A stretch of 64,000 nt of DNA, taken from the NCBI GenBank assembly GCA_004296775.1, contig RHGE01000031.1:1-64000 (forward strand), given 5' to 3'. Below are positions 1-64,000 of this stretch, one piece after another. The notes beneath the pieces were generated by a model. It was given only the letters and a program-made list of their open reading frames with translations, did no database searches and was not told the origin of the DNA. A program made the translations under genes and the position numbers. The DNA comes from Marinilabiliaceae bacterium JC017. GTDB lineage: Bacteria; Bacteroidota; Bacteroidia; Bacteroidales; Marinilabiliaceae. Every line of letters begins with the position of its first letter. The stretch's first letter is position 1.

Positions 1-472
1 TTCTGTTGACTATGCAAAACTCGCTTCCGGTGGCTGACCAAGCCTTACCGGGTAGGATTGATTACCTACAGGGCTACTATGAGATGTTTCATTATAATTG
101 ATACGCCTATAAAATCCCCATCTCACGGACTTGCACGGCGCAATGGTATGTGTTGCTGTTAACAGTTCTATAGCGGAAAGCTACTACATTATTCATGTTT
201 AGTTCTGGCTTGTCCAGGTTAGGACTTTACAAGAATATGCAGAGTACTTTTTTTAGATACATACATTTTTGAAGGATAAATTTTGCCCGAAACAGACTGC
301 TTTGAAAAAACAGAAATGAATGAGCTTGCAGAAGAAGAAAGGCTGTCTTCGTTGAAACAGCCTCCCCTAACCTAAAATAATAACCACTGAAAACAATTAC
401 TCTCCATTGGTAGTGCCGGCAGTTGATTAATTGTCAAAGAAAAACATTTTCTCGTTATTATACTCTGCCGCA
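1..472. other. Left-edge non-coding region
   Basis: No convincing gene. A 32-codon open frame runs from the left edge to a TGA at 99-101 on the plus strand and could be the end of a gene outside the window, but I do not recognise its peptide. A 17-bp motif at 207-223 is the reverse complement of CCTAACCTGGACAAGCC, which recurs at five other places in this window. A short hairpin lies at 340-363 (arms AGGCTGT/ACAGCCT), possibly a terminator. Confidence 0.5.
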
Positions 473-892
473 TTACTTATCAATCCAATCCTTAAAGCTT
501 TTGGCCTTTAATCTGCTCACAACCATCTTTTGATTGCTTTCAGGGATGGTTTTTACAACTATTTTACCGTTGAAATAGGGTTCAATTTTATGGATACTGT
601 GCACATTAACGATAAATTGCCTATTTACCCGAAAGAACACGCTAGGATTAAGTTCTTCCTCTAAGATTCTCATATTGGTCTCGATATGATATTCTTTTTG
701 GTCAAAGCAAACTGCATATAATATATCACCTGTAACGCGAAAATAAGCAACATCTATAACTGAAAGTATGATATATGAGCTCCCCTTGTTTACCAGAAAC
801 CTCGACCTGAAACGTGGCTTGTTTACATTAAAGATCGGTTTTAACATGGGACTATTAACATCTATATGACTATTATGGTATACTACTTTCAT
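473..892 (-). CDS. LytTR DNA-binding domain protein (no receiver)
   Basis: This 139-residue protein is almost entirely a LytTR (AlgR/AgrA-type) DNA-binding domain. After a 30-residue N-terminal extension come the strands typical of the family, then the conserved segment FFRVNRQFIVNV at about residues 86-97 and a C-terminal stretch ending VVSRLKAKSFKDWID, the usual end of such regulators. No receiver domain, signal peptide or membrane segment is present, so it is either a stand-alone regulator or takes its signal from a partner outside the window. It is followed on its own strand only by the unexplained left edge. It sits downstream of the efflux operon on the same strand, about 290 bp away. 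The LytTR assignment is confident; the target is unknown. Confidence 0.85.
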   Translation of the reverse strand: MKVVYHNSHIDVNSPMLKPIFNVNKPRFRSRFLVNKGSSYIILSVIDVAYFRVTGDILYAVCFDQKEYHIETNMRILEEELNPSVFFRVNRQFIVNVHSIHKIEPYFNGKIVVKTIPESNQKMVVSRLKAKSFKDWIDK

Positions 893-1068
893 AATTCTCT
901 TTTAATACATTATTCCTAATTACTTAAAATCACTACCGACCTATGCTCTTGCAATAGAAAGCCTCTGTAATTCCAACTGTTGTTTTGGCCGCAATATAGT
1001 CGACATGTGATTTTTGTTGAATCTCTATTAATAGGGACCAGGTTCCCGATGTTAATTGCTGCGTATTC

Positions 1069-1103
1069 CTTCACCGGGGATTGTGAATACAGCCCCGGTG
1101 AAG
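1069..1103 (-). terminator. Hairpin downstream of the efflux operon
   Basis: There is a perfect inverted repeat with 11-bp arms, CTTCACCGGGG (1069-1079) and CCCCGGTGAAG (1093-1103), and a 13-nt loop, about 80 bp past the stop of the TolC-like gene. It has no T-tract, so it could be a weak terminator or an mRNA 3' stabiliser rather than a classical intrinsic terminator. Confidence 0.5.
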
Positions 1104-1183
1104 AGATAACCCATTAACAATATCTTCCTCAATTCAATCTGCACAAACAATTTCTTGTTTCATGCTTCATTTCTATAATTGCA

Positions 1184-2485
1184 TCACAAACCTCTACCTG
1201 TTGCAAAGAGATATTCACTCAGTTTTAATTTGAAGTTAATTTGGGCAGAGGTCAGGCGATTACAGCTTTGACGATACAAAGTTTGTGCATCAAGCAAATA
1301 GGAAACAGGAGCTGTTCCCACATTATAGAAATCACGATTCATGCGTACATTCTCCGATGCTTGTGCAACTGCTTTTTCAGCCAATGAAATTTGTTTTTCA
1401 GCCTCCATCAAAGAATTCCAACTTTGTTGCATTTTAAGAATCAATTGTCCGGACAAATCATCTTTTTCGTTTTGAGCCTGACACTCTGCAATCTTCTTCT
1501 TTTTAATTGCATGAGAACCACCCCACCAATCGGTAACAGGAACCGACACCGTGGCAAATACGACACCGTGATTGGTGTGTTTATCAATCAAATCCTCATT
1601 CATATAGGTGTATCCTACACCTACCTTAGGAAGATATTCACCACATTTCATACGGGTTTGCAATTTCGCTGCTTCGATGTTTTTGTCAAGCAATTTGTAA
1701 CTCGATAACCTGTCAAGACTCTCCTCATTAGTTATATAATACGATAAGAGATCTTTCCTTTCTGTCTCAAAATAGGCCACATCCATGCATTGTAATGAAT
1801 CCATTGGAGAACCGATATATTGAGCTAATAACATTTTGGAAAGAACCAACAAATTGTCCAACTTCAAGCGGCTACTCTCTATTTCATTTTGCTCCAATTC
1901 CACTTTCAAAAGATCGTTATTTGATACCACACCAACCTCAACAGCTTTTGACACATCTTTATGAATACAAGCAAGGAGGGTATCTACACTATTAAGAGTA
2001 AATAGGTATTCTTTAATCGAGACAATTTGCCAATAATACGTTTCCGTTTTTTGCAAAACTTCTTCCTTGGAAAGATTGTTTTGAAGTTCAGCAGCATCTA
2101 CCGCTATTTGGGCAAGCTGATTACCATTGATGATTTTTCCACCAGCGAATACTGGTTGAATGGCTGTTGCCATAGCAATCAATCCATCATCAACCAGGCC
2201 AACGGGAAGAGTTCCCAAATTCGGAATGGTAACTGCTGTTTCAATCAAAGGATCATTAGCTTTAAAAGCCATACCTGAGGCCGAAATAGATGGAAAATAT
2301 TTCGTAAATACCTCTTTTTTCTTTTGACGCGCCGCTTCTATATCAAGTGCACTGTTTTTTGTTTTGGCATTATTCTCAACCGCCATTTGTTTACATGTTT
2401 CTAATGTGTAAACTTGAGCTTGAGCACTACTAACCAACAGTATAAACAGAGCAAACGCCGTAATGAATTTTATTTTGATAATCAT
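1184..2485 (-). CDS. TolC-family outer membrane efflux channel
   Basis: This is an outer-membrane factor of the TolC/OEP family, the exit duct of a tripartite efflux pump. It has 433 residues, a normal length. A Sec signal peptide is clear (hydrophobic core at about residues 8-18, AQA cleavage site near residue 23). The mature part shows two repeats of long amphipathic helices rich in Gln, Glu, Leu and Ala. Typical OEP features include the phrase YLDAQTLYRQS-like near residues 400-410, just before the last helix. It is the third gene of a leftward operon, 48 bp after the RND pump, and should partner with that pump and its adaptor. The substrate cannot be told from the channel. Confidence 0.9.
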   Translation of the reverse strand: MIIKIKFITAFALFILLVSSAQAQVYTLETCKQMAVENNAKTKNSALDIEAARQKKKEVFTKYFPSISASGMAFKANDPLIETAVTIPNLGTLPVGLVDDGLIAMATAIQPVFAGGKIINGNQLAQIAVDAAELQNNLSKEEVLQKTETYYWQIVSIKEYLFTLNSVDTLLACIHKDVSKAVEVGVVSNNDLLKVELEQNEIESSRLKLDNLLVLSKMLLAQYIGSPMDSLQCMDVAYFETERKDLLSYYITNEESLDRLSSYKLLDKNIEAAKLQTRMKCGEYLPKVGVGYTYMNEDLIDKHTNHGVVFATVSVPVTDWWGGSHAIKKKKIAECQAQNEKDDLSGQLILKMQQSWNSLMEAEKQISLAEKAVAQASENVRMNRDFYNVGTAPVSYLLDAQTLYRQSCNRLTSAQINFKLKLSEYLFATGRGL

Positions 2486-2533
2486 ATTTTTACCATTTAA
2501 TAGGTGAGAAATGATGAATTTATCGATCTCACG

Positions 2534-5500
2534 TTATTTATCACCGTAAATTTTCCAATACACCACAGGTAATGCGGTGACAATTAAAATCGTAGAAACT
2601 ATTGTTCCGGCAAAGATCACAACTCCCATTGGACCCCATAGAGAGCTGCCGCTGAGTATCATTGGAATAACTCCTACGGCTGTTGTGGCTGAGGTTAAGA
2701 ATATGGGTAGCATGCGTCGTTTGCCTGCATCAAAAGCTGCATCTTTTGCGGAAAAACCTTTCTTGAGGTGTAAATCCTCGGCATGTTCAAACATGATAAT
2801 GGCATTACGTACAGCAATTCCCATCAGACTAATTATACCCAATACACACGTTATTCCGATATCCATTCCTGCTACCAAAAGTCCTGCGGCAACACCAAAA
2901 AGCGATAAAGAAAGGGACAAAAGCGCTACCAATGAGATGCTTAATTTTTTAAAATTAAGAAGTAAAAAGATGAAGATAACACACAAAGCACCTAAAATAC
3001 CTTTAACAATAGGGGGCATGATTTCATTGTCTATTTCATACGCTCCCCCATATTCAAATTCCACACCATCAGGCATCTGAGGAATAATTTTTTCATCCAT
3101 TACTTTACGTATGGCTGTGAACATTTTACCTTCCATATATCCTCGCTTCATACTGGCGTAAACACTAAGCGTCCTTATCCCGTTCCATCGTACAATTTGC
3201 CCGTCTTGCCAGTCTGGCGTAACGGTTGCTACTTGCCTTAAAGGAACAGATACGGTTGGCATACCGGTTGAAACATATTGGTCGGCTACTTTATTAAAAC
3301 TACTGTTATTACCTGCATTTCCCGATTTCAGATGAATCGGTAAAGAGTAATCTCCTTCCCAAAGTTCGCCTAACGATAAACCTGTATAGTTCAGTGCCAA
3401 ATCAGTAGCTAAGCCCATGCGCGTTATGCCTAACTGAGAAGCTTTAACCAGATCTAATTCGGTTTTAACATAAGGCTGAGCACCCTCAAATGAAGAATGA
3501 ATCCATGTCAAACCTTCCACCTTTTGCAATTCAGCTACAAGCTGCTCCCCAACTCGTTTTACTGACGCCATATCATCACCTCTAAACCTCACTTCCAATG
3601 GGGTGTATGTCACTTGATAATCCAATTGCTTAAATCTCACATAAGCTTCAGGGAAATAATTGGCATATTTGTCGGCATATTCGTCCAAAACCTCTTCGGT
3701 AGCATCAACCGACACTGTATTTACAATAAATTGAGCATAATTTTCACCTGGATAATTGGGAGTATAAGTCGCCTGAAAACGAGGTGAGGCAGACCCCACA
3801 AAAGATGTAACAAATTTAATTCGTTTGTCTTTTGATAAAATATGATACAGACTATCGCACACTTCCCCCGTTTTGTCAAGAGCGGTTCCGTGAGGTAAAT
3901 ATATTTCAACAGCAAATTGGTCCCTGTCGGCAATTGGCAACATACGCATATTCATTCTGCTCATAATAATTACAGCACAGAAAACAGACGCAATAGATAT
4001 TGCAATTGTAGTTTTTGGAAAACGAAATGCAACATTCTGAATCTTCTCGTATCCACTCTGTACAGAACCAAGTAAATTAAACCCCTTGTCGCTTTTATTA
4101 GTATTTAAACCTTTGCGAATTAACAGATATTCCGCATAAGGTGTAAACAACATTGCTACTGCCAGTGAAACAGCCAATGTTATTGTTATTGTAAAAGGAA
4201 AAAAGAATACAAAATCGTAGATAATCCCGGTCGCGGTAATCAATACCGGATAAAAAATAGTACTGATACAAAGTGTTGCCAAAGCTATCGAAGGGAAATA
4301 TTGTTTTGAGCTTACGATAGCGGCATTCCAACGAGACATCCCTTGCCCGATTCTTTCCAAATAGGCATCCACAACAATAATTGAATTATCAACCAGCATA
4401 CCTAAAACGACAACTAAAGCCGCCAACGTAACAGTATTAATAGGGATGCCGCACATATACATTACACCGATTGAGATGAATATACTTATTGGTATTGAGA
4501 TTGCTGACACAACTGCCGATCGAAATGGAAAAAGAAACATCATCACTATAATTACCACAACAATAGACAAAAAAAGATCTCTGAGGAATGAGTTTACCGA
4601 ACCGTTTACCAACTGTGGTTGGTCGACAATACGTGCCAACGAAATATCTTTAGGCATTTTCTCCTTAAATGGGTTCAGCACATCGTCCACATCTTTGCCA
4701 AATTGCACCACATTTTCCCCAGCACGCATTTCAAGGGATAGAATCAGCGATTTTCGTCCGTTATAGGTAACATAACTGTCGGATTCTTGATACTCCCGTA
4801 CAATATCAGCAACATCTTTCAGCCGAATCACATTGCCTTCCGCATCGGTATAGATGATTTGTTGTGCAACCTCATATTCCGAATTATATGATGGCGCCAC
4901 GTGCAGTGGCAAATCCACACGCTCATCTCCAATACTTCCTCCTGAAAGATTAATCCCCTGCGAAAATAAAGTTGTGGCAATCATCTTTCGGCTCAGACCG
5001 TAAGCAGCAAGTTTGTCGTTTTGCAAATAGACAGCAATCTGTTCTTTTTGTTCCCCATAACGTCTGAGATTGGAAATCGCCGGAATCCTGCGAAGTTTCC
5101 CCTCCAACTCTTCCATATAAAATTTGAGTTCGCGATAGGTTTTTGTCTCCGATTCCATGGAGAGTAAAATTGTCGAGGTATCACCGAAATCATCGTTTGC
5201 CACTACCGCCAATACGCCCGATGGCAATGAGGGTTTAAGCAAGGTGAGACCGTGTTTGATTTTCGACCACACTTCATCTTTGTTGGTAACATCATCCTCG
5301 AGCATAACCATAATATAAACCACACCATCACGAGACTTGGAGTAGGTAAACTTGCGTTTAACCTCTTTGAATGTAAAAAGAAACTCCTCTAAAGGTTTGG
5401 TTAACTGCTCTTCAACTTCGGCTGATGTAGCTCCCGGATATACACCAACGACGAGACCTTGACGTATTACAATGTCGGGAAACTCTTGTTTGGGCATTAC

Positions 5501-5602
5501 GATAAGACTAACTACCCCTACTAAGGTAAGCACACAGATGAACAAAATCGTCAACTTGTAATGACGCATTGCATTTCCTATTATTCCAATCTTTCTGCTC
5601 AT
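2534..5602 (-). CDS. RND-family efflux transporter (inner membrane pump)
   Basis: This is a 1022-residue resistance-nodulation-division permease, the proton-driven inner-membrane pump of a tripartite exporter. It has the expected layout: TM1 at about residues 14-32, a large periplasmic loop, a block of helices at about 340-500, a second periplasmic loop and a final helix block at about 860-1015. The TM4 segment reads GMLVDNSIIVVD, where many relatives have two adjacent acidic residues; the second position is Asn here, as in some AcrB/HAE subgroups. The stop is 48 bp before the TolC-like gene, and the start is 1 bp from the adaptor stop, so translation is probably coupled. Substrate is unknown; multidrug or lipid-like substrates are more likely than heavy metals. 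Confidence 0.93.
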   Translation of the reverse strand: MSRKIGIIGNAMRHYKLTILFICVLTLVGVVSLIVMPKQEFPDIVIRQGLVVGVYPGATSAEVEEQLTKPLEEFLFTFKEVKRKFTYSKSRDGVVYIMVMLEDDVTNKDEVWSKIKHGLTLLKPSLPSGVLAVVANDDFGDTSTILLSMESETKTYRELKFYMEELEGKLRRIPAISNLRRYGEQKEQIAVYLQNDKLAAYGLSRKMIATTLFSQGINLSGGSIGDERVDLPLHVAPSYNSEYEVAQQIIYTDAEGNVIRLKDVADIVREYQESDSYVTYNGRKSLILSLEMRAGENVVQFGKDVDDVLNPFKEKMPKDISLARIVDQPQLVNGSVNSFLRDLFLSIVVVIIVMMFLFPFRSAVVSAISIPISIFISIGVMYMCGIPINTVTLAALVVVLGMLVDNSIIVVDAYLERIGQGMSRWNAAIVSSKQYFPSIALATLCISTIFYPVLITATGIIYDFVFFFPFTITITLAVSLAVAMLFTPYAEYLLIRKGLNTNKSDKGFNLLGSVQSGYEKIQNVAFRFPKTTIAISIASVFCAVIIMSRMNMRMLPIADRDQFAVEIYLPHGTALDKTGEVCDSLYHILSKDKRIKFVTSFVGSASPRFQATYTPNYPGENYAQFIVNTVSVDATEEVLDEYADKYANYFPEAYVRFKQLDYQVTYTPLEVRFRGDDMASVKRVGEQLVAELQKVEGLTWIHSSFEGAQPYVKTELDLVKASQLGITRMGLATDLALNYTGLSLGELWEGDYSLPIHLKSGNAGNNSSFNKVADQYVSTGMPTVSVPLRQVATVTPDWQDGQIVRWNGIRTLSVYASMKRGYMEGKMFTAIRKVMDEKIIPQMPDGVEFEYGGAYEIDNEIMPPIVKGILGALCVIFIFLLLNFKKLSISLVALLSLSLSLFGVAAGLLVAGMDIGITCVLGIISLMGIAVRNAIIMFEHAEDLHLKKGFSAKDAAFDAGKRRMLPIFLTSATTAVGVIPMILSGSSLWGPMGVVIFAGTIVSTILIVTALPVVYWKIYGDK

Positions 5603-5603
5603 T

Positions 5604-6632
5604 TTATAAAATGTTTACTTTTACGCCATCATATACTTTGTGACTACCATCTGTGATAACAACATCCGTTTTATCCAACCCTGAAGTTATCTCAACACCC
5701 AAAGGCAATAATTTCCCTACGGTTATTTGCCTTCGAGTGGCTATATCGTTTTTAACACACCATACGAATCTGTTTCCGTCAGCATCTATCTGAACTGTAT
5801 TGGATGGAAGAGTTATTGAGGATTGTTTTTCAGCACTAGGTATATCAACGTCACAAATCATTCCGGGCATTACATCATTCGGTTCGGTTTCAAATCGCAC
5901 CTTGACTTCATAGGTGTGTGATAATTTATGAGCAACAACATTTTTTTCATTCACATATCCGGTTAATATTTTGTTTTTACTAGCAGGAATATTTACAGTA
6001 CAGATAGGACCTTTTTCTATCCCTGAAATCTCATTCTCGGGAATAGAAACCTTAACTTCCAACGGATGTAGTTTAGATAAGGTGAATTTCGACACGGCAG
6101 GGATAACCGATTCACCGTATTCTATCCTCTTTGATGTAATCACTCCGTCATACGGAGCGTACAGCTTGGCATCTTTAAGATTTTTAGCCGAAATGTCAGC
6201 CATCGATTGCGCTTGTTCCAATTGGGTCTTAATTTCTATGAATTTCACCTCGGGCAAACTTCCATTGTCATAGAGGGCTTTCAAACGCCTATAACCATCT
6301 TGAGCCTGTTTGAGAGCTGCTTGTGCAGAAACATTGCTACTTTCGAGATTCTCGTATTCGAGCTCGGCAAGAATCTGTCCCTTAACCACCTTTTGACCTT
6401 GGGAAACAAAAACATTCTTTACGATTCCAGCAACTTGAAAACTCAGTTCAGATTGCACGCCACTGTTTACGACTCCAACATAAGAGCATCCTGAAGCATT
6501 AGAGAGGTTCTCCACCTCAAGAGCCCTTACATTAATCACTTCCACCTGCTGAGTTTGAACATTATTATTGCAACTCAAACAGATTAACAAACTTGCTATT
6601 GCCATACAATAGCCAAACTTACTTTTATCCAT
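5604..6632 (-). CDS. RND efflux periplasmic adaptor (membrane fusion protein)
   Basis: This is the membrane-fusion/adaptor subunit joining the RND pump to the TolC-like channel, 342 residues and first gene of the operon. The N-terminus is a lipoprotein-type signal, with Cys at about residue 21 in the context CLSCNNN (a loose Bacteroidota lipobox). The lipoyl/barrel-sandwich halves are visible at about residues 63-100 (GIVKNVFVSQGQKVVKGQ) and 155-185 (APYDGVITSKRIEYGESV), flanking a short helical hairpin. A beta-barrel and a membrane-proximal domain follow. The divergent AraC gene and a TAnnTTTG-type promoter lie upstream, which suggests regulated expression. Confidence 0.92.
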   Translation of the reverse strand: MDKSKFGYCMAIASLLICLSCNNNVQTQQVEVINVRALEVENLSNASGCSYVGVVNSGVQSELSFQVAGIVKNVFVSQGQKVVKGQILAELEYENLESSNVSAQAALKQAQDGYRRLKALYDNGSLPEVKFIEIKTQLEQAQSMADISAKNLKDAKLYAPYDGVITSKRIEYGESVIPAVSKFTLSKLHPLEVKVSIPENEISGIEKGPICTVNIPASKNKILTGYVNEKNVVAHKLSHTYEVKVRFETEPNDVMPGMICDVDIPSAEKQSSITLPSNTVQIDADGNRFVWCVKNDIATRRQITVGKLLPLGVEITSGLDKTDVVITDGSHKVYDGVKVNIL

Positions 6633-6661
6633 CCTTTTATTCTTTGAATTTATTGATGCGA

Positions 6662-6669
6662 CAAAAGTA
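6662..6669 (-). promoter_or_regulatory. Bacteroidota -7 box for the efflux operon
   Basis: On the minus strand this reads TACTTTTG, an exact TAnnTTTG match, about 30 nt upstream of the adaptor start codon. No good TTTG -33 box is seen at the usual spacing, which would fit a promoter needing an activator such as the divergent AraC protein. Confidence 0.55.
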
Positions 6670-6795
6670 CCGGGTATTTAAAGGCGAAAAAAGGCTGTTT
6701 AGACTGCTATTTTGTTCCAGATGTCGCTTTTTTACTATTTTTAATCTACTTATGGATACATTTATTTACTTTTACAGCCATTGAAAAATACTCTT

Positions 6796-7692
6796 ATGAA
6801 ATTAAACGCCTTATCAATTTCTCAATTCAAGCAACACACTACAAGCACATCAAGTACTAGTCAGATAAATAGCCTGTTAAATGACATCATTATCACAAAT
6901 AATATAGAGTACAGCGGACTATTTAAGTACCCGTGCCGTTTAGACGCCATAACCATGTTTATATGTCTTGGCGGAGAGATTACCAGTACAGTTAATCTGA
7001 AAAAGTGTACACTAACAGCAAACAGTGTATTTATTAATCTGCCGGAAGATATCATCCAGATAGAATCAATGAAAGATTTGGAAGCATATGCCATTATCGT
7101 CTCGCACTCCTTTTTACGTGAAGCTAACATTGATTTACAAAAAATATTACCTCTTTATTTAGGCATCAAACAGAATCCTATGGTATACATATCGGATAAA
7201 GAGTTAGAGCTGCTTCATCACTATTACATTTTAGCTCAAGATGCTATGGAGGCCAACGATTATGATTGCAGAGAGATAATGAAGGGATTATTAACTGCCT
7301 TGATATATAAAATTTTGTCATTCGTAAAACAAAAGCAACTAAATACTCTTGAAACAAATAAACAATCGACTCAGAGGAATGAAATTACATTTGATACATT
7401 TATATCACTACTAAATACGCATCATACGCAAGAAAAAACCGTTAAATTTTATGCAGAGCAAATGCACATTACCCCTAAATATCTTTCAAAAGTAGTCAAA
7501 GATTTTAGTGGTAAAACAGCTGCTGAATGGATAGTCGACTATGTTGTTTTAGAAGCAAAAACACTCCTTAAATTTTCTAATATGTCAATCCAACAAGTTG
7601 CTTATCACCTGAATTTTGCCACACAATCCTCGTTTGGAAAATATTTCAAACAACAGACTGGTATGTCTCCTAAAAAGTTTATTGAGCAGTAA
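6796..7692 (+). CDS. AraC-family transcriptional regulator
   Basis: This protein of about 298 residues has a C-terminal AraC/XylS two-helix-turn-helix domain. The last 100 residues contain the first HTH (VKFYAEQMHITPKYLSKVVK) and the second HTH with the family signature IQQVAYHLNFATQSSFGKYF, ending GMSPKKFIEQ. The N-terminal 190 residues look like the cupin-like ligand-binding part of the family. An in-frame TTG at 6781 precedes the ATG at 6796; I prefer the ATG. It is transcribed divergently from the RND operon across about 160 bp and most likely regulates it, sensing the pump substrate or a related signal. Confidence 0.88.
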   Translation: MKLNALSISQFKQHTTSTSSTSQINSLLNDIIITNNIEYSGLFKYPCRLDAITMFICLGGEITSTVNLKKCTLTANSVFINLPEDIIQIESMKDLEAYAIIVSHSFLREANIDLQKILPLYLGIKQNPMVYISDKELELLHHYYILAQDAMEANDYDCREIMKGLLTALIYKILSFVKQKQLNTLETNKQSTQRNEITFDTFISLLNTHHTQEKTVKFYAEQMHITPKYLSKVVKDFSGKTAAEWIVDYVVLEAKTLLKFSNMSIQQVAYHLNFATQSSFGKYFKQQTGMSPKKFIEQ

Positions 7693-7703
7693 ACTTACGC
7701 AAC

Positions 7704-7829
7704 AGATCGTTAATTTCAAGATAATAGCCCCGATCCTGTCTAATATCTGATTCTTTTATAGCTTCACAGAAGCTTATACCAACACTTACACGAGCTATAC
7801 ATCAAGAAATGACAAATGTTTAACGACCT
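7704..7829. repeat. MITE-like element, copy 1
   Basis: This is a 126-bp non-coding element right after the AraC gene. The left end AGATCGTTAATTTC and the inverted right end AGGTCGTTAAACATTT form imperfect terminal inverted repeats. The same ends recur at 24119-24248, 26465-26585, 37343-37580, 44234-44389, 47750-47949 and 52648-52960. Confidence 0.55.
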
Positions 7830-7873
7830 ATTATAAATAAAACACATATGGGCTGAAAGTCATTTCTGGTACG

Positions 7874-7969
7874 CTATTCGAAAATAAAATTCGAACCACC
7901 TTGATCTTTTGGCTTTCGATGATGCTCTAAATATTCATTTACCATCTCATCGGTAATATTTCCTGAACT
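7874..7969 (-). pseudogene. IS200/IS605-type transposase remnant (C-terminal end)
   Basis: The minus strand encodes the last 31 residues of what looks like an IS200-type TnpA: SSGNITDEMVNEYLEHHRK, then a tail ending NFIFE and a TAG stop. Upstream there is a stop in this frame, while the other frames continue with related-looking residues, so only a decayed 3' end remains. A short hairpin (TGCACtaaaGTGCA) lies nearby at about 8024-8037, in keeping with an IS200 end. The next gene upstream on the window is hrpB, unrelated to it. Confidence 0.5.
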
Positions 7970-8204
7970 TCAACATCCAAAACCAATTGGTAGATATAGC
8001 TTTTTTAGAAGCTAAAGCAAGATGCACTAAAGTGCATAGTTTTAACTACTATTGAGACCAATAAAACAGGAAAAACAGTTTTTCTTCGTCATGAAGAGAG
8101 CGAGATTCCTTTCCTTTTATTAATTTCGCGGCCTGAAAAACAGATCTGTTCTCCTTCTGCTGAATCAAATAAGAGGACAATCAATTCACTTAAAGCATTA
8201 TCTT

Positions 8205-10694
8205 TTGACGTTCGATCCATTCACCATCGATTTACCCATTACGGAAATCATTCCGGAAACCAGGAAAAACCTCAGCAAGGAAAATACCCTCATTGTCAAT
8301 GCCCCTCCCGGAGCCGGTAAAAGTACGCTCCTACCCCTGGCTTTGCTCAATGAACCATGGCTGGAAGGCAAAAAGATATTGATGCTGGAGCCCCGCCGAT
8401 TAGCAGCCCGAACCATTGCTTCACGGATGGCCCAACTGCTCAATGAGGAGGTAGGACAAACGGTTGGTTATCGAATCCGGTTTGAAAATCGCACCTCTCC
8501 ACAAACACGTATTGAAGTGCTAACTGAGGGGATACTAACCCGCATGTTACAAAGCGACAATGCACTGGAAGGCATTGGAATGGTAATCTTTGATGAATTC
8601 CATGAACGCAGCATCTTTGCAGATGTAGCCCTGGCGCTTTGCCGCGAAGCCCAACAGGTGCTGCGACCCGACTTACGCATTATGGTAATGTCGGCCACCC
8701 TTAACATGGCACAATTGACCCAACTACTGAAGGCACCTGTAGTAGAGAGTCAGGGCCGACAATACCCTGTTAATATAATCTATGGCGAGGGCAGGGATGA
8801 GATGATGCTCCCGGAATTAACCGCACGCACCATTACTAAAGCCGTTCGTGAACAGAAAGGAGACACACTGGTATTTCTTCCGGGAGAAGGAGAAATAAGA
8901 AAGTGTGAAGAGATCCTCAAAAAACACCTGTCTGACTTTGCTATTCACCCCCTGTATGGTCAATTACCGCCGGGTAAGCAACACTGTGCCATCATGCCCC
9001 ACAGGCAGGGAAAACGTAAAATAGTACTTGCCACCTCCATCGCAGAAACCAGCCTAACGATAGAAGGTATTAACATCGTTGTGGATAGCGGGTATGGTCG
9101 CACCTCACGCTTTGATCCCCGCACAGGATTATCCCGCCTGGAAACCATTGAGATATCTAAAGATTCAGCCGACCAGCGTGCAGGCCGGGCTGGCAGATTA
9201 GGCCCAGGTGTCTGTTACCGCATGTGGTCAAAAGCCACTCAAAACAGGATGCATGAACACCGCACTCCTGAAATCCTGGAGGCTGATCTGGCATCACTCG
9301 TATTGGATATGGCCCGCTGGGGTGTCACCGACATTACTCAATTAACCTGGTTGACACCGCCGCCCCAAGGGACAATCGCACAAGCTTCTGAAACCCTGCA
9401 TCAATTGGAGGCACTGCAAGATGGACGTATTACTGCACATGGAAAAAACATACACCGCCTACCTTGTCATCCACGCATTGCCCATATGCTATTAATGGCC
9501 GAAGAGGGTGATAACTTACCATTGGCCACCGATGTAGCTGCCATCCTCGAAGAACGGGACCCACTACCTAAAGAAGCCGGTATAGACATCAACCTTCGCA
9601 TTGAAACCCTGAGACGACACCGGAAAGAACAAAAATTACCAAAGAAATTTAAGCGGATTGATAAGATAGCTGCCTCCTACCGCAAGTTATTCAATATTGA
9701 TGCCGACAATAGTCCTGTTGATCCATACGAAACAGGTGTCTTATTGGTACACGCCTATCCGGAACGTATTGCGAACGCCCGCCCCGGTAACAATGCCCAG
9801 TTTCAACTCTCCAACGGCAGTCTGGCCATGGCCGGTCACAAAGACGATCTGGCACATGAGTCATGGTTGGCCATTGCCCATGTTAATGCACGCGATGGCA
9901 TGGGGAAAATCTTCATGGCATCACCCCTCAACCCTCAGGACCTTGCGTCCATGGTAAAAGAGAAAGAGGTGATTACGTGGGATACACGTAAAGGAGGTCT
10001 GATCGCCACAAAAGAGTTAAGAATAGGTAGTATCGTATTACAATCAAGACCGCTACCATCACCCAACGAATCGCATCGGGTTCAGGCTATCTCCGATGCC
10101 ATTAAAAAAGAGGGTGAAACACTACTCAACTTTGATAAAGAGGTCACCCAATGGCAAAACAGGGTATTGAGCCTGCGTAAGTGGCGCCCGGAAGAAAATT
10201 GGCCGGATGTGAGTACCCCTACCCTTTTGCCAACTAACATGGAATGGCTAAGTCCCTACTTAAACCAGGTGAAGAAACCGGAAGACCTCAAAAAGATTAA
10301 TCTGGTTGAAGTACTTCACCACCACCTGGAATGGGACAAGCAAACGGCACTTGAACTTCTGGCACCTCAACGCATTCAAGTTCCTAGTGGCTCCAGAATC
10401 AAACTGCAATACATGTCCAATGGTACCGCTCCCATATTGGCTGTTCGTATTCAGGAAGTTTTTGGATTGATGGACACACCACTTATTAATGAAAGTCGAA
10501 CAGCAGTGATCATACACCTGCTTTCACCCGCCTCCCGTCCCATACAGATCACCTCCGACCTGCGCAGTTTTTGGGAAACAGCCTATTTTGAAGTGAGAAA
10601 AGAACTCAGGATCAAATATGCCAAGCATGCCTGGCCGGAAAACCCCTTAACAGCTGAAGCCCTTCGGGGCGCAAAGAAGAAGGTAAATAAATAA
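8205..10694 (+). CDS. hrpB: ATP-dependent helicase HrpB (DEAH-box type)
   Basis: This is a superfamily 2 RNA-helicase-like protein of the HrpB family, 829 residues, the usual length. Walker A is NAPPGAGKST at about residues 32-41. The DEAH-type box reads DEFH (in IFDEFHERS), and the SAT motif MSATL, the motif V region (TSIAETSLTIEGI) and motif VI QRAGRAGR are intact. The HrpB-specific C-terminal region (about residues 480-820) is present. Its cellular role is poorly defined in bacteria. The only in-frame start near the conserved N-terminus is TTG at 8205. An AAGAGGA sequence at 8171-8177 would suit an upstream ATT at 8184, so the start is uncertain. It appears to be a single-gene unit with its own terminator. 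Confidence 0.93.
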   Translation: MTFDPFTIDLPITEIIPETRKNLSKENTLIVNAPPGAGKSTLLPLALLNEPWLEGKKILMLEPRRLAARTIASRMAQLLNEEVGQTVGYRIRFENRTSPQTRIEVLTEGILTRMLQSDNALEGIGMVIFDEFHERSIFADVALALCREAQQVLRPDLRIMVMSATLNMAQLTQLLKAPVVESQGRQYPVNIIYGEGRDEMMLPELTARTITKAVREQKGDTLVFLPGEGEIRKCEEILKKHLSDFAIHPLYGQLPPGKQHCAIMPHRQGKRKIVLATSIAETSLTIEGINIVVDSGYGRTSRFDPRTGLSRLETIEISKDSADQRAGRAGRLGPGVCYRMWSKATQNRMHEHRTPEILEADLASLVLDMARWGVTDITQLTWLTPPPQGTIAQASETLHQLEALQDGRITAHGKNIHRLPCHPRIAHMLLMAEEGDNLPLATDVAAILEERDPLPKEAGIDINLRIETLRRHRKEQKLPKKFKRIDKIAASYRKLFNIDADNSPVDPYETGVLLVHAYPERIANARPGNNAQFQLSNGSLAMAGHKDDLAHESWLAIAHVNARDGMGKIFMASPLNPQDLASMVKEKEVITWDTRKGGLIATKELRIGSIVLQSRPLPSPNESHRVQAISDAIKKEGETLLNFDKEVTQWQNRVLSLRKWRPEENWPDVSTPTLLPTNMEWLSPYLNQVKKPEDLKKINLVEVLHHHLEWDKQTALELLAPQRIQVPSGSRIKLQYMSNGTAPILAVRIQEVFGLMDTPLINESRTAVIIHLLSPASRPIQITSDLRSFWETAYFEVRKELRIKYAKHAWPENPLTAEALRGAKKKVNK

Positions 10695-10720
10695 TCACTG
10701 TCACCAATTGATCAAAAAAG

Positions 10721-10752
10721 GGTGTCTCAGAAAATGAGGCACCTTTTTTTTA
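10721..10752 (+). terminator. Intrinsic terminator after hrpB
   Basis: The stem is GGTGTCTCA / TGAGGCACC (one G-T pair) with a 5-nt loop, followed by eight or nine T residues. It lies 26 bp after the hrpB stop. Confidence 0.85.
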
Positions 10753-11235
10753 AAACTAAATGGAAATTTACTTTGTAACCTAACCACTAAAAAGAAACAA
10801 CCTACACCAAAAAAATAAGCATTAAAAGTATCCAATCCTAAATATTTCCGTATACCATCCATAATATACTTCTACCTAAAACCCAAATTGCAGTACACGA
10901 AAAAATATAGGTATTCTTCCGACACAACAACTATTCTCGACCTCCATAATCACTGATAATTCTTCAACAGGTCAGCTAACAATAGCAGAATAAACAACAT
11001 TTTTGATTAATTTATATTAATTCTAAACTTCCTCTTACAACCAATATCACAAAGGAATTCGCAAAATATCAATTATTTCATCCACCAAGTTTTAATCACT
11101 AAATCATTGGATACAATCAACAAAAGCCATAATTTAAATACTGAAAAAATTTTATTCAAAAATGAATCACCCCATTAAACCAATTTAATGAAATCCATTA
11201 ATTCACTTTATTATTAATCTAAACAACAAAAAATT
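10753..11235. other. AT-rich upstream region of the tail-collar genes
   Basis: This 480-bp, strongly AT-rich leader precedes the first tail-collar gene. I see no open reading frame, no TAnnTTTG box and no clear hairpin. Its length suggests a regulatory region, but nothing specific can be claimed. Confidence 0.4.
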
Positions 11236-11817
11236 ATGGAAGCATTTATTTCCTTTATTGCATTATGGCCTTTGCAATGGGCACCTCGCAACTGGGCTGT
11301 GTGTTGGGGCACAACACTTTCTATCAGTGAAAACTCTTCTCTTTATGCGCTAATAGGTTTAACCTACGGCGGAGACGGTATTACAAACTTTATGCTCCCT
11401 GATTTTAGGGGAAGAGTTCCTGTTGGATATGGTAAAGGAAGAGGATTATCCGACAACAGAATTGGTTGGTTTGGTGGTTTAGAAGTCGTTCGACTTACCA
11501 ATAATGAAATTCCTACGCACACCCATGGCGCCTCTCTCGCCTCCGTATCGGTAAAATTCATGGCAAGTGATGAACCCGGAACCCAAACCACTCCCGGGAC
11601 AGATGAGGCACGGACGCTGGCAAGTACGGTGGGCCGGCCCGCGGATAAACTTTACAATACGAGTACCCCTACAGTTGAACTGAACGGGATCTCTGCCAAT
11701 GGAAGTGCAGTTAGCGTTCAGAATGCCGGAGGAAGCCTGTACCATGAGAACCGGCAACCTTACCTGGTAACCAACTACATCATGTGCTTGCAGGGTATTT
11801 TTCCACCGAGACAATAA
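11236..11817 (+). CDS. Phage tail-collar domain protein, copy 1
   Basis: This is a 193-residue protein of the tail-collar/microcystin-dependent (MdpB-like) family. The N-terminal collar domain (residues 1-70) carries the family hallmarks WAVCWGTTLSIS, LYALIGLTYGGDG and FMLPDFRGRVPVGYGKGRG. Then come the IPTHTH motif (residues 93-98), a variable insertion and the terminal QPYLVTNYIMCLQG. There is no signal peptide or membrane segment. Proteins of this family occur outside phages in many Bacteroidota, often in tandem copies, with unknown function. No head, portal, terminase or tail-tube gene is nearby, so this is not a prophage in the usual sense. The next gene is an almost identical copy 35 bp downstream. 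Confidence 0.85.
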   Translation: MEAFISFIALWPLQWAPRNWAVCWGTTLSISENSSLYALIGLTYGGDGITNFMLPDFRGRVPVGYGKGRGLSDNRIGWFGGLEVVRLTNNEIPTHTHGASLASVSVKFMASDEPGTQTTPGTDEARTLASTVGRPADKLYNTSTPTVELNGISANGSAVSVQNAGGSLYHENRQPYLVTNYIMCLQGIFPPRQ

Positions 11818-11852
11818 ATTTCAAATAAATAATAATTAGTAATACTTGAACT

Positions 11853-12434
11853 ATGGAAGCATTTATTTCCTTTATTGCATTATGGCCTTTGCAATGGGCA
11901 CCTCGCAACTGGGCTGTATGTTGGGGCACAACACTTTCTATCAGTGAAAACAACGCACTTTATGCGCTAATAGGTTTAACCTACGGCGGAGACGGCGTTT
12001 CAAACTTTATGCTCCCTGATTTTAGAGGTAGAGTTCCTCTTGGATATGGTAAAGGAAGAGGATTATCCGACAACAGAATTGGTTGGTTTGGTGGTGTAGA
12101 AGTCGTTCGACTTACCCATGATCAAATGCCTACGCACACCCATGGCGCCTCTCTCGCCTCCGTAGAGGTAAAATTCATGGCAAGTGATGAACCCGGAACC
12201 CAAACCACCCCCGGGACAGATGAGGCACGGACGCTGGCAAGTACGGCGGGCCGGCCCGCGGATAAACTTTACAATACGAGTACTCCTACAGTTGAACTGA
12301 ACGGGATCTCTACCAATGGAAGTGCAGTTTACGTTCAGAATACCGGAGGAAGCCTGTACCATGAGAACCGGCAACCTTACCTGGTAACCAACTACATCAT
12401 GTGCTTGCAGGGTCTTTTTCCACCCAGAACATAA
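11853..12434 (+). CDS. Phage tail-collar domain protein, copy 2
   Basis: This has the same length (193 residues) and nearly the same sequence as the gene just upstream. It differs at scattered positions such as NSS to NNA near residue 37, ITN to VSN near 50, and LTNNEI to LTHDQM near 90. It has the same collar domain, PTHTH motif and YIMCLQG end. The DNA is almost identical from the start codon on, including many third positions, so the pair is a recent tandem duplication or is kept alike by gene conversion. It is probably co-transcribed with the upstream copy and with the binding-protein gene that follows 71 bp after its stop. Confidence 0.85.
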   Translation: MEAFISFIALWPLQWAPRNWAVCWGTTLSISENNALYALIGLTYGGDGVSNFMLPDFRGRVPLGYGKGRGLSDNRIGWFGGVEVVRLTHDQMPTHTHGASLASVEVKFMASDEPGTQTTPGTDEARTLASTAGRPADKLYNTSTPTVELNGISTNGSAVYVQNTGGSLYHENRQPYLVTNYIMCLQGLFPPRT

Positions 12435-12505
12435 ACCAAACTGAGGATTGGGCTAAAAATTGGCCTGATCCTTCTTTATTTTTTACCTATCCAAACTTTT
12501 TACCT

Positions 12506-13666
12506 ATGATCAGAAATATTAAAATCGGCTTTCTCGCCCCCTATTCCTCCATCTATCCTGAAATGGTGCCCAGTTTAATCAGCGGCTTCTACAGCGCCAT
12601 TCCGGAGAAGTACCATCCCATTTTTCAATTTATTCCCGAATACATCGGACAGGGAGGAGAGAAGCAAACCCTGGAAGCGGCCAACAAATTGCTGTCCTTT
12701 CACAATGTTGATATCCTTTCGGGAATCATCAGCTACCGGGTGTTACCCTCCCTGATTCCAAGTATCGAAAACCGGCACAAGCTCGGCTTCTTCTTCGATG
12801 TGGGGGAATACATCCCTTACACCCACCACATATCCGATTGGGTTTTCGGCAACAGTTTCCAGTTGTGGCAATCGGAGTTTGCCCTAGGGTATTGGGCCCA
12901 CCAAAAATATGGTGAAAAGGGAACCGTAATCACCCCCCTCTACGATGGAGGGTACCATCTGCAATCCGCCTTCCGGCAAGGGGCTGTTTCGGCCGGAGCC
13001 AATCGGTTGGATTTTCAGATCCTCAAGTACGAACCGGAACAGTCACAAGTAAAAGGGCGGATCCACTCCCTTTTCGAGCAACTGGAAAAGGAGTCCCCCA
13101 CTTACATTCATGCCCTGTTCTGCGGCAATGAAGCACTGGAATTCTACGATGAGTATTGCAAGGCGGGGTTACACAAAAAGATTCCATTGATAGCCAGCGC
13201 TCATATGGCCTCCGACGAAATTTTGAAGCAGATCAGCAATTTGAATCTCTCCTTCTACTCCGCTTCCCTGTGGAACTACCATTCAAGGGAAAAAGCCAAC
13301 CAGGAATTCAGAAAGAAGGTGGCCGATTTTGCAGGACAAAAACCGGATTTCTATACCCTGCTGGGCTACGAAACCGGACTGCTATTCAACAAGCTGATTC
13401 CGGAATTCCGGAAACGGGACTGGCAGGAGATCCAACAGCGACTCAAGACAGAAACCATTGAAGGGCCCAGGGGCAAACGCTCCTTTTTCCTTAACTCAGA
13501 ATACGCTACCCCTGTGGTCGACATCGAGAAGATCAACTTCCAGGAGAACCGGATAAATAAACTTGTCATCGAACAGGGCAAAGCCATGCCCTACCACCAC
13601 GAAACCTACGAACGCATCCATAAGGAGAATGTGAGCGGGTGGCAGAACCCGTATTTGTGTGTATAA
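12506..13666 (+). CDS. Type I periplasmic-binding-fold protein (LivK-like), no signal peptide
   Basis: This protein of about 386 residues resembles ABC-transporter substrate-binding proteins of the branched-chain amino acid/amide class (Peripla_BP_6). The N-terminus reads IKIGFLAPYSSIYPEM, followed by a stretch typical of lobe 1 (GGEKQTLEAANKLLS) and a second-lobe region with YTLLGYETGLLFNKLIP near the end. A longer in-frame extension back to 12401 would overlap the upstream gene; the ATG at 12506 starts exactly at the conserved fold. Unlike transport proteins it lacks a signal peptide or lipobox, and no permease or ATPase gene is near. It may therefore be an intracellular ligand sensor or a partner of the collar proteins. 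The gene looks more GC-rich than its neighbours. Confidence 0.75.
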   Translation: MIRNIKIGFLAPYSSIYPEMVPSLISGFYSAIPEKYHPIFQFIPEYIGQGGEKQTLEAANKLLSFHNVDILSGIISYRVLPSLIPSIENRHKLGFFFDVGEYIPYTHHISDWVFGNSFQLWQSEFALGYWAHQKYGEKGTVITPLYDGGYHLQSAFRQGAVSAGANRLDFQILKYEPEQSQVKGRIHSLFEQLEKESPTYIHALFCGNEALEFYDEYCKAGLHKKIPLIASAHMASDEILKQISNLNLSFYSASLWNYHSREKANQEFRKKVADFAGQKPDFYTLLGYETGLLFNKLIPEFRKRDWQEIQQRLKTETIEGPRGKRSFFLNSEYATPVVDIEKINFQENRINKLVIEQGKAMPYHHETYERIHKENVSGWQNPYLCV

Positions 13667-13718
13667 GTCTACATATTTTTTATTTACACAGAAAAGATTA
13701 ATAAAAAACCCATAAGTT

Positions 13719-16700
13719 ATGAAAACATTTTCTACTCAAAATTTGCTACAAAGAACAACCCAATGTTTATTGGTGTTAGTATTACTACTTCAAGGCTCCC
13801 TGTGTTTTGCCGATACAGAGACCTATGATATTTCAGGGAAGAATGATGGGGACGTATTAGCGACAGGAACTAATTCTTATTCATTAAATGGATTCACCTA
13901 TCAGATCATAGCGTATTCTGCTGATGATAACGATCCCTCTATTCTCTTTTGGTCAGGATATGGAAATGGGGGGTCGGCTGCCATTGGAATTCGACAAGGT
14001 GAAGATATTGGTGGACTAGTAGGCAAGAAGGTAAAAGAATTTAGGATCACCAAAACCGATGGAGGTGCCATAGATATCACGAGCCTATGGATATACGTAA
14101 ATAGTGCTGATGTTACTATTAAAGGTTACAATGATGGGGGTTACACAGATCAGTCAGTAACGGTTTCAGGAATTTTCGGAGACGAAGTCCCCCTGAACTT
14201 TACAGGGGTGGATGAGTTGCGTTTTGTGGGGACTGATATCTCTATTGATATTGATGATTTAACTTATGCAATATTGACACCCACTCTAACAACACAATCT
14301 GTTTCCGGCATTACAGCATCATCTGCAACGCTTGGCGGAAATGTTACAAATGAAGGAGCAGCAGAAGTTAGCGAGCGTGGTGTTGTGTATTCAACCTCAG
14401 ATGATACCCCAACTATTGGAGAAGACGGGGTTACTAAAGAATCATACAGTACAGATTCAGGAACTGGCGCGTTTTCCGAATCCATTGGATCATTAAGTCC
14501 AGGTACTACCTATTACTATAATGCATATGCTATAAATTCGGAAGGCACTTCTTACGGAACTGCCAGCAGTTTCACCACCTTGGGTCCCGAAATGGTAGTC
14601 AAAGGCAATTCCATGGAGATTGCCGATGGGGATGATGTTCCCTCCACGGATGATCATACGGACTTTGGCAGTATCGATATCAATGCTACTCCCTTTGTAC
14701 GCACTTTTACCATCGAAAATACGGGAGCTGCCTTGCTTACCTTGGGGGCCGATGCCGTTTCATTATCGGGAGAGCATGCTTCTGATTATGCAGTTAGTTC
14801 ACAACCCGCAACAAGCGTGGCTGCCAGTGGTACAACAACCTTTCAAATTAGTTTTACTCCTTCGGCTTTAGGTACTCGCACTGCTGAAATCAGCATTGCC
14901 AACGACGACAGCGATGAGAATCCTTATAATTTCTCTATTGAAGGAACCCGGGTGAATGCCGCCCCCACCGCTACCGCCCCCACGGCCCCAACCGTTGAAG
15001 AGGATGCGGTTGATGTGGCCCTGGCCGATGATATTCAAGTAGCAGATGCCGATGCAGACGATACGCAGACAGTTACTTTTGCCATCACCGGAGGAACGTT
15101 TACAATCGGGGAAACAAATATCACCTTTAGTAATGGAGCTAATGGTTCCTCTCTTTTTACGGCTTCCGGTACCCTGGCAGCTATCAATACCGCCCTGGAT
15201 GCCGCCACTTATACCCCTACGCCTAACCTAAATGGAGTCAATGCAGGTGTAATTTCCTTTATCTCCAACGATGGCACTACGGATTCCAATGAAGCAAGCG
15301 TTAGCTTTGATATTACCCCGGTGAATGATGCTCCAACGGCCTCCGATTTCACAGCCCCCTCAATTATCAAAGGTATACCCTTTGTGTTTTCCCCAACAAA
15401 TTTTGGCTATTCGGATGTAGACGGGGATGATATGGTTAAGATTTCAGTGAACCAGGTGCCCTCAGAGGGTATTTTGTATGTTGATGCAGACAATGGCGAT
15501 GATTATGATTCAGGAGAAGAGTTATCCAATGGAGCCAATATAAACAAGGCTGATTTGGATAACGGGAACCTGCAATATTACAATAACACAGGAACCAGTA
15601 GCTTCTTTGAATTTGCTGTGTACGATGGTACTGCCTACAGCACGTCCACTTATACGGCAACACTAAATATTATAGCTTTTCCCACCGTAACAACCCAGGC
15701 CGTTTCTTCCATTACCGCAACAACAGCAACCGGAAACGGAAATATTACTGATTTGGGTGTTCCCAATCCTACTACTCATGGTGTATGCTGGAATACTTCG
15801 GAAAACCCTACAACTGCAAACAGTAAGGATGATAAGGGGGCGGCTTCAGCAACGGGTGCCTTTACTTGCGACATTACCGGGTTATCAGCTGGAACAACCT
15901 ATTATGCCAGGGCATTTGCCAGAAACGATATAGGTACGGTATACGGTAGCCAGGTAAGTTTCACAACCAACAATCCCCCCACCGTTAAAAATCGTACTTT
16001 CACTGATATTCACAAGGGAAATATCTATCCTAATATAGGTAATATCGCCCTTGATTTTGAGGATGAAGATGTAGCTGAAAATACAGATGCTTTTCAATTC
16101 ATCCGTATATTGACTTTACCTGGAAATGGAACGTTGTTTTTGGACGTGAATCAGAATAGCAATTTTGATGCCGGGGAAACAATTGTAGTTAACCAAGTGA
16201 TCGGTAGGAATGAAGTGTTTTGGGGATATCTGCAGTATCTGAATACGGATGGGGTTAGCTCCAGTTTTACTTATGAAGCAAGCGATGGCAACAACTACAG
16301 TAACACCGCTACGGTTACCTTAACCGTAAGGGCTACTCCAACGGTTACCTTTACGAACATTTCACAAACCATTAGTGAAGCAACCGAAACGATAACAATC
16401 ACAGCCCAATTATCGGAAGCAATTGATTATACGAATGTAACCGTCCCCTTCTCTGTGAATGGCAGTAGTTCAGCAACCGGTGGTGGTGTGGATTATTCCA
16501 TTTCAGGTAGTCCTATTACAATTATTGCGGGGGAGACATCCAAAGAGATCAATATAACCCTTAACAATGATGTTTTGGACGAACCGGCCGAAACGGTGGT
16601 TGTGAATATGGGGGAGCCTACCAATGCAGCCCAGGGGCCAACGACTACTTTTACCGCCAATATTATTGACGATGATCTTGCCCCAACGGTTGCTTTTAAC

Positions 16701-19700
16701 ACAACAAGCTCGGAGGGACTGGAATCCGTAAGCAGTGCCAATTTGCGTGTAGACCTATCGACAGCAAGTAGTTTGCCCATTAGTGTGAATTATACGGTTT
16801 CAGGATCTGCAACAAGAACAGGTGCAGATTGTACTATAGCAGATGGTACATTAAACTTTGCTGCTAGCGAGACCAGCAAGAATATCAGCATTGCAAGTAT
16901 TGTAGACGACCTGTTGGATGAGTACGATGAAACGTTAATCGTTACCCTGTCAAGCCCAAGCAATGCAACACTGGGAGATAATAAGGTTCATACTTATACC
17001 ATTAAGGATGATGATCCCACTCCAACTGTTGCATTTACTTCTACCAGTTCCAATGGATTGGAATCTGTAAGTAGTGCCAAATTACAGGTTGATCTGTCTG
17101 CGACCAGTGGTCGTGAGATAAGGGTGAACTATGCGGTAACCGGCTCTGCTACCGGTAGCGGGACGGATTACACCTTTGCGGACGGAATCTTGATCATTGG
17201 GGATGGCAATCCGAATAGTTATCTCACCATTGCAAGTATTGTAAACGACCTTTTGGCCGAAGGTAACGAAACAGTTGTAGTTACACTATCGAATCCAAGC
17301 AATGCAAAGTTAGGGACTAATACGGTTCATACTTATACGATCACCGATGATGATGATCCAGGTTTTACGATAGCCGAAACCGATGGAAGTACTACAGTGG
17401 CAGAACCTAATACTACAGATACCTATACTGTTGTACTAGATGCACAACCCCTTTCCGATGTCGTACTCAAAGTGGAGAGCAGCGATACCGGAGAGGTAAC
17501 CGTGGACAAGGCCAGTCTGACCTTTACTTCCGGCAATTGGAGTACACCTCAAACCGTTACGGTAACCGCTGCGGATGAAGACCTGATCGACGGGAATCAA
17601 ACCACCAACATCACCCTCAGTGTGGTTGACGATAGCAGTGATGATGCTTTTGATGTTCTGGCAGATAAAACGGTTATTGTTACCACCAATGACAATGATG
17701 TAGCAGGTTTCAGCTTATCGAAGACGACTGCTACCATCACCGAATCGGGAACGGATGATTCCTTTACAGTGGTTTTGAATGCTGAGCCTACTACCCCTGT
17801 AGTGCTAAATATTTCAGATGGAGGTACCGATGAAGCCACACTGGATAAAACGACTCTCACCTTTACCGGTGGGAACTGGGACAATCAGCAAACCGTAACC
17901 ATTACCCCTGTGGATGATTACCTGGATGATGGGGATCAGCCCATTACCCTTACCATTAGTGTAGATGCCGATGGCAGTGACAATGATTTTGATACGGTAG
18001 CTAACAAAACCGTAACTGTTACTTCTACCGATGACGATACTTCTGATTTTGTCTTGTCCAAACTATCAGCTTCGGTTCAAGAAAACGGAACATTGGATTC
18101 ATTTACGGCCAGGCTGACTTCGAAACCCGCATCTGATGTAGTCCTGAATGTGGTGAGTTCAGATGAGGGTGAAGTTACGGTTGATAAGGCCAAGCTTACC
18201 TTTACTGCGGAGAAATGGAGCACAGCCCAAACAGTAACCCTAACCGGTATGGATGACAGTTTCGCCGACGGGGATCAAACAGTTAACATCACTCTGAGTG
18301 TGGATGATGCCAGTAGTGATAATGCTTTTGATGGTGCGTCCGACCAAATGGTTGCTTGCATCACCACCGATGATGAAAATCTGGGCTTTACCCTTTCAGA
18401 GCGCGATGAGTTTTGGGAAGCGTATACCGCCGTTTGGGAATCAGGGACAACAGATGAATTTAAGGTTGTACTGGATGGTCCGCCTGCTACCGATGTGGTT
18501 TTGAGCCTCAGCAGCGGGGATACCGGGGAGGTTACCGTGAGTCCATCCAGCCTGACCTTTACCAATGCCAACTGGAACTCAGAACAAACCGTTACGGTTA
18601 CTGGGGTAGATGATGTTGCAGCGGATGGTTCTCAGATCACAGCTATTACCATTTCGGTTAACGATGGCAGTAGTAACGATGCCTTTGATGCCCTTGCGGA
18701 TCAGACCCTAGAGGTGACTACCGTTGATGATGATTCGCCTGGAATTACCGTAATAGAAACCAATGGAAATACCATTGGTTGGGAAGCTGGTAAAATTGAT
18801 ACGCTATGGGTAGTACTGAATGCCCCTCCGGTTGAGGATGTGGTACTTTCTTTTGCAAGAGCCCTCCCGGCGGAGATGGATGTAGAATACGATGAATATG
18901 AGTTTAAACCTGATGATTGGAATACGCCGAAAGATTTTCGTATTGCCGGGAGAAATGATGGTGTTTTGGATGGTGATGTTGTAGTACCCCTAACCATTGG
19001 AGTTGTGAATTCTGAGAGTGACGCTGCTTATCATGATTTGCCCAATATTGTTATTAATGCTATCAATATTGATAATGAGGTAGCCTCTTTTTCTGTTGAG
19101 AACCCCACTTCTTCGGTAGACGAATCGGTTACTACTGCTTACTTTAGTGTAGTGCTGGATGTTCAACCGGTCTCGGATGTAGTGTTTAGCGTTACAAGTG
19201 GAGATACGGAGGAAGTAACAGTGAACAAGTCAACCTTAACATTTACCAATGCCAATTGGGATACCAAGCAAATCGTCACCCTAACAGGAGTGAATGACGA
19301 TCTGGCAGATGGCAGCCAGTCTACCGACATTACTATCAGTGTGGATGCGGCCAACAGCCAGGACGAATTCGATGATCTGGAAGACAAAACCGTAAGAATA
19401 ACCACTACGGATGATGATGCCAATTTTACCCTTTCCAAAAACATTGCTTCAGTGGCTGAATCCGGTACAACCGATGCCTTTACCGCTGTTCTGAATGCTC
19501 AACCTCTTTCAAATGTGGTTTTGAGTGTTGTAAGTGAAGATGAGAATGAAGCTACTGTGAACCAAGCCTTCCTTACCTTCACTCCTACAAATTGGAACAA
19601 TCCCCAAACAATAACAGTAACTGGGGTCGATGAAAATGTAGATGATGGAAATCAAACCATTTCTATTACCATCAGTATAGACGCAGCCCACAGTGACAAT

Positions 19701-20324
19701 GCCTTTGATCTTGCACAGAATCAAATGGTGAGTGTTACCAATACAGATGACGACTCCTCTCCTGTTATAACAAGTCTTCAAAGCTTTACGATAGATGAAA
19801 ACTTTACTGGCTTGGTTGGTACAGTAGAGGCAACAGATGACGATGCTGGCACCATTCTCCAGGATTGGACCATAACCAGTTGTACCCTGAATAATACCTT
19901 CATCATTAATCCCGCTACAGGTGAAATAACAGTGAATAATCCTGCTTCACTGGATTGGGAAGTCGTTAAATCATGCGAACTATCTATCACGGTGAGTGAT
20001 GGCACCAATACATCTGCTGAAGAAACGGTTACCATCAACATCAATGATGTTATAGAAGTTGGATTCAACGATCTGAGTCATTCAGAATTTCGTGTTTACC
20101 CAAATCCAACAAAGGATATCCTCAATGTTGACTTGGGTGAACTAAACACCTCTGATCTGGTTCTTGAAGTATTAGATAACAGCGGAATGGCTCTTCACCA
20201 CCAGGAAATAAATACTGAGGTTAAAACAATTACCCTTGACCTGATTAACTATCCAAGAGGTGTCTATCTTATAAGAATTTCTAATTCTGACTTTGTAAAA
20301 ACTCAAAAAGTAATTGTGAATTAA
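13719..20324 (+). CDS. Giant T9SS-secreted multidomain repeat protein
   Basis: This is a 2201-residue surface or secreted protein. It has a signal peptide (cleavage near residue 32, after CFA). The order is roughly: a unique domain (33-185); an FN3-like domain (188-288); a choice-of-anchor-D/HYDIN-like domain (289-412); two cadherin-like domains (415-650); a second FN3-like domain (655-748); another cadherin-like domain (753-868); three Calx-beta domains (874-1210); seven repeats of about 112 residues, each ending in an acidic TTDDD-like stretch (1212-2012); a cadherin domain (2015-2110); and a T9SS type A sorting domain (2120-2201, FRVYPNPTKDILNV...GVYLIRI). It is exported through the outer membrane by the type IX system. 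The acidic ends suggest calcium binding. An adhesin or matrix role is inferred. It lies 52 bp after the binding-fold gene and has its own terminator. Confidence 0.9.
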   Translation: MKTFSTQNLLQRTTQCLLVLVLLLQGSLCFADTETYDISGKNDGDVLATGTNSYSLNGFTYQIIAYSADDNDPSILFWSGYGNGGSAAIGIRQGEDIGGLVGKKVKEFRITKTDGGAIDITSLWIYVNSADVTIKGYNDGGYTDQSVTVSGIFGDEVPLNFTGVDELRFVGTDISIDIDDLTYAILTPTLTTQSVSGITASSATLGGNVTNEGAAEVSERGVVYSTSDDTPTIGEDGVTKESYSTDSGTGAFSESIGSLSPGTTYYYNAYAINSEGTSYGTASSFTTLGPEMVVKGNSMEIADGDDVPSTDDHTDFGSIDINATPFVRTFTIENTGAALLTLGADAVSLSGEHASDYAVSSQPATSVAASGTTTFQISFTPSALGTRTAEISIANDDSDENPYNFSIEGTRVNAAPTATAPTAPTVEEDAVDVALADDIQVADADADDTQTVTFAITGGTFTIGETNITFSNGANGSSLFTASGTLAAINTALDAATYTPTPNLNGVNAGVISFISNDGTTDSNEASVSFDITPVNDAPTASDFTAPSIIKGIPFVFSPTNFGYSDVDGDDMVKISVNQVPSEGILYVDADNGDDYDSGEELSNGANINKADLDNGNLQYYNNTGTSSFFEFAVYDGTAYSTSTYTATLNIIAFPTVTTQAVSSITATTATGNGNITDLGVPNPTTHGVCWNTSENPTTANSKDDKGAASATGAFTCDITGLSAGTTYYARAFARNDIGTVYGSQVSFTTNNPPTVKNRTFTDIHKGNIYPNIGNIALDFEDEDVAENTDAFQFIRILTLPGNGTLFLDVNQNSNFDAGETIVVNQVIGRNEVFWGYLQYLNTDGVSSSFTYEASDGNNYSNTATVTLTVRATPTVTFTNISQTISEATETITITAQLSEAIDYTNVTVPFSVNGSSSATGGGVDYSISGSPITIIAGETSKEINITLNNDVLDEPAETVVVNMGEPTNAAQGPTTTFTANIIDDDLAPTVAFNTTSSEGLESVSSANLRVDLSTASSLPISVNYTVSGSATRTGADCTIADGTLNFAASETSKNISIASIVDDLLDEYDETLIVTLSSPSNATLGDNKVHTYTIKDDDPTPTVAFTSTSSNGLESVSSAKLQVDLSATSGREIRVNYAVTGSATGSGTDYTFADGILIIGDGNPNSYLTIASIVNDLLAEGNETVVVTLSNPSNAKLGTNTVHTYTITDDDDPGFTIAETDGSTTVAEPNTTDTYTVVLDAQPLSDVVLKVESSDTGEVTVDKASLTFTSGNWSTPQTVTVTAADEDLIDGNQTTNITLSVVDDSSDDAFDVLADKTVIVTTNDNDVAGFSLSKTTATITESGTDDSFTVVLNAEPTTPVVLNISDGGTDEATLDKTTLTFTGGNWDNQQTVTITPVDDYLDDGDQPITLTISVDADGSDNDFDTVANKTVTVTSTDDDTSDFVLSKLSASVQENGTLDSFTARLTSKPASDVVLNVVSSDEGEVTVDKAKLTFTAEKWSTAQTVTLTGMDDSFADGDQTVNITLSVDDASSDNAFDGASDQMVACITTDDENLGFTLSERDEFWEAYTAVWESGTTDEFKVVLDGPPATDVVLSLSSGDTGEVTVSPSSLTFTNANWNSEQTVTVTGVDDVAADGSQITAITISVNDGSSNDAFDALADQTLEVTTVDDDSPGITVIETNGNTIGWEAGKIDTLWVVLNAPPVEDVVLSFARALPAEMDVEYDEYEFKPDDWNTPKDFRIAGRNDGVLDGDVVVPLTIGVVNSESDAAYHDLPNIVINAINIDNEVASFSVENPTSSVDESVTTAYFSVVLDVQPVSDVVFSVTSGDTEEVTVNKSTLTFTNANWDTKQIVTLTGVNDDLADGSQSTDITISVDAANSQDEFDDLEDKTVRITTTDDDANFTLSKNIASVAESGTTDAFTAVLNAQPLSNVVLSVVSEDENEATVNQAFLTFTPTNWNNPQTITVTGVDENVDDGNQTISITISIDAAHSDNAFDLAQNQMVSVTNTDDDSSPVITSLQSFTIDENFTGLVGTVEATDDDAGTILQDWTITSCTLNNTFIINPATGEITVNNPASLDWEVVKSCELSITVSDGTNTSAEETVTININDVIEVGFNDLSHSEFRVYPNPTKDILNVDLGELNTSDLVLEVLDNSGMALHHQEINTEVKTITLDLINYPRGVYLIRISNSDFVKTQKVIVN

Positions 20325-20348
20325 TTTCACAATTAGCCATCAAAAAAA

Positions 20349-20378
20349 GGTGTCCTGATTTTAGGACACCTTTTTTTT
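20349..20378 (+). terminator. Intrinsic terminator after the giant T9SS gene
   Basis: The stem is GGTGTCCT / AGGACACC with a short gattt-type loop, followed by eight T residues, 25 bp past the stop codon. The A-tract before it could let it work for the small minus-strand gene as well. Confidence 0.88.
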
Positions 20379-20409
20379 ACGATTAAACTATATCAATGAA
20401 TTGAAATCG

Positions 20410-20661
20410 TTAAACCTTCACCAAGTCCTTTATCTCAAATTGACACGCTTCTGAGAAATCAATTTTGAGAGAATCAAACTCCTCATCATTTACAAACTTA
20501 TAACCTGCTATCAACTCACTTGGCAGAGGCTTTTTCCCTTTGTTCTTTTTATGATACGCTTTTATCTTTTTACAATCAGCGCGTTCGATCGCAACCAGAC
20601 ATTCTAACGCCTGATTTTCATATATCTCATAATCACTTTTAATACAACGCAAAATACCCAT
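20410..20661 (-). CDS. Small hypothetical protein (83 residues)
   Basis: This is a short cytoplasmic protein with no signal peptide or membrane segment and a Lys-rich middle (about residues 30-44). I do not recognise a family. It is likely real because a perfect TAnnTTTG promoter box lies 25-32 bp upstream of its ATG, and a bidirectional terminator sits after its stop. It may be a small regulatory or stress protein; no function is proposed. Confidence 0.6.
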   Translation of the reverse strand: MGILRCIKSDYEIYENQALECLVAIERADCKKIKAYHKKNKGKKPLPSELIAGYKFVNDEEFDSLKIDFSEACQFEIKDLVKV

Positions 20662-20685
20662 TACTATTACTTTTTAAAAACACCA

Positions 20686-20693
20686 CAAATATA
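20686..20693 (-). promoter_or_regulatory. -7 promoter box (TATATTTG) of the 83-residue gene
   Basis: On the minus strand the sequence is TATATTTG, matching TAnnTTTG, about 25 nt upstream of the start codon. A T-rich segment about 20 bp further upstream could act as a weak -33 element. Confidence 0.5.
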
Positions 20694-21182
20694 CAAAGAG
20701 CAATCAATAAAACAGATCCTTAGCTTTTTGATTACAGACAAACAGCAATAGATTGTTAGATTTTAGATAATAGTTGGAGATGGCCGTTACCCATATTGAC
20801 GCCAAGATAACAACTTAACAAGAGGGTTAATTGATATATAAGTTTTAGTTCTTCAGGAATAGTTTTATTGGGACGTTGTCCCAGTTAAAAACAGAAAATC
20901 CCAGAATCCAATTTATCCTGAAGGACATCCTATCACAGCCCAGAACAAATGCAATATCGCCTTGATAAAACCAACCACCCCAAACCAGCATAAACAGACA
21001 GCACTCCAATCCCTGCACCGAGACAACCAAAAGTTCCGTAAGGTTCATTATAACACAAACAGGTCTGCTAACGCTGGTTAATGAAGAAAACAATCATCTG
21101 TAACCTGTACCACGGAGAAGATTCACATCCCAACATCGAACATTTCCACATCCCCCAATCTAACAACCTCTAACCCCCTCGA

Positions 21183-21518
21183 CTGAGTCTATCTGAGCCC
21201 CTAAGCTGAGATGGACTCAGTCCCTAAGCTGACGATGTCTCAGCCCCTAAGCTGAGATGGACTCAGTCCCTAAGCTGACGATGTCTCAGCCCCTAAGCTG
21301 AGACGGACTCAGCCCCTAAGCTGAGACGGACTCAGCCCCTAAGCTGAGACGGACTCAGCCTACCTATCTGAGACGGACTCAGCCTACCTATCTGAGACGG
21401 ACTCAGCCTACTTATCTGAGACAGACTCAGCCTACTTATCTGAGACAGACTCAGCCTACCTATCTAAGACAGACTCAGCCTACCTATCTAAGACAGACTC
21501 AGCCTACCTATCTAAGAC
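21183..21518. repeat. Tandem array of 23-24-bp CTGAG...CTCAG hairpin units
   Basis: There are fourteen consecutive units plus a partial one. Each is a 15-bp inverted repeat of the type CTGAGacggaCTCAG followed by a spacer. Units 1-7 have the 8-nt spacer cccctaag (or tccctaag); units 8-14 have a 9-nt spacer like cctacctat. Units 2-5 alternate between two versions, forming a 46-bp higher-order repeat. The last units carry CTAAG instead of CTGAG, breaking the palindrome. The array is intergenic and not coding. Confidence 0.9.
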
Positions 21519-21978
21519 ACCCCCCTTCAGCAAAACGACTCGCTTCGTTGCACCCATCCGGCCTTCGGTCGATTATTTCTTACTTATCCCTTTTGTCTTG
21601 TCGCAAACCGAAGCACGGTTACTGGTAGAAGCGCCCTACAATTTAAAATACCCCCTCCATCAAAGGAACCAGGAATTGTGTAAGAAACTGATAATAAAAA
21701 CAAGCGCCATCAGCCAACTATGTTTTATCCTTCATTAAGCAACCATTATTTTAATTCCTGCGGTTAACGGTAATAAACCACTTTTTTGTTATTTTCGTCA
21801 AAACTAAGGATAACACCGTTATATGTTGGACATAATCTCCCTCATAACAAAAGCATTGATTTTTTAAAGTAAAGTTAAAAAGTAGAATAGTAATTCTTTT
21901 GACACGTGGTTACATACCACCAACCGCTGGTCTCCAATAAAATAACAAAAGGAATGATTTCACTGAAAGGAGCATTTA

Positions 21979-21986
21979 TATTTTTG
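21979..21986 (+). promoter_or_regulatory. Candidate -7 box upstream of the propeller lipoprotein
   Basis: TATTTTTG, a TAnnTTTG match about 90 nt upstream of the ATG at 22077. This gives a leader of moderate length; the assignment rests on the motif only. Confidence 0.35.
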
Positions 21987-22076
21987 GTATCTGTTACCGG
22001 CTCAAAAAGCACTCGTCAGTACTTGGTGTTTTTGCACTTCCATAGATTTTAATTATCAAATAACTAAAGATACAGC

Positions 22077-23357
22077 ATGAAAAAAATAGTAACCTATTTA
22101 GGCATAGCCCTTATCCTTTTTTGTTCCTGTTCAGGAGGAAACAAAAAAGCAAATAGAACAAAAAGCTTATCAATTGATAGTTTATCCACCCCAATTGCTT
22201 CCGAAGAATCCGATGGAATTACTCAAATACCTTTGTTCGATAAATGTACCAACTACGACAATCGTTTATCTACCGTAGCTACAGAGGTGGAGTTCATAAA
22301 CCTGGAAACCAACTCCAATTGCCTATTGACGGACGGAATCACAGGAATTGAATTAACGGATGAGTACATCTTCATTGCAGAAATAGGTAAAGTATCTCAA
22401 TTTGACCGCAAAGGGAATTTCATCCGCAGAATTGGTCAAACAGGAAGAGGTCCTCAGGAGTATATAGGCGTGAGCGCCATGCAGATTGATAAAGAAAATA
22501 GGTTAATTTACATTTTATCAGGAAAACTGCATGGGAAACTTCTTGTATTCAACTTCGACGGGAAATTTATAAGAAACATCCATGGGAATGGGATTGAATA
22601 TGATTTTGATTTGTTAGATGATGGTTTAATTGCAATTCATTGCGATGCCCTTGAACGCTTACAAAAAGGATATAAGAAGCTTCTGTTTAAAGATTCACTT
22701 GGCAATTATATTAACTCACATTCAAGTAACATATTTCCCGAATTGACAGATGGCAGGAAAGTACATTGCTTTGGCCCCTCCAGAAACTGGACCTGGCAGT
22801 ACCTTGATAAGCTTTTCTTTTTGGAATTTGGTAATGATACAATTTTCCAGTTTGAAAAAATGAATCTTACACCTCGGTTTGTATTGAATGGAGACCAGAA
22901 GCTACCTGCTTTGGACTTATTGTTATCAAAACAAGGAACCGATTTGGGTGATAAAATATTTCTGACAGACGAAGCCATACTTAATGACAACAGTGCCATT
23001 TTTGAATCAGATAACTTGTTGTTATTTCGTTGCAGAAGCCGAAATGTGAACTATTTCATAGTCTTTAATAAGCAGACCAACCAATTTCACAGCACATTGC
23101 AGGAAAATACCCCAAGAAAAAAGAAGATGGACTATTTTACCGATGACCAGATTTCAGGTTTAGCTTTTAATCCGCAATACCAAAGTAGCGGGAGAGCCAT
23201 ATCACAAATAAAGGCAATGGATGCATATGACCAGAAGAAGAAGATATTGGATTTCATTGCCGCTCATCCTTCCGAAAAAGGCAATAAATTAAAACCTATC
23301 GTGGAACATATATCAGAAAATGATAATCCGCTTTTAATGATTGTTCAGCTTAATTAA
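22077..23357 (+). CDS. 6-bladed beta-propeller lipoprotein
   Basis: This is a 426-residue lipoprotein with a clear SpII signal (ILFCSCSGG, Cys at about residue 18) followed by a Lys-rich linker. The rest fits the Bacteroidota 6-bladed beta-propeller family (formerly DUF5128). Markers include the phrase VSQFDRKGNFIRRIGQTGRGPQEY near residues 116-136 and LLVFNFDGKFIRNI near 160-173, which are typical NHL-like blade edges. Members are usually anchored in the envelope and their ligands are mostly unknown. It is monocistronic, with a hairpin about 40 bp downstream. Confidence 0.8.
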   Translation: MKKIVTYLGIALILFCSCSGGNKKANRTKSLSIDSLSTPIASEESDGITQIPLFDKCTNYDNRLSTVATEVEFINLETNSNCLLTDGITGIELTDEYIFIAEIGKVSQFDRKGNFIRRIGQTGRGPQEYIGVSAMQIDKENRLIYILSGKLHGKLLVFNFDGKFIRNIHGNGIEYDFDLLDDGLIAIHCDALERLQKGYKKLLFKDSLGNYINSHSSNIFPELTDGRKVHCFGPSRNWTWQYLDKLFFLEFGNDTIFQFEKMNLTPRFVLNGDQKLPALDLLLSKQGTDLGDKIFLTDEAILNDNSAIFESDNLLLFRCRSRNVNYFIVFNKQTNQFHSTLQENTPRKKKMDYFTDDQISGLAFNPQYQSSGRAISQIKAMDAYDQKKKILDFIAAHPSEKGNKLKPIVEHISENDNPLLMIVQLN

Positions 23358-23397
23358 TCATAAACAAAAAAAAGCCAGTACTCAATTGAGAAGACAA

Positions 23398-23420
23398 CCG
23401 CCAGGCCAATAGCCTGGCGG
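23398..23420 (+). terminator. Hairpin after the propeller gene
   Basis: The 9-bp arms CCGCCAGGC / GCCTGGCGG have a 5-nt loop, 40 bp past the stop. No T-tract follows, so it may be an mRNA 3' hairpin or a REP-like element rather than a classical terminator. Confidence 0.5.
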
Positions 23421-23616
23421 AGAAACTTTCACATCACCCCGCACACACTGACTTCTCCCTTCCTTTCGAGTCAAATATTCACCGGACATTTCAAATCTCA
23501 GGAATATATACGGCAGTTCTCCATATCGTGAGGAATTAAGAATGAACGCAGTCAAAAAACAAGGAAGTTGTAATAGTTACCCCAATTTCAGACTTTAAGC
23601 AATTGAATAAACTTAA

Positions 23617-24105
23617 TTACAACACCTTCCTAATCTCCTCCAGTTCCTCCTGGTAATCAACCTGCAAATCCTCATGCAACCCACCAAGAGTCTTATCAAT
23701 CGTCTTCAACTGCCGTTGATATAAGTTAACCAACACCTTACTCTCCCCCACAGCTACGCCACACTGACGCATTTGCAAACAAAAAAAGATCAACAATTCA
23801 ACCTCTGTCTGTTTGCTGCCCGAATAACGAATATGCTTGGTGACAATTCGATGAATTCGTCGGATACTTTTTTTGGCAAAATAGAGGGTATTCCTATTCA
23901 CCCCTTTAAACTCGGCCTCTATTTCTTCCTTAATCTGCCGAATATATTCGGCTTCATCATCCGCCTCAAAGAGCAGATAATTCAATAGTTCCTTATTATC
24001 CTTCTTGTATTTTGCCAATCTCAGGCAATACTGTATAATCTCTTCTTTCGGAAGAAACTCCAGCTCTTTTTTTAGGGTGTTGATGGTGTTTATTTTGACA
24101 GGCAT
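23617..24105 (-). CDS. Conserved hypothetical cytoplasmic protein (162 residues)
   Basis: This is an all-helical, charged protein with no signal peptide or membrane segment. It begins MPVKINTINTLKKELEFLPKEEI, followed by several amphipathic helices rich in Lys, Glu and Arg (IRRIHRIVTKHIRYSG at about residues 83-98). It resembles the helical DUF6155-type proteins common in Bacteroidota, but I cannot confirm the family. No operon partner is evident; a MITE-like element separates it from the next minus-strand gene upstream. Confidence 0.65.
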   Translation of the reverse strand: MPVKINTINTLKKELEFLPKEEIIQYCLRLAKYKKDNKELLNYLLFEADDEAEYIRQIKEEIEAEFKGVNRNTLYFAKKSIRRIHRIVTKHIRYSGSKQTEVELLIFFCLQMRQCGVAVGESKVLVNLYQRQLKTIDKTLGGLHEDLQVDYQEELEEIRKVL

Positions 24106-24118
24106 AAAAACAGTATCT

Positions 24119-24248
24119 AACTAATCATTAGTTTTTGAAAAAGAAACCTTAGACTAATTTACATCCAACTCAATGGTATGACGATGAGATTTTGACCACT
24201 ATACAATCACCAGTGGTCTTTCAGATTATTACAAACGTTTAACGAACT
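24119..24248. repeat. MITE-like element, copy 2
   Basis: This is a 130-bp element between two minus-strand genes. Its right end inverted reads AGTTCGTTAAACGTTTG, like the ends of the other copies. The left end is more diverged. The inner part (actaatttacatccaactc) matches the interior of the copy at 26465-26585. Confidence 0.5.
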
Positions 24249-24263
24249 TTTGCTTCCGCCCCC

Positions 24264-24689
24264 CTAACTATTTATAGGATCTACCTTCATAAACACTATT
24301 TGATAGGTAACCTGCTCTTTATGATTCGGTCTTGAAACAGTAATCGCAAAAGCTTTATTCCCTGAAATAAATTCCTTCTTTATGACTATCGAAGTATCGG
24401 CATATTTGCTTTTAACTTCCACAACAGGAATTACATCAGAATAGATAAGGCATTTATACTCCAACAACAACTCATAACCCATGGAATTTGCGCCATCTAA
24501 GAACAAATCTTCACTTCCTGCAGAAGCGAGTTTGATGCCATTGGCTTCAAAACAGACAACCTCTTCGCCAATCAAAACCTCTTCCAACCCCAAAACAGAA
24601 AAATCAGGTTCTTGATCTTTATCATCCTCTTCCCTACACCCCACCGTAAACATTATTGCAAATAACGAAATAGCTAAAAATAACCTCAT
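24264..24689 (-). CDS. Small lipoprotein of unknown function
   Basis: This 141-residue lipoprotein starts MRLFLAISLFAIMFTVGCRE: a hydrophobic signal and lipobox TVGC with Cys at residue 18, followed by an acidic tether (EEDDKDQE). The remaining 110 residues are predicted mostly beta-strand and show no motif I recognise. The acidic residues right after the Cys fit the lipoprotein export signal for surface exposure in Bacteroidota, so surface location is plausible. Function unknown. Confidence 0.65.
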   Translation of the reverse strand: MRLFLAISLFAIMFTVGCREEDDKDQEPDFSVLGLEEVLIGEEVVCFEANGIKLASAGSEDLFLDGANSMGYELLLEYKCLIYSDVIPVVEVKSKYADTSIVIKKEFISGNKAFAITVSRPNHKEQVTYQIVFMKVDPINS

Positions 24690-24859
24690 ACTAAAACACC
24701 CTTATGTTATGTTTGAATATTAAATGGCGAAGGTAATCCTTCCACCTGAGTTTTCACATATTGAAACTCAAAATTCAAATAACAATCCAGCTTTAGTTTG
24801 ATAGTCCAACAAGGCAATATCTGTATTTCCCCCAATAGAAAACACCATTTCCCTTACCA

Positions 24860-26098
24860 TCAGTTGTTTTCAGCAAGCGTCAGATAACCCGCCAAAGCCT
24901 TGCCTTTAGCGATTGCATCCCCCTTCTGCCCCCATTTTTCAGCATCAAAATCAAACAAATGACCACAACCGGCATCATCAAACAACTGACGTAAACGAGC
25001 ATGGTTACCAATATCACTTTTGGTGAAAGTACTGAGTTTATCCATCTTCCAAAAAGGAATATCCGCATAGGAAAGCCTACCCAGCCTGGCTAACTTATCC
25101 CCTTCCGGTGTTTTTCGATGGGTTAGAAATAAAAAAGTACGCACCAGCACCTGACCACTAGAAAAATCCAGCACCAGGTAGCCCAGTTTAACATTATCAA
25201 AATAATACTCAACCATTGACTGTTCCTGATACTCTACAACCTTAAATTTACTCAACGACCCTAGCATATTGGAATGCACTACGCATTTCTCTAATCCATC
25301 AAGCCGTTCATATAACCTCAACAAAGCATGTGACTGAAGGTAAATATCGGCATCGAAAGGTTCCACAGTCTCTCCTGTTTCTTTATCATGGCCAATTAAA
25401 CGAGCCGTGAGCCACCTCATCCCTTTTTCGTAAGCATTTGGCACACCGATACGGAAAGCCGGCCGTGCTCCTTCTTCTATCTTAAAAACACGTTTCTGAC
25501 AAAAAACCCGATGAACAATAAAATTGATGGATGTACCGTTATTTTCAACGTCACTCCTTTTAACCACTACATCCATCCAGTAATACCGGGAATTGGCTTT
25601 GCAATACTGGCGGGCAATAACATCAACCACCCCCAGCAAATAAGTAGTAGGATCCCCGTTTTTTTCAACCATCTCAACAACCGGCATCAAGCCTTCTTTT
25701 ACCTGACTCGCCCGGGGGTACCAATCCAATTCAAGCGTCTCCTGATACCGCCATAAGATATGACCATATTCCAAATATTCTATTAACGTAAAATCGGCAT
25801 ACTCTTCTTGTAATAATGGGAAATTATTAACGCTAAAATGCACAAGCGCCTCCATCTTCTTGAGAACCATTGACGGGATTTGAGTACCTGGAGCTGTTTT
25901 TACTTTAAATTGCTTGAGATGATACCCAAACAAGGTATTATACTCCCTGGCAGGAATGAGTTTCAACACATCGGTAATTCCTAATTTTCTACCAAAATCA
26001 AATAACCTGGCAATAAAATACTTCTTTTGTGCGGCTAATTGTTGCTTACGCTCCTGCGTACTGACACCTTTTTTCCGGCGTTTTTTAGTTTTGGACAT
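24860..26098 (-). CDS. Conserved hypothetical protein (412 residues)
   Basis: This soluble protein begins with a very basic segment (MSKTKKRRKKGVSTQERKQQ), which may contact nucleic acid. It then has a mixed alpha/beta body with no signal peptide or membrane segment. Parts such as IEYLEYGHILWRYQETLE and ADIYLQSHALLRLYERLDG look like conserved helices. I do not recognise the family. It is followed downstream by the small lipoprotein gene after 170 bp, so co-transcription is uncertain. Confidence 0.6.
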   Translation of the reverse strand: MSKTKKRRKKGVSTQERKQQLAAQKKYFIARLFDFGRKLGITDVLKLIPAREYNTLFGYHLKQFKVKTAPGTQIPSMVLKKMEALVHFSVNNFPLLQEEYADFTLIEYLEYGHILWRYQETLELDWYPRASQVKEGLMPVVEMVEKNGDPTTYLLGVVDVIARQYCKANSRYYWMDVVVKRSDVENNGTSINFIVHRVFCQKRVFKIEEGARPAFRIGVPNAYEKGMRWLTARLIGHDKETGETVEPFDADIYLQSHALLRLYERLDGLEKCVVHSNMLGSLSKFKVVEYQEQSMVEYYFDNVKLGYLVLDFSSGQVLVRTFLFLTHRKTPEGDKLARLGRLSYADIPFWKMDKLSTFTKSDIGNHARLRQLFDDAGCGHLFDFDAEKWGQKGDAIAKGKALAGYLTLAENN

Positions 26099-26366
26099 TA
26101 GGTAAGATTCTAATTGGTTACTTAAAAGTATAAAGTTTTAGGTTTCCCACAAAACAAACAACTTTTTACATGATATTGCCCGTCGCAGCATCCATCTCCC
26201 TCTTCCAGACAGAGATAACATTTGAAGCAACCTAAATTAGCGCATCCATTAGTCCATCTAATTAACTCCTCCTTTGCTGTCGCCTATTAGAAGTAAGTTC
26301 ACACTAAGGTTCTGCAAAACAAAAAAGGATCAAGACAAGTTTGATTGTGAAGACAACCGCAAAAAA

Positions 26367-26430
26367 AAGGATGTGCTAGAAATTCTCTAAAACACTAGGT
26401 TCTCAAGAATTTCATAAAACACATCCTTTG
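26367..26430. repeat. Nested imperfect hairpin
   Basis: The outer arms AAAGGATGTG (26367-26376) and CACATCCTTT (26421-26430) enclose inner arms GAAATTCT / AGAATTTC around a 19-nt loop. It lies in the 500-bp gap between the MCP gene and the basic hypothetical gene; it could be a small structured RNA, a terminator for the MCP transcript, or a mobile-element relic. Confidence 0.5.
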
Positions 26431-26464
26431 CTCTTTGAATTTTATAGCCTGATTAATTCATAAT

Positions 26465-26585
26465 AGATCGTTAAATAATTGATCTCAAACTAATATACAT
26501 TCAACTCATTTGCAGAGCTACAAAAGTACTAGTCATCAAATAATCACAACCCGCCTTTCAGATAGCAAGAAAAATTTAACGACCT
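26465..26585. repeat. MITE-like element, copy 3
   Basis: This is a 121-bp element ending 10 bp from the stop of the MCP gene. Ends AGATCGTTAAATAATT and, inverted, AGGTCGTTAAATTTTT give a terminal repeat of about 16 bp with few mismatches. Confidence 0.55.
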
Positions 26586-26595
26586 AACAAATTCA

Positions 26596-27699
26596 TCAAA
26601 CTGAAAAATAACTCATTAACTCATCCATTTTTTTAGCCTGTTCCTTCAGCTGACTGGCACTGGCATTCATCTCTTCACTGCTGGCAGATGTTTCCTGCGT
26701 CACAGAATTCAATTGCTGTATGGATACTGAGATCTGATCGATACCTTGGTTCTGTTCAATATTCCCAATGGTAATTTCATTCACTAAATTCGCTGTTTTC
26801 TCAACATCAGGTGCCGTTGTTTGAAGGGTTGTTTGAGCAAATTTTGCTATTTCCAATGACGTCTCCGTCAATTCATGAATGGTATTCGTCATTTCCTGGC
26901 TATTTTCAGCTAATTTCTGAACCTCACGAGCCACGACAGCAAAACCTTTGCCATGTTCCCCTGCACGTGCTGCCTCAATGGCGGCATTAAGAGATAATAT
27001 CTTAGTATTTTGAGATATTTTATTGATATTATCCACATTGACATAGATATTATGTATTGCTTTACCTGCCCTTTCAGCATCATCCATTACCACTACTATT
27101 CCCTTTTGCGCTTTTGTTGAAATCTTTTCAGCATCCCGGGCATTAGAAGTGGTTTGTTGTATACTAACTGTCATCTCCTCGATAGCTGACGTCACCTCTT
27201 CCGTTGCTGCAGCCTGAGTATTGGCTCCCTCTGCTAATTGCTGAGCGCTAACAGAAAGCTGATCACTATGGTTAACCACCTCTTTGGATACCATTTTCAT
27301 ATCACGCATGATCTTAGTTGTTATCGACACCATTTCATCCAGGTGATTAACTATCTTTCCGTATTCATTATTTTGGCTCTTAAACTCCTGAACTTCGGTA
27401 GTATCCATCTTCCCCTCCGACATCTTCCTGAAGACCTGTTCAATGGCATTAAGCGGAGCTTTAATCATATTAATCAACAGGTAAAACGTTACAAACAACG
27501 CTACCAAAGCTGGAATAAATAAATAATAATTCCATGTTATGGCAAACGAAAAAGAGGTATACGCCAAACACATCAAGGAGGGCAAAATAGTAAACGCAAT
27601 CTTTCGAATGATCGAATTTTTCCCTATATAATTAATAAATAAGATATACGATATCGAACTCGCAACCAAAAGCAGCAAATAAATTATGAAAACATTCAT
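26596..27699 (-). CDS. Methyl-accepting chemotaxis-type protein without a sensor domain
   Basis: This 367-residue protein has three hydrophobic segments (about residues 3-22, 32-54 and 57-78) and a short HAMP-like stretch. Then comes a long coiled-coil MCP signalling domain. The hairpin tip at about residues 239-262 carries the conserved core [20 protein letters not shown], which contacts CheA/CheW in known receptors. There is essentially no periplasmic loop and no PAS or Cache domain, so it probably senses through the membrane segments or through a partner. It starts 15 bp after the stop of the upstream hotdog-like gene and is likely co-transcribed with it. No cheA, cheW or motility gene lies in the window. 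Confidence 0.85.
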
Positions 27700-27714
27700 G
27701 ATTAATTAATTATT

Positions 27715-28581
27715 TTAATAGAACCAACATTTTAAATTTACAGCGTGCTTATCCTTGCCGATAACGCCATTTGTATCGTAATAATCAGAGGTTGCAGAAT
27801 CAGAAGTTATAAGAGTGCTATCGATATTTAACACCTCATCGGCAAATACAAATGAGACGGCATCCATAACCACCTTTTTTACACAGTACGTTTCATTCAC
27901 CTTACCTCTATTGGCATTATAATTATAACCGGCAAGACTGACCAATGCCTGACTAATACGCGCAACTGGCAAGGCTGGATAATTATCAAAATGGCCTACG
28001 CAAACTTTCTTATCAATAGCCCCCAGAGAACCTGAACAATATGTTGACGACGTTGTCAAATCATAAATATCTATCCCTTGCGTGTAAGGATTGTTAAACA
28101 GATCTTTTGGCGTTTCCTGTTTGTGAAGCCTAAACATCCTCTCAAATAACGAAGCCGTAAGCACTGAGTACTCCACAATAATGGTATAAACTATTTTACC
28201 ATCCAAAGTAGATAAATGCCCTTGTGCAATCGCTTTTTTCCGATTAAACGAAAGAGTCGTCATCTTACCCTTATACTCTTTATCGTCATAGGCATTGTCA
28301 TCCTTCCGTTCTAAAGTAGCCTTGGAGGCTAAATAATAGTGTTTCTCCTTTTTGGGATTGACATTAGCAACCGCTAATGATCCGAGTATGGCCAAGTGCC
28401 TGCCGGCTTCTGCTAAACTCATTCCCCTGGTTTCATCTTTTGAGTCGAGCTCCTGACTAACAAGTGCCGTAACCACCTCATTATCCGCTTTAACATCTCT
28501 TAATGCAAAATAAGGTTCTGTAACCTCAATAATCTTTAGTAACTGATCTTGGACTTGTTGTAATTCTTCGATTTGGATCAT
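27715..28581 (-). CDS. Possible hotdog-fold protein, partner of the MCP
   Basis: This 288-residue soluble protein has no signal peptide. The segment AEAGRHLAILGSLAVAN (about residues 57-73), then YYLASKATLER and a strand-rich stretch ending IVYTIIVEYSVL, resemble one half of a hotdog fold as found in AfsA-like and dehydratase/thioesterase proteins. The second half (about residues 170-280) could be a second hotdog copy. The match is by eye only. It is the first gene of a two-gene unit with the MCP. If the fold is right it might bind an acyl compound and pass a signal to the receptor, but this is speculation. Confidence 0.5.
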   Translation of the reverse strand: MIQIEELQQVQDQLLKIIEVTEPYFALRDVKADNEVVTALVSQELDSKDETRGMSLAEAGRHLAILGSLAVANVNPKKEKHYYLASKATLERKDDNAYDDKEYKGKMTTLSFNRKKAIAQGHLSTLDGKIVYTIIVEYSVLTASLFERMFRLHKQETPKDLFNNPYTQGIDIYDLTTSSTYCSGSLGAIDKKVCVGHFDNYPALPVARISQALVSLAGYNYNANRGKVNETYCVKKVVMDAVSFVFADEVLNIDSTLITSDSATSDYYDTNGVIGKDKHAVNLKCWFY

Positions 28582-28993
28582 CTTCTTTTGTTAAATTATG
28601 TAAGTATTTGGTTTATTAATTAATGCTTTAGTAAGGATATCAGTCACTATTAAAACTTTACCAGAATAATTAGGTGCATGTTTTTTGTATAACTGCATTA
28701 TCTTGAACAGCTCTTTACTAATGCCTTTTAAATTCATAAAAAAACGTCCTGCGTTTTTTATGTATGTTTCTAGAGTACTTTATACTATCATAGAGGCAAT
28801 TAGAGCATCATGCATCATATTTATATTAATTCCTAAAAGCAATGTTATATGTTTGCTTGGCTAAAATAACAATAATAGTTTAAAATACTTTGTTAATAAA
28901 AATATTTTTGCATTTCGAGCTATTACACACAACACGTAGCTTTTCAGAACATATTTAACCCTAAGGCATTAAACATATACACTGAATTTTATC
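28582..28993. other. Gene-free AT-rich region with hairpin and promoter-like box
   Basis: It contains an A/T-flanked hairpin at 28735-28762 (CATAAA...ACG / CGTTTTTTATG), able to act as a terminator on either strand. A TATTTTTG box at 28903-28910 faces right, with no intact gene downstream; it may have served the decayed gene at 29289-29705. Confidence 0.4.
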
Positions 28994-29288
28994 ATGTATT
29001 ACGGGGAAAAACACAATTCTACAATTAATGTAATCCGAAACATATTGTTGCTAATAAATGCCTTCTACCAATACTTACGGACACCTAGATCGTTTTTAAC
29101 TCCGAAGCACCGTTTTATACAAAAACCTAAAAAACTCATTAATTTCTCAACCCAGACAGCCAAAGATGGAGCTATTGGAAAATCCAACAGAAGAAAACGA
29201 AGTTATTCAATGTAGCCAGTAGCAAAATATGATTTTAGAAAACAAAAACTTAACGTCTTAGGTTTAGTGATATTTATAATATCAATAA

Positions 29289-29705
29289 GATGCCGTCAAA
29301 AACTCATACAACACCTACAACAACAATGGAGATTTAATAAGCAAAAACGAGCTGTCATATAACAACGAAGACAATCGAAAGTATAAAACATACAATATTG
29401 AAGGAAAGGAAATAACCAAAGGCACCAACTATCTTCAGAATGGCAGAATGATAAAACAGCATCAGTTTTTGGTCCATAACGAAAAACAAACCGAAGAACA
29501 GGTTATGCTTTATGAATACACAACAGAAGGCTATACCAAAGAAATAAAATGAATTAACGACGAAAACAATACCCTTTTCCACGAAAAATTAGAATACCTG
29601 GAATTTGACAAAAACGGCAATTGGACTAAAGCACTTCGCTACGAAGCTAAAGATGAGCAATCAAAACCCGAAAGTGTAACCATAAGAGAATATGAGCATT
29701 TTTAA
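29289..29705 (+). pseudogene. Decayed YD/RHS-like or MORN-like repeat protein gene
   Basis: One reading frame from 29289 to a TAA at 29703 encodes a plausible secreted-repeat-type peptide rich in Asn, Tyr and Gly (for example YNNNGDLISKNELSY, then LEFDKNGNWTKALRYE). It is interrupted by an in-frame TGA at 29550-29552, and a stop at 29286 closes the 5' side without a start codon. Both frame and amino acid composition continue across the internal stop, which argues for a dead gene, not chance. The family is uncertain: it resembles Bacteroidota lipoproteins with YD-like or toxin-antitoxin YwqK-like repeats. Confidence 0.5.
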
Positions 29706-29874
29706 AACGGACTTATTCTCACATTTTACAATCTACACCCCCCTTCATACATTAATTATTCCGGAATGAGGGAATTTTTATAGAACAACCCGGCTTTTGC
29801 GCAGTGGTCGTTGAACATCTCCATACTCAACAGGGAATAACACAAGTACCTTCCAGGTACCAACAAGGGGTTTG

Positions 29875-29913
29875 CTACGGATCAACTCCGCTGTTAGCGG
29901 AGTTGATCCGTAG
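29875..29913. repeat. Perfect 18-bp inverted repeat
   Basis: The arms CTACGGATCAACTCCGCT (29875-29892) and AGCGGAGTTGATCCGTAG (29896-29913) are separated by gtt. The AGCGG portion resembles the conserved tail of the REP-like elements at 31134 and 55143. No T-tract follows. Confidence 0.8.
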
Positions 29914-30019
29914 TTGTCCCGACCCAGGTACAAAGAAGACCCATAGAATCTCCTTTAAAATACGAGAAGCGCCCAACCAATAGCCTACAGCTTTTCACGT
30001 AAAATCAGTAAGAAATGCT

Positions 30020-30325
30020 AATTACACATCTGAGGGAAAATTTTAAACCCAACAGACTTACGGCCATCAAATCGCCTCATACTCTCCATGAAAAAATCCC
30101 TGCTTTACTGCCGGGGGTTTCCATATCACACATTTAAAGGTTCATGATCTGTATAGTTAGTTGAAACCTAACCTGGACAAGCCAGAAAAGTAAAAAGTAT
30201 CAAGTACAAAGTATCAAGATGATTTACTGCTCGCCAAAATATTTAGCCAATAAATACACCAATATCACCCGTAAGACACTAACTATTAGTAATGTAATAC
30301 TATACAATCGCGTACTAGCGGGGGT
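30020..30325 (+). repeat. Degenerate XRE-end/stem-loop/REP unit interrupted by element X
   Basis: This copy has the same order as the units at 54.6-55.9 kb: a remnant peptide TQQTYGHQ, a GC stem-loop region (aaaatccctgc...gccgggggtttc), cacatttaaaggttcat, then a REP-like palindrome. The palindrome is split after GTTAGTTG by about 120 bp beginning CCTAACCTGGACAAGCC (30167-30183) and ending near gtaagaca. It resumes with CTAACTATTAG...TACAATCGCGTACTAGCGGGGG. This shows that element X is a separate insertion. Confidence 0.55.
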
Positions 30326-30532
30326 AAAGAAAAACCCTGCAACATGGCTACTACAAGGCCTTTTTGTTATTATTTTCTGTATTAAACCACACGATACAAT
30401 TGTGCAAACAAGGATTGGTTAAAAGGTTATGCAAGCCAGTATTATCAGCAGACAAGGGAATTAGTCAAATGATTTTAACTAAAAGATTGCCATCTGTGAT
30501 CACATAGAAGGAACCTTGTTTTGTTTTTTTTA

Positions 30533-30682
30533 CCGCGGGACAGGAAAAATAGCCGCGGGAGCCGTTTCCAGCCCGCGGGACGACTCCCCCTATCCGCGGT
30601 GTTTAATTACTTTTCCGCGGGATTAAACAAATATCCGCTGAAACGGAATATTTTACCGCGGGAACAGATGCCCAATCCGCGG
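30533..30682. repeat. Phased CCGCGG array, copy 1
   Basis: Eight CCGCGG sites (the sixth mutated to CCGCTG) start at 30533, 30553, 30573, 30594, 30615, 30635, 30656 and 30677, spacing 20-21 bp. The sequence around them is nearly identical to 54793-54942. It lies 3' of the REP-like unit and upstream of nothing recognisable. Confidence 0.85.
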
Positions 30683-31605
30683 GATCAGATGTTGAACGGA
30701 ACACACTTCTCGTGTTCGTCTGGCAACTCCGACAGGGATATTAACATAATAGCAATAATCCCTGTCAGGGTAACATTGCCCCTTCCAACACCATCTCCCT
30801 CATCTCTATCCCTCCAACCGAAACGCACAAATCCTCTCTTGCCAGAGAGGACCGAGGTGAGGTGGAAAAACAAGCCACTGCAAAACACCATAACAAAACC
30901 CGGCCACCCTGAAGCAACCGGGCATTTATCTTCATTTATCTGTTCTTTGTTAATCTGCAATGATTGTTGAAAAATAACCAGCAAATACGACTAAGTTGCA
31001 AACTTTGCCGAGCCTTTTTTTGGATCACTTGCTGCCTTGATTTGAAATCCATGCCTTTTCATTTAATCACAAATACATCCCATTAACTCGTTTCCCTTCA
31101 CAATCATTCACATCCCTGTGAGATAAAGATGTTATAACACGGATTGCAAATCCGCGTTAGCGGGGAACAGAGGGAAATGTAAAGAAATTATAACACAGAT
31201 TGAAAATCCGAGCTAGCAAAGGAAGGAGATGGTGAATGTTGAAATGTGAGACGTGGAGATATTCGATGTTTGGATTTTGGGATAAAATAGATAGAGATAT
31301 TAAAAGTACGTGCAGATATGATTGGATGTATTATGTTTGGATATTGGTGGATATAGGAGGTTAGAGGCAGGAGATTGGAGAGGGAATGAGGTTTTGAATC
31401 ATTAGAAATATGGTGGAAATAGATGGAAATAATAAACACCCCGACTGATTGATCGTACCTCACAATCAGCCACCTCTCCTTGAAAAAGAGAAGAAATGAT
31501 GAGGATGTTCGATTTACGATGTAGGGATAAATCGACTACAATCGTCACGTAATGATTTACAGCGAAATGTAAGTTTTGAAAAAAGGCATCCGCAACTCAT
31601 GCTGG
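30683..31605. other. Gene-free repeat region upstream of the AraC regulator 3' end
   Basis: It holds two REP-like elements (31134-31165, CGGATTGCAAATCCGCGTTAG plus GCGGGG tail, and a degraded one at 31188-31222), a purine-rich heptamer-like stretch near 31357-31385, and a 105-bp segment at 31386-31490. That segment is a deletion derivative of the direct repeats at 53.9 and 54.2 kb. Several open frames here have unnatural composition and are not called. Confidence 0.5.
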
Positions 31606-32607
31606 TTAATATTTACTTCCTACATAAGGCTCCTGTTTTGATTTCAAATAGTAGCGTTTGGGGCTTATTCCATAGTAATCTTTAAAGGCTCTGATGAAAC
31701 TTTCAGAATGATTGTACCCTAGCTTATCTGCAATTTCATACATGCAATAATTTTCTTCCTCAATATATTGTTTGGCCTGTTCCATGCGTGTTCTCAGCAG
31801 GAATTCAGATATACTTAGCTGAAACACGCGCTTAAACCCCGATTTCAGAAAATGCTCATTGGTTGATGTTTGCAAACTCAATTCGGGTAATTTAAGAGGC
31901 CTGGAAATATTTTGCCGGATTAATTCAGCTGCTTCATATATTTTAATGTCATTATAATTCCTGCTTATAAGCTTCCCCTTTTCCTGATATACCTGCAATT
32001 GTTCAAATTGAAGAAACAGCAATTCAGACACCTTTGCTTTTAAATAAAAACCGGAGAATGGTTTATCCATATCGCATTGACAGAGATCCATGATAACCTC
32101 CTTCATTTTAGGGAAAATTGGCAAGGGGCCATCGGACAAGGCAAAGGGCATATTGTTCTTTATCTTATGATGAATGGCCTGTATATTCCCTTTAAGGGAG
32201 CGTGTAAAAGCATAAAATTGCTGTTTCGTATACACCACCTCAAATATGGTAAGGTGTTGCGCCTGTGAAATATTCACCACAGCTGACTTGTTGGGCGAAA
32301 AGAATATATTGTGCGTCTCTTCAGGACAAAGATAATCCATATCGTCTGCCTCATCGAGACTACATTTTCCATTTAAAACAAAACTCTGTTTAATGATAGG
32401 AATTGATGATTTTGCCAGAAAACTGCAATTCTGCTTTCCATAGATTTGATTTTTATAAAGAAAAAAGTCATTATGCCTTTTCACCATTATATGTGAATCA
32501 ACATTGGAATTATTGCTATTACAACTAGAGCATCTCCCCTCCTTCAAAGAGCTCCTGAACTCACCTGCTATACACTCTCCTTTAAGGTCGTAAAAACTAA
32601 TTAGCAT
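31606..32607 (-). CDS. AraC-family regulator (siderophore-locus type)
   Basis: This 333-residue protein has an AraC two-HTH domain in the last 100 residues: LPELSLQTSTNEHFLKSGFK as the first HTH, then MYEIADKLGYNHSESFIRAF as the second, ending YYGISPKRYYLKSK. The N-terminal 220 residues carry a Cys pair (RCSSCNSN) and a region like the PchR/YbtA-type regulators of siderophore genes. It is divergent from a TonB receptor gene with 191 bp between them, where a direct-repeat operator is found. The best inference is that it controls the TonB receptor and perhaps the synthetase locus in response to an iron(III)- or metal-chelate ligand. Confidence 0.85.
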   Translation of the reverse strand: MLISFYDLKGECIAGEFRSSLKEGRCSSCNSNNSNVDSHIMVKRHNDFFLYKNQIYGKQNCSFLAKSSIPIIKQSFVLNGKCSLDEADDMDYLCPEETHNIFFSPNKSAVVNISQAQHLTIFEVVYTKQQFYAFTRSLKGNIQAIHHKIKNNMPFALSDGPLPIFPKMKEVIMDLCQCDMDKPFSGFYLKAKVSELLFLQFEQLQVYQEKGKLISRNYNDIKIYEAAELIRQNISRPLKLPELSLQTSTNEHFLKSGFKRVFQLSISEFLLRTRMEQAKQYIEEENYCMYEIADKLGYNHSESFIRAFKDYYGISPKRYYLKSKQEPYVGSKY

Positions 32608-32661
32608 ATTGGTTTGGTTTAAATTTTATGCCAAATTTAATTCCTTATAAAAAGCAATAAT

Positions 32662-32679
32662 ATCATTATAAATAATGAT
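32662..32679. promoter_or_regulatory. 7-bp inverted repeat in the divergent control region
   Basis: ATCATTA-TAAA-TAATGAT is a perfect inverted repeat next to a further TAATGAT at about 32681. It could be an operator on the AraC-gene side. It is AT-rich and faintly Fur-box-like, but the half-site order differs from the classical 7-1-7 Fur pattern, so no regulator is assigned. Confidence 0.35.
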
Positions 32680-32713
32680 TTAATGATAGCAAAAACACAA
32701 AATACCCCTTTCT

Positions 32714-32746
32714 ATAATGCTAGTTTATACTACCATAATGCTAGTT
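32714..32746 (+). promoter_or_regulatory. Tandem 12-bp direct repeats, likely AraC operator
   Basis: ATAATGCTAGTT occurs at 32714-32725 and again at 32735-32746, 21 bp apart, so the two copies face the same side of the helix. The second copy ends 19 bp before a TACTTTTG -7 box and covers the -33 region, the usual position for an AraC-type activator that replaces a missing -33 element. Confidence 0.7.
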
Positions 32747-32765
32747 AGGAAATAGACATATCATC

Positions 32766-32773
32766 TACTTTTG
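32766..32773 (+). promoter_or_regulatory. -7 box of the TonB receptor gene
   Basis: TACTTTTG, an exact TAnnTTTG match, 26 nt upstream of the ATG at 32799. There is no TTTG -33 box at the right spacing; instead the second operator repeat sits there. Confidence 0.65.
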
Positions 32774-32798
32774 CACTGTTTAAAACTATTCTAAACAA

Positions 32799-35228
32799 AT
32801 GAGAAAAAACATTACCCTGCTGCTTTTCATGTCAGTTTTAACTAATCATATTTGGGGACAAGCGACAATCGAAGGCACTATTACTTCAGATAAAGATGGA
32901 ATCATAATTCCCGGTGTAAATGTTTACACCCAGGAATTAAAACATGGTACCGCCTCAACTACTGATGGCTCTTACAGCCTTAACGTTGAAGACGCAGGGG
33001 ATTATACCCTTATCTTCTCGACTATCGGCTACGACCACAAAGAGGTGAAGATCTCCGTTAAAGAACATGAAAATGTACATGTGGATGTTAAGCTTGAAGA
33101 AAGCAACTTCAGAATGAATGAAGTGATCGTGGTAGGCGAAAATGAAGACAATAAAACAATCAAGAAAATAAAACAAAGCCCCATGGCCGTTTCCATCATT
33201 GATGGAAGAGATTTTAAAGGCAGGGTATCAGGTGTCAATGAAATCTTAAGCCGCACAGCTGGTATAAAAATACGCCAGGAAGGGGGCCTGGGGAGCAACG
33301 CCAAGATATCGGTGCACGGATTAGAAGGTAACCGGGTGGCCATATTTATCAACGGATTTGCTCTTAACAGCCCGGACGGCTCCTTTAACATCAATGACAT
33401 TGCCATTGATATTATAGAGCGAATCGAAGTCTACAAAGGCATTGTCCCGGCTGAATTTGGGGGCGATGGCCTTGGAGGGGCCATTAATATTGTTACGCGT
33501 GAAGTGGATTGCGATGTGTTAGGAGCATCCATAGAAGGAGGCACCTATGGATTACGAAAGTACAATCTAATGGCTAAAAAACTCTTTGACAAGCCGGGGA
33601 TTCAAATTGCAGCAGCCGTTATGCACAGTGAAGCCACCAATAATTACGAAATGGACCTAACCGATTTTGACCATGCACTGGATCCGGAAACGTATTCTCA
33701 TTGCACCCGGCTAAACGATGAATACATGTCACGCATGTTATTCGCCGGTATCACCTTTACCAAATTATGGTTTGATAAAATAGAGTTTGAATTTCCCTGG
33801 TATAAAAATTATAAAGGCATCCAGGCTATTACTTTTGACTCCCGATCGGCACACCGGCACGGTACTAATTTCATGCCGGTGATAAAATTGGAAAAACATG
33901 ATTTTTTTGTCAAAGGACTGGATTTCAAATCCTCTTTTGTAACCCCCATCATTGAATCTCACCTGGTGGATACGACCACCACAATGTATTATTGGGATGG
34001 TCAGACCACTCCCAGCTCCAGAGGCGAAACGGATGACCACCGTATGAATTATTCTACGGACAAGACAAAAGAAGCTCGTCATAAACTGAATTTAAAATAC
34101 AAGATCAGCGATCAACATACACTAAACCTGAACAACCAGTACGTTTATTCAAAAAATACGCCAAACGACCCCTACCTGGCCGATTATTTGGGATTTGACC
34201 CCAGTGCTTTCCCAAGCAAAATGCAAAGTAATGTAACCGGTCTATCCCATGAATACTTTTCAAAAAACAAGAGACTCCAGAATCTGTTTTCCATTAAATC
34301 CTACAATATCGATTCTGAAATATTCAGAACCACTGAAAAACTGATTGACGAGGCTGCGACCAAACAAACCCCGGCACAAACAACCAATAACAGTTTACAA
34401 TTTGGTTTTAATGAAGGAGTAGCTTATGAAATATACAATGGCACCCGGTTAAAGTTGGCATTTGAACATGCCGTGCGCTTGCCCAGGCCACATGAACTGT
34501 TTGGCGATGGTTTAGGCATTATTCCCGGGCATGATTTAAAACCTGAAAAAAGCAATAATGTGAACCTGGGCCTGCTGATGAACCATTACAACATGCTGGG
34601 CACCCAACGACTGCAATTTGAAGTGGGAACTTTTTATAAAGATGTTAAAGACATGATAAAACTAGGTCCCACCCCGGATGGCAAACTGACTCATGACAAC
34701 ATGCAAAACATCCTTATCAAAGGTTTTGAAACCGAAATTAAATTGGACATAACTCCACAGTGGTATGTTTATGGGAACTTTACTTACCAGGATTTGAGAA
34801 ATAATAAAGAATTCAAGACGGACGACAAAACCTCAAAGAACGACACTTACAACAAACGCGTTCCTAATATTCCATGGCTGTTTTACAATGCCGGAATTGA
34901 ATATCACCGGTCGGGATTGTTTAAAAAAGAGTTAACCCGTATCTATTATGATTTCTCCTACATTCATGAATACCATTACGATTGGAAAATGTCGGACCGG
35001 AAGGACAATGAATTTCGCTGGAAGATCCCTTCGCAAGCCATTCATTATGCGGGCATTCAACAGTCCTTTTTAAACAATTTGGTATCGATCAACATAGAGA
35101 TCGCCAATATTTTCAACCAAAAAGCTTACGACAACCATAAAATGCCTCTCCCAGGACGCACCATCATGGCTAAAATTAAATACAGCTGGTTCCGCGACAA
35201 GGCAGAAGGAGGTGCCATGGGATTATAA
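32799..35228 (+). CDS. TonB-dependent outer membrane receptor, siderophore type
   Basis: This 809-residue outer-membrane receptor has a signal peptide (cleavage near residue 21, WGQ-A) and a carboxypeptidase-like beta-sandwich (about residues 23-110: TIEGTITSDKDGIIIPGVNV). A plug domain follows at about residues 120-235, containing IKIRQEGGLGSNAKISVHGL and EVYKGIVPAEFGGDGLGGAI. A 22-strand barrel fills the rest, ending with a region of aromatic-terminated strands. It is not SusC-like in length. Next to a DUF4374 lipoprotein and an AraC regulator it looks like a metallophore receptor, comparable in arrangement to XusA-XusB of Bacteroides. It might take back the product of the synthetase downstream or use xenosiderophores. 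Confidence 0.9.
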   Translation: MRKNITLLLFMSVLTNHIWGQATIEGTITSDKDGIIIPGVNVYTQELKHGTASTTDGSYSLNVEDAGDYTLIFSTIGYDHKEVKISVKEHENVHVDVKLEESNFRMNEVIVVGENEDNKTIKKIKQSPMAVSIIDGRDFKGRVSGVNEILSRTAGIKIRQEGGLGSNAKISVHGLEGNRVAIFINGFALNSPDGSFNINDIAIDIIERIEVYKGIVPAEFGGDGLGGAINIVTREVDCDVLGASIEGGTYGLRKYNLMAKKLFDKPGIQIAAAVMHSEATNNYEMDLTDFDHALDPETYSHCTRLNDEYMSRMLFAGITFTKLWFDKIEFEFPWYKNYKGIQAITFDSRSAHRHGTNFMPVIKLEKHDFFVKGLDFKSSFVTPIIESHLVDTTTTMYYWDGQTTPSSRGETDDHRMNYSTDKTKEARHKLNLKYKISDQHTLNLNNQYVYSKNTPNDPYLADYLGFDPSAFPSKMQSNVTGLSHEYFSKNKRLQNLFSIKSYNIDSEIFRTTEKLIDEAATKQTPAQTTNNSLQFGFNEGVAYEIYNGTRLKLAFEHAVRLPRPHELFGDGLGIIPGHDLKPEKSNNVNLGLLMNHYNMLGTQRLQFEVGTFYKDVKDMIKLGPTPDGKLTHDNMQNILIKGFETEIKLDITPQWYVYGNFTYQDLRNNKEFKTDDKTSKNDTYNKRVPNIPWLFYNAGIEYHRSGLFKKELTRIYYDFSYIHEYHYDWKMSDRKDNEFRWKIPSQAIHYAGIQQSFLNNLVSINIEIANIFNQKAYDNHKMPLPGRTIMAKIKYSWFRDKAEGGAMGL

Positions 35229-35279
35229 TTAAACAATTACCCGACTAACTAATAACACATTTTTAACATCTATAATAAC

Positions 35280-36482
35280 ATGAGAATCATGAAAATAAAC
35301 AAAGGATTATTACTCCTGTTTCTATCTGGATTATTCCTTACAACAGGCTGTGAGGATGATACTGAAGAGATCGACACTAAAGAGACTGACACTACGGAGA
35401 AACATCAATTTGCTCACAGTGTTAAGGTGGATAAAAACACCTACCTCAGTACATTTAAAGATTTGACTGTAAAAGAAACAAAAACCAGCAATGCCCACAC
35501 GCATTCGGGTGATGCTTACTTGTTTTCCTACAACGATTGGGTATTTGTGCTGGAAGCCAAAAATGATCGATTGTTCAGGTACCGTAAAACAGACAATGAT
35601 CTTATTGCAGAAGGAAAAACACTGGTTCTTCCAGCCAAGTCATTTGCTTCATCCATATGTTTCATTTCAGATAGTAAAGCCTACATTTCCTATACCCTGC
35701 TTGGCAAAATAGCTGTTTTGGATTTAGAAAAATGGGAAATAACCAAGGAAATAGACATCACCGAATTTGCACTGGGCGATCAAGACATCAATCCCGAAGC
35801 GGTGTCCATGATCTATCGTGATAATCATGTGTTTGTTGCCCTGTGGCAGCAGAAAGCGATGAACATCCCTCACTTAGGCAGCTATGTACTGGTAATCAAC
35901 ACCACTACCGACAAGCCGGAAAAAATGCTTACTGACACACGCGGTATTCAGCTGGGCTCCCACGATCCGTCAGGTAGCCCGTTTATAGATGAGAGGGGCG
36001 ACATCTATTTTTATGCCACCGGTGCCTGGGGATACGTTCCTCAAAAAGATGGATTTTTAAGGATCCGGAAAGGATCAACCGAATTTGATCCCGACTATTT
36101 TTTCTCGATTAGCAAATCAGGCATTAAAGGTATGGATGGTTATAGTGCCAACTTTTTATATCAGAAAATATATAGCAACAATGGGGTGGTTTATGGCTTT
36201 ATAAACATCCCCGAACTCGGCAGCAATCCTCCTGACTTCCTGAACGACAAATCCATGCAACCTTGCATGATAGATGTTTATAATAAAACCATTACCAAAT
36301 TAAATGTAAAACCTACCACCGGATGGTCAACCTGCATTTCACAAGAAGACCAAAAGTTGATCCTGGGCATGTCCACTGAAGATGGCACAGGATACTACAT
36401 TTACGATTTAAATAAGCAAAGTAACAACGGTGTAAGCATTGTCACAGAAGGCATTCCCTTCCGTCTGTTGCACATGAATTAA
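35280..36482 (+). CDS. DUF4374 (XusB-like) surface lipoprotein
   Basis: This 400-residue lipoprotein has signal FLTTGCED with the lipobox Cys at about residue 24 and a strongly acidic tether (EDDTEEIDTKETD) that fits the surface-export signal of Bacteroidota lipoproteins. The body shows beta-propeller-like repeats (VFVLEAKNDRLFRYRKTD; IAVLDLEKWEITKEIDI; GSYVLVINTTTDKPEKM) as in DUF4374 proteins. The named member XusB of Bacteroides thetaiotaomicron captures siderophores next to its TonB receptor XusA. It lies 51 bp after the receptor gene, in one operon. The role as a chelate-capturing partner is inferred from family and context. An alternative ATG is at 35289. Confidence 0.82.
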   Translation: MRIMKINKGLLLLFLSGLFLTTGCEDDTEEIDTKETDTTEKHQFAHSVKVDKNTYLSTFKDLTVKETKTSNAHTHSGDAYLFSYNDWVFVLEAKNDRLFRYRKTDNDLIAEGKTLVLPAKSFASSICFISDSKAYISYTLLGKIAVLDLEKWEITKEIDITEFALGDQDINPEAVSMIYRDNHVFVALWQQKAMNIPHLGSYVLVINTTTDKPEKMLTDTRGIQLGSHDPSGSPFIDERGDIYFYATGAWGYVPQKDGFLRIRKGSTEFDPDYFFSISKSGIKGMDGYSANFLYQKIYSNNGVVYGFINIPELGSNPPDFLNDKSMQPCMIDVYNKTITKLNVKPTTGWSTCISQEDQKLILGMSTEDGTGYYIYDLNKQSNNGVSIVTEGIPFRLLHMN

Positions 36483-36490
36483 TGCAATTG

Positions 36491-36531
36491 CTCCACCCTG
36501 TGTTTTTCCGTGCGAACATATCAGGGTGGAG
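36491..36531 (+). terminator. Hairpin after the receptor-lipoprotein operon
   Basis: The perfect 10-bp arms CTCCACCCTG / CAGGGTGGAG flank a 21-nt loop, starting 9 bp after the lipoprotein stop; only an A-rich stretch follows. It probably separates the uptake pair from the downstream genes. Confidence 0.6.
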
Positions 36532-36593
36532 TAAAAACAAATGATCAACCAGCTTTCAAACTCTATTTAATTGATGCCTCAGATGGTTTTAAT

Positions 36594-36610
36594 CCTAACC
36601 TGGACAAGCC
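36594..36610 (+). repeat. Element X core motif, solo copy
   Basis: CCTAACCTGGACAAGCC, the same 17 bp that begins the longer element X at 30167, 37368, 44003 (with one change) and 47772. The sequence after it here does not match the longer copies. Confidence 0.6.
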
Positions 36611-36706
36611 AAAAGAGCACTCCGATTTGAGTATCAAAACTATTAAACAACCCGAACCCCAGCTCTAAATCACATTATTACCAGCATCCAAATCATTTTT
36701 CCAGAA

Positions 36707-37363
36707 ATGAAAAACTATTCTACAATAGCCATTATAAGCACAATTGCCGGTTGCTTCATTTCAATATCCGATTGGATAGTACAAATGCAATCAATAGAAT
36801 CGGACCACTTTATCAGGCGCATTACCCAGCTTACAACCTGGGAGCTATGGTTTTCGTCTCACGCATGTGTCTTTCTTTTTCCTTTATGGGCTAGCGGCAC
36901 CTGGCTTCTGTACCGCATAACCAAAGATGCTGCTCCACTCTTAGCCAAAGTAACTAGCATCTTATTAGCTTACTCCATGCTACTGCTAATTCCTTTTCAT
37001 CACAGCTACAACCTCTTTGGAATGCTTGCGAATACAGGAATACAACCAGATGATGCTCAATGGCAACTGTTGGTCAATATCAATTCTCCTTTTTATCCGG
37101 TAATGTTTCTATTACTTCCATTAAGCTGGATTGGTTTTGGAATCATTTCATGGCGGAAAAAATCACCGCTGCCCCGATGGACATTGGTGATTAACCCGGT
37201 ATTTTTATCCCTTTCCCTGGAACTATTGGCTATCCTGTCCCCCGGTATTTTCAAACCCATTCAACCGGGTATTTTTAGCGCTGCCACAACGCTTAATTTT
37301 TGGATTAGCTACCATTATTTAAAGAAACAACCTATCAACAACAGATCGTTAGATTATATATAA
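36707..37363 (+). CDS. Six-helix membrane protein (DUF6796-like?)
   Basis: This 218-residue integral membrane protein has about six hydrophobic segments (residues 5-25, 45-70, 78-100, 125-150, 160-180 and 185-205). Its small polar loops include HHSYN and DWIVQM. It is like the DUF6796-type membrane proteins found beside biosynthetic genes in some Bacteroidota, but this is uncertain. The last residues (NNRSLDYI) are encoded by the left end of a MITE-like element, so the original C-terminus was probably replaced by the insertion. It stands between the uptake pair and the synthetase. Confidence 0.65.
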   Translation: MKNYSTIAIISTIAGCFISISDWIVQMQSIESDHFIRRITQLTTWELWFSSHACVFLFPLWASGTWLLYRITKDAAPLLAKVTSILLAYSMLLLIPFHHSYNLFGMLANTGIQPDDAQWQLLVNINSPFYPVMFLLLPLSWIGFGIISWRKKSPLPRWTLVINPVFLSLSLELLAILSPGIFKPIQPGIFSAATTLNFWISYHYLKKQPINNRSLDYI

Positions 37364-37580
37364 TAGACCTAACCTGGACAAGCCAGAAAAGTAAAAAGTA
37401 TCAAGTACAGAGTATCAAGATGATTTAATGCTCGCCAAAATATTTTGCCAATAAATACACAAATATCACTGATAAGATACTAAGACTGATTTATATCAGT
37501 CTCCTTTCCTAGTCCCTATAATCATGACCATCAAATCAGCACAAATTGTTTTTCAGTTAATTACAAAAGCTTAACGAACT
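37343..37580. repeat. MITE-like element, copy 4, with element X inside
   Basis: This 238-bp element fills nearly the whole gap before the synthetase start. The left end AGATCGTTAGATTATATA overlaps the 3' end of the membrane-protein gene. The right end, inverted, reads AGTTCGTTAAGCTTTTGT. Inside, at 37368, is element X (CCTAACCTGGACAAGCC and about 90 bp more, closely matching 30167 and 47772). The promoter of the synthetase must lie within or before this element. Confidence 0.65.
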
Positions 37581-37603
37581 AATTACTAATCAAACATATC
37601 AAC

Positions 37604-40600
37604 ATGTACACCCTTGATCAACTATTAATTGAAGCAGCCCGCAAAGTACCACATCAAGGCATAACCCATATTCAACATGGAAAAAACATCCAATTCCTTT
37701 CCTACCAAAACCTCCTTACCCAAAGCCAACAGATCGCTTATTCCCTAAAAAAAAGAGGACTAAAGGAAGGTACGTCAGTAATATTAAGTATTGAAGACCC
37801 TCAAAATTTCGTAATACTTTTTTGGTCGTGCATAATGGCTGGTTTAATACCGGCCCCCATGCCTTGTGTGGTCAACGCCAGGAAAGATTCCGTTATTTTT
37901 AAACGGTTCCTTTCTGCGCAAAAAGTTCTTCGTTGCCCTGTGATAATAAGTTTAAACAAAGAATTAGAAACTTATCTGGAACATTTAAAGATCCCATATA
38001 TTTCAGATCAACTGATCATTAAAAGCAGTCAGTTATTATCAGTGGATTACGCCCCACCCGTGTTGGATAATACCGCTACTGCTGTTATCCAGTTTTCCTC
38101 CGGAAGCACTGGCCTGCCCAAAGGAGTGGAACTCAGCCACAAGAATATCATTGAAAACATCAAGATCAAACGCGCCTGGGAGAATACATCACCAGAAGAT
38201 AAACTTGTTCACTGGCTGCCGTATTTTCATGACTTTGGATTATTCGGATGTCATATTTACTGTGTATTCAATAAGATTCCTGAAATAAGTATCTCTCCCT
38301 TCACTTATATCAGAAACCCTTTGATCTGGCTACAAAATATTGATCGGTATAAAGCGACCATTTCAACGGCAACACCCACCGGGCTGGAAATTCTCTTTAA
38401 AAGAATCAATCCTCAAATAAATTATGACCTGGATCTATCTTCTTTAAAGAGCCTCATCCTTGGAGCAGAAATGATTTCTCCGGCCACCTGTGATATCTTA
38501 AAAAACCATCTGGAGAAATACCATCTTAATCCTCTGTGCGTGAATCCCGGATATGGGCTGGCTGAAGCAACCCTGGTAGTATCCTGCCTCCACAATCACG
38601 CTTTTAAAAGCATCAAACTAAATCGTAAAGCATTAAACAACAACAAAGCCATACCAATACAAAGCACCCGGGAAGATTATTGTGAATTTACCTGTGTGGG
38701 GTCACCTGACAATGGCATAGAAATCAGAATTGCTGCACCAGATGGTATCGCAGAATCCTTTGAAATAGGAGAAATTCAGCTCCTCTCCCACTGTAACACT
38801 AAAGGTTATTTCAACAATCGCCAGGCTAGCGAGGACATTTTCCAGGACCGCTGGCTGAAGACCGGTGACCTTGGCTTTCTGGATGATAACGGACAATTAT
38901 ACATCACAGGCCGACAAAAGGAAATAATTATTATAAACGGCGAGAATCACTTCCCGTTCGACCAGGAATCCTGTATCCTCTCGGAATTTGGACATACAAT
39001 AGACAAATCAATATTTACCTCGTTTATTGATCCCGCCGACCACAAAGAAAAAGCCCTTCATTTTTTCACCACCCGGGAAAAATTATCGATGGAAGAATCC
39101 ATCAAATTATCCTTGAAGTGTAACCAACTGATTAATCAAAAATCAGGCTTTTCCCCTATTTACTCCATTCCTATACTCAAAAGCACTATCCCGAAAACAT
39201 CCAGTGCAAAAACAAAACGACTCGAATTGGCCAACCAATATCTCAATAAAAAATTCCAGGCCATTACTGAAAAGATCGATAACACACCAAAAACATTTAA
39301 CATTATGCCAACAATAAAAAACATCAAATCCAGTTTAAAAGAAATTTGGAGCGACGCTCTGGAAATACCCAATGTCAGCCAGATAGGATTACATTCAGAC
39401 TTCTTCGCTCTGGGAGGTGATTCTATTCGTGCAATGAAAGCACTTGCCCAAATAGAAAGCACCTTCAACACGAAGCTAAATTCACGTTTTTTATATGACT
39501 ATCCCTGTCTCGAAAAACAATACAACTATCTAAATCACATAGATGCCAATATTAAACAGCCTGAAAATGAATATGAACATTTGATTCGAAATATCATTGC
39601 CGAACATTTGGGGATTAATGCCGAAGAGTTGTCTATTGAGAGTCCGTTGAATGAAAAAGCCAACAACCTGAAACAACTTGTTGCCCTTTACGATTTACTC
39701 CAATCCGTATTTGATTTAGCAGATAAAAACATCGATCTGACCCAGTTCAATACCTGCCGGGAGTTAGCCAACCAAATAAGGAAAGTTTATGTTACAACAG
39801 ATAACAGAAAGATTTTTCCCCTGATGAACTTTCAACAAACCTTATTCTATCATTCCAAAGGATTTATCCGTAATGAACCAACAGGCCTGAGCTGCTATAT
39901 CATTTGTCGAACAACCATCAATGGACCATTTAATAAACAAGCATTTGATGACGCCTTTAATAATACCATTGAAACACATCCAATGCTCCGTTCTGTCATT
40001 ACCGAGGAAAGTGATACGCCTTTATTCAAAACTCTTTCTTCATGCCCCGGGTTTGAATCTGGCTACCAGGATATTTCAAACCTGAACCCAAAAGAACAGG
40101 AGTTGTTCTTCGAAATAAATGATCTTCAAGACAATGACCATCGCTTCAACCTGGGAACCTATCCTCTCTACTATGCTAACCTGTATAAAACCGGAAAAGA
40201 ACAATTCGAAATCATTATCCACATAGATCATCAATTAATTGATGGCTTTAGTTTCTTTGAATTCATTAAAGAACTGCTCTTTAAATACGATCTGGCATGT
40301 GAAAATAATTTACCGGAAGCCAGGTCAACCACAAAGCTGCAGTTCGCAGACTATGTACGCATTGAAAATTTCAGGGAGAAAACTCAAACCTACCAAAAAG
40401 CCATGGACTTTGCCCTGGAAGTTTTCAAAGATGTCCCTGAAAAGATATCACTTCCAATGAAAATGAATCCATCTATGTTGAAAGAGGTTCATTTTACTAC
40501 CCACCATACGATTATTCCTAATGAAACAATGGCTCGCATCAGCCAATGGAGTGCCAATACAGATGGTATAAGTTTAAACTCGGTATTACTAGCCTGCTAT

Positions 40601-43600
40601 TTTAAACTCATGAGCATCTGGTCCGGACAAAATGACATGGTGATTAACATGCCTGTCTATAACCGGGAACATCATTTCCCCGAAGCACGAAATGTAATCG
40701 GTAGTTTCCTGGATATTTTCCCTGTACGCCTGAAGGCGGAAATTGGAAAGCCAATATTACAGATGGCCCGTGATATCGAAAACTTTGTTCGGACGTTACT
40801 GAGTTACCCGGTTTCATCCATTGACTTAACCCGCCGTATCGCAATACAGGAAGGCATGACCCGTGGTTCATTGAGTTCCATTATTTTCAGTAATTCCATC
40901 AATATGATACCGGAAGGCATGAACAAAATCTCAAAATACATTGAGCTCGAGGCCCCAAAGGTTCAAACCGGGGCGCCGGGTACTTACATCGATTTAGTCA
41001 TGTTCACCTGGGAAAAACAATGGATCTTTGACTGGAATTATGTCCGTAACTTATTTGATGCGGAATTTATTAAAACCCTATCGGAACAATTTACTTCCAT
41101 GCTTACACAGTTGGCTCAGGCCAGTTATAACGAAGATGGCATGGAGTCCTTTACAGGCACCAATGTGATGCCTCAAAAATTCAAACAGCTATTTGAGGAC
41201 TTAAATCAAACACAACATGAATACCCACAGATCACAATCAATCAGTGGATAAAAAATATAGCACTGCAATACCCAAAGCGTAAAGCACTGCAATTCGCAG
41301 ATCACTCAATTAATTATGACACTTTTTACCAACGTTCCAACCAATTGGCTCACCTGTTGCGCAAACTGGGGGTTAAGCCCAACCAAAGGGTGGCTTTGTT
41401 AATGAACAGAAGCATGGATCTTCCTATCGCCCAATTAGCCATTATAATTGCCGGAGGAGCCTATGTTCCCATTGATCCCAAATACCCGGCAGAGAGAATT
41501 AAGTACATGTTGGAAGACTGCGGAGCCGATATCCTTATAAGTGAAGACAAACATGTGGATTTGATACAAAAAATCGACATTAAAAGTATTAACCATTGTA
41601 TTCTGACCAACGGAACCCGTACCAATGAATTGGAACAGTTTACAACTTATTCAAAAAAAGATATTGATTCTTCACCGGTTACCTCTCTTGAATTTACCAA
41701 CACGCCGGAAGACCTGATTTACCTCATCTATACCTCTGGCTCAACCGGTCAACCCAAAGGCACCATGTTACGACACAGAAATGCATCGAACTTTTTATAC
41801 TATGTAGGTCAAACATTTGGGGTTACCAAAGAAGATCGATTTGCCTTTATTACTTCCTATTCTTTTGACATGACAGTCACCTCCAATTGGCTGCCATTCC
41901 TTACCGGCGCATCGTTACATATTCTTGGAGAAGAGGATACTGTGAATATAGAAGAACTTTTAAAATTCATTAGTAAGCATCAAATAAGCTTTCTTAATAT
42001 CACACCCTCTCATTTTTCCATGTTGGCCAACACACTAGAGTTTATGGATGAATCACTTTCCATGAAAGATCACATGACGGTGATGTTAGGGGCTGAAATT
42101 ATCAACACAGCCGATATAAACAAATGGCTCCTTACCTACCCAACCCATCGCTTCATAAATGAATATGGTCCAACCGAAGCCACGGTAGCTTCAAGTTTCT
42201 TTCCTATTCCGGTAAACGACCATAAGGTATGTGAACTGGATGTTGTTCCCATTGGAAAGGCCATTTACAACACGCAACTCTATATCCTGAATGAAAACAA
42301 TGAACATTGCATGCCAGGGGTTCCCGGAATTCTACATATCGGGGGAGCAGGCGTAGCCAAGGGCTATTTAAACAAAGAAGAAAAAACAAAATCAGTATTC
42401 ATCCCCAATCCCTTAACCAAGGATTCCCAAGACATTTTGTACAATACCGGAGACCTGGCCAAATTTGCTGATAGTGGTGATATAATTTTCCTTGGACGAA
42501 AAGATTATCAGGTTAATGTAAGAGGCTATCGCATAGAATTAGGTGAAATTGAAAATGCCTTAAGCAAAGTAAAAGAAATTGGAAAATGCTGTGCCGATGT
42601 ACAAAAAGATTGCAACGGACAAGCCACCGTTGTAGTTTTTTATACCTCATCTACCGGTGCTGCCCTGGAAAATAAATACATTAAAAATTGTATTGAAGGC
42701 TACCTGCCCGAATACATGATTCCAAAAGTCATGCACTTCATGGATAACATTCCGATTACTCCCAATGGTAAAATGGATAAAAAGGCATTACCCCAAATAG
42801 CCAAAAATAAACAGGTTGAGCTACCGGAAGACTTTATTGCGCCAACCTCAAAAACAGAAAAAAAACTTGCGCTCAAATGGCAAAAAGTACTTGGCTTACC
42901 CCATATCAGTGTCAATGATAACTTTTGGGAAATTGGCGGTGACTCCATTAAATCCGTTCGTTTAGTACAAGAGCTTAAAGCCGCGGGATTTGACACCATT
43001 AAACTGAGAGATATTTTCAGTTCACCCAGTATCAAATCAATGTCCCAATCCCTTGGTAATTGCAGCTCTTCACATAACCTGATGACCCTAAAATCAAGTG
43101 ATAACGCAGCAATTAACCTGATTTGTTTGCCTTACGCTGCCGGCACACCAGGTATGTATTCTGCATTTAGCCAATGCACCTCAAGCGAAATAAATGTTTT
43201 AGCAGCTCAATACCCGGGACATGGAGATGACCGGCCACTTCATACCACCATTGAAGCCACCAGTCAACCTTTATTCAAAGAAATAGAAAAAATAAAAGAT
43301 CAGCCCATTTTTATTCTTGGCTATTCTTATGGTGGCTATGTGGCCTATGACCTGTGTCGGCAACTAGAACAAGCAGGCATAATTCCAAGAGGCATTATCC
43401 TGGTAGGGACAACACCGCCTCATGTAAAAGATGCTCTAATGGATCTTTTCAACAGTAATCCTTCAAGCAATATTCTGGAAAATGATTCTAACAACTTACT
43501 TAACACAACGTTTCTCAACACATTAAACAGCGATGAAAGAGCAAGCTATATCAATCAACTTGAAGCCGATACTAAGGCAATGGTAACCTATCAGTTTGAT

Positions 43601-43822
43601 CCTAAAAAATTAAGCACAAAAGCCTTGTTAATTACAGGAAAAGAAGAAGAAACGCTTATAAGAGACAATCAGGGCATTTGGAAAAACTATTTTAGCTCCA
43701 TAACAATCAAAGAACTGCCAGGAAACCACTTGCTTATTAAAGAACACTATGAACACCTGGCAACTACCATCAATCAATTCATCAATGAAAAACTCATCTA
43801 TAATCCAATAGTCAAGTCTTGA
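37604..43822 (+). CDS. Nonribosomal peptide synthetase: FAAL-PCP-(PCP*)-C-A-PCP-TE
   Basis: A 2072-residue synthetase. Residues 1-545 are an acyl-AMP ligase domain (FSSGSTGLPKG at about 163-173, TGDLGFLDDNG, and the FAAL-like end IPKTSSAKTKR). Residues 570-640 are a carrier domain with LGGDSI (Ser607). Residues 655-725 look like a second carrier fold in which the GxDS serine is lost (NEKANNLKQL). Residues 735-1165 are a condensation domain with DHQLIDG at 875-881: the first His is Asp, and the catalytic His876 remains. Residues 1210-1735 are an adenylation domain (YTSGSTGQPKG 1376-1386, NEYGPTEATV, NGKMDKKALPQ). A carrier follows with Ser1781 in GGDSI, then an alpha/beta thioesterase (GYSYGG, Ser1908). 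It should activate a fatty or aryl acid, couple it to one amino acid and release it. Product unknown. Confidence 0.9.
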   Translation: MYTLDQLLIEAARKVPHQGITHIQHGKNIQFLSYQNLLTQSQQIAYSLKKRGLKEGTSVILSIEDPQNFVILFWSCIMAGLIPAPMPCVVNARKDSVIFKRFLSAQKVLRCPVIISLNKELETYLEHLKIPYISDQLIIKSSQLLSVDYAPPVLDNTATAVIQFSSGSTGLPKGVELSHKNIIENIKIKRAWENTSPEDKLVHWLPYFHDFGLFGCHIYCVFNKIPEISISPFTYIRNPLIWLQNIDRYKATISTATPTGLEILFKRINPQINYDLDLSSLKSLILGAEMISPATCDILKNHLEKYHLNPLCVNPGYGLAEATLVVSCLHNHAFKSIKLNRKALNNNKAIPIQSTREDYCEFTCVGSPDNGIEIRIAAPDGIAESFEIGEIQLLSHCNTKGYFNNRQASEDIFQDRWLKTGDLGFLDDNGQLYITGRQKEIIIINGENHFPFDQESCILSEFGHTIDKSIFTSFIDPADHKEKALHFFTTREKLSMEESIKLSLKCNQLINQKSGFSPIYSIPILKSTIPKTSSAKTKRLELANQYLNKKFQAITEKIDNTPKTFNIMPTIKNIKSSLKEIWSDALEIPNVSQIGLHSDFFALGGDSIRAMKALAQIESTFNTKLNSRFLYDYPCLEKQYNYLNHIDANIKQPENEYEHLIRNIIAEHLGINAEELSIESPLNEKANNLKQLVALYDLLQSVFDLADKNIDLTQFNTCRELANQIRKVYVTTDNRKIFPLMNFQQTLFYHSKGFIRNEPTGLSCYIICRTTINGPFNKQAFDDAFNNTIETHPMLRSVITEESDTPLFKTLSSCPGFESGYQDISNLNPKEQELFFEINDLQDNDHRFNLGTYPLYYANLYKTGKEQFEIIIHIDHQLIDGFSFFEFIKELLFKYDLACENNLPEARSTTKLQFADYVRIENFREKTQTYQKAMDFALEVFKDVPEKISLPMKMNPSMLKEVHFTTHHTIIPNETMARISQWSANTDGISLNSVLLACYFKLMSIWSGQNDMVINMPVYNREHHFPEARNVIGSFLDIFPVRLKAEIGKPILQMARDIENFVRTLLSYPVSSIDLTRRIAIQEGMTRGSLSSIIFSNSINMIPEGMNKISKYIELEAPKVQTGAPGTYIDLVMFTWEKQWIFDWNYVRNLFDAEFIKTLSEQFTSMLTQLAQASYNEDGMESFTGTNVMPQKFKQLFEDLNQTQHEYPQITINQWIKNIALQYPKRKALQFADHSINYDTFYQRSNQLAHLLRKLGVKPNQRVALLMNRSMDLPIAQLAIIIAGGAYVPIDPKYPAERIKYMLEDCGADILISEDKHVDLIQKIDIKSINHCILTNGTRTNELEQFTTYSKKDIDSSPVTSLEFTNTPEDLIYLIYTSGSTGQPKGTMLRHRNASNFLYYVGQTFGVTKEDRFAFITSYSFDMTVTSNWLPFLTGASLHILGEEDTVNIEELLKFISKHQISFLNITPSHFSMLANTLEFMDESLSMKDHMTVMLGAEIINTADINKWLLTYPTHRFINEYGPTEATVASSFFPIPVNDHKVCELDVVPIGKAIYNTQLYILNENNEHCMPGVPGILHIGGAGVAKGYLNKEEKTKSVFIPNPLTKDSQDILYNTGDLAKFADSGDIIFLGRKDYQVNVRGYRIELGEIENALSKVKEIGKCCADVQKDCNGQATVVVFYTSSTGAALENKYIKNCIEGYLPEYMIPKVMHFMDNIPITPNGKMDKKALPQIAKNKQVELPEDFIAPTSKTEKKLALKWQKVLGLPHISVNDNFWEIGGDSIKSVRLVQELKAAGFDTIKLRDIFSSPSIKSMSQSLGNCSSSHNLMTLKSSDNAAINLICLPYAAGTPGMYSAFSQCTSSEINVLAAQYPGHGDDRPLHTTIEATSQPLFKEIEKIKDQPIFILGYSYGGYVAYDLCRQLEQAGIIPRGIILVGTTPPHVKDALMDLFNSNPSSNILENDSNNLLNTTFLNTLNSDERASYINQLEADTKAMVTYQFDPKKLSTKALLITGKEEETLIRDNQGIWKNYFSSITIKELPGNHLLIKEHYEHLATTINQFINEKLIYNPIVKS

Positions 43823-43829
43823 TAGTACA

Positions 43830-43867
43830 GGCCATTCACCCAACATTAGCTAAAAAGGTGAATGGCC
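43830..43867 (+). terminator. Terminator hairpin after the synthetase
   Basis: Perfect 11-bp arms GGCCATTCACC / GGTGAATGGCC surround a 16-nt loop, 7 bp past the stop codon, followed by a modest T/A-rich run (ttatattaat). Confidence 0.7.
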
Positions 43868-43938
43868 TTATATTAATATTTCAGGAATCACATGTAGCTT
43901 TTTAATAGAAGTAATACTGCCTGAATTCATAATCCAAT

Positions 43939-44010
43939 ATTCGTTAAGCTTTTGTGATTAATTGAGAACCAGTTTGTTTTTTTGATCATCAAAACTTTTA
44001 GAGACCTAAC
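43939..44010 (-). repeat. MITE-like element, inverted partial copy
   Basis: The sequence begins ATTCGTTAAGCTTTTGTG and, read on the minus strand, matches the right half of the copy at 47750-47949 (tttttgatgatcaaaaa... region). It runs into element X core (CCTAACCTGGACAAGC, 44003). Confidence 0.5.
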
Positions 44011-44156
44011 CTGGACAAGCAAGAAAAGTATTAAGATATCAGTATCAAGTATCAAGATTTGCATGACCGGGATTGTAATATCCTGCCTAAAAAAAACACG
44101 AATGTTAAGTATAAAACACCTAAAAAATAAGATTGATAAAAATCTGTCTAAGGTCT

Positions 44157-44389
44157 ATGTTTTTCCAGGACGAGTCTGAAAAAAAGCCTCTTCGAGGGAT
44201 GTTGCCTTTAGCTGATTCTTTTGACAAGACAAGAGATCGTTAGATTTTAGATAATAGACCTGCTTATATCAAGCTCATTGGTAATTTCATAACACCTAGA
44301 ATTATGACTTAATACACAACATTCAATTTGGACAACATGTTGGTAAAAGTCGCTACTTAAGCGCCTAGACATATAAAATCTAACGGTCG
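44157..44389. repeat. Duplicated intergenic block containing a MITE-like element
   Basis: The segment from gtctatgtttttcc to about 44389 is a diverged copy of 52566-52850, the 3' end of the PPTase gene and the bases after it. Inside, 44234-44389 has terminal repeats AGATCGTTAGATTTTAGA and, inverted, CGACCGTTAGATTTTATA. The two blocks share the same order of features, including the element left end and the stretch that follows it (catccaatttgaacaacat-like). Confidence 0.55.
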
Positions 44390-44471
44390 ATTGCAATCAC
44401 TACAATAACAATGATTTATTCATTACTCAACTATTTCAGAAACTTCCATTATTACAAAAAATAAAACCGGA

Positions 44472-45572
44472 ATGAAGCATCTATTGATTATAGGCGGCAC
44501 CGGAACTGCCGGACGCCTTATTGCCAATTATTTTGAGACAAACAGTTTTCCAGTTAAAATTGACATTGCCGCAAGGGGAATCACCAATCCCAATACATCA
44601 AATGGCATTATAAAATTGGATGCAAATAAACCCGAAAAGCTCAAAGGAAAACTCTCAAACTATGATTTGGTGATCCTGGCCATTGGCCCCTTTGAAAAAT
44701 TTGGTGCCCGGATACATGAAATATGTCTGCAGGAAAAAGTGGATTGTATTGATATCAACGATGATCCGGATGCTTGCCAATCCATTTTTAAGTTAGCGAA
44801 TCATTCCCTTCATTCGAGTGTCTATACCGGCATGGGATTATCCCCTGGCTTGAGCACACTCCTGCTTAAAGTGGTTGTTTCCAAACTAAACGATCAAACC
44901 CACAGAGCAGGGATCAGATTATATTTTGGAGCCGCGGTGCAATCAGGAAAAGCATCTATTTACACCATGTTTTCTAACATCAGAAAACAGGTTGCTCTTA
45001 AAAAGAATAATAAAACTGTTTATGCCAGCGGTAAAAAAATGGACTTGTCGGAACAATACACTTTTAACGAAGCATTGAATAAACTGCCCCTGGTGTTTTA
45101 TTCTTCACCAGAAGTCTTTACAAGTCAAAAATGCCCGTTATTAAAAAACATCGACCAGATTGATTTTGCTTTTCACCTGCAAAATTGTCCCCCTTCATTA
45201 GTCCGTTTCTTAAGAGGTATTAAATGGTTCCGAAAAAGCATTGTGCAATGGCTTACCAATACCGTTTATAAAAATCAGACAAAGCTATCAGAAGAGCCTG
45301 GCAACAATCAGCTGGTAATAGCACAAGCCTTTGCTGAAAATGAAACCCATCGGGTTTCTGCCTCACTATCCCACTCCTCTTCCTTTGATCTGACAGCAAT
45401 GTTTTGCTTTATAATCGCTAAAAAAGTACTGAACAAAGAGATTGATAACAAACCGGGGATTTACAGTTTTGACCATTTAGATATCGATTTCACAAATCTT
45501 ATGGACAACCTAAATGATTTAGGGCTTCATATTAATGTCGACGTAATAAAAAAATCAGACAAAAACATATAA
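44472..45572 (+). CDS. Saccharopine dehydrogenase-like NAD(P)-dependent reductase, copy A
   Basis: This 366-residue protein starts with a Rossmann motif GGTGTAGRLIANYF (residues 8-21) typical of the saccharopine dehydrogenase/trans-acting enoyl reductase superfamily. It continues with YDLVILAIGPF and CIDINDDPDA, which match the family's nucleotide-domain end. The C-terminal half (about residues 125-366) is the less conserved catalytic/dimer part. It is the first of two tandem homologues, 13 bp apart. In this context it may reduce an imine, an acyl intermediate or a keto group in the synthetase product. The family also includes lysine-pathway enzymes, but no lysine genes are near. Confidence 0.78.
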   Translation: MKHLLIIGGTGTAGRLIANYFETNSFPVKIDIAARGITNPNTSNGIIKLDANKPEKLKGKLSNYDLVILAIGPFEKFGARIHEICLQEKVDCIDINDDPDACQSIFKLANHSLHSSVYTGMGLSPGLSTLLLKVVVSKLNDQTHRAGIRLYFGAAVQSGKASIYTMFSNIRKQVALKKNNKTVYASGKKMDLSEQYTFNEALNKLPLVFYSSPEVFTSQKCPLLKNIDQIDFAFHLQNCPPSLVRFLRGIKWFRKSIVQWLTNTVYKNQTKLSEEPGNNQLVIAQAFAENETHRVSASLSHSSSFDLTAMFCFIIAKKVLNKEIDNKPGIYSFDHLDIDFTNLMDNLNDLGLHINVDVIKKSDKNI

Positions 45573-45585
45573 ATTCCAAGAAGCT

Positions 45586-46695
45586 ATGAATGATCGACTG
45601 CGAACAATCGGTATCATTGGAGGATATGGAACTACCGGTAAAATAACAACCGAATACCTTATAAAAAACACCGACTGTCAAATAATTGCAGCTGGTAAAA
45701 ATCCGGAAAAGCATGCGCATTGGGCCAAAAAATATCACGACAGAGTGACATTGCAAAAAACGGACTTATACAACAATAAGCAATTGCAGGAATTGTGCGC
45801 CAGTTGCGGGATTATTATCAATGCTGCCGGGCCATCTGTACTTATTGGCGACCGAATTGCCATACAAGCTTTAGATCTGAACTGCCACTACATTGATTTG
45901 GGAGGGTATGATTTGCTCTATGACCAGCTTCTTCAGAAGAATAACCTGGTTTTGAATAAAGATTTACATTTTATCATTGGGGCCGGCTGGATGCCGGGTG
46001 TTTCAGGTATTCTCCCACGCCATGCCATTGAAACGGCAAATTCCACCTTTGATCGTATTGAATCCGTTAAAATTTACTATGGGGCTGTTGAAGCCTGGTC
46101 TTTCAACTCATCCTATGATTTGGCCTGGGCCAGCAACCAGCCGTTCAATGGCATCTATGAAAACGGCCATTGGAAACCAATCAACTCTTCCAAGCTGATG
46201 CATAAAAAGTGGTTTCATGAAATTGGCCAACGCAAAAGCTGCAATCCCTTCTTTGATAATCAACTTAAGGAAACCGCCTTGAATTTGAAAGTCAATCATT
46301 TTGGCACCTATGTTATGCTTAACGACTACCGGTCGGCCCTTTCCTATCTGTATAACAAACTGTTCTTAAAAAACAACAGAAAAAAGGCAGCACGAATGAT
46401 TGAAAAGGATTCAAAACGCCTACAGAAAAAAGAAGGATCATGGGGACTAATTACCTGCGAAATAACAGGTTTTACGAATAATAGTAAAAACACATTAAAA
46501 CATTCCCTCGCCGTGGAAGACAATTATTATCCAACAGGCATCGTTCCGGCCCTGGCAGCTAAGCAGATAATAGACTCTGAGATTAAGAATGCGGGCATGG
46601 ATTATTTATGTCAAAAGGTAAATCCTGAAAACTTTATGGAAATTTTGGGAGGTTGCAATATACGCTATCAAACTGAGCTTTACCCATCCTCATAA
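45586..46695 (+). CDS. Saccharopine dehydrogenase-like NAD(P)-dependent reductase, copy B
   Basis: This 369-residue protein is paralogous to the preceding gene. Its Rossmann motif is GGYGTTGKITTEYL (residues 12-25), followed by CGIIINAAGPSVLIGDRIA and a YIDLGGYD segment in the place of CIDINDD. The C-terminal half has motifs such as GAGWMPGVSGILP, which match the GLSPGLSTLL stretch of copy A. It probably acts with copy A as a heteromer, or the two act in consecutive reductions. There is 13 bp between the genes, so co-translation is likely. Confidence 0.78.
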   Translation: MNDRLRTIGIIGGYGTTGKITTEYLIKNTDCQIIAAGKNPEKHAHWAKKYHDRVTLQKTDLYNNKQLQELCASCGIIINAAGPSVLIGDRIAIQALDLNCHYIDLGGYDLLYDQLLQKNNLVLNKDLHFIIGAGWMPGVSGILPRHAIETANSTFDRIESVKIYYGAVEAWSFNSSYDLAWASNQPFNGIYENGHWKPINSSKLMHKKWFHEIGQRKSCNPFFDNQLKETALNLKVNHFGTYVMLNDYRSALSYLYNKLFLKNNRKKAARMIEKDSKRLQKKEGSWGLITCEITGFTNNSKNTLKHSLAVEDNYYPTGIVPALAAKQIIDSEIKNAGMDYLCQKVNPENFMEILGGCNIRYQTELYPSS

Positions 46696-46727
46696 AACAT
46701 TCACCATTAAAATAAATCAGCAATAAA

Positions 46728-47699
46728 ATGAAAAGAAAAACGAAAATAACAGGCTTGACTTTTATAGTTCTCTGCGGACTTTTTTTAGCAGGCTGGCTGC
46801 TTAAAATTCCCACGCCCGGTAAAGGTCCCCTAACTGCCATCTCCCTGCCCGGAGACATAGCTGATTCATCTCAACTTCATTACATTGAACAACCGGATGG
46901 ATCCAGACAATACTACCGGGTTATACAACCTGAGAACAAGGACAGTATACGCGCTATTCTGCTTTTTATCCATTCCGTTTCTGTACATAGCGGGTGGTAC
47001 ACCGATCTTGCCCGACAAATTGCCCAAAACGGCACCTTGATACTCTTACCCGATATTGGTGGACATGGTGTATTTGCATCACAAACAGAATTACCCGACA
47101 ACATGCACACTGTGTTAAAAGGATTTAGTTCCGTATTGAATAGTGCTAAAGAAAAATACCCCCATTTACCAACCTTTGCAGGCGGCATATCCATGGGCGG
47201 AGAACTGGCCATAAACTTCGGGTTATCCTACCCAAACACTGTGGACGGTCTTTTATTGATTAGCCCTTTTATTGCCGGAAGTAATAATTACGATACACAA
47301 GCTTGTTTTGGCAGAGGGGGAATGTATAGTTTTTGTTTTTCCAGGTTCATTTTCCCTGATATTGAATCAATCTATGTGAATTTCCCTAAAACCCTTAAAG
47401 ATCCTTATCTAAGGTGCAATTACCCATTAAGTTTTTTCAATATCTATAAAAATAAGGATTACGAAAATCCTTTCCACCGGTTGAGTCAAGTGCGCTTGCC
47501 TGTTCTTTGGCTACATGCCACCAAAGAACAAATCATCCTCAAAGATGAATCCCGTCAATTATTCGAAAGTATTGCCAGCCATCACAAAGAGTTCATGGAA
47601 ATAGAACAGGCTGATCATCTCAATATCTGTACTCATGTTAAAAATCCTATTAATTCCTGGATAGAAAAAACACAATTTCTCATTGCTTCAAAACAGTAA
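46728..47699 (+). CDS. Membrane-anchored alpha/beta-hydrolase (Ser nucleophile)
   Basis: This 323-residue protein of the lysophospholipase-like serine hydrolase type has an N-terminal membrane anchor or signal (residues 9-25, GLTFIVLCGLFLAGWLL). The oxyanion region LLFIHSVSVHSGWYTDLA precedes the nucleophile elbow GISMGG with Ser155. The acid is probably Glu in ATKEQ near residue 265, and the His is in QADHLNIC near residue 303. It could trim, release or esterify the lipidic product at the membrane. It is clearly homologous to the hydrolase at 49668-50612. It stands 32 bp after the reductase pair, probably one operon. Confidence 0.82.
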   Translation: MKRKTKITGLTFIVLCGLFLAGWLLKIPTPGKGPLTAISLPGDIADSSQLHYIEQPDGSRQYYRVIQPENKDSIRAILLFIHSVSVHSGWYTDLARQIAQNGTLILLPDIGGHGVFASQTELPDNMHTVLKGFSSVLNSAKEKYPHLPTFAGGISMGGELAINFGLSYPNTVDGLLLISPFIAGSNNYDTQACFGRGGMYSFCFSRFIFPDIESIYVNFPKTLKDPYLRCNYPLSFFNIYKNKDYENPFHRLSQVRLPVLWLHATKEQIILKDESRQLFESIASHHKEFMEIEQADHLNICTHVKNPINSWIEKTQFLIASKQ

Positions 47700-47749
47700 T
47701 CCATACCCAATGAGTAAATGATTCGATGAAACATTCATGCAAAATCAAT

Positions 47750-47949
47750 AGATCGTTAGATTTTAGATAAGCCCTAACCTGGACAAGCCAGAAAAGTAAA
47801 AAGTATCAAGTACAGAGTATCAAGATGATTTACTGCTCGCCAAAATATTTTACCAATAAATACACAAATATCACTGATAAGCCCTAAAAGTTTTGACGAT
47901 CAAAAAAGCACAAACTGTTTATCAATTAATCACAAAAACTTTACGAACA
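47750..47949. repeat. MITE-like element, copy 5, with element X inside
   Basis: This 200-bp element lies 50 bp after the hydrolase stop. The left end is AGATCGTTAGATTTTAGA; the inverted right end GTTCGTAAAGTTTTTGTG is similar. Element X begins inside at 47772 and ends with GATAAGCCCTAA. A 12-bp direct repeat of GATAAGCCCTAA brackets the element (47765-47776 and 47875-47886), as a target-site duplication would. Confidence 0.65.
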
Positions 47950-48596
47950 ATTGAGAATGATACTTAAAAAACCATTTACCTCAACACCTTAGTGTTAGCA
48001 ATCCACATGAAACGAGCCATGAGAAAGATTCTCACACACGATGATGATCAATTTTGGCGAGTTCCATACAACTATTGGAAATAAATATAATCACATGAAA
48101 CACCCATGATTAATTGGGCTAAACACATAGGAGGATGATTAAAAAAGAAAAAATCTGCGTCTCAGTGTCTACCATATAACTCATTTAATTCTCATCGGTT
48201 GATATTACAATCAAACCACCCCTCCTAATTCTTTTAGGAGGGGAAAGGAGTGACCGGACGAAAAAAATGAATTACGAGTATTTGAATCCTTTTAGTAGAT
48301 GTGTAGAACAATCCTCTCTGCATCTATTGGGGTTTGCGGAAAATATGCATGAGACCAAAGGTACTGGTAGGGTCAAATTAGAGTTATCTCACCTTTTGTT
48401 AGGATGTCAAGCCTTGAGGACTCTATGTTCGCAATCTAATATCTCAAAGTCTAGTGTCTAAATCATAAACAGATGAAACAGCCATGATTATTTGGGCTAA
48501 ACACACAGGTGGATGATTAAAAAGAAAACTCAGTGCCTTTGTGTCTCAGTGTTCATAGTCTAATATCTATCAATCTCTTGTCTAAATTTTAAACAG
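47950..48596. other. Gene-free region with direct repeats
   Basis: No credible gene. A roughly 80-bp segment at 48093-48168 (catgaaacacccatgatta...) is repeated at 48474-48555 and, in shortened form, at 49584-49650. A hairpin with perfect 10-bp arms CCCCTCCTAA / TTAGGAGGGG lies at 48219-48243. A 64-codon frame at 48267-48461 is not convincing. Confidence 0.5.
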
Positions 48597-49448
48597 ATGA
48601 AAATAAGTCTTAAAATCATTTTGGCATTATGCTCCTTAGGTTGTTTAACGGGGTTTCCATGGGCTTTTTTGCCCTGGGAAATTACCGAGCACATTATTAA
48701 CATGCAAAACGCTATCCCCATCGGAAACGCTGGTTTTACTATACTGAGCTATCGATTTCATTGCTTGCTTTTCGGGGCTTTTGCCTTCTATTTCTTCATC
48801 CTACTATACCGATCAGCAAAATATGCCAAATTAATAAACATAGCAGCCTACCTATTGATTGTCATGGGTGTTTATATGCACTGGCTTAAGCTTCGTTCTG
48901 GTCTGCTTAACACCGCTTCACACTGGGAACCTGTTATCTGGGCTCTCATAGGTGGATTAATCTTACTATTCAACAGAAAAACATACACTACTGCAAAAAA
49001 AGTAAAGCACTCCACTAGCAATGACCGAAGGGGACAATTATGCCTAAAAGCAATTGCATGCTTACTGGCATCTTCACTCATTTGGATATTTCTTCCATAT
49101 AGCAGCCGGATGGCCATTTTACATCAATTCACTTTACCTGTTAACACTTTACACGCACATGAGCAATACACCATGGGATTAATTGCCGGATTTTTAGGAT
49201 TTAGCTCCATAATCATTTGGATCATCAGCACTAAAACAAACCACTACTCAGAACTCTACAAACTAATTCTAGGTGTATTTATTTGCGTTCCGTTCATCCT
49301 CTCTATTTGGCTTATTCAACTTGAATTAAACAGTGTTATACTATATCTCTTGTTAATCTTTTTTGAATTAACCGGAATTGGCCTGGCAATTTCACATTAC
49401 AAAAATCGCCAACTAGACACCAGCAGATCATTTTCTCACCTGAAATGA
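48597..49448 (+). CDS. Eight-helix membrane protein with internal duplication
   Basis: This 283-residue integral membrane protein has about eight hydrophobic segments and no recognised family. The two halves look alike: residues 22-75 contain WAFLPWEITEHIINMQ...YRFHCLLFGAFAFYFF and residues 155-210 contain WIFLPYSSRMAILHQF...YTMGLIAGFLGFSSII. Together they suggest a duplicated four-helix unit. The His in both halves (HII, HQF) might be functional. It is the only gene between the two hydrolase genes and may be a transporter or a membrane enzyme of the locus. Confidence 0.6.
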   Translation: MKISLKIILALCSLGCLTGFPWAFLPWEITEHIINMQNAIPIGNAGFTILSYRFHCLLFGAFAFYFFILLYRSAKYAKLINIAAYLLIVMGVYMHWLKLRSGLLNTASHWEPVIWALIGGLILLFNRKTYTTAKKVKHSTSNDRRGQLCLKAIACLLASSLIWIFLPYSSRMAILHQFTLPVNTLHAHEQYTMGLIAGFLGFSSIIIWIISTKTNHYSELYKLILGVFICVPFILSIWLIQLELNSVILYLLLIFFELTGIGLAISHYKNRQLDTSRSFSHLK

Positions 49449-49489
49449 CCATTCCACTCTTGTCATCCATCATTAAACAGTGGAGAATA

Positions 49490-49593
49490 TGAGAATTTGA
49501 AAATGCGAGAAACTGAGGAGATGAGAAACTGAGAAACTGAGAAGGTGAGAAGGTGAGAAATTGAAAATTTGAAAGATTGAAAATATGAAACGT
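49490..49593. repeat. 8-bp tandem repeat (TGAGAAAC-like, 13 units)
   Basis: Thirteen consecutive octamers occur: TGAGAATT, TGAAAATG, CGAGAAAC, TGAGGAGA, then two TGAGAAAC, two TGAGAAGG, TGAGAAAT, TGAAAATT, TGAAAGAT, TGAAAATA and TGAAACGT. The strand is strongly purine-rich. It sits in the gap before the second hydrolase. Confidence 0.8.
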
Positions 49594-49667
49594 CCATGAT
49601 TAATAAAGAAAAACTCTGTGTCTCAGCACCTCTGTGTTCACAATCTATTATCTAAAAAAATAAACAG

Positions 49668-50612
49668 ATGAAGCAAAAAGCACTTTTTATACCATTAATA
49701 TTTGTTCTGCTGGGCCTTGTTGCAGGATTTTTTATTCCTTTCCCGGCAAAATCAGATGGTTTTTTGGGATTCTATTCATTACCTGCCGATGTAAATAGTA
49801 CAGAAAATGTATTGTTCTTCAAAGCCGGTGACAAAACCAACATAGCGTATCGAAAAATCAACCCGCCGGAAAATACACCTTCTAACCAGAAATGCCTGGT
49901 ATTTCTGCATGCGCTATCGGTTCACAGTGGCTGGCTCACTGACTTTGCCAGAAAAATCAGTGAAACCGGTACAACAATTTACTTACCGGATCTCAGAGCT
50001 CATGGCTTATCGGAAGGAAGAGTCAATGACATTCCGGGAATGGAAGTAATGGTATCTGATTTAGAAAAAATGATTCAAATCGTAAGAAAAGAACAGCCTG
50101 ATTCTAAAATTATGCTTGGTGGTCACTGCCTGGGATGTAAATACATTACCAATTATTTATATAAAAATTCACAAAACGACATTGAAAGCCTGGTTTTCCT
50201 GGTACCCTTTTTTACTGATGCCCCCAATATCCATGAAGGGTTGTATTATCAAAAAACCGGAAGAATGTTTAGTTGTTATCCCCTGCGGCTCCTGTTTCCC
50301 AAAATGCTTTCAATACATGCCAACTGGCACCATGCACTTTCCGATCGTTTTCTTCGAACTGACTATTCCCTATCCTTTGTGGAGATGAAAGACTTTGACC
50401 GAAATCTTGAAAACCGACTGAAAGGCATCACCCAACCATTGATCTGGATACAAGGTGAAAATGACATCATGTATAAGAAGGCAGGGACAAACCAAATGTT
50501 TGAAACCATAGCCACCTCTGAAAAAGAACTTTACTTTCTAAAAGAAACCGGACATATGGATGTAATTAATAACTCAACCATCTACATCAAACAATGGATC
50601 TCTAAACGATAA
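49668..50612 (+). CDS. Alpha/beta-hydrolase paralogue with Cys at the nucleophile position
   Basis: This 314-residue protein is homologous to the hydrolase at 46728-47699: it has an N-terminal anchor (residues 7-24), the shared segment LVFLHALSVHSGWLTDFA, and the same order of motifs. The nucleophile elbow reads GGHCLGC, with Cys154 exactly where its paralogue has Ser155. The acid (Asp in GENDIMYKK) and His (ETGHMDVI) are kept. Cys-type alpha/beta-hydrolases such as dienelactone hydrolase exist, and a Cys can also serve in acyl transfer. A transferase or a thioester-handling role is therefore possible. It starts the group of four tightly packed genes leading to the PPTase. Confidence 0.8.
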   Translation: MKQKALFIPLIFVLLGLVAGFFIPFPAKSDGFLGFYSLPADVNSTENVLFFKAGDKTNIAYRKINPPENTPSNQKCLVFLHALSVHSGWLTDFARKISETGTTIYLPDLRAHGLSEGRVNDIPGMEVMVSDLEKMIQIVRKEQPDSKIMLGGHCLGCKYITNYLYKNSQNDIESLVFLVPFFTDAPNIHEGLYYQKTGRMFSCYPLRLLFPKMLSIHANWHHALSDRFLRTDYSLSFVEMKDFDRNLENRLKGITQPLIWIQGENDIMYKKAGTNQMFETIATSEKELYFLKETGHMDVINNSTIYIKQWISKR

Positions 50613-50617
50613 GTCTT

Positions 50618-51271
50618 ATGGAACTCACACTGCAAATAATCTTAACCTTTGCCAGCGGATTAGGCGTACTGATTTATTTTTCTGCTTTTTATATTGCTCA
50701 CAAGAATAAAAAAAACATTCCGCCGGAAAAAGCCAAAAACCTCTATTATCTAAGCGGGATAACAGCATTGATCTGGTACATACCTCCTTTTCTAAGTCAG
50801 CCGCGATTTTTAAGTTTGTGGAATTCACGGGAATGGTCGCCGGAAACAATCCCCGGGGCATTCATGAATCTATTGGGGCTGTACCTGGTAATTCAATTCT
50901 TTTTTATTTGGGGTATAAAGTCGTCGCGACAAAATATGCAAACGGTCAAGAAAAACTTCTACACCCCCTCATCCTTGTTGTCCGCTGGTTTTTATCAGAA
51001 AGTGCGTCATCCCATGCTCTCGGCTGATATTATGACACATCTTGGATTGTGTTTACTAACCGGTGCCATCTATAGTTTATGGTTGTTCCCCTTCTATCTT
51101 CTATGGAATTTTTTAATGATGAAAATTGAAGAAAAATACGTTCTGTTTCGATTCAGAATTGAATATCAATCTTATAAAGAAAGGGTACCTGCTCTCTTTA
51201 ACATTTACATAAAAGTACTATTGGGTCTGTCCGCCCTTACTATCATTATTAACGCTGTTTATAATAACTAA
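50618..51271 (+). CDS. ICMT-like membrane methyltransferase, copy A
   Basis: This 217-residue membrane protein has about five helices. The C-terminal part carries the isoprenylcysteine carboxyl methyltransferase/phospholipid-methyltransferase pattern: GFYQKVRHPMLSAD at residues 124-137, a hydrophobic stretch, and EEKYVLFRFRIEYQSYKERVPAL near the end. The RHP and the EE...F..EY..Y pattern form the SAM site in this family. It starts 5 bp after the hydrolase stop. It may methylate a carboxyl or amine of the membrane-bound product. It pairs with a paralogue immediately downstream. Confidence 0.75.
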   Translation: MELTLQIILTFASGLGVLIYFSAFYIAHKNKKNIPPEKAKNLYYLSGITALIWYIPPFLSQPRFLSLWNSREWSPETIPGAFMNLLGLYLVIQFFFIWGIKSSRQNMQTVKKNFYTPSSLLSAGFYQKVRHPMLSADIMTHLGLCLLTGAIYSLWLFPFYLLWNFLMMKIEEKYVLFRFRIEYQSYKERVPALFNIYIKVLLGLSALTIIINAVYNN

Positions 51272-51275
51272 ATCG

Positions 51276-51953
51276 ATGCATTATTACGGAATTATATCTT
51301 TTACCCTTTTAATCATTCTAAGCATATGGGCCTGTTACAGATATAAACAACATATGCAAATGGGTAGCTTTTACGGAAACAATAATTTTTCCAGGATGAT
51401 TTATCTCAACCTGGTACTAGGATTACCATTAACCTGGGGATGGTGTTTATCTCCATTCCTGCCTCAACCACGTCTGCATGGTATCCTGAGCATTTTGCAA
51501 CACCAATCGGCTTTTACATTTGCATCTTATTTTTCGGTTTTAATTGGATTTGCCATTTTATTATACGCCATGATTGTGCAGGGGAATGTTCAAAAAAGCA
51601 ATTTAACTCAGACTTCTGCCGATTATGCCCGTCCCAAGCAATTAATAATTGAGGGTGAATATCAAAAACTACGACATCCCATTATCATATTAACGCTTTT
51701 TATGATTCTGGGTCTGTCATTAATAACCGGTGCCTTATACAGCCTGATAACGCTCCCCTTTTATTTTTTAATTTGTCATTACACGGCGGTTTACGAAGAA
51801 AAATATGCGCTGCGACCACTTTTTGGCCAAACCTTTGAAAACTACAGGAAAAAGGTTCCGGCATACTTTACACCTTTTACCATTTCAGTGTTTATAATTC
51901 TATTTACGGCTTCCATTTTAAATTATTTTTCTAATGGCCTGGTTACCGCATAA
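51276..51953 (+). CDS. ICMT-like membrane methyltransferase, copy B
   Basis: This 225-residue homologue of the preceding gene lies 4 bp downstream. It carries GEYQKLRHPIIILT (about residues 127-140) and EEKYALRPLFGQTFENYRKK near the C-terminus, the ICMT-type SAM-site pattern, with several helices before it. The end overlaps the PPTase start by 20 bp, so the genes are translationally coupled. Two such enzymes in tandem point to either a heteromer or two methylations of the product. Confidence 0.75.
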   Translation: MHYYGIISFTLLIILSIWACYRYKQHMQMGSFYGNNNFSRMIYLNLVLGLPLTWGWCLSPFLPQPRLHGILSILQHQSAFTFASYFSVLIGFAILLYAMIVQGNVQKSNLTQTSADYARPKQLIIEGEYQKLRHPIIILTLFMILGLSLITGALYSLITLPFYFLICHYTAVYEEKYALRPLFGQTFENYRKKVPAYFTPFTISVFIILFTASILNYFSNGLVTA

Positions 51954-52593
51954 GTGTCATCCTCTGTTGCCCTCTTCCTCTTTTTGGGATCAACTGAGAC
52001 TCAATTTTAATGTGAGAGCAGCCATCGCCAATAATGAACATTGGAATCAAGGCATTTTTCTACATCCACTGGAACAAGACATAATAAAGCCTACCTGGTC
52101 ATTTCAAACCAGGAAAAACTTTACTTTGGGTAGACATGCTGCCCATCTGGCATTAAAAGAACTTGGAAATGACTCTTTTCCTGTATTAAAAAGTAATTCC
52201 GGGCATCCTATTTTTCCTTATAACATTAAAGGCTCCATCTCCCATAAAGATAACCGGGCCATATGTGCCGTTAGTAATTCTCCTAACATTAAAGCAATAG
52301 GAATTGATTTGGAATTAATGAACGAACCCTTAACACAAGATCATGCTAAATTATTTTTTCACCCCCTGGAGCTTTGCAACTATGAAGAAACCTTAGAAAA
52401 ATACCACTCTTTACAAGTTATTTTTTCATTAAAAGAAGCCATTTTCAAATCCCTACCGGCAAAAATACAGCACCATACTGAATTTAAGGACATAAAGGTT
52501 TCTGAATATGACAACAACCCAAATGAATACCTGGGATATGAATTACTTGGTAATATAATTACCAGTGTCTATGTTTTTTCAGAAGCACCCTGA
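51934..52593 (+). CDS. 4'-phosphopantetheinyl transferase (EntD/Sfp type)
   Basis: This 219-residue enzyme loads CoA-derived phosphopantetheine on the carrier serines. Conserved motifs: FTLGRHAAHLALKELG (about residues 63-78), GHPIFP followed by GSISHKD, AIGIDLELM with the metal-binding Asp-Glu-type pair, and FSLKEAIFKSLP. It is thus of the Sfp/EntD group that acts on peptide synthetases, and its target should be Ser607 and Ser1781 of the synthetase in this locus. The start overlaps the upstream methyltransferase by 20 bp. The 3' end resembles the block at 44157-44180, a remnant of a related gene end. Confidence 0.88.
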   Translation: MAWLPHKCHPLLPSSSFWDQLRLNFNVRAAIANNEHWNQGIFLHPLEQDIIKPTWSFQTRKNFTLGRHAAHLALKELGNDSFPVLKSNSGHPIFPYNIKGSISHKDNRAICAVSNSPNIKAIGIDLELMNEPLTQDHAKLFFHPLELCNYEETLEKYHSLQVIFSLKEAIFKSLPAKIQHHTEFKDIKVSEYDNNPNEYLGYELLGNIITSVYVFSEAP

Positions 52594-52647
52594 AAAAAAA
52601 CCACTTCGAGGGGTATTGTCTTTAGCTGATTATTGGAACAAGACAAC

Positions 52648-52960
52648 AGATCGTTAGATTTTAGATAATAGACCTATTCATATCTTACCAATTGGAAATA
52701 TCATAACAACTTGATTTATGAAATAATTATCACTCGATTACTAAAGCTTAATGAACTATTAATAATATAAACGACATCCAATTTGAACAACATATTGGTA
52801 AAAGTTACTACCTAAGCGTCTACATAACAATAAATCGATAGATTTTAGACAATTAGACCTTAAACTGATTTTCATCAATCTCACTTTATGCCCTTTAATA
52901 GTTTTGACGACCAAAGAAACACGTACTGTTTTTCTATTAATTACTAAAGCTTAACAAATT
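52648..52960. repeat. Two MITE-like elements in tandem
   Basis: The first copy (52648-52757) starts AGATCGTTAGATTTTAGA and ends, inverted, AGTTCATTAAGCTTTAGT. The second (52833-52960) starts AATCGATAGATTTTAGAC and ends, inverted, AATTTGTTAAGCTTTAGT. Both lie between the PPTase and the methyltransferase gene and contain no gene. Confidence 0.6.
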
Positions 52961-52991
52961 ATTGCATAAAACTTGACAACATAAATCTCTC

Positions 52992-53819
52992 ATGATAAAT
53001 CTGCTCAATTCAAAAAACATTACTCTGTCAGAAGTGGAAAAAACCAAATTTTTACCACTTATGGGACGCGCATATGGTTCCGAAAACCACAGTGAATTAC
53101 TTAAGGATCCAACCGCTGAAAAAATCTTTGACCTTTTCAAAGGTGAACTCCTGGAACAAGAAAAGTTACTTGATAACTACAGTAAGCTCTTGTTTTTTAT
53201 GCGTGCCTTTCAATTCGATCGCATAATTAAGAACATTGCCCAATCAAATGAGAAAGTCAAACTTGTAAATGCCGGTGCCGGATTGGATACCATTAATTGC
53301 AGGATCAAGGCAAAAAACATAACCTTTTATGATTTAGATCTTCCGGAAAGTGCTAAACTAAGACAGTTTCTTATTCCCTCTTCTTCGAACACTTTTACTA
53401 TTTCTGGCTCTTTCCTTGATTCTAAATGGATTGAACAATTGAACCTGCAAAAAAACGATACCCTGATTATTATGGCTGCCGGACTTTTTATGTACTTACC
53501 GGCTGCCGAAATTCTCTCCCTGCTGAAACAATTGTGCACGATTCATCCCAATACCCACATCCTTTTTGACCAGACCTCTTATGTGGGAAAACTTGCTATC
53601 AAAAAGCTGTTAAAAAAGTCAGGATTAACTAATGTCACATTGACCTCTAAAATGAACCTATCTGATCTCCGCCACACCTTTCCATCTCACACCATTAAGA
53701 AGATACCTTATTGGTCCCACATCAGAAATGATAACGCCATCTGTTTTTCAGATCGGCTTAAAATGACTTTATGCGACCTATTTGAAATGGCCTACCTGGT
53801 TCACCTTCGAAAGATGTAA
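52992..53819 (+). CDS. LCM-type (Ppm1/Tcmp) SAM-dependent methyltransferase
   Basis: This 275-residue class I SAM methyltransferase is of the leucine carboxyl methyltransferase-like group. The SAM loop is seen as KLVNAGAGLDTINCR (about residues 88-102, variant of GAGLDT), with the acidic strand end TFYDLDLPES (about 111-120) and a conserved region FMYLPAAEILSLLKQL. Such proteins methylate carboxyl groups or phenols of polyketides and peptides. It is the last gene of the locus, about 400 bp from the PPTase, and might add a methyl ester to the acyl amino acid. There is no terminator. Confidence 0.82.
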   Translation: MINLLNSKNITLSEVEKTKFLPLMGRAYGSENHSELLKDPTAEKIFDLFKGELLEQEKLLDNYSKLLFFMRAFQFDRIIKNIAQSNEKVKLVNAGAGLDTINCRIKAKNITFYDLDLPESAKLRQFLIPSSSNTFTISGSFLDSKWIEQLNLQKNDTLIIMAAGLFMYLPAAEILSLLKQLCTIHPNTHILFDQTSYVGKLAIKKLLKKSGLTNVTLTSKMNLSDLRHTFPSHTIKKIPYWSHIRNDNAICFSDRLKMTLCDLFEMAYLVHLRKM

Positions 53820-54480
53820 AAGTTAGAGATTAGAGGCTAGAGACCAGAAGCTAGAGGATTTGAGAGATAATGGGGGTTTGGATCAATAGAAATATGGTGA
53901 AAATAGATGGAAATAATTACCTCCCCGACGGATCATTCGGGCCTTTTTTTTGATTTGGTGAACAGCTATTGGGGGATGAGATTGGAAACAAATGGAAATA
54001 GATAGAGATATAACCAACACGTCTGATCATTCAGGCCTGGTTTTGGTTTTATTGACGGTGAACTGGGGACGGAATTGGAAACAAATAGAAATAGATGGAG
54101 ATATTTTGAGATGGAGCGTATGGGATTGTTGTTGGTGGAATGGGAGGTTAGATGCTAGAGGTTGGTGATTAGAGATTAGAAGTTAGAGGTTGGAAGCTGG
54201 AGAAGTAATGAGGTTTTGGATCATTTGAAATATGGTGGAAATAGATGGAAATAATTACCTCCACGACGGATCGTTCGGGCCGGTTTTTTGATTTGGTGGA
54301 CAGCTATTGGGGGATGAGATTGGAAACAAATGGAAACAGATAGAGATATTTTTAGGTGGTGCGGATGGTACCTGTCTGATTGATCGTACCTCACAATCAG
54401 CCACCCCTCCTTGAAAAGGCGGGGAAAGGGAGGTGCAATCTTCCTGTTCCTGGTTTTGATTGGACCAATGGTTAGTAGCA
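53820..54480. repeat. Direct repeats and heptamer arrays
   Basis: A 139-bp segment at 53873-54011 is repeated at 54211-54349 (ggaaataattacctcc...gattggaaac) with few differences. A shortened derivative occurs at 31386-31490. Degenerate heptamer arrays of the GGTTAGA type lie at 53821-53862 (six units) and 54147-54202 (eight units). No gene is called here. Confidence 0.7.
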
Positions 54481-54486
54481 ATCCTG

Positions 54487-54579
54487 TTATCACACCTCAT
54501 CTACCCGTTATCACAGTACATGACCTTCTTATCACACATCAATGACCTGTTATCACAGCCACATGACCTTCTTATCACA
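54487..54579. repeat. Phased TTATCACA array
   Basis: Five exact copies of TTATCACA start at 54487, 54508, 54529, 54550 and 54572, a spacing of 21-22 bp. The bases between them are partly conserved (catgacct). It lies 210 bp before the CCGCGG array, which has the same spacing. Confidence 0.85.
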
Positions 54580-54792
54580 CACATTACCGTATAATTTTAA
54601 ACCTACGCAGTTTTAAAAAAACTCGTAGGCTTAATTAAATGAAACGCCATAAAAAAGAAAACGGCATCTCGGCCGAGAGTTTCTATTTCACGTATTTAAT
54701 TGTTTGTTGTAAACCTAACTGTTAGTTTTGGAACGCGATACAATCGCGCACCAGCGGGGGCGTACACAGAAGACAACCTTGTTTGTTTTTTG

Positions 54793-54942
54793 CCGCGGGA
54801 CCGAAAAAATTGCCGCGGGAGGCGATTCCAACCCGCGGGACGACTCCCCTTATCCGCGGTGTTTAATTACTTTTCCGCGGGATTAAACAAATATCCGCGG
54901 GAATGGAATATTTTACCGCGGGAACTGATCACCAATCCGCGG
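54793..54942. repeat. Phased CCGCGG array, copy 2
   Basis: Eight exact CCGCGG sites start at 54793, 54813, 54833, 54854, 54875, 54895, 54916 and 54937, all 20-21 bp apart. The whole segment is nearly identical to 30533-30682, which has the same spacing pattern. It ends directly at the remnant XRE gene end at 54941. Confidence 0.88.
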
Positions 54943-55045
54943 GAAAGATATTGAAAGTCTTTCCCCTGAAGATAAAGACAAAATCTATTATTTTATTGAT
55001 ATGGCTGTGCGAGATACTAAAGCCAGACAAGCTTATAGACATTAA
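54941..55045 (+). pseudogene. XRE-type regulator, C-terminal remnant 1
   Basis: The frame encodes about 34 residues, DIESLSPEDKDKIYYFIDMA then VRDTKARQAYRH and a TAA stop. Its composition and pattern match the C-terminal helices of small HTH-XRE regulators of Bacteroidota. There is no start codon or HTH domain; the CCGCGG array joins it directly on the 5' side. Confidence 0.5.
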
Positions 55046-55188
55046 AACATTACTATCCTATAAAACAAAACTCCCGGCATCTCGGCCGGGAGTTTCTATC
55101 TCACGCATTTTAAGGTTCGTAATCCACATCGCTAGTTGCAAGCTAACTGTTAGTTTTGGAACGCGATACAATCGCGCACCAGCGGGGG

Positions 55189-55266
55189 GATACAAAAAAG
55201 ATGATTGTTAACCTGCTGGACTTAGCTATCCGTGACTTTAAAGCCCGCCTGGCTTATAACCATTAA
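55189..55266 (+). pseudogene. XRE-type regulator, C-terminal remnant 2
   Basis: From the end of a REP-like element the frame reads YKKMIVNLLDLAIRDFKARL then AYNH and a TAA stop. It is alike in pattern to remnant 1 (RDTKARQAYRH against RDFKARLAYNH) and is followed by the same type of stem-loop. Confidence 0.5.
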
Positions 55267-55727
55267 AATTCCACCTGCTACATATGAAAAAATCCCGGCT
55301 CGCACCGGGATTTTCTTTATAACACATTTAATTGTTCATTATCCGCATCGTTAGTTGCAGGCTAACTGTTAGTTTTGGAACGCGATACAATCGCGCACCA
55401 GCGGAGGGATTTTCTATATCACTCATTTAAATGTTCATTACCTACATCGTTAGTTAAAAACTAACTGTTTGTTTTGGAACGCGATGCAATCGCGCACCAG
55501 CGGGGGGGGTAGTGGGGCATTAGCGGATGGATTATAAAACCAGCCAAACATACGGCCATAAAACACCACCTACTCCATATAAAAAAATCCCGGCTCACAC
55601 CGGGAGTTTCTATCTCACAAATTTAATTGTTCATTATCCGTATTGTTAGTTGTAAACTAACTGTTAGTTTTGGAACGCGATACAATCGCGCACTAGCGGG
55701 GATACAATCGCGCACCAGCGGGGGGAG

Positions 55728-55877
55728 GATACAAAAGCCAAAGATAAGATTACAGACAATGAGTTGCTGACCATGTTTTCAAAAGCCCAAGCTCTTAGTG
55801 AGGAAGACCGTAGGTGTGTTAAATCACTCCTTAAAGCTTTTCTGTTTCAAAAGGATATGCAAAAAAAATTGATATGA
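55728..55877 (+). pseudogene. XRE-type regulator, C-terminal remnant 3
   Basis: The frame encodes 49 residues ending LLKAFLFQKDMQKKLI and a TGA. The segment TDNELLTMFSKAQALSEEDR is characteristic of the linker and C-terminal helix of Bacteroidota XRE-type antitoxin-like regulators. The HTH domain is missing; a REP-like element lies at its 5' end and a stem-loop terminator at its 3' end. Confidence 0.6.
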
Positions 55878-55881
55878 AAAA

Positions 55882-55901
55882 ATCCCGGCTTGCACCGGGA
55901 T
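55882..55901. terminator. Bidirectional stem-loop terminator
   Basis: ATCCCGG-cttgca-CCGGGAT with A/T tracts on both sides (aaaaaa before, tttttt after). It lies 11 bp past the stop of the immunity gene on the minus strand and 4 bp past XRE remnant 3 on the plus strand. Confidence 0.8.
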
Positions 55902-55912
55902 TTTTTATTTTT

Positions 55913-56440
55913 CTATTTTCTGTTCGAATTTAACCATTCTTGTCCATTCCAAGCAGGGATCACTCCACCCAATTTTGGTAAGAAAAAATCTGGATCATTT
56001 GTTTGAATATTGGTTATTAGAAAATTATTGGTAACCATCCACCTTCTTGATAGATTAGAAATAATATCCAACATATTTTCACAAAACTCTCTGTCTTTAT
56101 CATATAAATTATCAAAATGTCTAAACACTAATAATAACCCCTTATACTTTCTATTCCGCATATCATCCAAAATATCATTAAATGCATCTAAATTATCAGC
56201 ATAATCATAATAAATTTCAAGACATTCGTAAATAGATTTTATTGTCGAATCAATTGACCAATTAGCAGTATCCATATCAATAACTTGATATCTATTAGAA
56301 TGATACCACTCAAGGTCTTTATCAAGTATTAACTCATTGTGATACATGCAAATTGGCCCTGCTAGTAAGGTTTGTATGTCTAACTCATCTTCAGTTTTGT
56401 CAATCATAACACTAATACTTAAATTGTGTGAAAGTTTCAT
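55913..56440 (-). CDS. Barstar-family immunity protein
   Basis: This is the likely immunity partner of the RHS-barnase toxin encoded just upstream. The core YADNLDAFNDILDDM (about residues 79-93 of the 175-residue form) matches the barstar signature YGxNLDAxxDxL, whose Asp and neighbours enter the barnase active site. A C-terminal strand GLLLVFRHFDN follows, as in barstar. The N-terminal 60 residues are an extension not seen in classical barstar (90 residues). Possible starts are 56473, 56440 and 56407; I chose 56440 because a weak AGAGAT precedes it, but the start at 56407, 4 nt after the toxin stop, is an equal candidate. Confidence 0.72.
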   Translation of the reverse strand: MKLSHNLSISVMIDKTEDELDIQTLLAGPICMYHNELILDKDLEWYHSNRYQVIDMDTANWSIDSTIKSIYECLEIYYDYADNLDAFNDILDDMRNRKYKGLLLVFRHFDNLYDKDREFCENMLDIISNLSRRWMVTNNFLITNIQTNDPDFFLPKLGGVIPAWNGQEWLNSNRK

Positions 56441-57920
56441 AGTGATCTCTGGTATAATATGCTTTACCATCACTTCCTAAAACCATCCTTTCTTTACCGC
56501 GATTAGCACCATGTTGAGGAGCTGGTTTAATATCATATTCTTTATATGTTATAGGCTTACCATTATCATCATGGGTGGGTAATTTCTTTTTATTATTATT
56601 AAAAGTAGCTCCTCCTTTTTCTGTACCAGGAATTTTAACGTTTGATTTCTGTTTAAATACCCATCTTGCTAGTTTTTTGAGCCTTTTTAACTTTCCACCA
56701 GCGAGCTTCCATGCTAGATTTCCATAATCCCCATTAAGGGATGAACTTAAGGTTAAACTAATATCATCGTAGAACCACTCCTGTAATAAATTATCAACTT
56801 TATTATTACTTTCAGATTTACCTAACTCATAAGCAATATCGGATAGAAATTCTTTCCACCACCTATTAAAAGCACTAGTTCCTAATATCTGACCAGAAGA
56901 TTTTATTTCTTTAAATTCCTCATCACTTACATAAAAAACGAAATCAAATCCATCATTTACTTCAAACACCTCCCCAGTCTCACTATGCACAACAGTTGTT
57001 TCAATGTTATTCCTAAAATTTTCACCAATCATACCCGTTGGATCATTATAAACCAAAGGATTATTATTAGCATAGTGATAGGGGGAATAATCTTCAGTTG
57101 CTTCCGCCAACGGATCAATACATTGCCAACGTGCTAAACTAGCATCATAGAATCTGGCGCCATAATCGTACCAATCCAAAGATTCACCGTTCAGCTTATC
57201 GTCCTGGAGTTCCTTGCCGTTGTACAGATATTTATTTTCAGCACCAACACTGGCCATGTATTGCATACCAAAGGGGTAGTAGGCGCTCTGCTGTAATTCT
57301 TTGCCGTTAACATCCACTACCATGCGCACATTTCCCAGGTGGTTTTTCAGGTTGAATTGGTACTGTCCTTTAGTTCCGCTCAAGTCATATTTACCCTCGG
57401 AATGCAAGATGTATTTCAAAGAACTGGTTTTTCCCTTCTCCTTCTCGTAAACAAAATTGCCGGCGTACCAGGTTTCTGTTCCATCAGCAATTTTCTTCAG
57501 CTTCTGCCCGTTGGCGTCGTAAATATAGGTAATTGTTTTGTTATCGTCACCTGTAAGCTTAACGGGCAGGTTCAGGTGGTTGTACTCTACTTTGGCCAGG
57601 CCTTTGTTTTTGTCGGCGATCATGTTGCCATTCAGGTCGTAATTGTATTCTTTATCCTGGCTACATTTCTCGGTAAAACCAACCTTATCGTTGGCGGCAT
57701 CGTTGACACTACGCAGTTGATTACCTGTATACTCGTACGATAGTTTATCAATCAATGTCCCGGCCCTGGTGCGGCTTAAGTTTTTAATGTTACCATTTAA
57801 ATCGTATGCATCCCGGATGTTTTGATTGGCTGCTTTAACACCAATGGTAACGTCATATCCCCCGCTATTGGAGGTAAAGGCATTCCCTTCTCCATAGTTG
57901 GCTGTCAGCAGGCGATTCAA
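56412..57920 (-). CDS. RHS-repeat protein fragment with barnase-type RNase toxin domain
   Basis: This 502-residue RHS/YD-repeat polymorphic toxin has YD repeats, then the RHS core end at about residues 235-300 (YYPFGMQY, YDYGARFYDASLARWQCIDPLAE, YHYANNNPLVYNDPTGM), a linker, and a C-terminal RNase domain at about 432-502. That domain shows the barnase pattern: FNNNKKKLPT, YKEYDI with Glu461, RGKERMVLGSDG with Arg474/478, and TRDHYETFT with His493. Toxin activity would be guanyl-specific RNA cleavage. The reading frame continues upstream across a TAA at 58020-58022, so the true start is unknown (TTG at 57920 is arbitrary). The RHS gene is truncated; the toxin end seems intact. Confidence 0.75.
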   Translation of the reverse strand: MNRLLTANYGEGNAFTSNSGGYDVTIGVKAANQNIRDAYDLNGNIKNLSRTRAGTLIDKLSYEYTGNQLRSVNDAANDKVGFTEKCSQDKEYNYDLNGNMIADKNKGLAKVEYNHLNLPVKLTGDDNKTITYIYDANGQKLKKIADGTETWYAGNFVYEKEKGKTSSLKYILHSEGKYDLSGTKGQYQFNLKNHLGNVRMVVDVNGKELQQSAYYPFGMQYMASVGAENKYLYNGKELQDDKLNGESLDWYDYGARFYDASLARWQCIDPLAEATEDYSPYHYANNNPLVYNDPTGMIGENFRNNIETTVVHSETGEVFEVNDGFDFVFYVSDEEFKEIKSSGQILGTSAFNRWWKEFLSDIAYELGKSESNNKVDNLLQEWFYDDISLTLSSSLNGDYGNLAWKLAGGKLKRLKKLARWVFKQKSNVKIPGTEKGGATFNNNKKKLPTHDDNGKPITYKEYDIKPAPQHGANRGKERMVLGSDGKAYYTRDHYETFTQFKY

Positions 57921-58019
57921 GCCATCATAGGTAAAGCCGTAGGCCTGCTTATGAACCGGTGAGCCAGCATTCTTTTCCTCAGGTGTCCGCCATTCAATGG
58001 CAGAAATATTACCATTGTA

Positions 58020-58430
58020 TTAGTTTGATCCTGTTAAACTGGTTGTGTTATCGTTATAATGCAAGCGCATGGCAAACTGCTTGTTGGCCTCAACCACATC
58101 GGGGTTATTAATCTGGGTGAGCCAGCCACGGATGTTGTACTCATAATCCATCTGCTCGTTATTGCCAACTTTCTTATTTATCAGCTCACCCAATTCGTTA
58201 TAGCTATTGTCGGCAATCAGCAAATTGCCTTTATTGTTGTAGTTGTGCCATGTTTTTTTCAGACGGCCGAAATGATCGTACTCGCTAGTTTCCTCCACCG
58301 TTGTAACTATAGAACCAAACGCCTGCTTTAACTTAGTTTTATTCAAATCATTCACCTCCTTTTTTATGAGCAGAAAAAAGGTAAAGCTGTTATAACAAGG
58401 ATTGCAAATCTGTGCTAGCGGGGGAGACAA
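58020..58430 (-). pseudogene. 5' remnant of the RHS gene
   Basis: This frame joins the toxin gene in phase; only a TAA (58020-58022) separates them. The codons after the stop (YNGNISAIEWRTPEEKNAGSP) give a normal RHS sequence running into the toxin gene. About residues 35-136 are clear RHS repeats (SEYDHFGRLKKTWHNYN, YEYNIRGWLTQINNP). The first 30 residues are translated from a REP-like repeat (58391-58426) and are not RHS. The large N-terminal part of a full RHS protein is missing, so this is a displaced 3' module. Confidence 0.65.
58391..58426. repeat. REP-like element
   Basis: GGATTGCAAATCTGTGCTAG with a GCGGGGG tail, the same type as 31134-31165 and with the same tail as the GCGATacaATCGC elements. 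It marks the truncation point of the RHS gene. Confidence 0.65.
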
Positions 58431-58511
58431 TTTAAGAATTAAAATTGACTCCCGAATGTCACACCAGAAATACGGTTTAAACTGGTTTGACTTGGTTCAC
58501 TAAAAAACGGA

Positions 58512-58545
58512 AAAGCCTGTAAATCATACGATTTACAGGCTTTTG
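58512..58545. terminator. Terminator downstream of tRNA-Pro
   Basis: Perfect 15-bp arms AAAAGCCTGTAAATC / GATTTACAGGCTTTT with a 4-nt loop. It lies 22 bp past the 3' end of the tRNA on the minus strand; the symmetric A/T flanks allow either direction. Confidence 0.85.
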
Positions 58546-58567
58546 ATTTTCTTTAAAATGCTCTTTG

Positions 58568-58640
58568 TCGGGGTGACTGGATTCGAACCAGCGACCCCCA
58601 CGTCCCGAACGTGGTACGCTACCAACTGCGCTACACCCCG
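58568..58640 (-). tRNA. tRNA-Pro (anticodon CGG)
   Basis: The minus strand folds as a tRNA: acceptor CGGGGTG / CACCCCG with discriminator A, D-arm GCGC AGTTGGTA GCGT, anticodon arm CCACG TTCGGGA CGTGG (anticodon CGG), and T-arm CTGG TTCGAATCC AG. CCA is not encoded. A strong terminator follows. The RHS remnant lies just downstream, as is common for foreign DNA near tRNA genes. Confidence 0.95.
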
Positions 58641-58739
58641 ATTTTTTGAACACCCAAAATTAATATTTTTCCACCATTTTCAATCAAAATTCGAAACCAA
58701 AATATCCTCAATTCTACAGTTTTCACGCAACTAATTATG

Positions 58740-60188
58740 CTATGCAGTTTTAGCATTTTCATTTTCTGAATTAGTTTCCCCATCATTACCCAAAGTTTTC
58801 CCCACAATTGTAGCCACCGTAGCATCACCGGTTACATTCACAACGGTTCGAACCATATCCAATATCCGGTCAATGGGTAAAATAATACCAATCCAGGCGG
58901 GATTAAGTCCCACAGAATTTAACACAATCATTAACATAACCAATCCTGCACTGGGAATAGCAGCCGACCCAATACTCGCCATTGATGCAGTAAAAACAAT
59001 GGTTAATTGCTGTCCGAAAGTAAGATCAATCATATGCATCTGAGCAAGAAAAACCACTGCCACCGCCTGGTAAAGACTTGTTCCATCCATATTAACCGTG
59101 GCACCAATGGGCAACACAAAACTACACACCTTGGGATCAACCTTCAGGTTTCCCTCCACACACTCGAGTGTTACCGGCAACGTAGCGGCACTGGAACTGC
59201 TTGAAAAAGCCAATATTTGAGCCGGGCTTATTCCTTTAATGAATTTCTTTAAAGTCATGGAAGGAACAAACAATTTCATGATGGTTGGATAGATAACAAA
59301 GGCCATAAGGATCAATCCACCCAATACACAAAGTGCATAACCAGTGAGCCCTTTGAAAAATTCGAGCATCTTAGCCGGGTTATCACCAGCCATCTCACTC
59401 ACAATACCGGCCAACAGGGTAAAAACGAAAAACGGGGCGCCCATCATGATGATATCAACCATACGCAGAAACGTTTCAGTTAACGCCTCCACAATCTGAA
59501 AAAGCGGCTTTCCTTTATCCTTAGGAATAAACAACATGGCAATACCAAAGAAGATGGCAAAAAATATCACATTCAACATCTTGGTGTTATCCTGTAGAAC
59601 GGCAATCACATTATTTGGAACCATATCCTCCACAAACTTCAAAGGACCACTCTCCTGCTCTTTTTTAGCTTGCAACAAACGCTGCTTTACCTCATCCATC
59701 TCTTCATAACCACGCCGCCGGGCTACTTCCTGCATGATGGCTTTATTCTCATCTTCACAACTGTAACAAAGGCCGTCTTTGGGTGATACACCTTCTGATT
59801 GAGCCCATAATTCATATGACAACCGATTTTCCAACCGCAGGTGATCGGCAATAAAAGTTCCCGGTTTTAAGACATTCACAAAAATCAACCCGATACTAAC
59901 TGCCATAACGGTAGTGAGTAAATACAGTAGCAATGTCCGAATACCCATCTGCCCCAGATATTTGGGATCACCTAACCCCACAATACCGCCAATGATGGAA
60001 AAGAGAATTAACGGTACCGCTATAAGCTTTAACAGATTTATAAAGATTCGTCCCCACGGGGCTATCCAATTAGCAGTAAAGGTTGACCAACCAAAATACC
60101 CGGACAGTATGGCCCACACCACCCCTAACACCAATCCGATAATTATTTTCCAATAAAGCGGTAACTGTTTAATTCTCTTTATAAGCAT
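58740..60188 (-). CDS. Dicarboxylate/amino acid:cation symporter (DAACS family)
   Basis: This 482-residue transporter of the GltP/GltT/DctA family has eight membrane helices and two re-entrant hairpins. The serine-rich hairpin reads SSSSAATLPVTLE (about residues 320-332), helix TM7 carries NMDGTSLYQAVAVVF, and TM8 carries DRILDMVRTVVNVTGD, all of which line the sodium and substrate sites. A loop of about 70 residues with two Cys (YSCEDENK) at about 120-190 is longer than in E. coli homologues, as in many Bacteroidota members. It probably imports glutamate, aspartate or C4-dicarboxylates. It follows aroC on the same strand after 54 bp. Confidence 0.9.
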   Translation of the reverse strand: MLIKRIKQLPLYWKIIIGLVLGVVWAILSGYFGWSTFTANWIAPWGRIFINLLKLIAVPLILFSIIGGIVGLGDPKYLGQMGIRTLLLYLLTTVMAVSIGLIFVNVLKPGTFIADHLRLENRLSYELWAQSEGVSPKDGLCYSCEDENKAIMQEVARRRGYEEMDEVKQRLLQAKKEQESGPLKFVEDMVPNNVIAVLQDNTKMLNVIFFAIFFGIAMLFIPKDKGKPLFQIVEALTETFLRMVDIIMMGAPFFVFTLLAGIVSEMAGDNPAKMLEFFKGLTGYALCVLGGLILMAFVIYPTIMKLFVPSMTLKKFIKGISPAQILAFSSSSSAATLPVTLECVEGNLKVDPKVCSFVLPIGATVNMDGTSLYQAVAVVFLAQMHMIDLTFGQQLTIVFTASMASIGSAAIPSAGLVMLMIVLNSVGLNPAWIGIILPIDRILDMVRTVVNVTGDATVATIVGKTLGNDGETNSENENAKTA

Positions 60189-60242
60189 TCTTCCGTTTTA
60201 AAAAAATTTAAACCTTATTGCCAGCATTATTACTTACCATCT

Positions 60243-61319
60243 CTAACGATACATTTTATTCAACAACATATTATCAACCATTACCATGGCTGCCATGGCC
60301 TCCACAATTGGCACGGCTCTTGGTAACACACAAGGATCGTGACGCCCCTGGGTAGTAGACACCACCTCTTCCCCATCTTTGGTCACAGTGTGTTGTTCCT
60401 TCAATATGGTAGCAATTGGTTTAAAAGCTACATTAAAATAGATATCCTCCCCATTGGATATGCCGCCCTGAATACCGCCTGAATAATTGGTACGTGTGCG
60501 CACCCGGCCTTCTTCCATGTAGAACTCATCATTGTGTTGAGAGCCTAAAAGCTTTGTCGAACCAAAACCGAGACCATACTCAAATCCTTTTACTGCATTA
60601 ATGCCCAGCATTGCTTTTCCCAGTTCGGCATGCAGCTTACCAAATACAGGTTCACCCAAACCTGCCGGTGCATTTTTAATAACACACGAGATAACACCAC
60701 CCACTGAATCTTTATCCTTTCTCACCTCATCGATATAGGCAATCATGCGCTCAGCTGTTTCCTCATCGGGACAACGCACAATATTATTTTCCGTTTTTGA
60801 TAAGTCGAGCTGCTGGTATTCTTTTTCCAGTTGAATGGAACCAACACTTGAGGTAAAGGCATTAATCTCGATGCCCTCCTTTTTAAGCATCAGCTTTGCC
60901 ACAGCCCCGGCCACTACCCGGGCAATGGTTTCCCGTGCCGAAGAGCGACCGCCACCACGGTAATCACGAATACCGTATTTTGTTTGATAAGTATAATCAG
61001 CATGAGAAGGACGGTAGACATCCTTAATATTACCATAGTCTTTAGAGCGTTGATCTTTATTCCAAATCACAAAACCAATGGGGGTACCAGTTGTTTTTCC
61101 TTCAAAGACGCCCGAAAGAAACTCCACCTTATCTTTCTCATCACGTGGAGTGGTAATTGCCGACTGTCCGGGACGCCGGCGGTTTAATTCCTGCTGAATG
61201 AAGTCTTCGTCCAACTCAATACCAGGCAGCACGCCTTCAATAACGCCGCCAACAGCTTTTCCATGTGACTCCCCGAATGAAGTCAGCTTAAACAATGTTC
61301 CAAAAGAATTTCCAGACAT
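60243..61319 (-). CDS. aroC: Chorismate synthase
   Basis: This 358-residue enzyme, full length, makes chorismate from 5-enolpyruvylshikimate-3-phosphate using reduced FMN, the last step of the shikimate pathway. The N-terminus [18 protein letters not shown] contains the conserved SFGESHG with the catalytic His. RRRPGQS, the second signature [11 protein letters not shown] and the third motif [18 protein letters not shown] are all intact. No other aro gene is nearby, so it is a dispersed pathway gene. The slyD gene lies upstream on the same strand, 160 bp away, with a terminator between them. Confidence 0.97.
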
Positions 61320-61430
61320 ATTAATTATTTGACCGAAATATGTAAAACTATCACAAAAAACACCCCTAAAATAGTTTATTATAAACTCCCCACAAAGGAT
61401 GCTTATTATTCGTTCACCGATTCATACAAA

Positions 61431-61456
61431 AAAAGGGATGATCACTCATCCCTTTT
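61431..61456 (-). terminator. Intrinsic terminator after slyD
   Basis: The stem AAAAGGGATGA / TCATCCCTTTT has a 4-nt loop, with a run of seven A on the plus strand (T on the minus strand) at 61428-61434. It is 23 bp past the slyD stop. Confidence 0.85.
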
Positions 61457-61478
61457 ATATTCGTTATTGGTTATGCAA

Positions 61479-62009
61479 TTAGCATCCGCCGCATCCACAT
61501 GAACCACAATCAGAGCTGCACTCTCCGGCGTCACAAGCATCAGCGATTTCCTCATCTTTAGCATCACGAACCTCCAGGATAGATCCTTTGAAGAACAAAT
61601 CATCACCAGCCAATGGGTGGTTAAAATCCATTTTCACTTTGTCTTCACTTACTTCCAGTACGATACCATTTAGACGGTTACCATGAGCATCCTGCATTGG
61701 AATTTGGTTACCTACTGTCAATAATGACTCGTCAATTTTTCCATCTACTTCGAAAATATTTTGTGGAAGGTCAACAACGGCTTGTGGATTTACTTCACCG
61801 TATGCATCACCAGCTTTAAGTTCAAAATCGAAAGCATCTCCTGTTTTCAATCCTTCCAATTTTGTTTCGAACATTTCCAGCATTTTACCTGCTCCGAATA
61901 CAAAACCAAGAGGATTTGTACTATCAGTTTTCTCAACCAATTCCCCGTCTGCACCATTAATCCTCAACTCATAGGAGAGCGTTACAAATTTGTTTCTTGA
62001 AATTTCCAT
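61479..62009 (-). CDS. slyD: FKBP-type peptidyl-prolyl isomerase, SlyD-like
   Basis: This 176-residue SlyD-type prolyl isomerase and chaperone has the split FKBP domain: the N-terminal part ends TDSTNPLGFVFGAGKMLEMFE, the IF/flap domain is at about residues 70-125 with PMQDAHGNRLNGIVLEV, and the second FKBP strand set contains DFNHPLAGDDLFF-like residues. The C-terminal tail is Cys-rich (CDAGECSSDCGSCGCGGC), the metal-binding tail that in E. coli SlyD binds nickel. It acts in the cytoplasm on folding and metal delivery. It is a single-gene unit with its own terminator. Confidence 0.93.
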   Translation of the reverse strand: MEISRNKFVTLSYELRINGADGELVEKTDSTNPLGFVFGAGKMLEMFETKLEGLKTGDAFDFELKAGDAYGEVNPQAVVDLPQNIFEVDGKIDESLLTVGNQIPMQDAHGNRLNGIVLEVSEDKVKMDFNHPLAGDDLFFKGSILEVRDAKDEEIADACDAGECSSDCGSCGCGGC

Positions 62010-62127
62010 TACAATAGAATTTTAAGCGTGTTATAATCCGTTACAAAGAAACTCAGATTTTTACAACCATCAAACCGATTGCCATAAAAAGACATAAAAA
62101 TCCGAAAATTGTTCACTTAACCTGTTT

Positions 62128-62262
62128 TTATGGACACACATCCCCTTCCAGCCAGGCTTTGAAACGTTTCACCCGGTCGCGGCTCACTACCAGCTCCTCG
62201 CCGGCTTCCAGTCCTGTTGCTTTGAGTTTTAACCGACTGGTATTACTATGAATAATATCCTG
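62128..62262 (-). pseudogene. Duplicated C-terminal fragment of a LytTR regulator gene
   Basis: The minus strand encodes QDIIHSNTSRLKLKATGLEA, then GEELVVSRDRVKRFKAWLEG and DVCP before a TAA. It is nearly identical to the last 42 residues of the response regulator at 63329, about 1.2 kb away. The 5' side breaks off at a repeat beginning GGGACGTTGTCC, so it is a partial duplication with no start. Confidence 0.8.
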
Positions 62263-63328
62263 AAAATTTCGATTTTACTATTGGGACGTTGTCCTAAACC
62301 CTACTTCATTTTTGGCATTGCCCCAAAAACAAAGCAAAAAAGTCTAGGCAAATAAATGCTTCCACCCACCTCCTTGATGAATTTTTTCCAACCCACTGGC
62401 CGGAATTCCCGCATTCATCTTCGTCGCGCCAGCGCCGGCCCGCTTATTTGCCGGGCTCCCGCGCTTCCCAACATCAGGGCCTGTCTCACAATCTGGTGAT
62501 TTGCGTTATACATACCTTGCCAATAAATACACCAATATCACCCGTAAGACACTAACAAGGTAGATGGGAACAATGTGGGAATGTTCAATGTGGAGACATG
62601 GAATAGGAGAATGATTTAACACTATCAGGTCCTGCGGACGCTGCCAGGTTGATTAACTTTAATACTGACTGATTATTTTACACGGGAACTGTGACAAGAT
62701 GCCCTGTCTGCACTGTTTGTAGTTCTTTGTGTTTCCTTTATGATACATTTTCATTATCATATTTCTGTGAATCTGTGTTTTTACTCGGGACGTTGTCCCA
62801 AAACCCTACTTCATTTTTGGCATTGCCCCAAAAAGAGTAAGTAAAACATTACCTGATATGGGACGTTAGGACAGTTTATGGTATTAAGTCACTCTGTTCA
62901 CTGTTCACTGTTCACTGCTCACTGTATCTCACCTCCTCGATGAATTTTTCCCAACCCACTGGCCGGAATTCCCGCATTCATCTTCGTCGCGCCAGCGCCG
63001 GCCCGCTTATTTTACCACTCCTTATAAGAATTACATTGGGGTAATGCCGATAGATGCTGGACGTAAGGACAGTCCCGTAAAACGGGGATTAAAGGCCAAT
63101 TAAAAGCGAAGCGCATTAAGTGGACATTTTAATCACTAATCGGTATGTCCGGGCTCCCGCACTTCCCAACATCATGGTACGACTCGTCTTTTGGATTTTT
63201 GGGTTATGCTGACGATTTGCTCACAGCTTTCTGGTAAGCGTATCAAATCGTGATCGTGTTCTAACTGGGAATGGTTGTGATATAAAGTGATACTTTATAA
63301 TTGCGAAAAAATGGCACTTTCTTATTAG
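62263..63328. other. Gene-free repeat region between two LytTR copies
   Basis: A segment at 62283-62330 (GGGACGTTGTCC...ggcattgcccc) recurs at 62787-62835, and 62377-62450 (cactggccggaattcccgcattcat) recurs at 62935-63010. A piece of element X (gccaataaatacaccaatat) lies at 62519-62555. The repeats surround the duplicated gene fragment and suggest repeated unequal exchange. No gene is called. Confidence 0.6.
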
Positions 63329-64000
63329 CTATTTACAATCCCCTTCCAGCCAGGCTTTGAAGTGTTTCACCCGGTCGCGGCTCACTACCAGCTCCTCGCC
63401 GGCTTCCAGTCCCGTTGCTTTGAGTTTTAACCTACTGGCACTATGAGACACAATATCTTGTATTCCATCCAGCCGGACGATAGCTTTTCGGTTGATGCGA
63501 AAAAAGTGAACGGGATGCAACTGTCCCTCCAACTGATCCAAGGATTGATCTATTCCATACCGGTGTCCGTCACCCACACACAAATAGGTGTTTTTAGCCT
63601 GACTGATAATGGCTACAATATCCTGAACGGGAATAAGTTTAATGCGTGGTCCCACACGTACCACAAAACGTTCCTTAAAATTCCCGGCCTGCATACTTAC
63701 AGAGGTATTGAGAATGGCTTGCCGAACGGCTTCCTGGACAGCTTCATTGAGCGGCACAGTGTTCTGCCTGAATTTCTGTACGGCATTCTCCAGCTCTTCC
63801 TCATCAACGGGTTTCAACAGGTAATCCACACTGTTTACCTTAAAGGCCTGGATGGCATACTCATCATAGGCAGTGGTGAAGATGACCGGGAAACGAAATT
63901 CACTCTTTTTAAACAATTCGAAGCTGAGCCCGTCGCCTAATCGTATATCGAAAAAGCCCAGGTCGGGATGCTCATGGTTATTCAGCCATTGAAGGGTACC
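63329..64000 (-). CDS. LytTR-family response regulator, partial (cut by right edge)
   Basis: The gene continues beyond the window; 224 codons are visible. The receiver end has the phosphoacceptor region HPDLGFFDIRLGDGLSFELF with Asp in FFD, the Thr in FTTAYDEYAIQAF, and the conserved Lys in LLKPVDEEEL. A LytTR DNA-binding domain fills the last 100 residues (VVRVGPRIKLIPVQDIVAII...HFFRINRKAIVRLDGI...VSRDRVKHFKAWLEG). Frames reading on to the edge show the residues before the receiver end, so the start lies outside. It is probably paired with a sensor histidine kinase to the right. Confidence 0.88.
   Translation of the reverse strand, partial: GTLQWLNNHEHPDLGFFDIRLGDGLSFELFKKSEFRFPVIFTTAYDEYAIQAFKVNSVDYLLKPVDEEELENAVQKFRQNTVPLNEAVQEAVRQAILNTSVSMQAGNFKERFVVRVGPRIKLIPVQDIVAIISQAKNTYLCVGDGHRYGIDQSLDQLEGQLHPVHFFRINRKAIVRLDGIQDIVSHSASRLKLKATGLEAGEELVVSRDRVKHFKAWLEGDCK

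Follow-up and report, generated by a model that had tools for sequence, protein, structure and literature searches.

A putative Bacteroidota gene cluster for the synthesis and uptake of a metallophore

This locus raises the question whether a peptide synthetase and a TonB-dependent uptake pair lying side by side serve one and the same molecule, and of what kind that molecule would be. The window is the whole stretch of 64,000 nucleotides analysed, from contig RHGE01000031.1 of Marinilabiliaceae bacterium JC017 (assembly GCA_004296775.1). The genes between positions 31606 and 53819 are probably a Bacteroidota metallophore cluster, i.e. a gene set for making a small molecule that captures metal and for bringing it back into the cell. 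A probability of about 0.57 is assigned to the reading in which the product is a small metallophore, acylated and heterocyclic, whose metal complex is taken up again.

Gene content of the locus

The 14 gene products were compared with family models. A sequence-only reading had listed an AraC regulator, a TonB receptor, a DUF4374 protein, a synthetase, two reductases, two hydrolases, two membrane methyltransferases, a 4'-phosphopantetheinyl transferase (PPTase) and a carboxyl methyltransferase; all of these are open frames and their families agree. Two conserved membrane proteins were missing from that list, a DUF6796 protein (36707-37363) and one without family (48597-49448). The features outside the synthetase are as follows; 5/5 refers to the five loci compared, the window included.

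31606..32607, - strand: AraC-family regulator, divergent from the receptor gene (HTH_18, 55.7 bits, cut-off 33.6)
32714..32746, + strand: ATAATGCTAGTT in two identical copies with starts 21 bp apart, in the AraC-receptor intergenic region
32799..35228, + strand: TonB-dependent receptor, XusA-like (best solved chain 9gbc, 259.6 bits, residues 7-795)
35280..36482, + strand: DUF4374 lipoprotein, XusB-like (lipobox Cys24, assigned by eye)
36707..37363, + strand: DUF6796 membrane protein (Pfam, 51 bits, cut-off 26.9), kept in 5/5 loci
44472..45572, + strand: reductase 1 (Red1), saccharopine/carboxyspermidine-dehydrogenase fold, placed by predicted fold
45586..46695, + strand: reductase 2 (Red2), saccharopine-dehydrogenase family (PF03435, 42.8 bits)
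46728..47699, + strand: S33-type alpha/beta hydrolase with an N-terminal hydrophobic helix (residues 7-25), 97 bits
48597..49448, + strand: polytopic membrane protein, conserved in 5/5 loci and without family (31% to the B. pyogenes counterpart)
49668..50612, + strand: second S33-type alpha/beta hydrolase with an N-terminal hydrophobic helix, 90 bits
50618..51271, + strand: PEMT/ICMT-type membrane methyltransferase 1 (PF04191, 33.1 bits), 5/5 loci
51276..51953, + strand: PEMT/ICMT-type membrane methyltransferase 2 (PF04191, 27.1 bits), paralogue of the first and likewise in 5/5 loci
51934..52593, + strand: Sfp-type PPTase (PF17837, 51.1 bits; PF01648, 34.7 bits)
52992..53819, + strand: LCM-family (carboxyl-type) methyltransferase (PF04072, 40.7 bits)

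The only match of the family-less membrane protein, to ArsP_2, was sub-threshold. The two hydrolases are paralogues (29.6% identity), and neither they nor the AraC regulator had a counterpart in the compared DNA of four synthetase relatives. Relatives of the LCM-family methyltransferase occur in B. pyogenes and in the MAG RUI502; a methyl ester on the product is only a guess. No salicylate, catechol or hydroxamate enzymes were recognised at the locus, and the salicylate synthase family is absent among the 14 gene products. An ABC pair and a CmoA-like methyltransferase encoded in the relatives are absent from the window. Elsewhere in the genome, the methyltransferase had no match, which is weak evidence of absence, and the ABC pair gave 39 matches, among which two tandem pairs (C488 and C217) ranked highest at 35-41% identity. 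An exporter may be encoded elsewhere in the genome.

Synthetase and reductases

The synthetase comprises the following parts.

37604..43822, + strand: synthetase, 2072 aa, in the order acyl-AMP ligase, PCP, Ser-less carrier-like domain, Cy-like, A, PCP, TE
37604..39268, + strand: loading ligase of the fatty-acyl-AMP-ligase (FAAL) kind (residues about 1-555), motif PYFHDFGLFG
39335..39532, + strand: carrier domain 1 (PF00550, residues 578-643, Ser607), GGDS motif in 5/5 loci
39809..41128, + strand: heterocyclization (Cy)-like domain (residues about 736-1175); DHQLIDGFS fits DxxxxDxxS
41261..42808, + strand: adenylation (A) domain, signature DMTNMGEVA, identical in 5/5 loci
42944..42946, + strand: Ser1781 of carrier domain 2 (WEIGGDS), in the second PF00550 stretch
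43118..43780, + strand: thioesterase (TE) domain (PF00975, 94.6 bits), nucleophile motif GYSYGG (GYSYSC in the relatives)

The earlier description of an acyl-ligase start and a single C-A module was right about the start and the single module, which by its domain order is to be called Cy-like-A. For the ligase, the best FAAL model (PRK09192) gave 334 bits, below its cut-off of 600, and the best solved chains were McyG (233.5 bits), 6ulx (209), 3kxw (194) and 3pbk (165). The two nearest of these, McyG and 6ulx, need not use fatty acids.

The motif DHQ(L/I/V)(I/V)DG(F/Y)S, which fits DxxxxDxxS, was found in the Cy-like domain of all five loci. By alignment, D1130 and S1096 were mapped to the positions of the catalytic Asp-Thr dyad described for Cy domains in the available parts of PMC9547227 and PMC8807600; the Asp is kept in 5/5 loci and Ser replaces Thr in 5/5, where it may serve instead. 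Using a five-sequence profile, the best single-domain solved match was the bacillamide Cy domain 5t3e (116 bits), and the EpoB Cy domain gave 92 bits; the C chains of McyA (77), tyrocidine (66) and surfactin (59) scored above the siderophore Cy domains of Irp2 (49.5) and HMWP2 (46.7). For a domain tree, 15 sources were scanned, four of which (L006, L007, L049 and L051) had no domain above threshold, and spans of up to 150 model positions were left out. In the resulting tree of 22 rows, the five Cy-like domains join nine Cy domains apart from eight C domains, three of them with very long branches (support 98/96); their branch is long (1.84), and they stand as a sister group to the sampled Cy clade, not within it. 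The domain thus appears to group with Cy domains as a deep sister line and not with ordinary condensation domains, which points to a putative oxazoline or thiazoline ring; with one Cy and one A domain, a single ring would be expected. Between the two products that had been proposed, a short acylated amino acid or a small metallophore, the plain acylated amino acid would lose ground to a product with such a ring, and the metallophore is the best reading.

The family search with Red1 gave only a sub-threshold NAD-binding match; its model, with a pLDDT of 65, matched carboxyspermidine dehydrogenase over 284 residues (Z 28.0). The Red2 profile matched 8deb (E 3e-21). Red1 scored 132 bits against the Red1 of Vibrio lentus versus 34 against the Vibrio Red2, and Red2 scored 99.8 bits against the V. 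lentus Red2 versus 39 for the other pairing. Each of the two reductases is thus the orthologue of one member of a tandem pair found in siderophore-type clusters of Vibrio and Pseudoalteromonas. Red1 matched six plasmid records, and the three gammaproteobacterial ones matching at least 88% of it all lie in such clusters, two being closely similar Pseudoalteromonas loci. Context was taken with Natronococcus (75% coverage) and Rhodococcus (43%) set aside for Red1, and with Clostridiaceae (62%) and Pantoea (42%) set aside for Red2. Among the eight A domains of the V. lentus and P. piscicida synthetases, six read DLYN(L/M)SMIW, which we take to be the Cys code, one DLWNMSQIW and one DLLNFSLVT. The window's DMTNMGEVA, read at what we take to be the GrsA code positions, is unlike these Cys-type signatures.

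The Cy-like domain retains the His of C domains (DHxxxDG) and is without the helper Gln. Given also the Ser in place of Thr and the sister position on a long branch, it may only condense. A linear N-acyl amino acid would then be made, and the two reductases would perform a reductive condensation (opine chemistry) leading to a polycarboxylate metallophore of the staphylopine kind. The nearest folds, those of saccharopine dehydrogenase and carboxyspermidine dehydrogenase, suit such chemistry, since these enzymes couple amines to carbonyls or run the reverse reaction. The C chains scoring above Irp2 and HMWP2 and the A signature, not being Cys-like, point the same way. However, by tree and motif alike the domain lies closer to Cy domains, and in gammaproteobacteria the reductase pair accompanies Cy/Cys assembly lines; hence, the linear product is regarded as unlikely.

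Uptake pair, conservation and control

The receptor's best solved chain, 9gbc, belongs to the B. theta XusAB complex according to the available part of its description; the next best chain scored 67.6 bits. The Pfam score of the DUF4374 lipoprotein (18.1 bits) is under the cut-off of 25, and the assignment is backed by XusB structures. In comparison rows without B. theta XusB, a five-sequence profile matched XusB 9hqe (E 3e-10) and the lipoprotein model was nearest to B. fragilis XusB 9hqk and 9hqe (Z 27.6 and 27.3; best cobalamin lipoprotein, 23.6), which bears out the XusB-like character claimed before. C24 is invariant in the five loci, and the protein is the sole match of its kind in the genome. 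Receptor and lipoprotein would import a metal complex of the locus product.

A two-sequence synthetase profile gave 14 loci, ten of them at 22-32% identity; gene content was compared for the other four, which are full-length Bacteroidales relatives with 47-48% identity (B. pyogenes, P. massiliensis and two MAGs). One of these loci is on a record labelled plasmid. Receptor, DUF4374 lipoprotein, DUF6796 protein, Red1, Red2, the second membrane protein and two ICMT-type genes stand beside the synthetase in 5/5 loci, i.e. also in each of the four relatives, which is more than chance. The coupling of synthesis and uptake held up here: none of the four full-length relatives has the synthetase without the uptake pair, the finding which the sequence-only reading had named as refuting it. 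Within 60 relatives (36 of the same family; up to six candidates scored per genome), all had adenylation-type matches, and none of the matches listed was near full length (best 409 bits, residues 735-1926). A scan of the genome_contigs collection with the single protein gave no relative.

The ATAATGCTAGTT pair pattern, picked after being seen, matched once in the window and in none of 100 shuffles; the copies are a possible AraC operator. A search with a 19-base Fur consensus in the regions preceding the receptor operon and the synthetase genes of the four relatives yielded best matches of 12/19 bases. For each of these five regions, 122-180 of 200 first-order random sequences scored at least as well, so that a Fur box is without support, and iron control of the locus is unsupported. 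Flanking repeats were rejected as mobile-element ends: with 40 of 118 candidates scored, the repeat at 31280-31500 has at least 20 matches, spread over ten contigs including that of the window, and is therefore a dispersed repeat.

The absence of a Fur box would suit a product which is no metallophore but a lipid-like signal or surface molecule, i.e. a methylated acyl amino acid, imported as a signal by the Xus-like pair. The FAAL-type start and the membrane methyltransferases and hydrolases would fit as well, and the AraC regulator could sense the product. This reading is unlikely, as in the available part of PMC13142918 the DUF4374 proteins solved with a ligand (from B. theta and B. fragilis) bind ferric siderophores, and the reductase orthologues sit with iron ABC importers. 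An antimicrobial, with the receptor pair for self-uptake or resistance, is improbable: antibacterial activity is reported for a thiazole family of a gut bacterium (PMC11934131, available part) and one locus is on the plasmid-labelled record, but the uptake genes are of the siderophore kind and a resistance-type family is absent among the 14 gene products. A xenosiderophore piracy pair beside an unrelated synthetase by chance, for which it could be said that the Xus pairs of other Bacteroidota adjoin PepSY genes and that the available text of PMC13142918 does not mention a synthetase, is rejected by synteny as very improbable, the adjacency being the same in 5/5 loci despite divergence of the locus proteins to about 28-48% identity.

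Proposed route and comparison with known systems

The best reading of the locus is a fatty-acyl-started, salicylate-free variant of a Cy-type siderophore cluster, the product of which is reimported by a dedicated Xus pair. From the gene set, its conservation, the Cy-like kinship, the reductase orthology and the Xus-like pair, all read in the sequence, we infer the chemical steps, the metal and its uptake as follows. The ligase would load an acyl (probably fatty acyl) group on PCP1 and the A domain one amino acid on PCP2. The Cy-like domain would join both and close a ring of the oxazoline or thiazoline type. A hydride transfer involving a C=N or amine intermediate, which could be a reduction of the ring, may fall to the two saccharopine-dehydrogenase-type enzymes, and the methyltransferases would cap the molecule. 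The TE domain would release the product, perhaps as an oligomer or ester, and an exporter would secrete it (the ABC pair is encoded in relatives and not in the window). The metal complex would be imported by the XusA/XusB-like proteins, and the membrane-anchored hydrolases may free the metal.

Own synthesis of such molecules is not known for gut Bacteroidota, and two older papers, in the available parts of PMC5552952 and PMC6281302, make a closely similar statement about Bacteroides. Among the papers listed in searches of the open-licence full-text literature, none dealt with this locus or described siderophore production by gut Bacteroidota. It is quite conceivable, if short of probable, that some of them make their own metallophore, a fatty-acyl oxazoline or thiazoline tailored by two reductases and recovered by a dedicated Xus pair, and that the trait passes from species to species, carried in P. 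massiliensis by a circular plasmid. An iron-piracy apparatus, of a receptor-pair type otherwise known for stealing other bacteria's iron carriers, would then also work as a self-siderophore system. The question is testable in cultured strains, since B. pyogenes DSM 19673 and P. massiliensis DSM 17679 carry the synthesis-plus-Xus locus.

The earlier claim that no described pathway has this gene set stands for the exact set in the literature searched, but the reductase pair has orthologues in other siderophore-type clusters. In the available descriptions, the equibactin, coelibactin, sorangibactin and mupirochelin clusters have Cy-type domains, to be compared with the Cy-like one here, and share with the window a saccharopine-dehydrogenase-family protein, a likeness to EqbM, SrbE and MchE judged from descriptions. 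The equibactin cluster, located on a mobile element, further encodes a PPTase and EqbN, a membrane alpha/beta hydrolase that was cloned with EqbM. Loss of EqbM abolishes equibactin production in E. coli, and deletion of SrbE/F/G abolishes sorangibactin A, SrbE being called indispensable with a function yet unknown. Unlike the window, the four clusters have a salicylate start (predicted for coelibactin) and several heterocycles, and those of equibactin, sorangibactin and mupirochelin have a separate thiazoline/thiazolinyl reductase as well, so that the saccharopine-type proteins there may act otherwise. The window differs in its FAAL-type ligase, single Cy-like/A module, two saccharopine-type reductases, two membrane methyltransferases and Xus-type uptake, and its short assembly line is a place to learn the role of saccharopine-dehydrogenase-type proteins in siderophore synthesis.

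The clusters of V. lentus plasmid p1 and Pseudoalteromonas, for which no product paper stood among those listed from the open-licence full-text literature, share the orthologous Red2-Red1 tandem, a TonB receptor and Cy domains (Cy-like in the window), and that of V. lentus also the PPTase and AraC genes. In contrast to the window, they have a salicylate synthase, mostly Cys-type A domains and FecBCD-type importers, the V. lentus cluster has a reductive release domain, and no Xus-like lipoprotein was seen in them. Compared with myxochelin MxcH/MxcG, the receptor gave 307 bits to the MxcH model, far below the curated cut-off of 925, and no catechol gene was recognised. The uptake genes resemble the Bacteroides Xus systems in combining a receptor with a beta-propeller lipoprotein, here nearest to the hookless XusB of B. 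fragilis. Whereas the known Xus systems, as far as described in the available text, lie beside a PepSY protein and serve to take up siderophores of other organisms, the pair in the window adjoins a synthetase, with no PepSY gene among the 14 gene products.

Gene content, distribution and synteny of the locus

The locus at 31606-53819 contains 14 genes, of which 13 are on the + strand and AraC alone is divergent. Family searches bore out the gene list of the sequence-only reading, from which two of the following proteins (DUF6796 and the membrane protein without family name) had been absent.

36707-37363, + strand, DUF6796 polytopic membrane protein
37604-43822, + strand, NRPS-type synthetase (2072 aa)
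44472-45572, + strand, reductase 1 (Red1), saccharopine-dehydrogenase type
45586-46695, + strand, reductase 2 (Red2), saccharopine-dehydrogenase type
48597-49448, + strand, polytopic membrane protein without family name

A 12-base sequence that occurs in two exact copies at 32714-32746, spaced 21 bp start to start, is a possible AraC operator; as a guess, this candidate would fit control by a small molecule. Intergenic repeats among and around the cluster genes (36594, 37365, 44002, 47770; 44153/52567; 31285-31496; 53834-54427) are 44-161 nt long, with 68-98% identity to their respective reference copies, and the family of 31280-31500 has 20 matches across ten contigs of the genome. Elsewhere in the window, 55913-57920 (- strand) encodes a 502-aa protein with a C-terminal Pfam Ribonuclease domain (barnase kind) adjoining a Barstar-family protein, probably a toxin-immunity pair. 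In the region 11236-20324, a tandem pair of phage-tail-collar-domain proteins is encoded; after it come a periplasmic-binding-protein-type gene and a 2201-aa Calx-beta/cadherin protein that bears a Por secretion tail.

The locus is rare. For the synthetase, the matches listed in 60 related genomes, 36 of them from the same family, included none near full length. Red1 was matched at E 1e-3 in 25 of 395 genomes of the phylum, its own included, and the sole close match among the other 24 was genome G290 (35%). At E 1e-15, the Red1 profile found 2/393 genomes of the order, again including its own, and 3/301 of G290's family. A two-sequence synthetase profile search of genome contigs named four relatives as carriers: B. 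pyogenes DSM 19673, P. massiliensis DSM 17679, and the MAGs RUI502 and RUG12352.

All five loci have, beside the synthetase and on its strand, the TonB receptor (TBDT), DUF4374, DUF6796, Red1, Red2, the unnamed membrane protein and two ICMT-type methyltransferases, the second of which, in RUG12352, is truncated where the examined DNA stops. The coupling of synthetase and uptake pair, proposed from the window alone, stands, as the synthetase occurs without the pair in none of the five loci. An LCM-type gene is present in the window, B. pyogenes and RUI502, and a PPTase in the window, B. pyogenes and P. massiliensis; RUI502 has a PPTase-like frame at the far end of its DNA (by eye). The relatives' DNA examined yielded no counterpart of the window's AraC gene or of its two hydrolases. 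The window, in turn, has neither the ABC pair, which is present in all three relatives whose DNA extends that far, nor the CmoA-like methyltransferase found in all four:

L044:24068-24865, CmoA-like methyltransferase
L061:15790-16584 (P. massiliensis DSM 17679), the same
L046:23463-24257, the same
L047:19572-20366, the same

CmoA likeness was tested on one copy (163 bits, cut-off 193). The copies are 86-88% identical to that of B. pyogenes; the corresponding values are 52-72% for the membrane protein and ICMT-type neighbours and 73-84% for the ABC proteins. A carboxymethyl donor would be unusual in siderophore synthesis.

When Red1 was searched by tblastn against 72,556 plasmid records, six matched, one of them a circular 140-kb P. 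massiliensis record labelled plasmid, which carries the same locus; in the aligned segments, its identity with the type strain is 99.95-99.97%. In DSM 17679, G+C content is 32.5% in the locus vs 44.2% just upstream. A transposase-like gene (by eye; L061:10959-12173) lies there between the DUF4374 and DUF6796 genes; strain TSDC17.2, whose plasmid locus is near-identical, lacks this stretch.

The synthetase and its heterocyclization-like domain

Synthetase residues 1-555 form a loading ligase of the fatty-acyl-AMP ligase (FAAL) kind. Since PRK09192 scores 334 bits, under its cut-off of 600, and the nearest solved chains are McyG, 6ulx, 3kxw and 3pbk, a fatty acid is the probable though not certain acyl group loaded. 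Next come a carrier domain (Ser607) and a carrier-like stretch at 39566-39808 (residues about 655-735), which is kept in all five loci, its phosphopantetheine Ser missing in the window. The A domain signature, DMTNMGEVA, is identical in 5/5 loci. In the synthetases of V. lentus and P. piscicida, six of the eight A domains have DLYN(L/M)SMIW, which we take to be a Cys signature, one has DLWNMSQIW and one DLLNFSLVT. The C-terminal end is a carrier domain followed by a TE domain.

The condensing domain, called C in the sequence-only reading, was reassigned as heterocyclization (Cy)-like by motif and a 22-domain tree. Among solved single domains, it scores highest with the bacillamide Cy domain 5t3e (98.6 bits with the single sequence, 116.1 with a five-sequence profile); a bacitracin synthase chain reaches 117.2 bits in total, summed from two domains (54 and 62). 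The profile scores 92 with EpoB Cy, and because the C chains McyA (77), tyrocidine (66) and surfactin (59) outscore the Cy domains of Irp2 (49.5) and HMWP2 (46.7), score rank alone is not decisive. The core motif DHQLIDGFS fits DxxxxDxxS. The cited texts (PMC9547227, PMC8807600) describe an Asp-Thr dyad in Cy domains; here, Asp is kept and Thr replaced by Ser in 5/5 loci, and the helper Gln is absent. In the tree, which left out starter-type and dual C domains by design and whose remaining rows were labelled Cy or C by us from motifs, the five Cy-like rows cluster with nine Cy domains, apart from eight C domains (support 98/96). They are sister to the Cy clade, outside it on a long branch (1.84); this position and the mixed PDB scores, with C chains above some Cy, speak for an unlikely alternative, in which the domain only condenses and the product is linear.

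The uptake pair and the proposed product

The lipoprotein scores 18.1 bits with DUF4374, under the Pfam cut-off of 25. The top solved chain for its five-sequence profile is XusB 9hqe (E 3e-10), and its predicted model (mean pLDDT 70.7, pTM 0.74) best matches B. fragilis XusB 9hqk/9hqe (Z 27.6/27.3), vs Z ≤ 23.6 for cobalamin lipoproteins and 21.3 for Barnesiella XusB. For the receptor, the top solved chain is 9gbc, a XusAB complex in the text of its paper, with 259.6 bits over almost the full chain (next chain, 67.6). On these profile and model matches, the pair is classed as XusA/XusB-like, after the Bacteroides xenosiderophore receptor and lipoprotein. A PepSY protein has been reported, in the part of the literature used here, to adjoin Xus pairs; family searches found none among the 14 gene products.

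Gene set and kinship are established at the level of sequence; for the chemistry we infer that the acyl group would be loaded onto PCP1 and the amino acid onto PCP2, condensation and ring closure would be performed by the Cy-like domain, and a hydride step by Red1/Red2 would precede methylation, TE release, export and reimport through the XusAB-like pair. The product would be an acylated heterocyclic metallophore, a reading to which we assign a probability of roughly 0.57. The metallophore reading is favoured by the adjoining Xus genes and by the company that the reductases keep in other genomes. It is weakened by the single ring expected, by a Fur box not being found, and by the lack of recognised salicylate, catechol or hydroxamate genes in the locus. 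No description of the locus was found among the full-text literature matches listed, and in the main text of PMC12971057, a recent paper on metallophore mining, no word starts with 'Bacteroid'.

Reductases and comparison with known siderophore systems

On V. lentus p1 and on two Pseudoalteromonas records, the match covers at least 88% of Red1, and in each of these three Red2 picks out the adjacent gene. The V. lentus cluster comprises a salicylate synthase, two NRPSs, an alpha/beta hydrolase, iron ABC genes, a TonB receptor, Red2, Red1, a PPTase and AraC. Both Pseudoalteromonas records have TE, importer, receptor and reductase counterparts in V. lentus order with extra genes interspersed; the salicylate synthase was found in strain 2515, the one with upstream DNA examined. 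V. lentus Red1 (L065:17983-19890) is extended at its C terminus by about 270 residues, for which the match to L-2-amino-thiazoline-4-carboxylic acid hydrolase is sub-threshold (17.2 bits). Because each window reductase scores best with its own V. lentus counterpart (Red1, 132 bits vs 34 to V. lentus Red2; Red2, 99.8 vs 39 to V. lentus Red1), the two are, by sequence comparison, separate orthologous lines kept together.

In fold, the Red1 model (pLDDT 65.1, pTM 0.70) resembles carboxyspermidine and saccharopine dehydrogenases (Z 24-28), and the Red2 profile reaches this family at the sequence level (E 3e-21). These enzymes act on C-N bonds. By analogy, ring reduction need not be the role of the window's reductases, because a separate reductase stands beside the saccharopine-type protein in the systems described in the cited texts: the Irp3-like imine reductase SrbI beside SrbE, which is indispensable and of unknown function, in sorangibactin (PMC10127202); the thiazoline reductase EqbF besides EqbM, without which E. 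coli does not make the product, in equibactin (PMC3672683); and MchI with MchE in mupirochelin (PMC10080011). The Red2-hydrolase order resembles EqbM-EqbN of equibactin, as likened from that paper's description only (PMC3672683). Because no aryl starter was recognised in it, the window locus does not strictly belong to the Cy siderophore families with an aryl cap; if its Cy-like domain cyclizes, it would by analogy work as those systems do.
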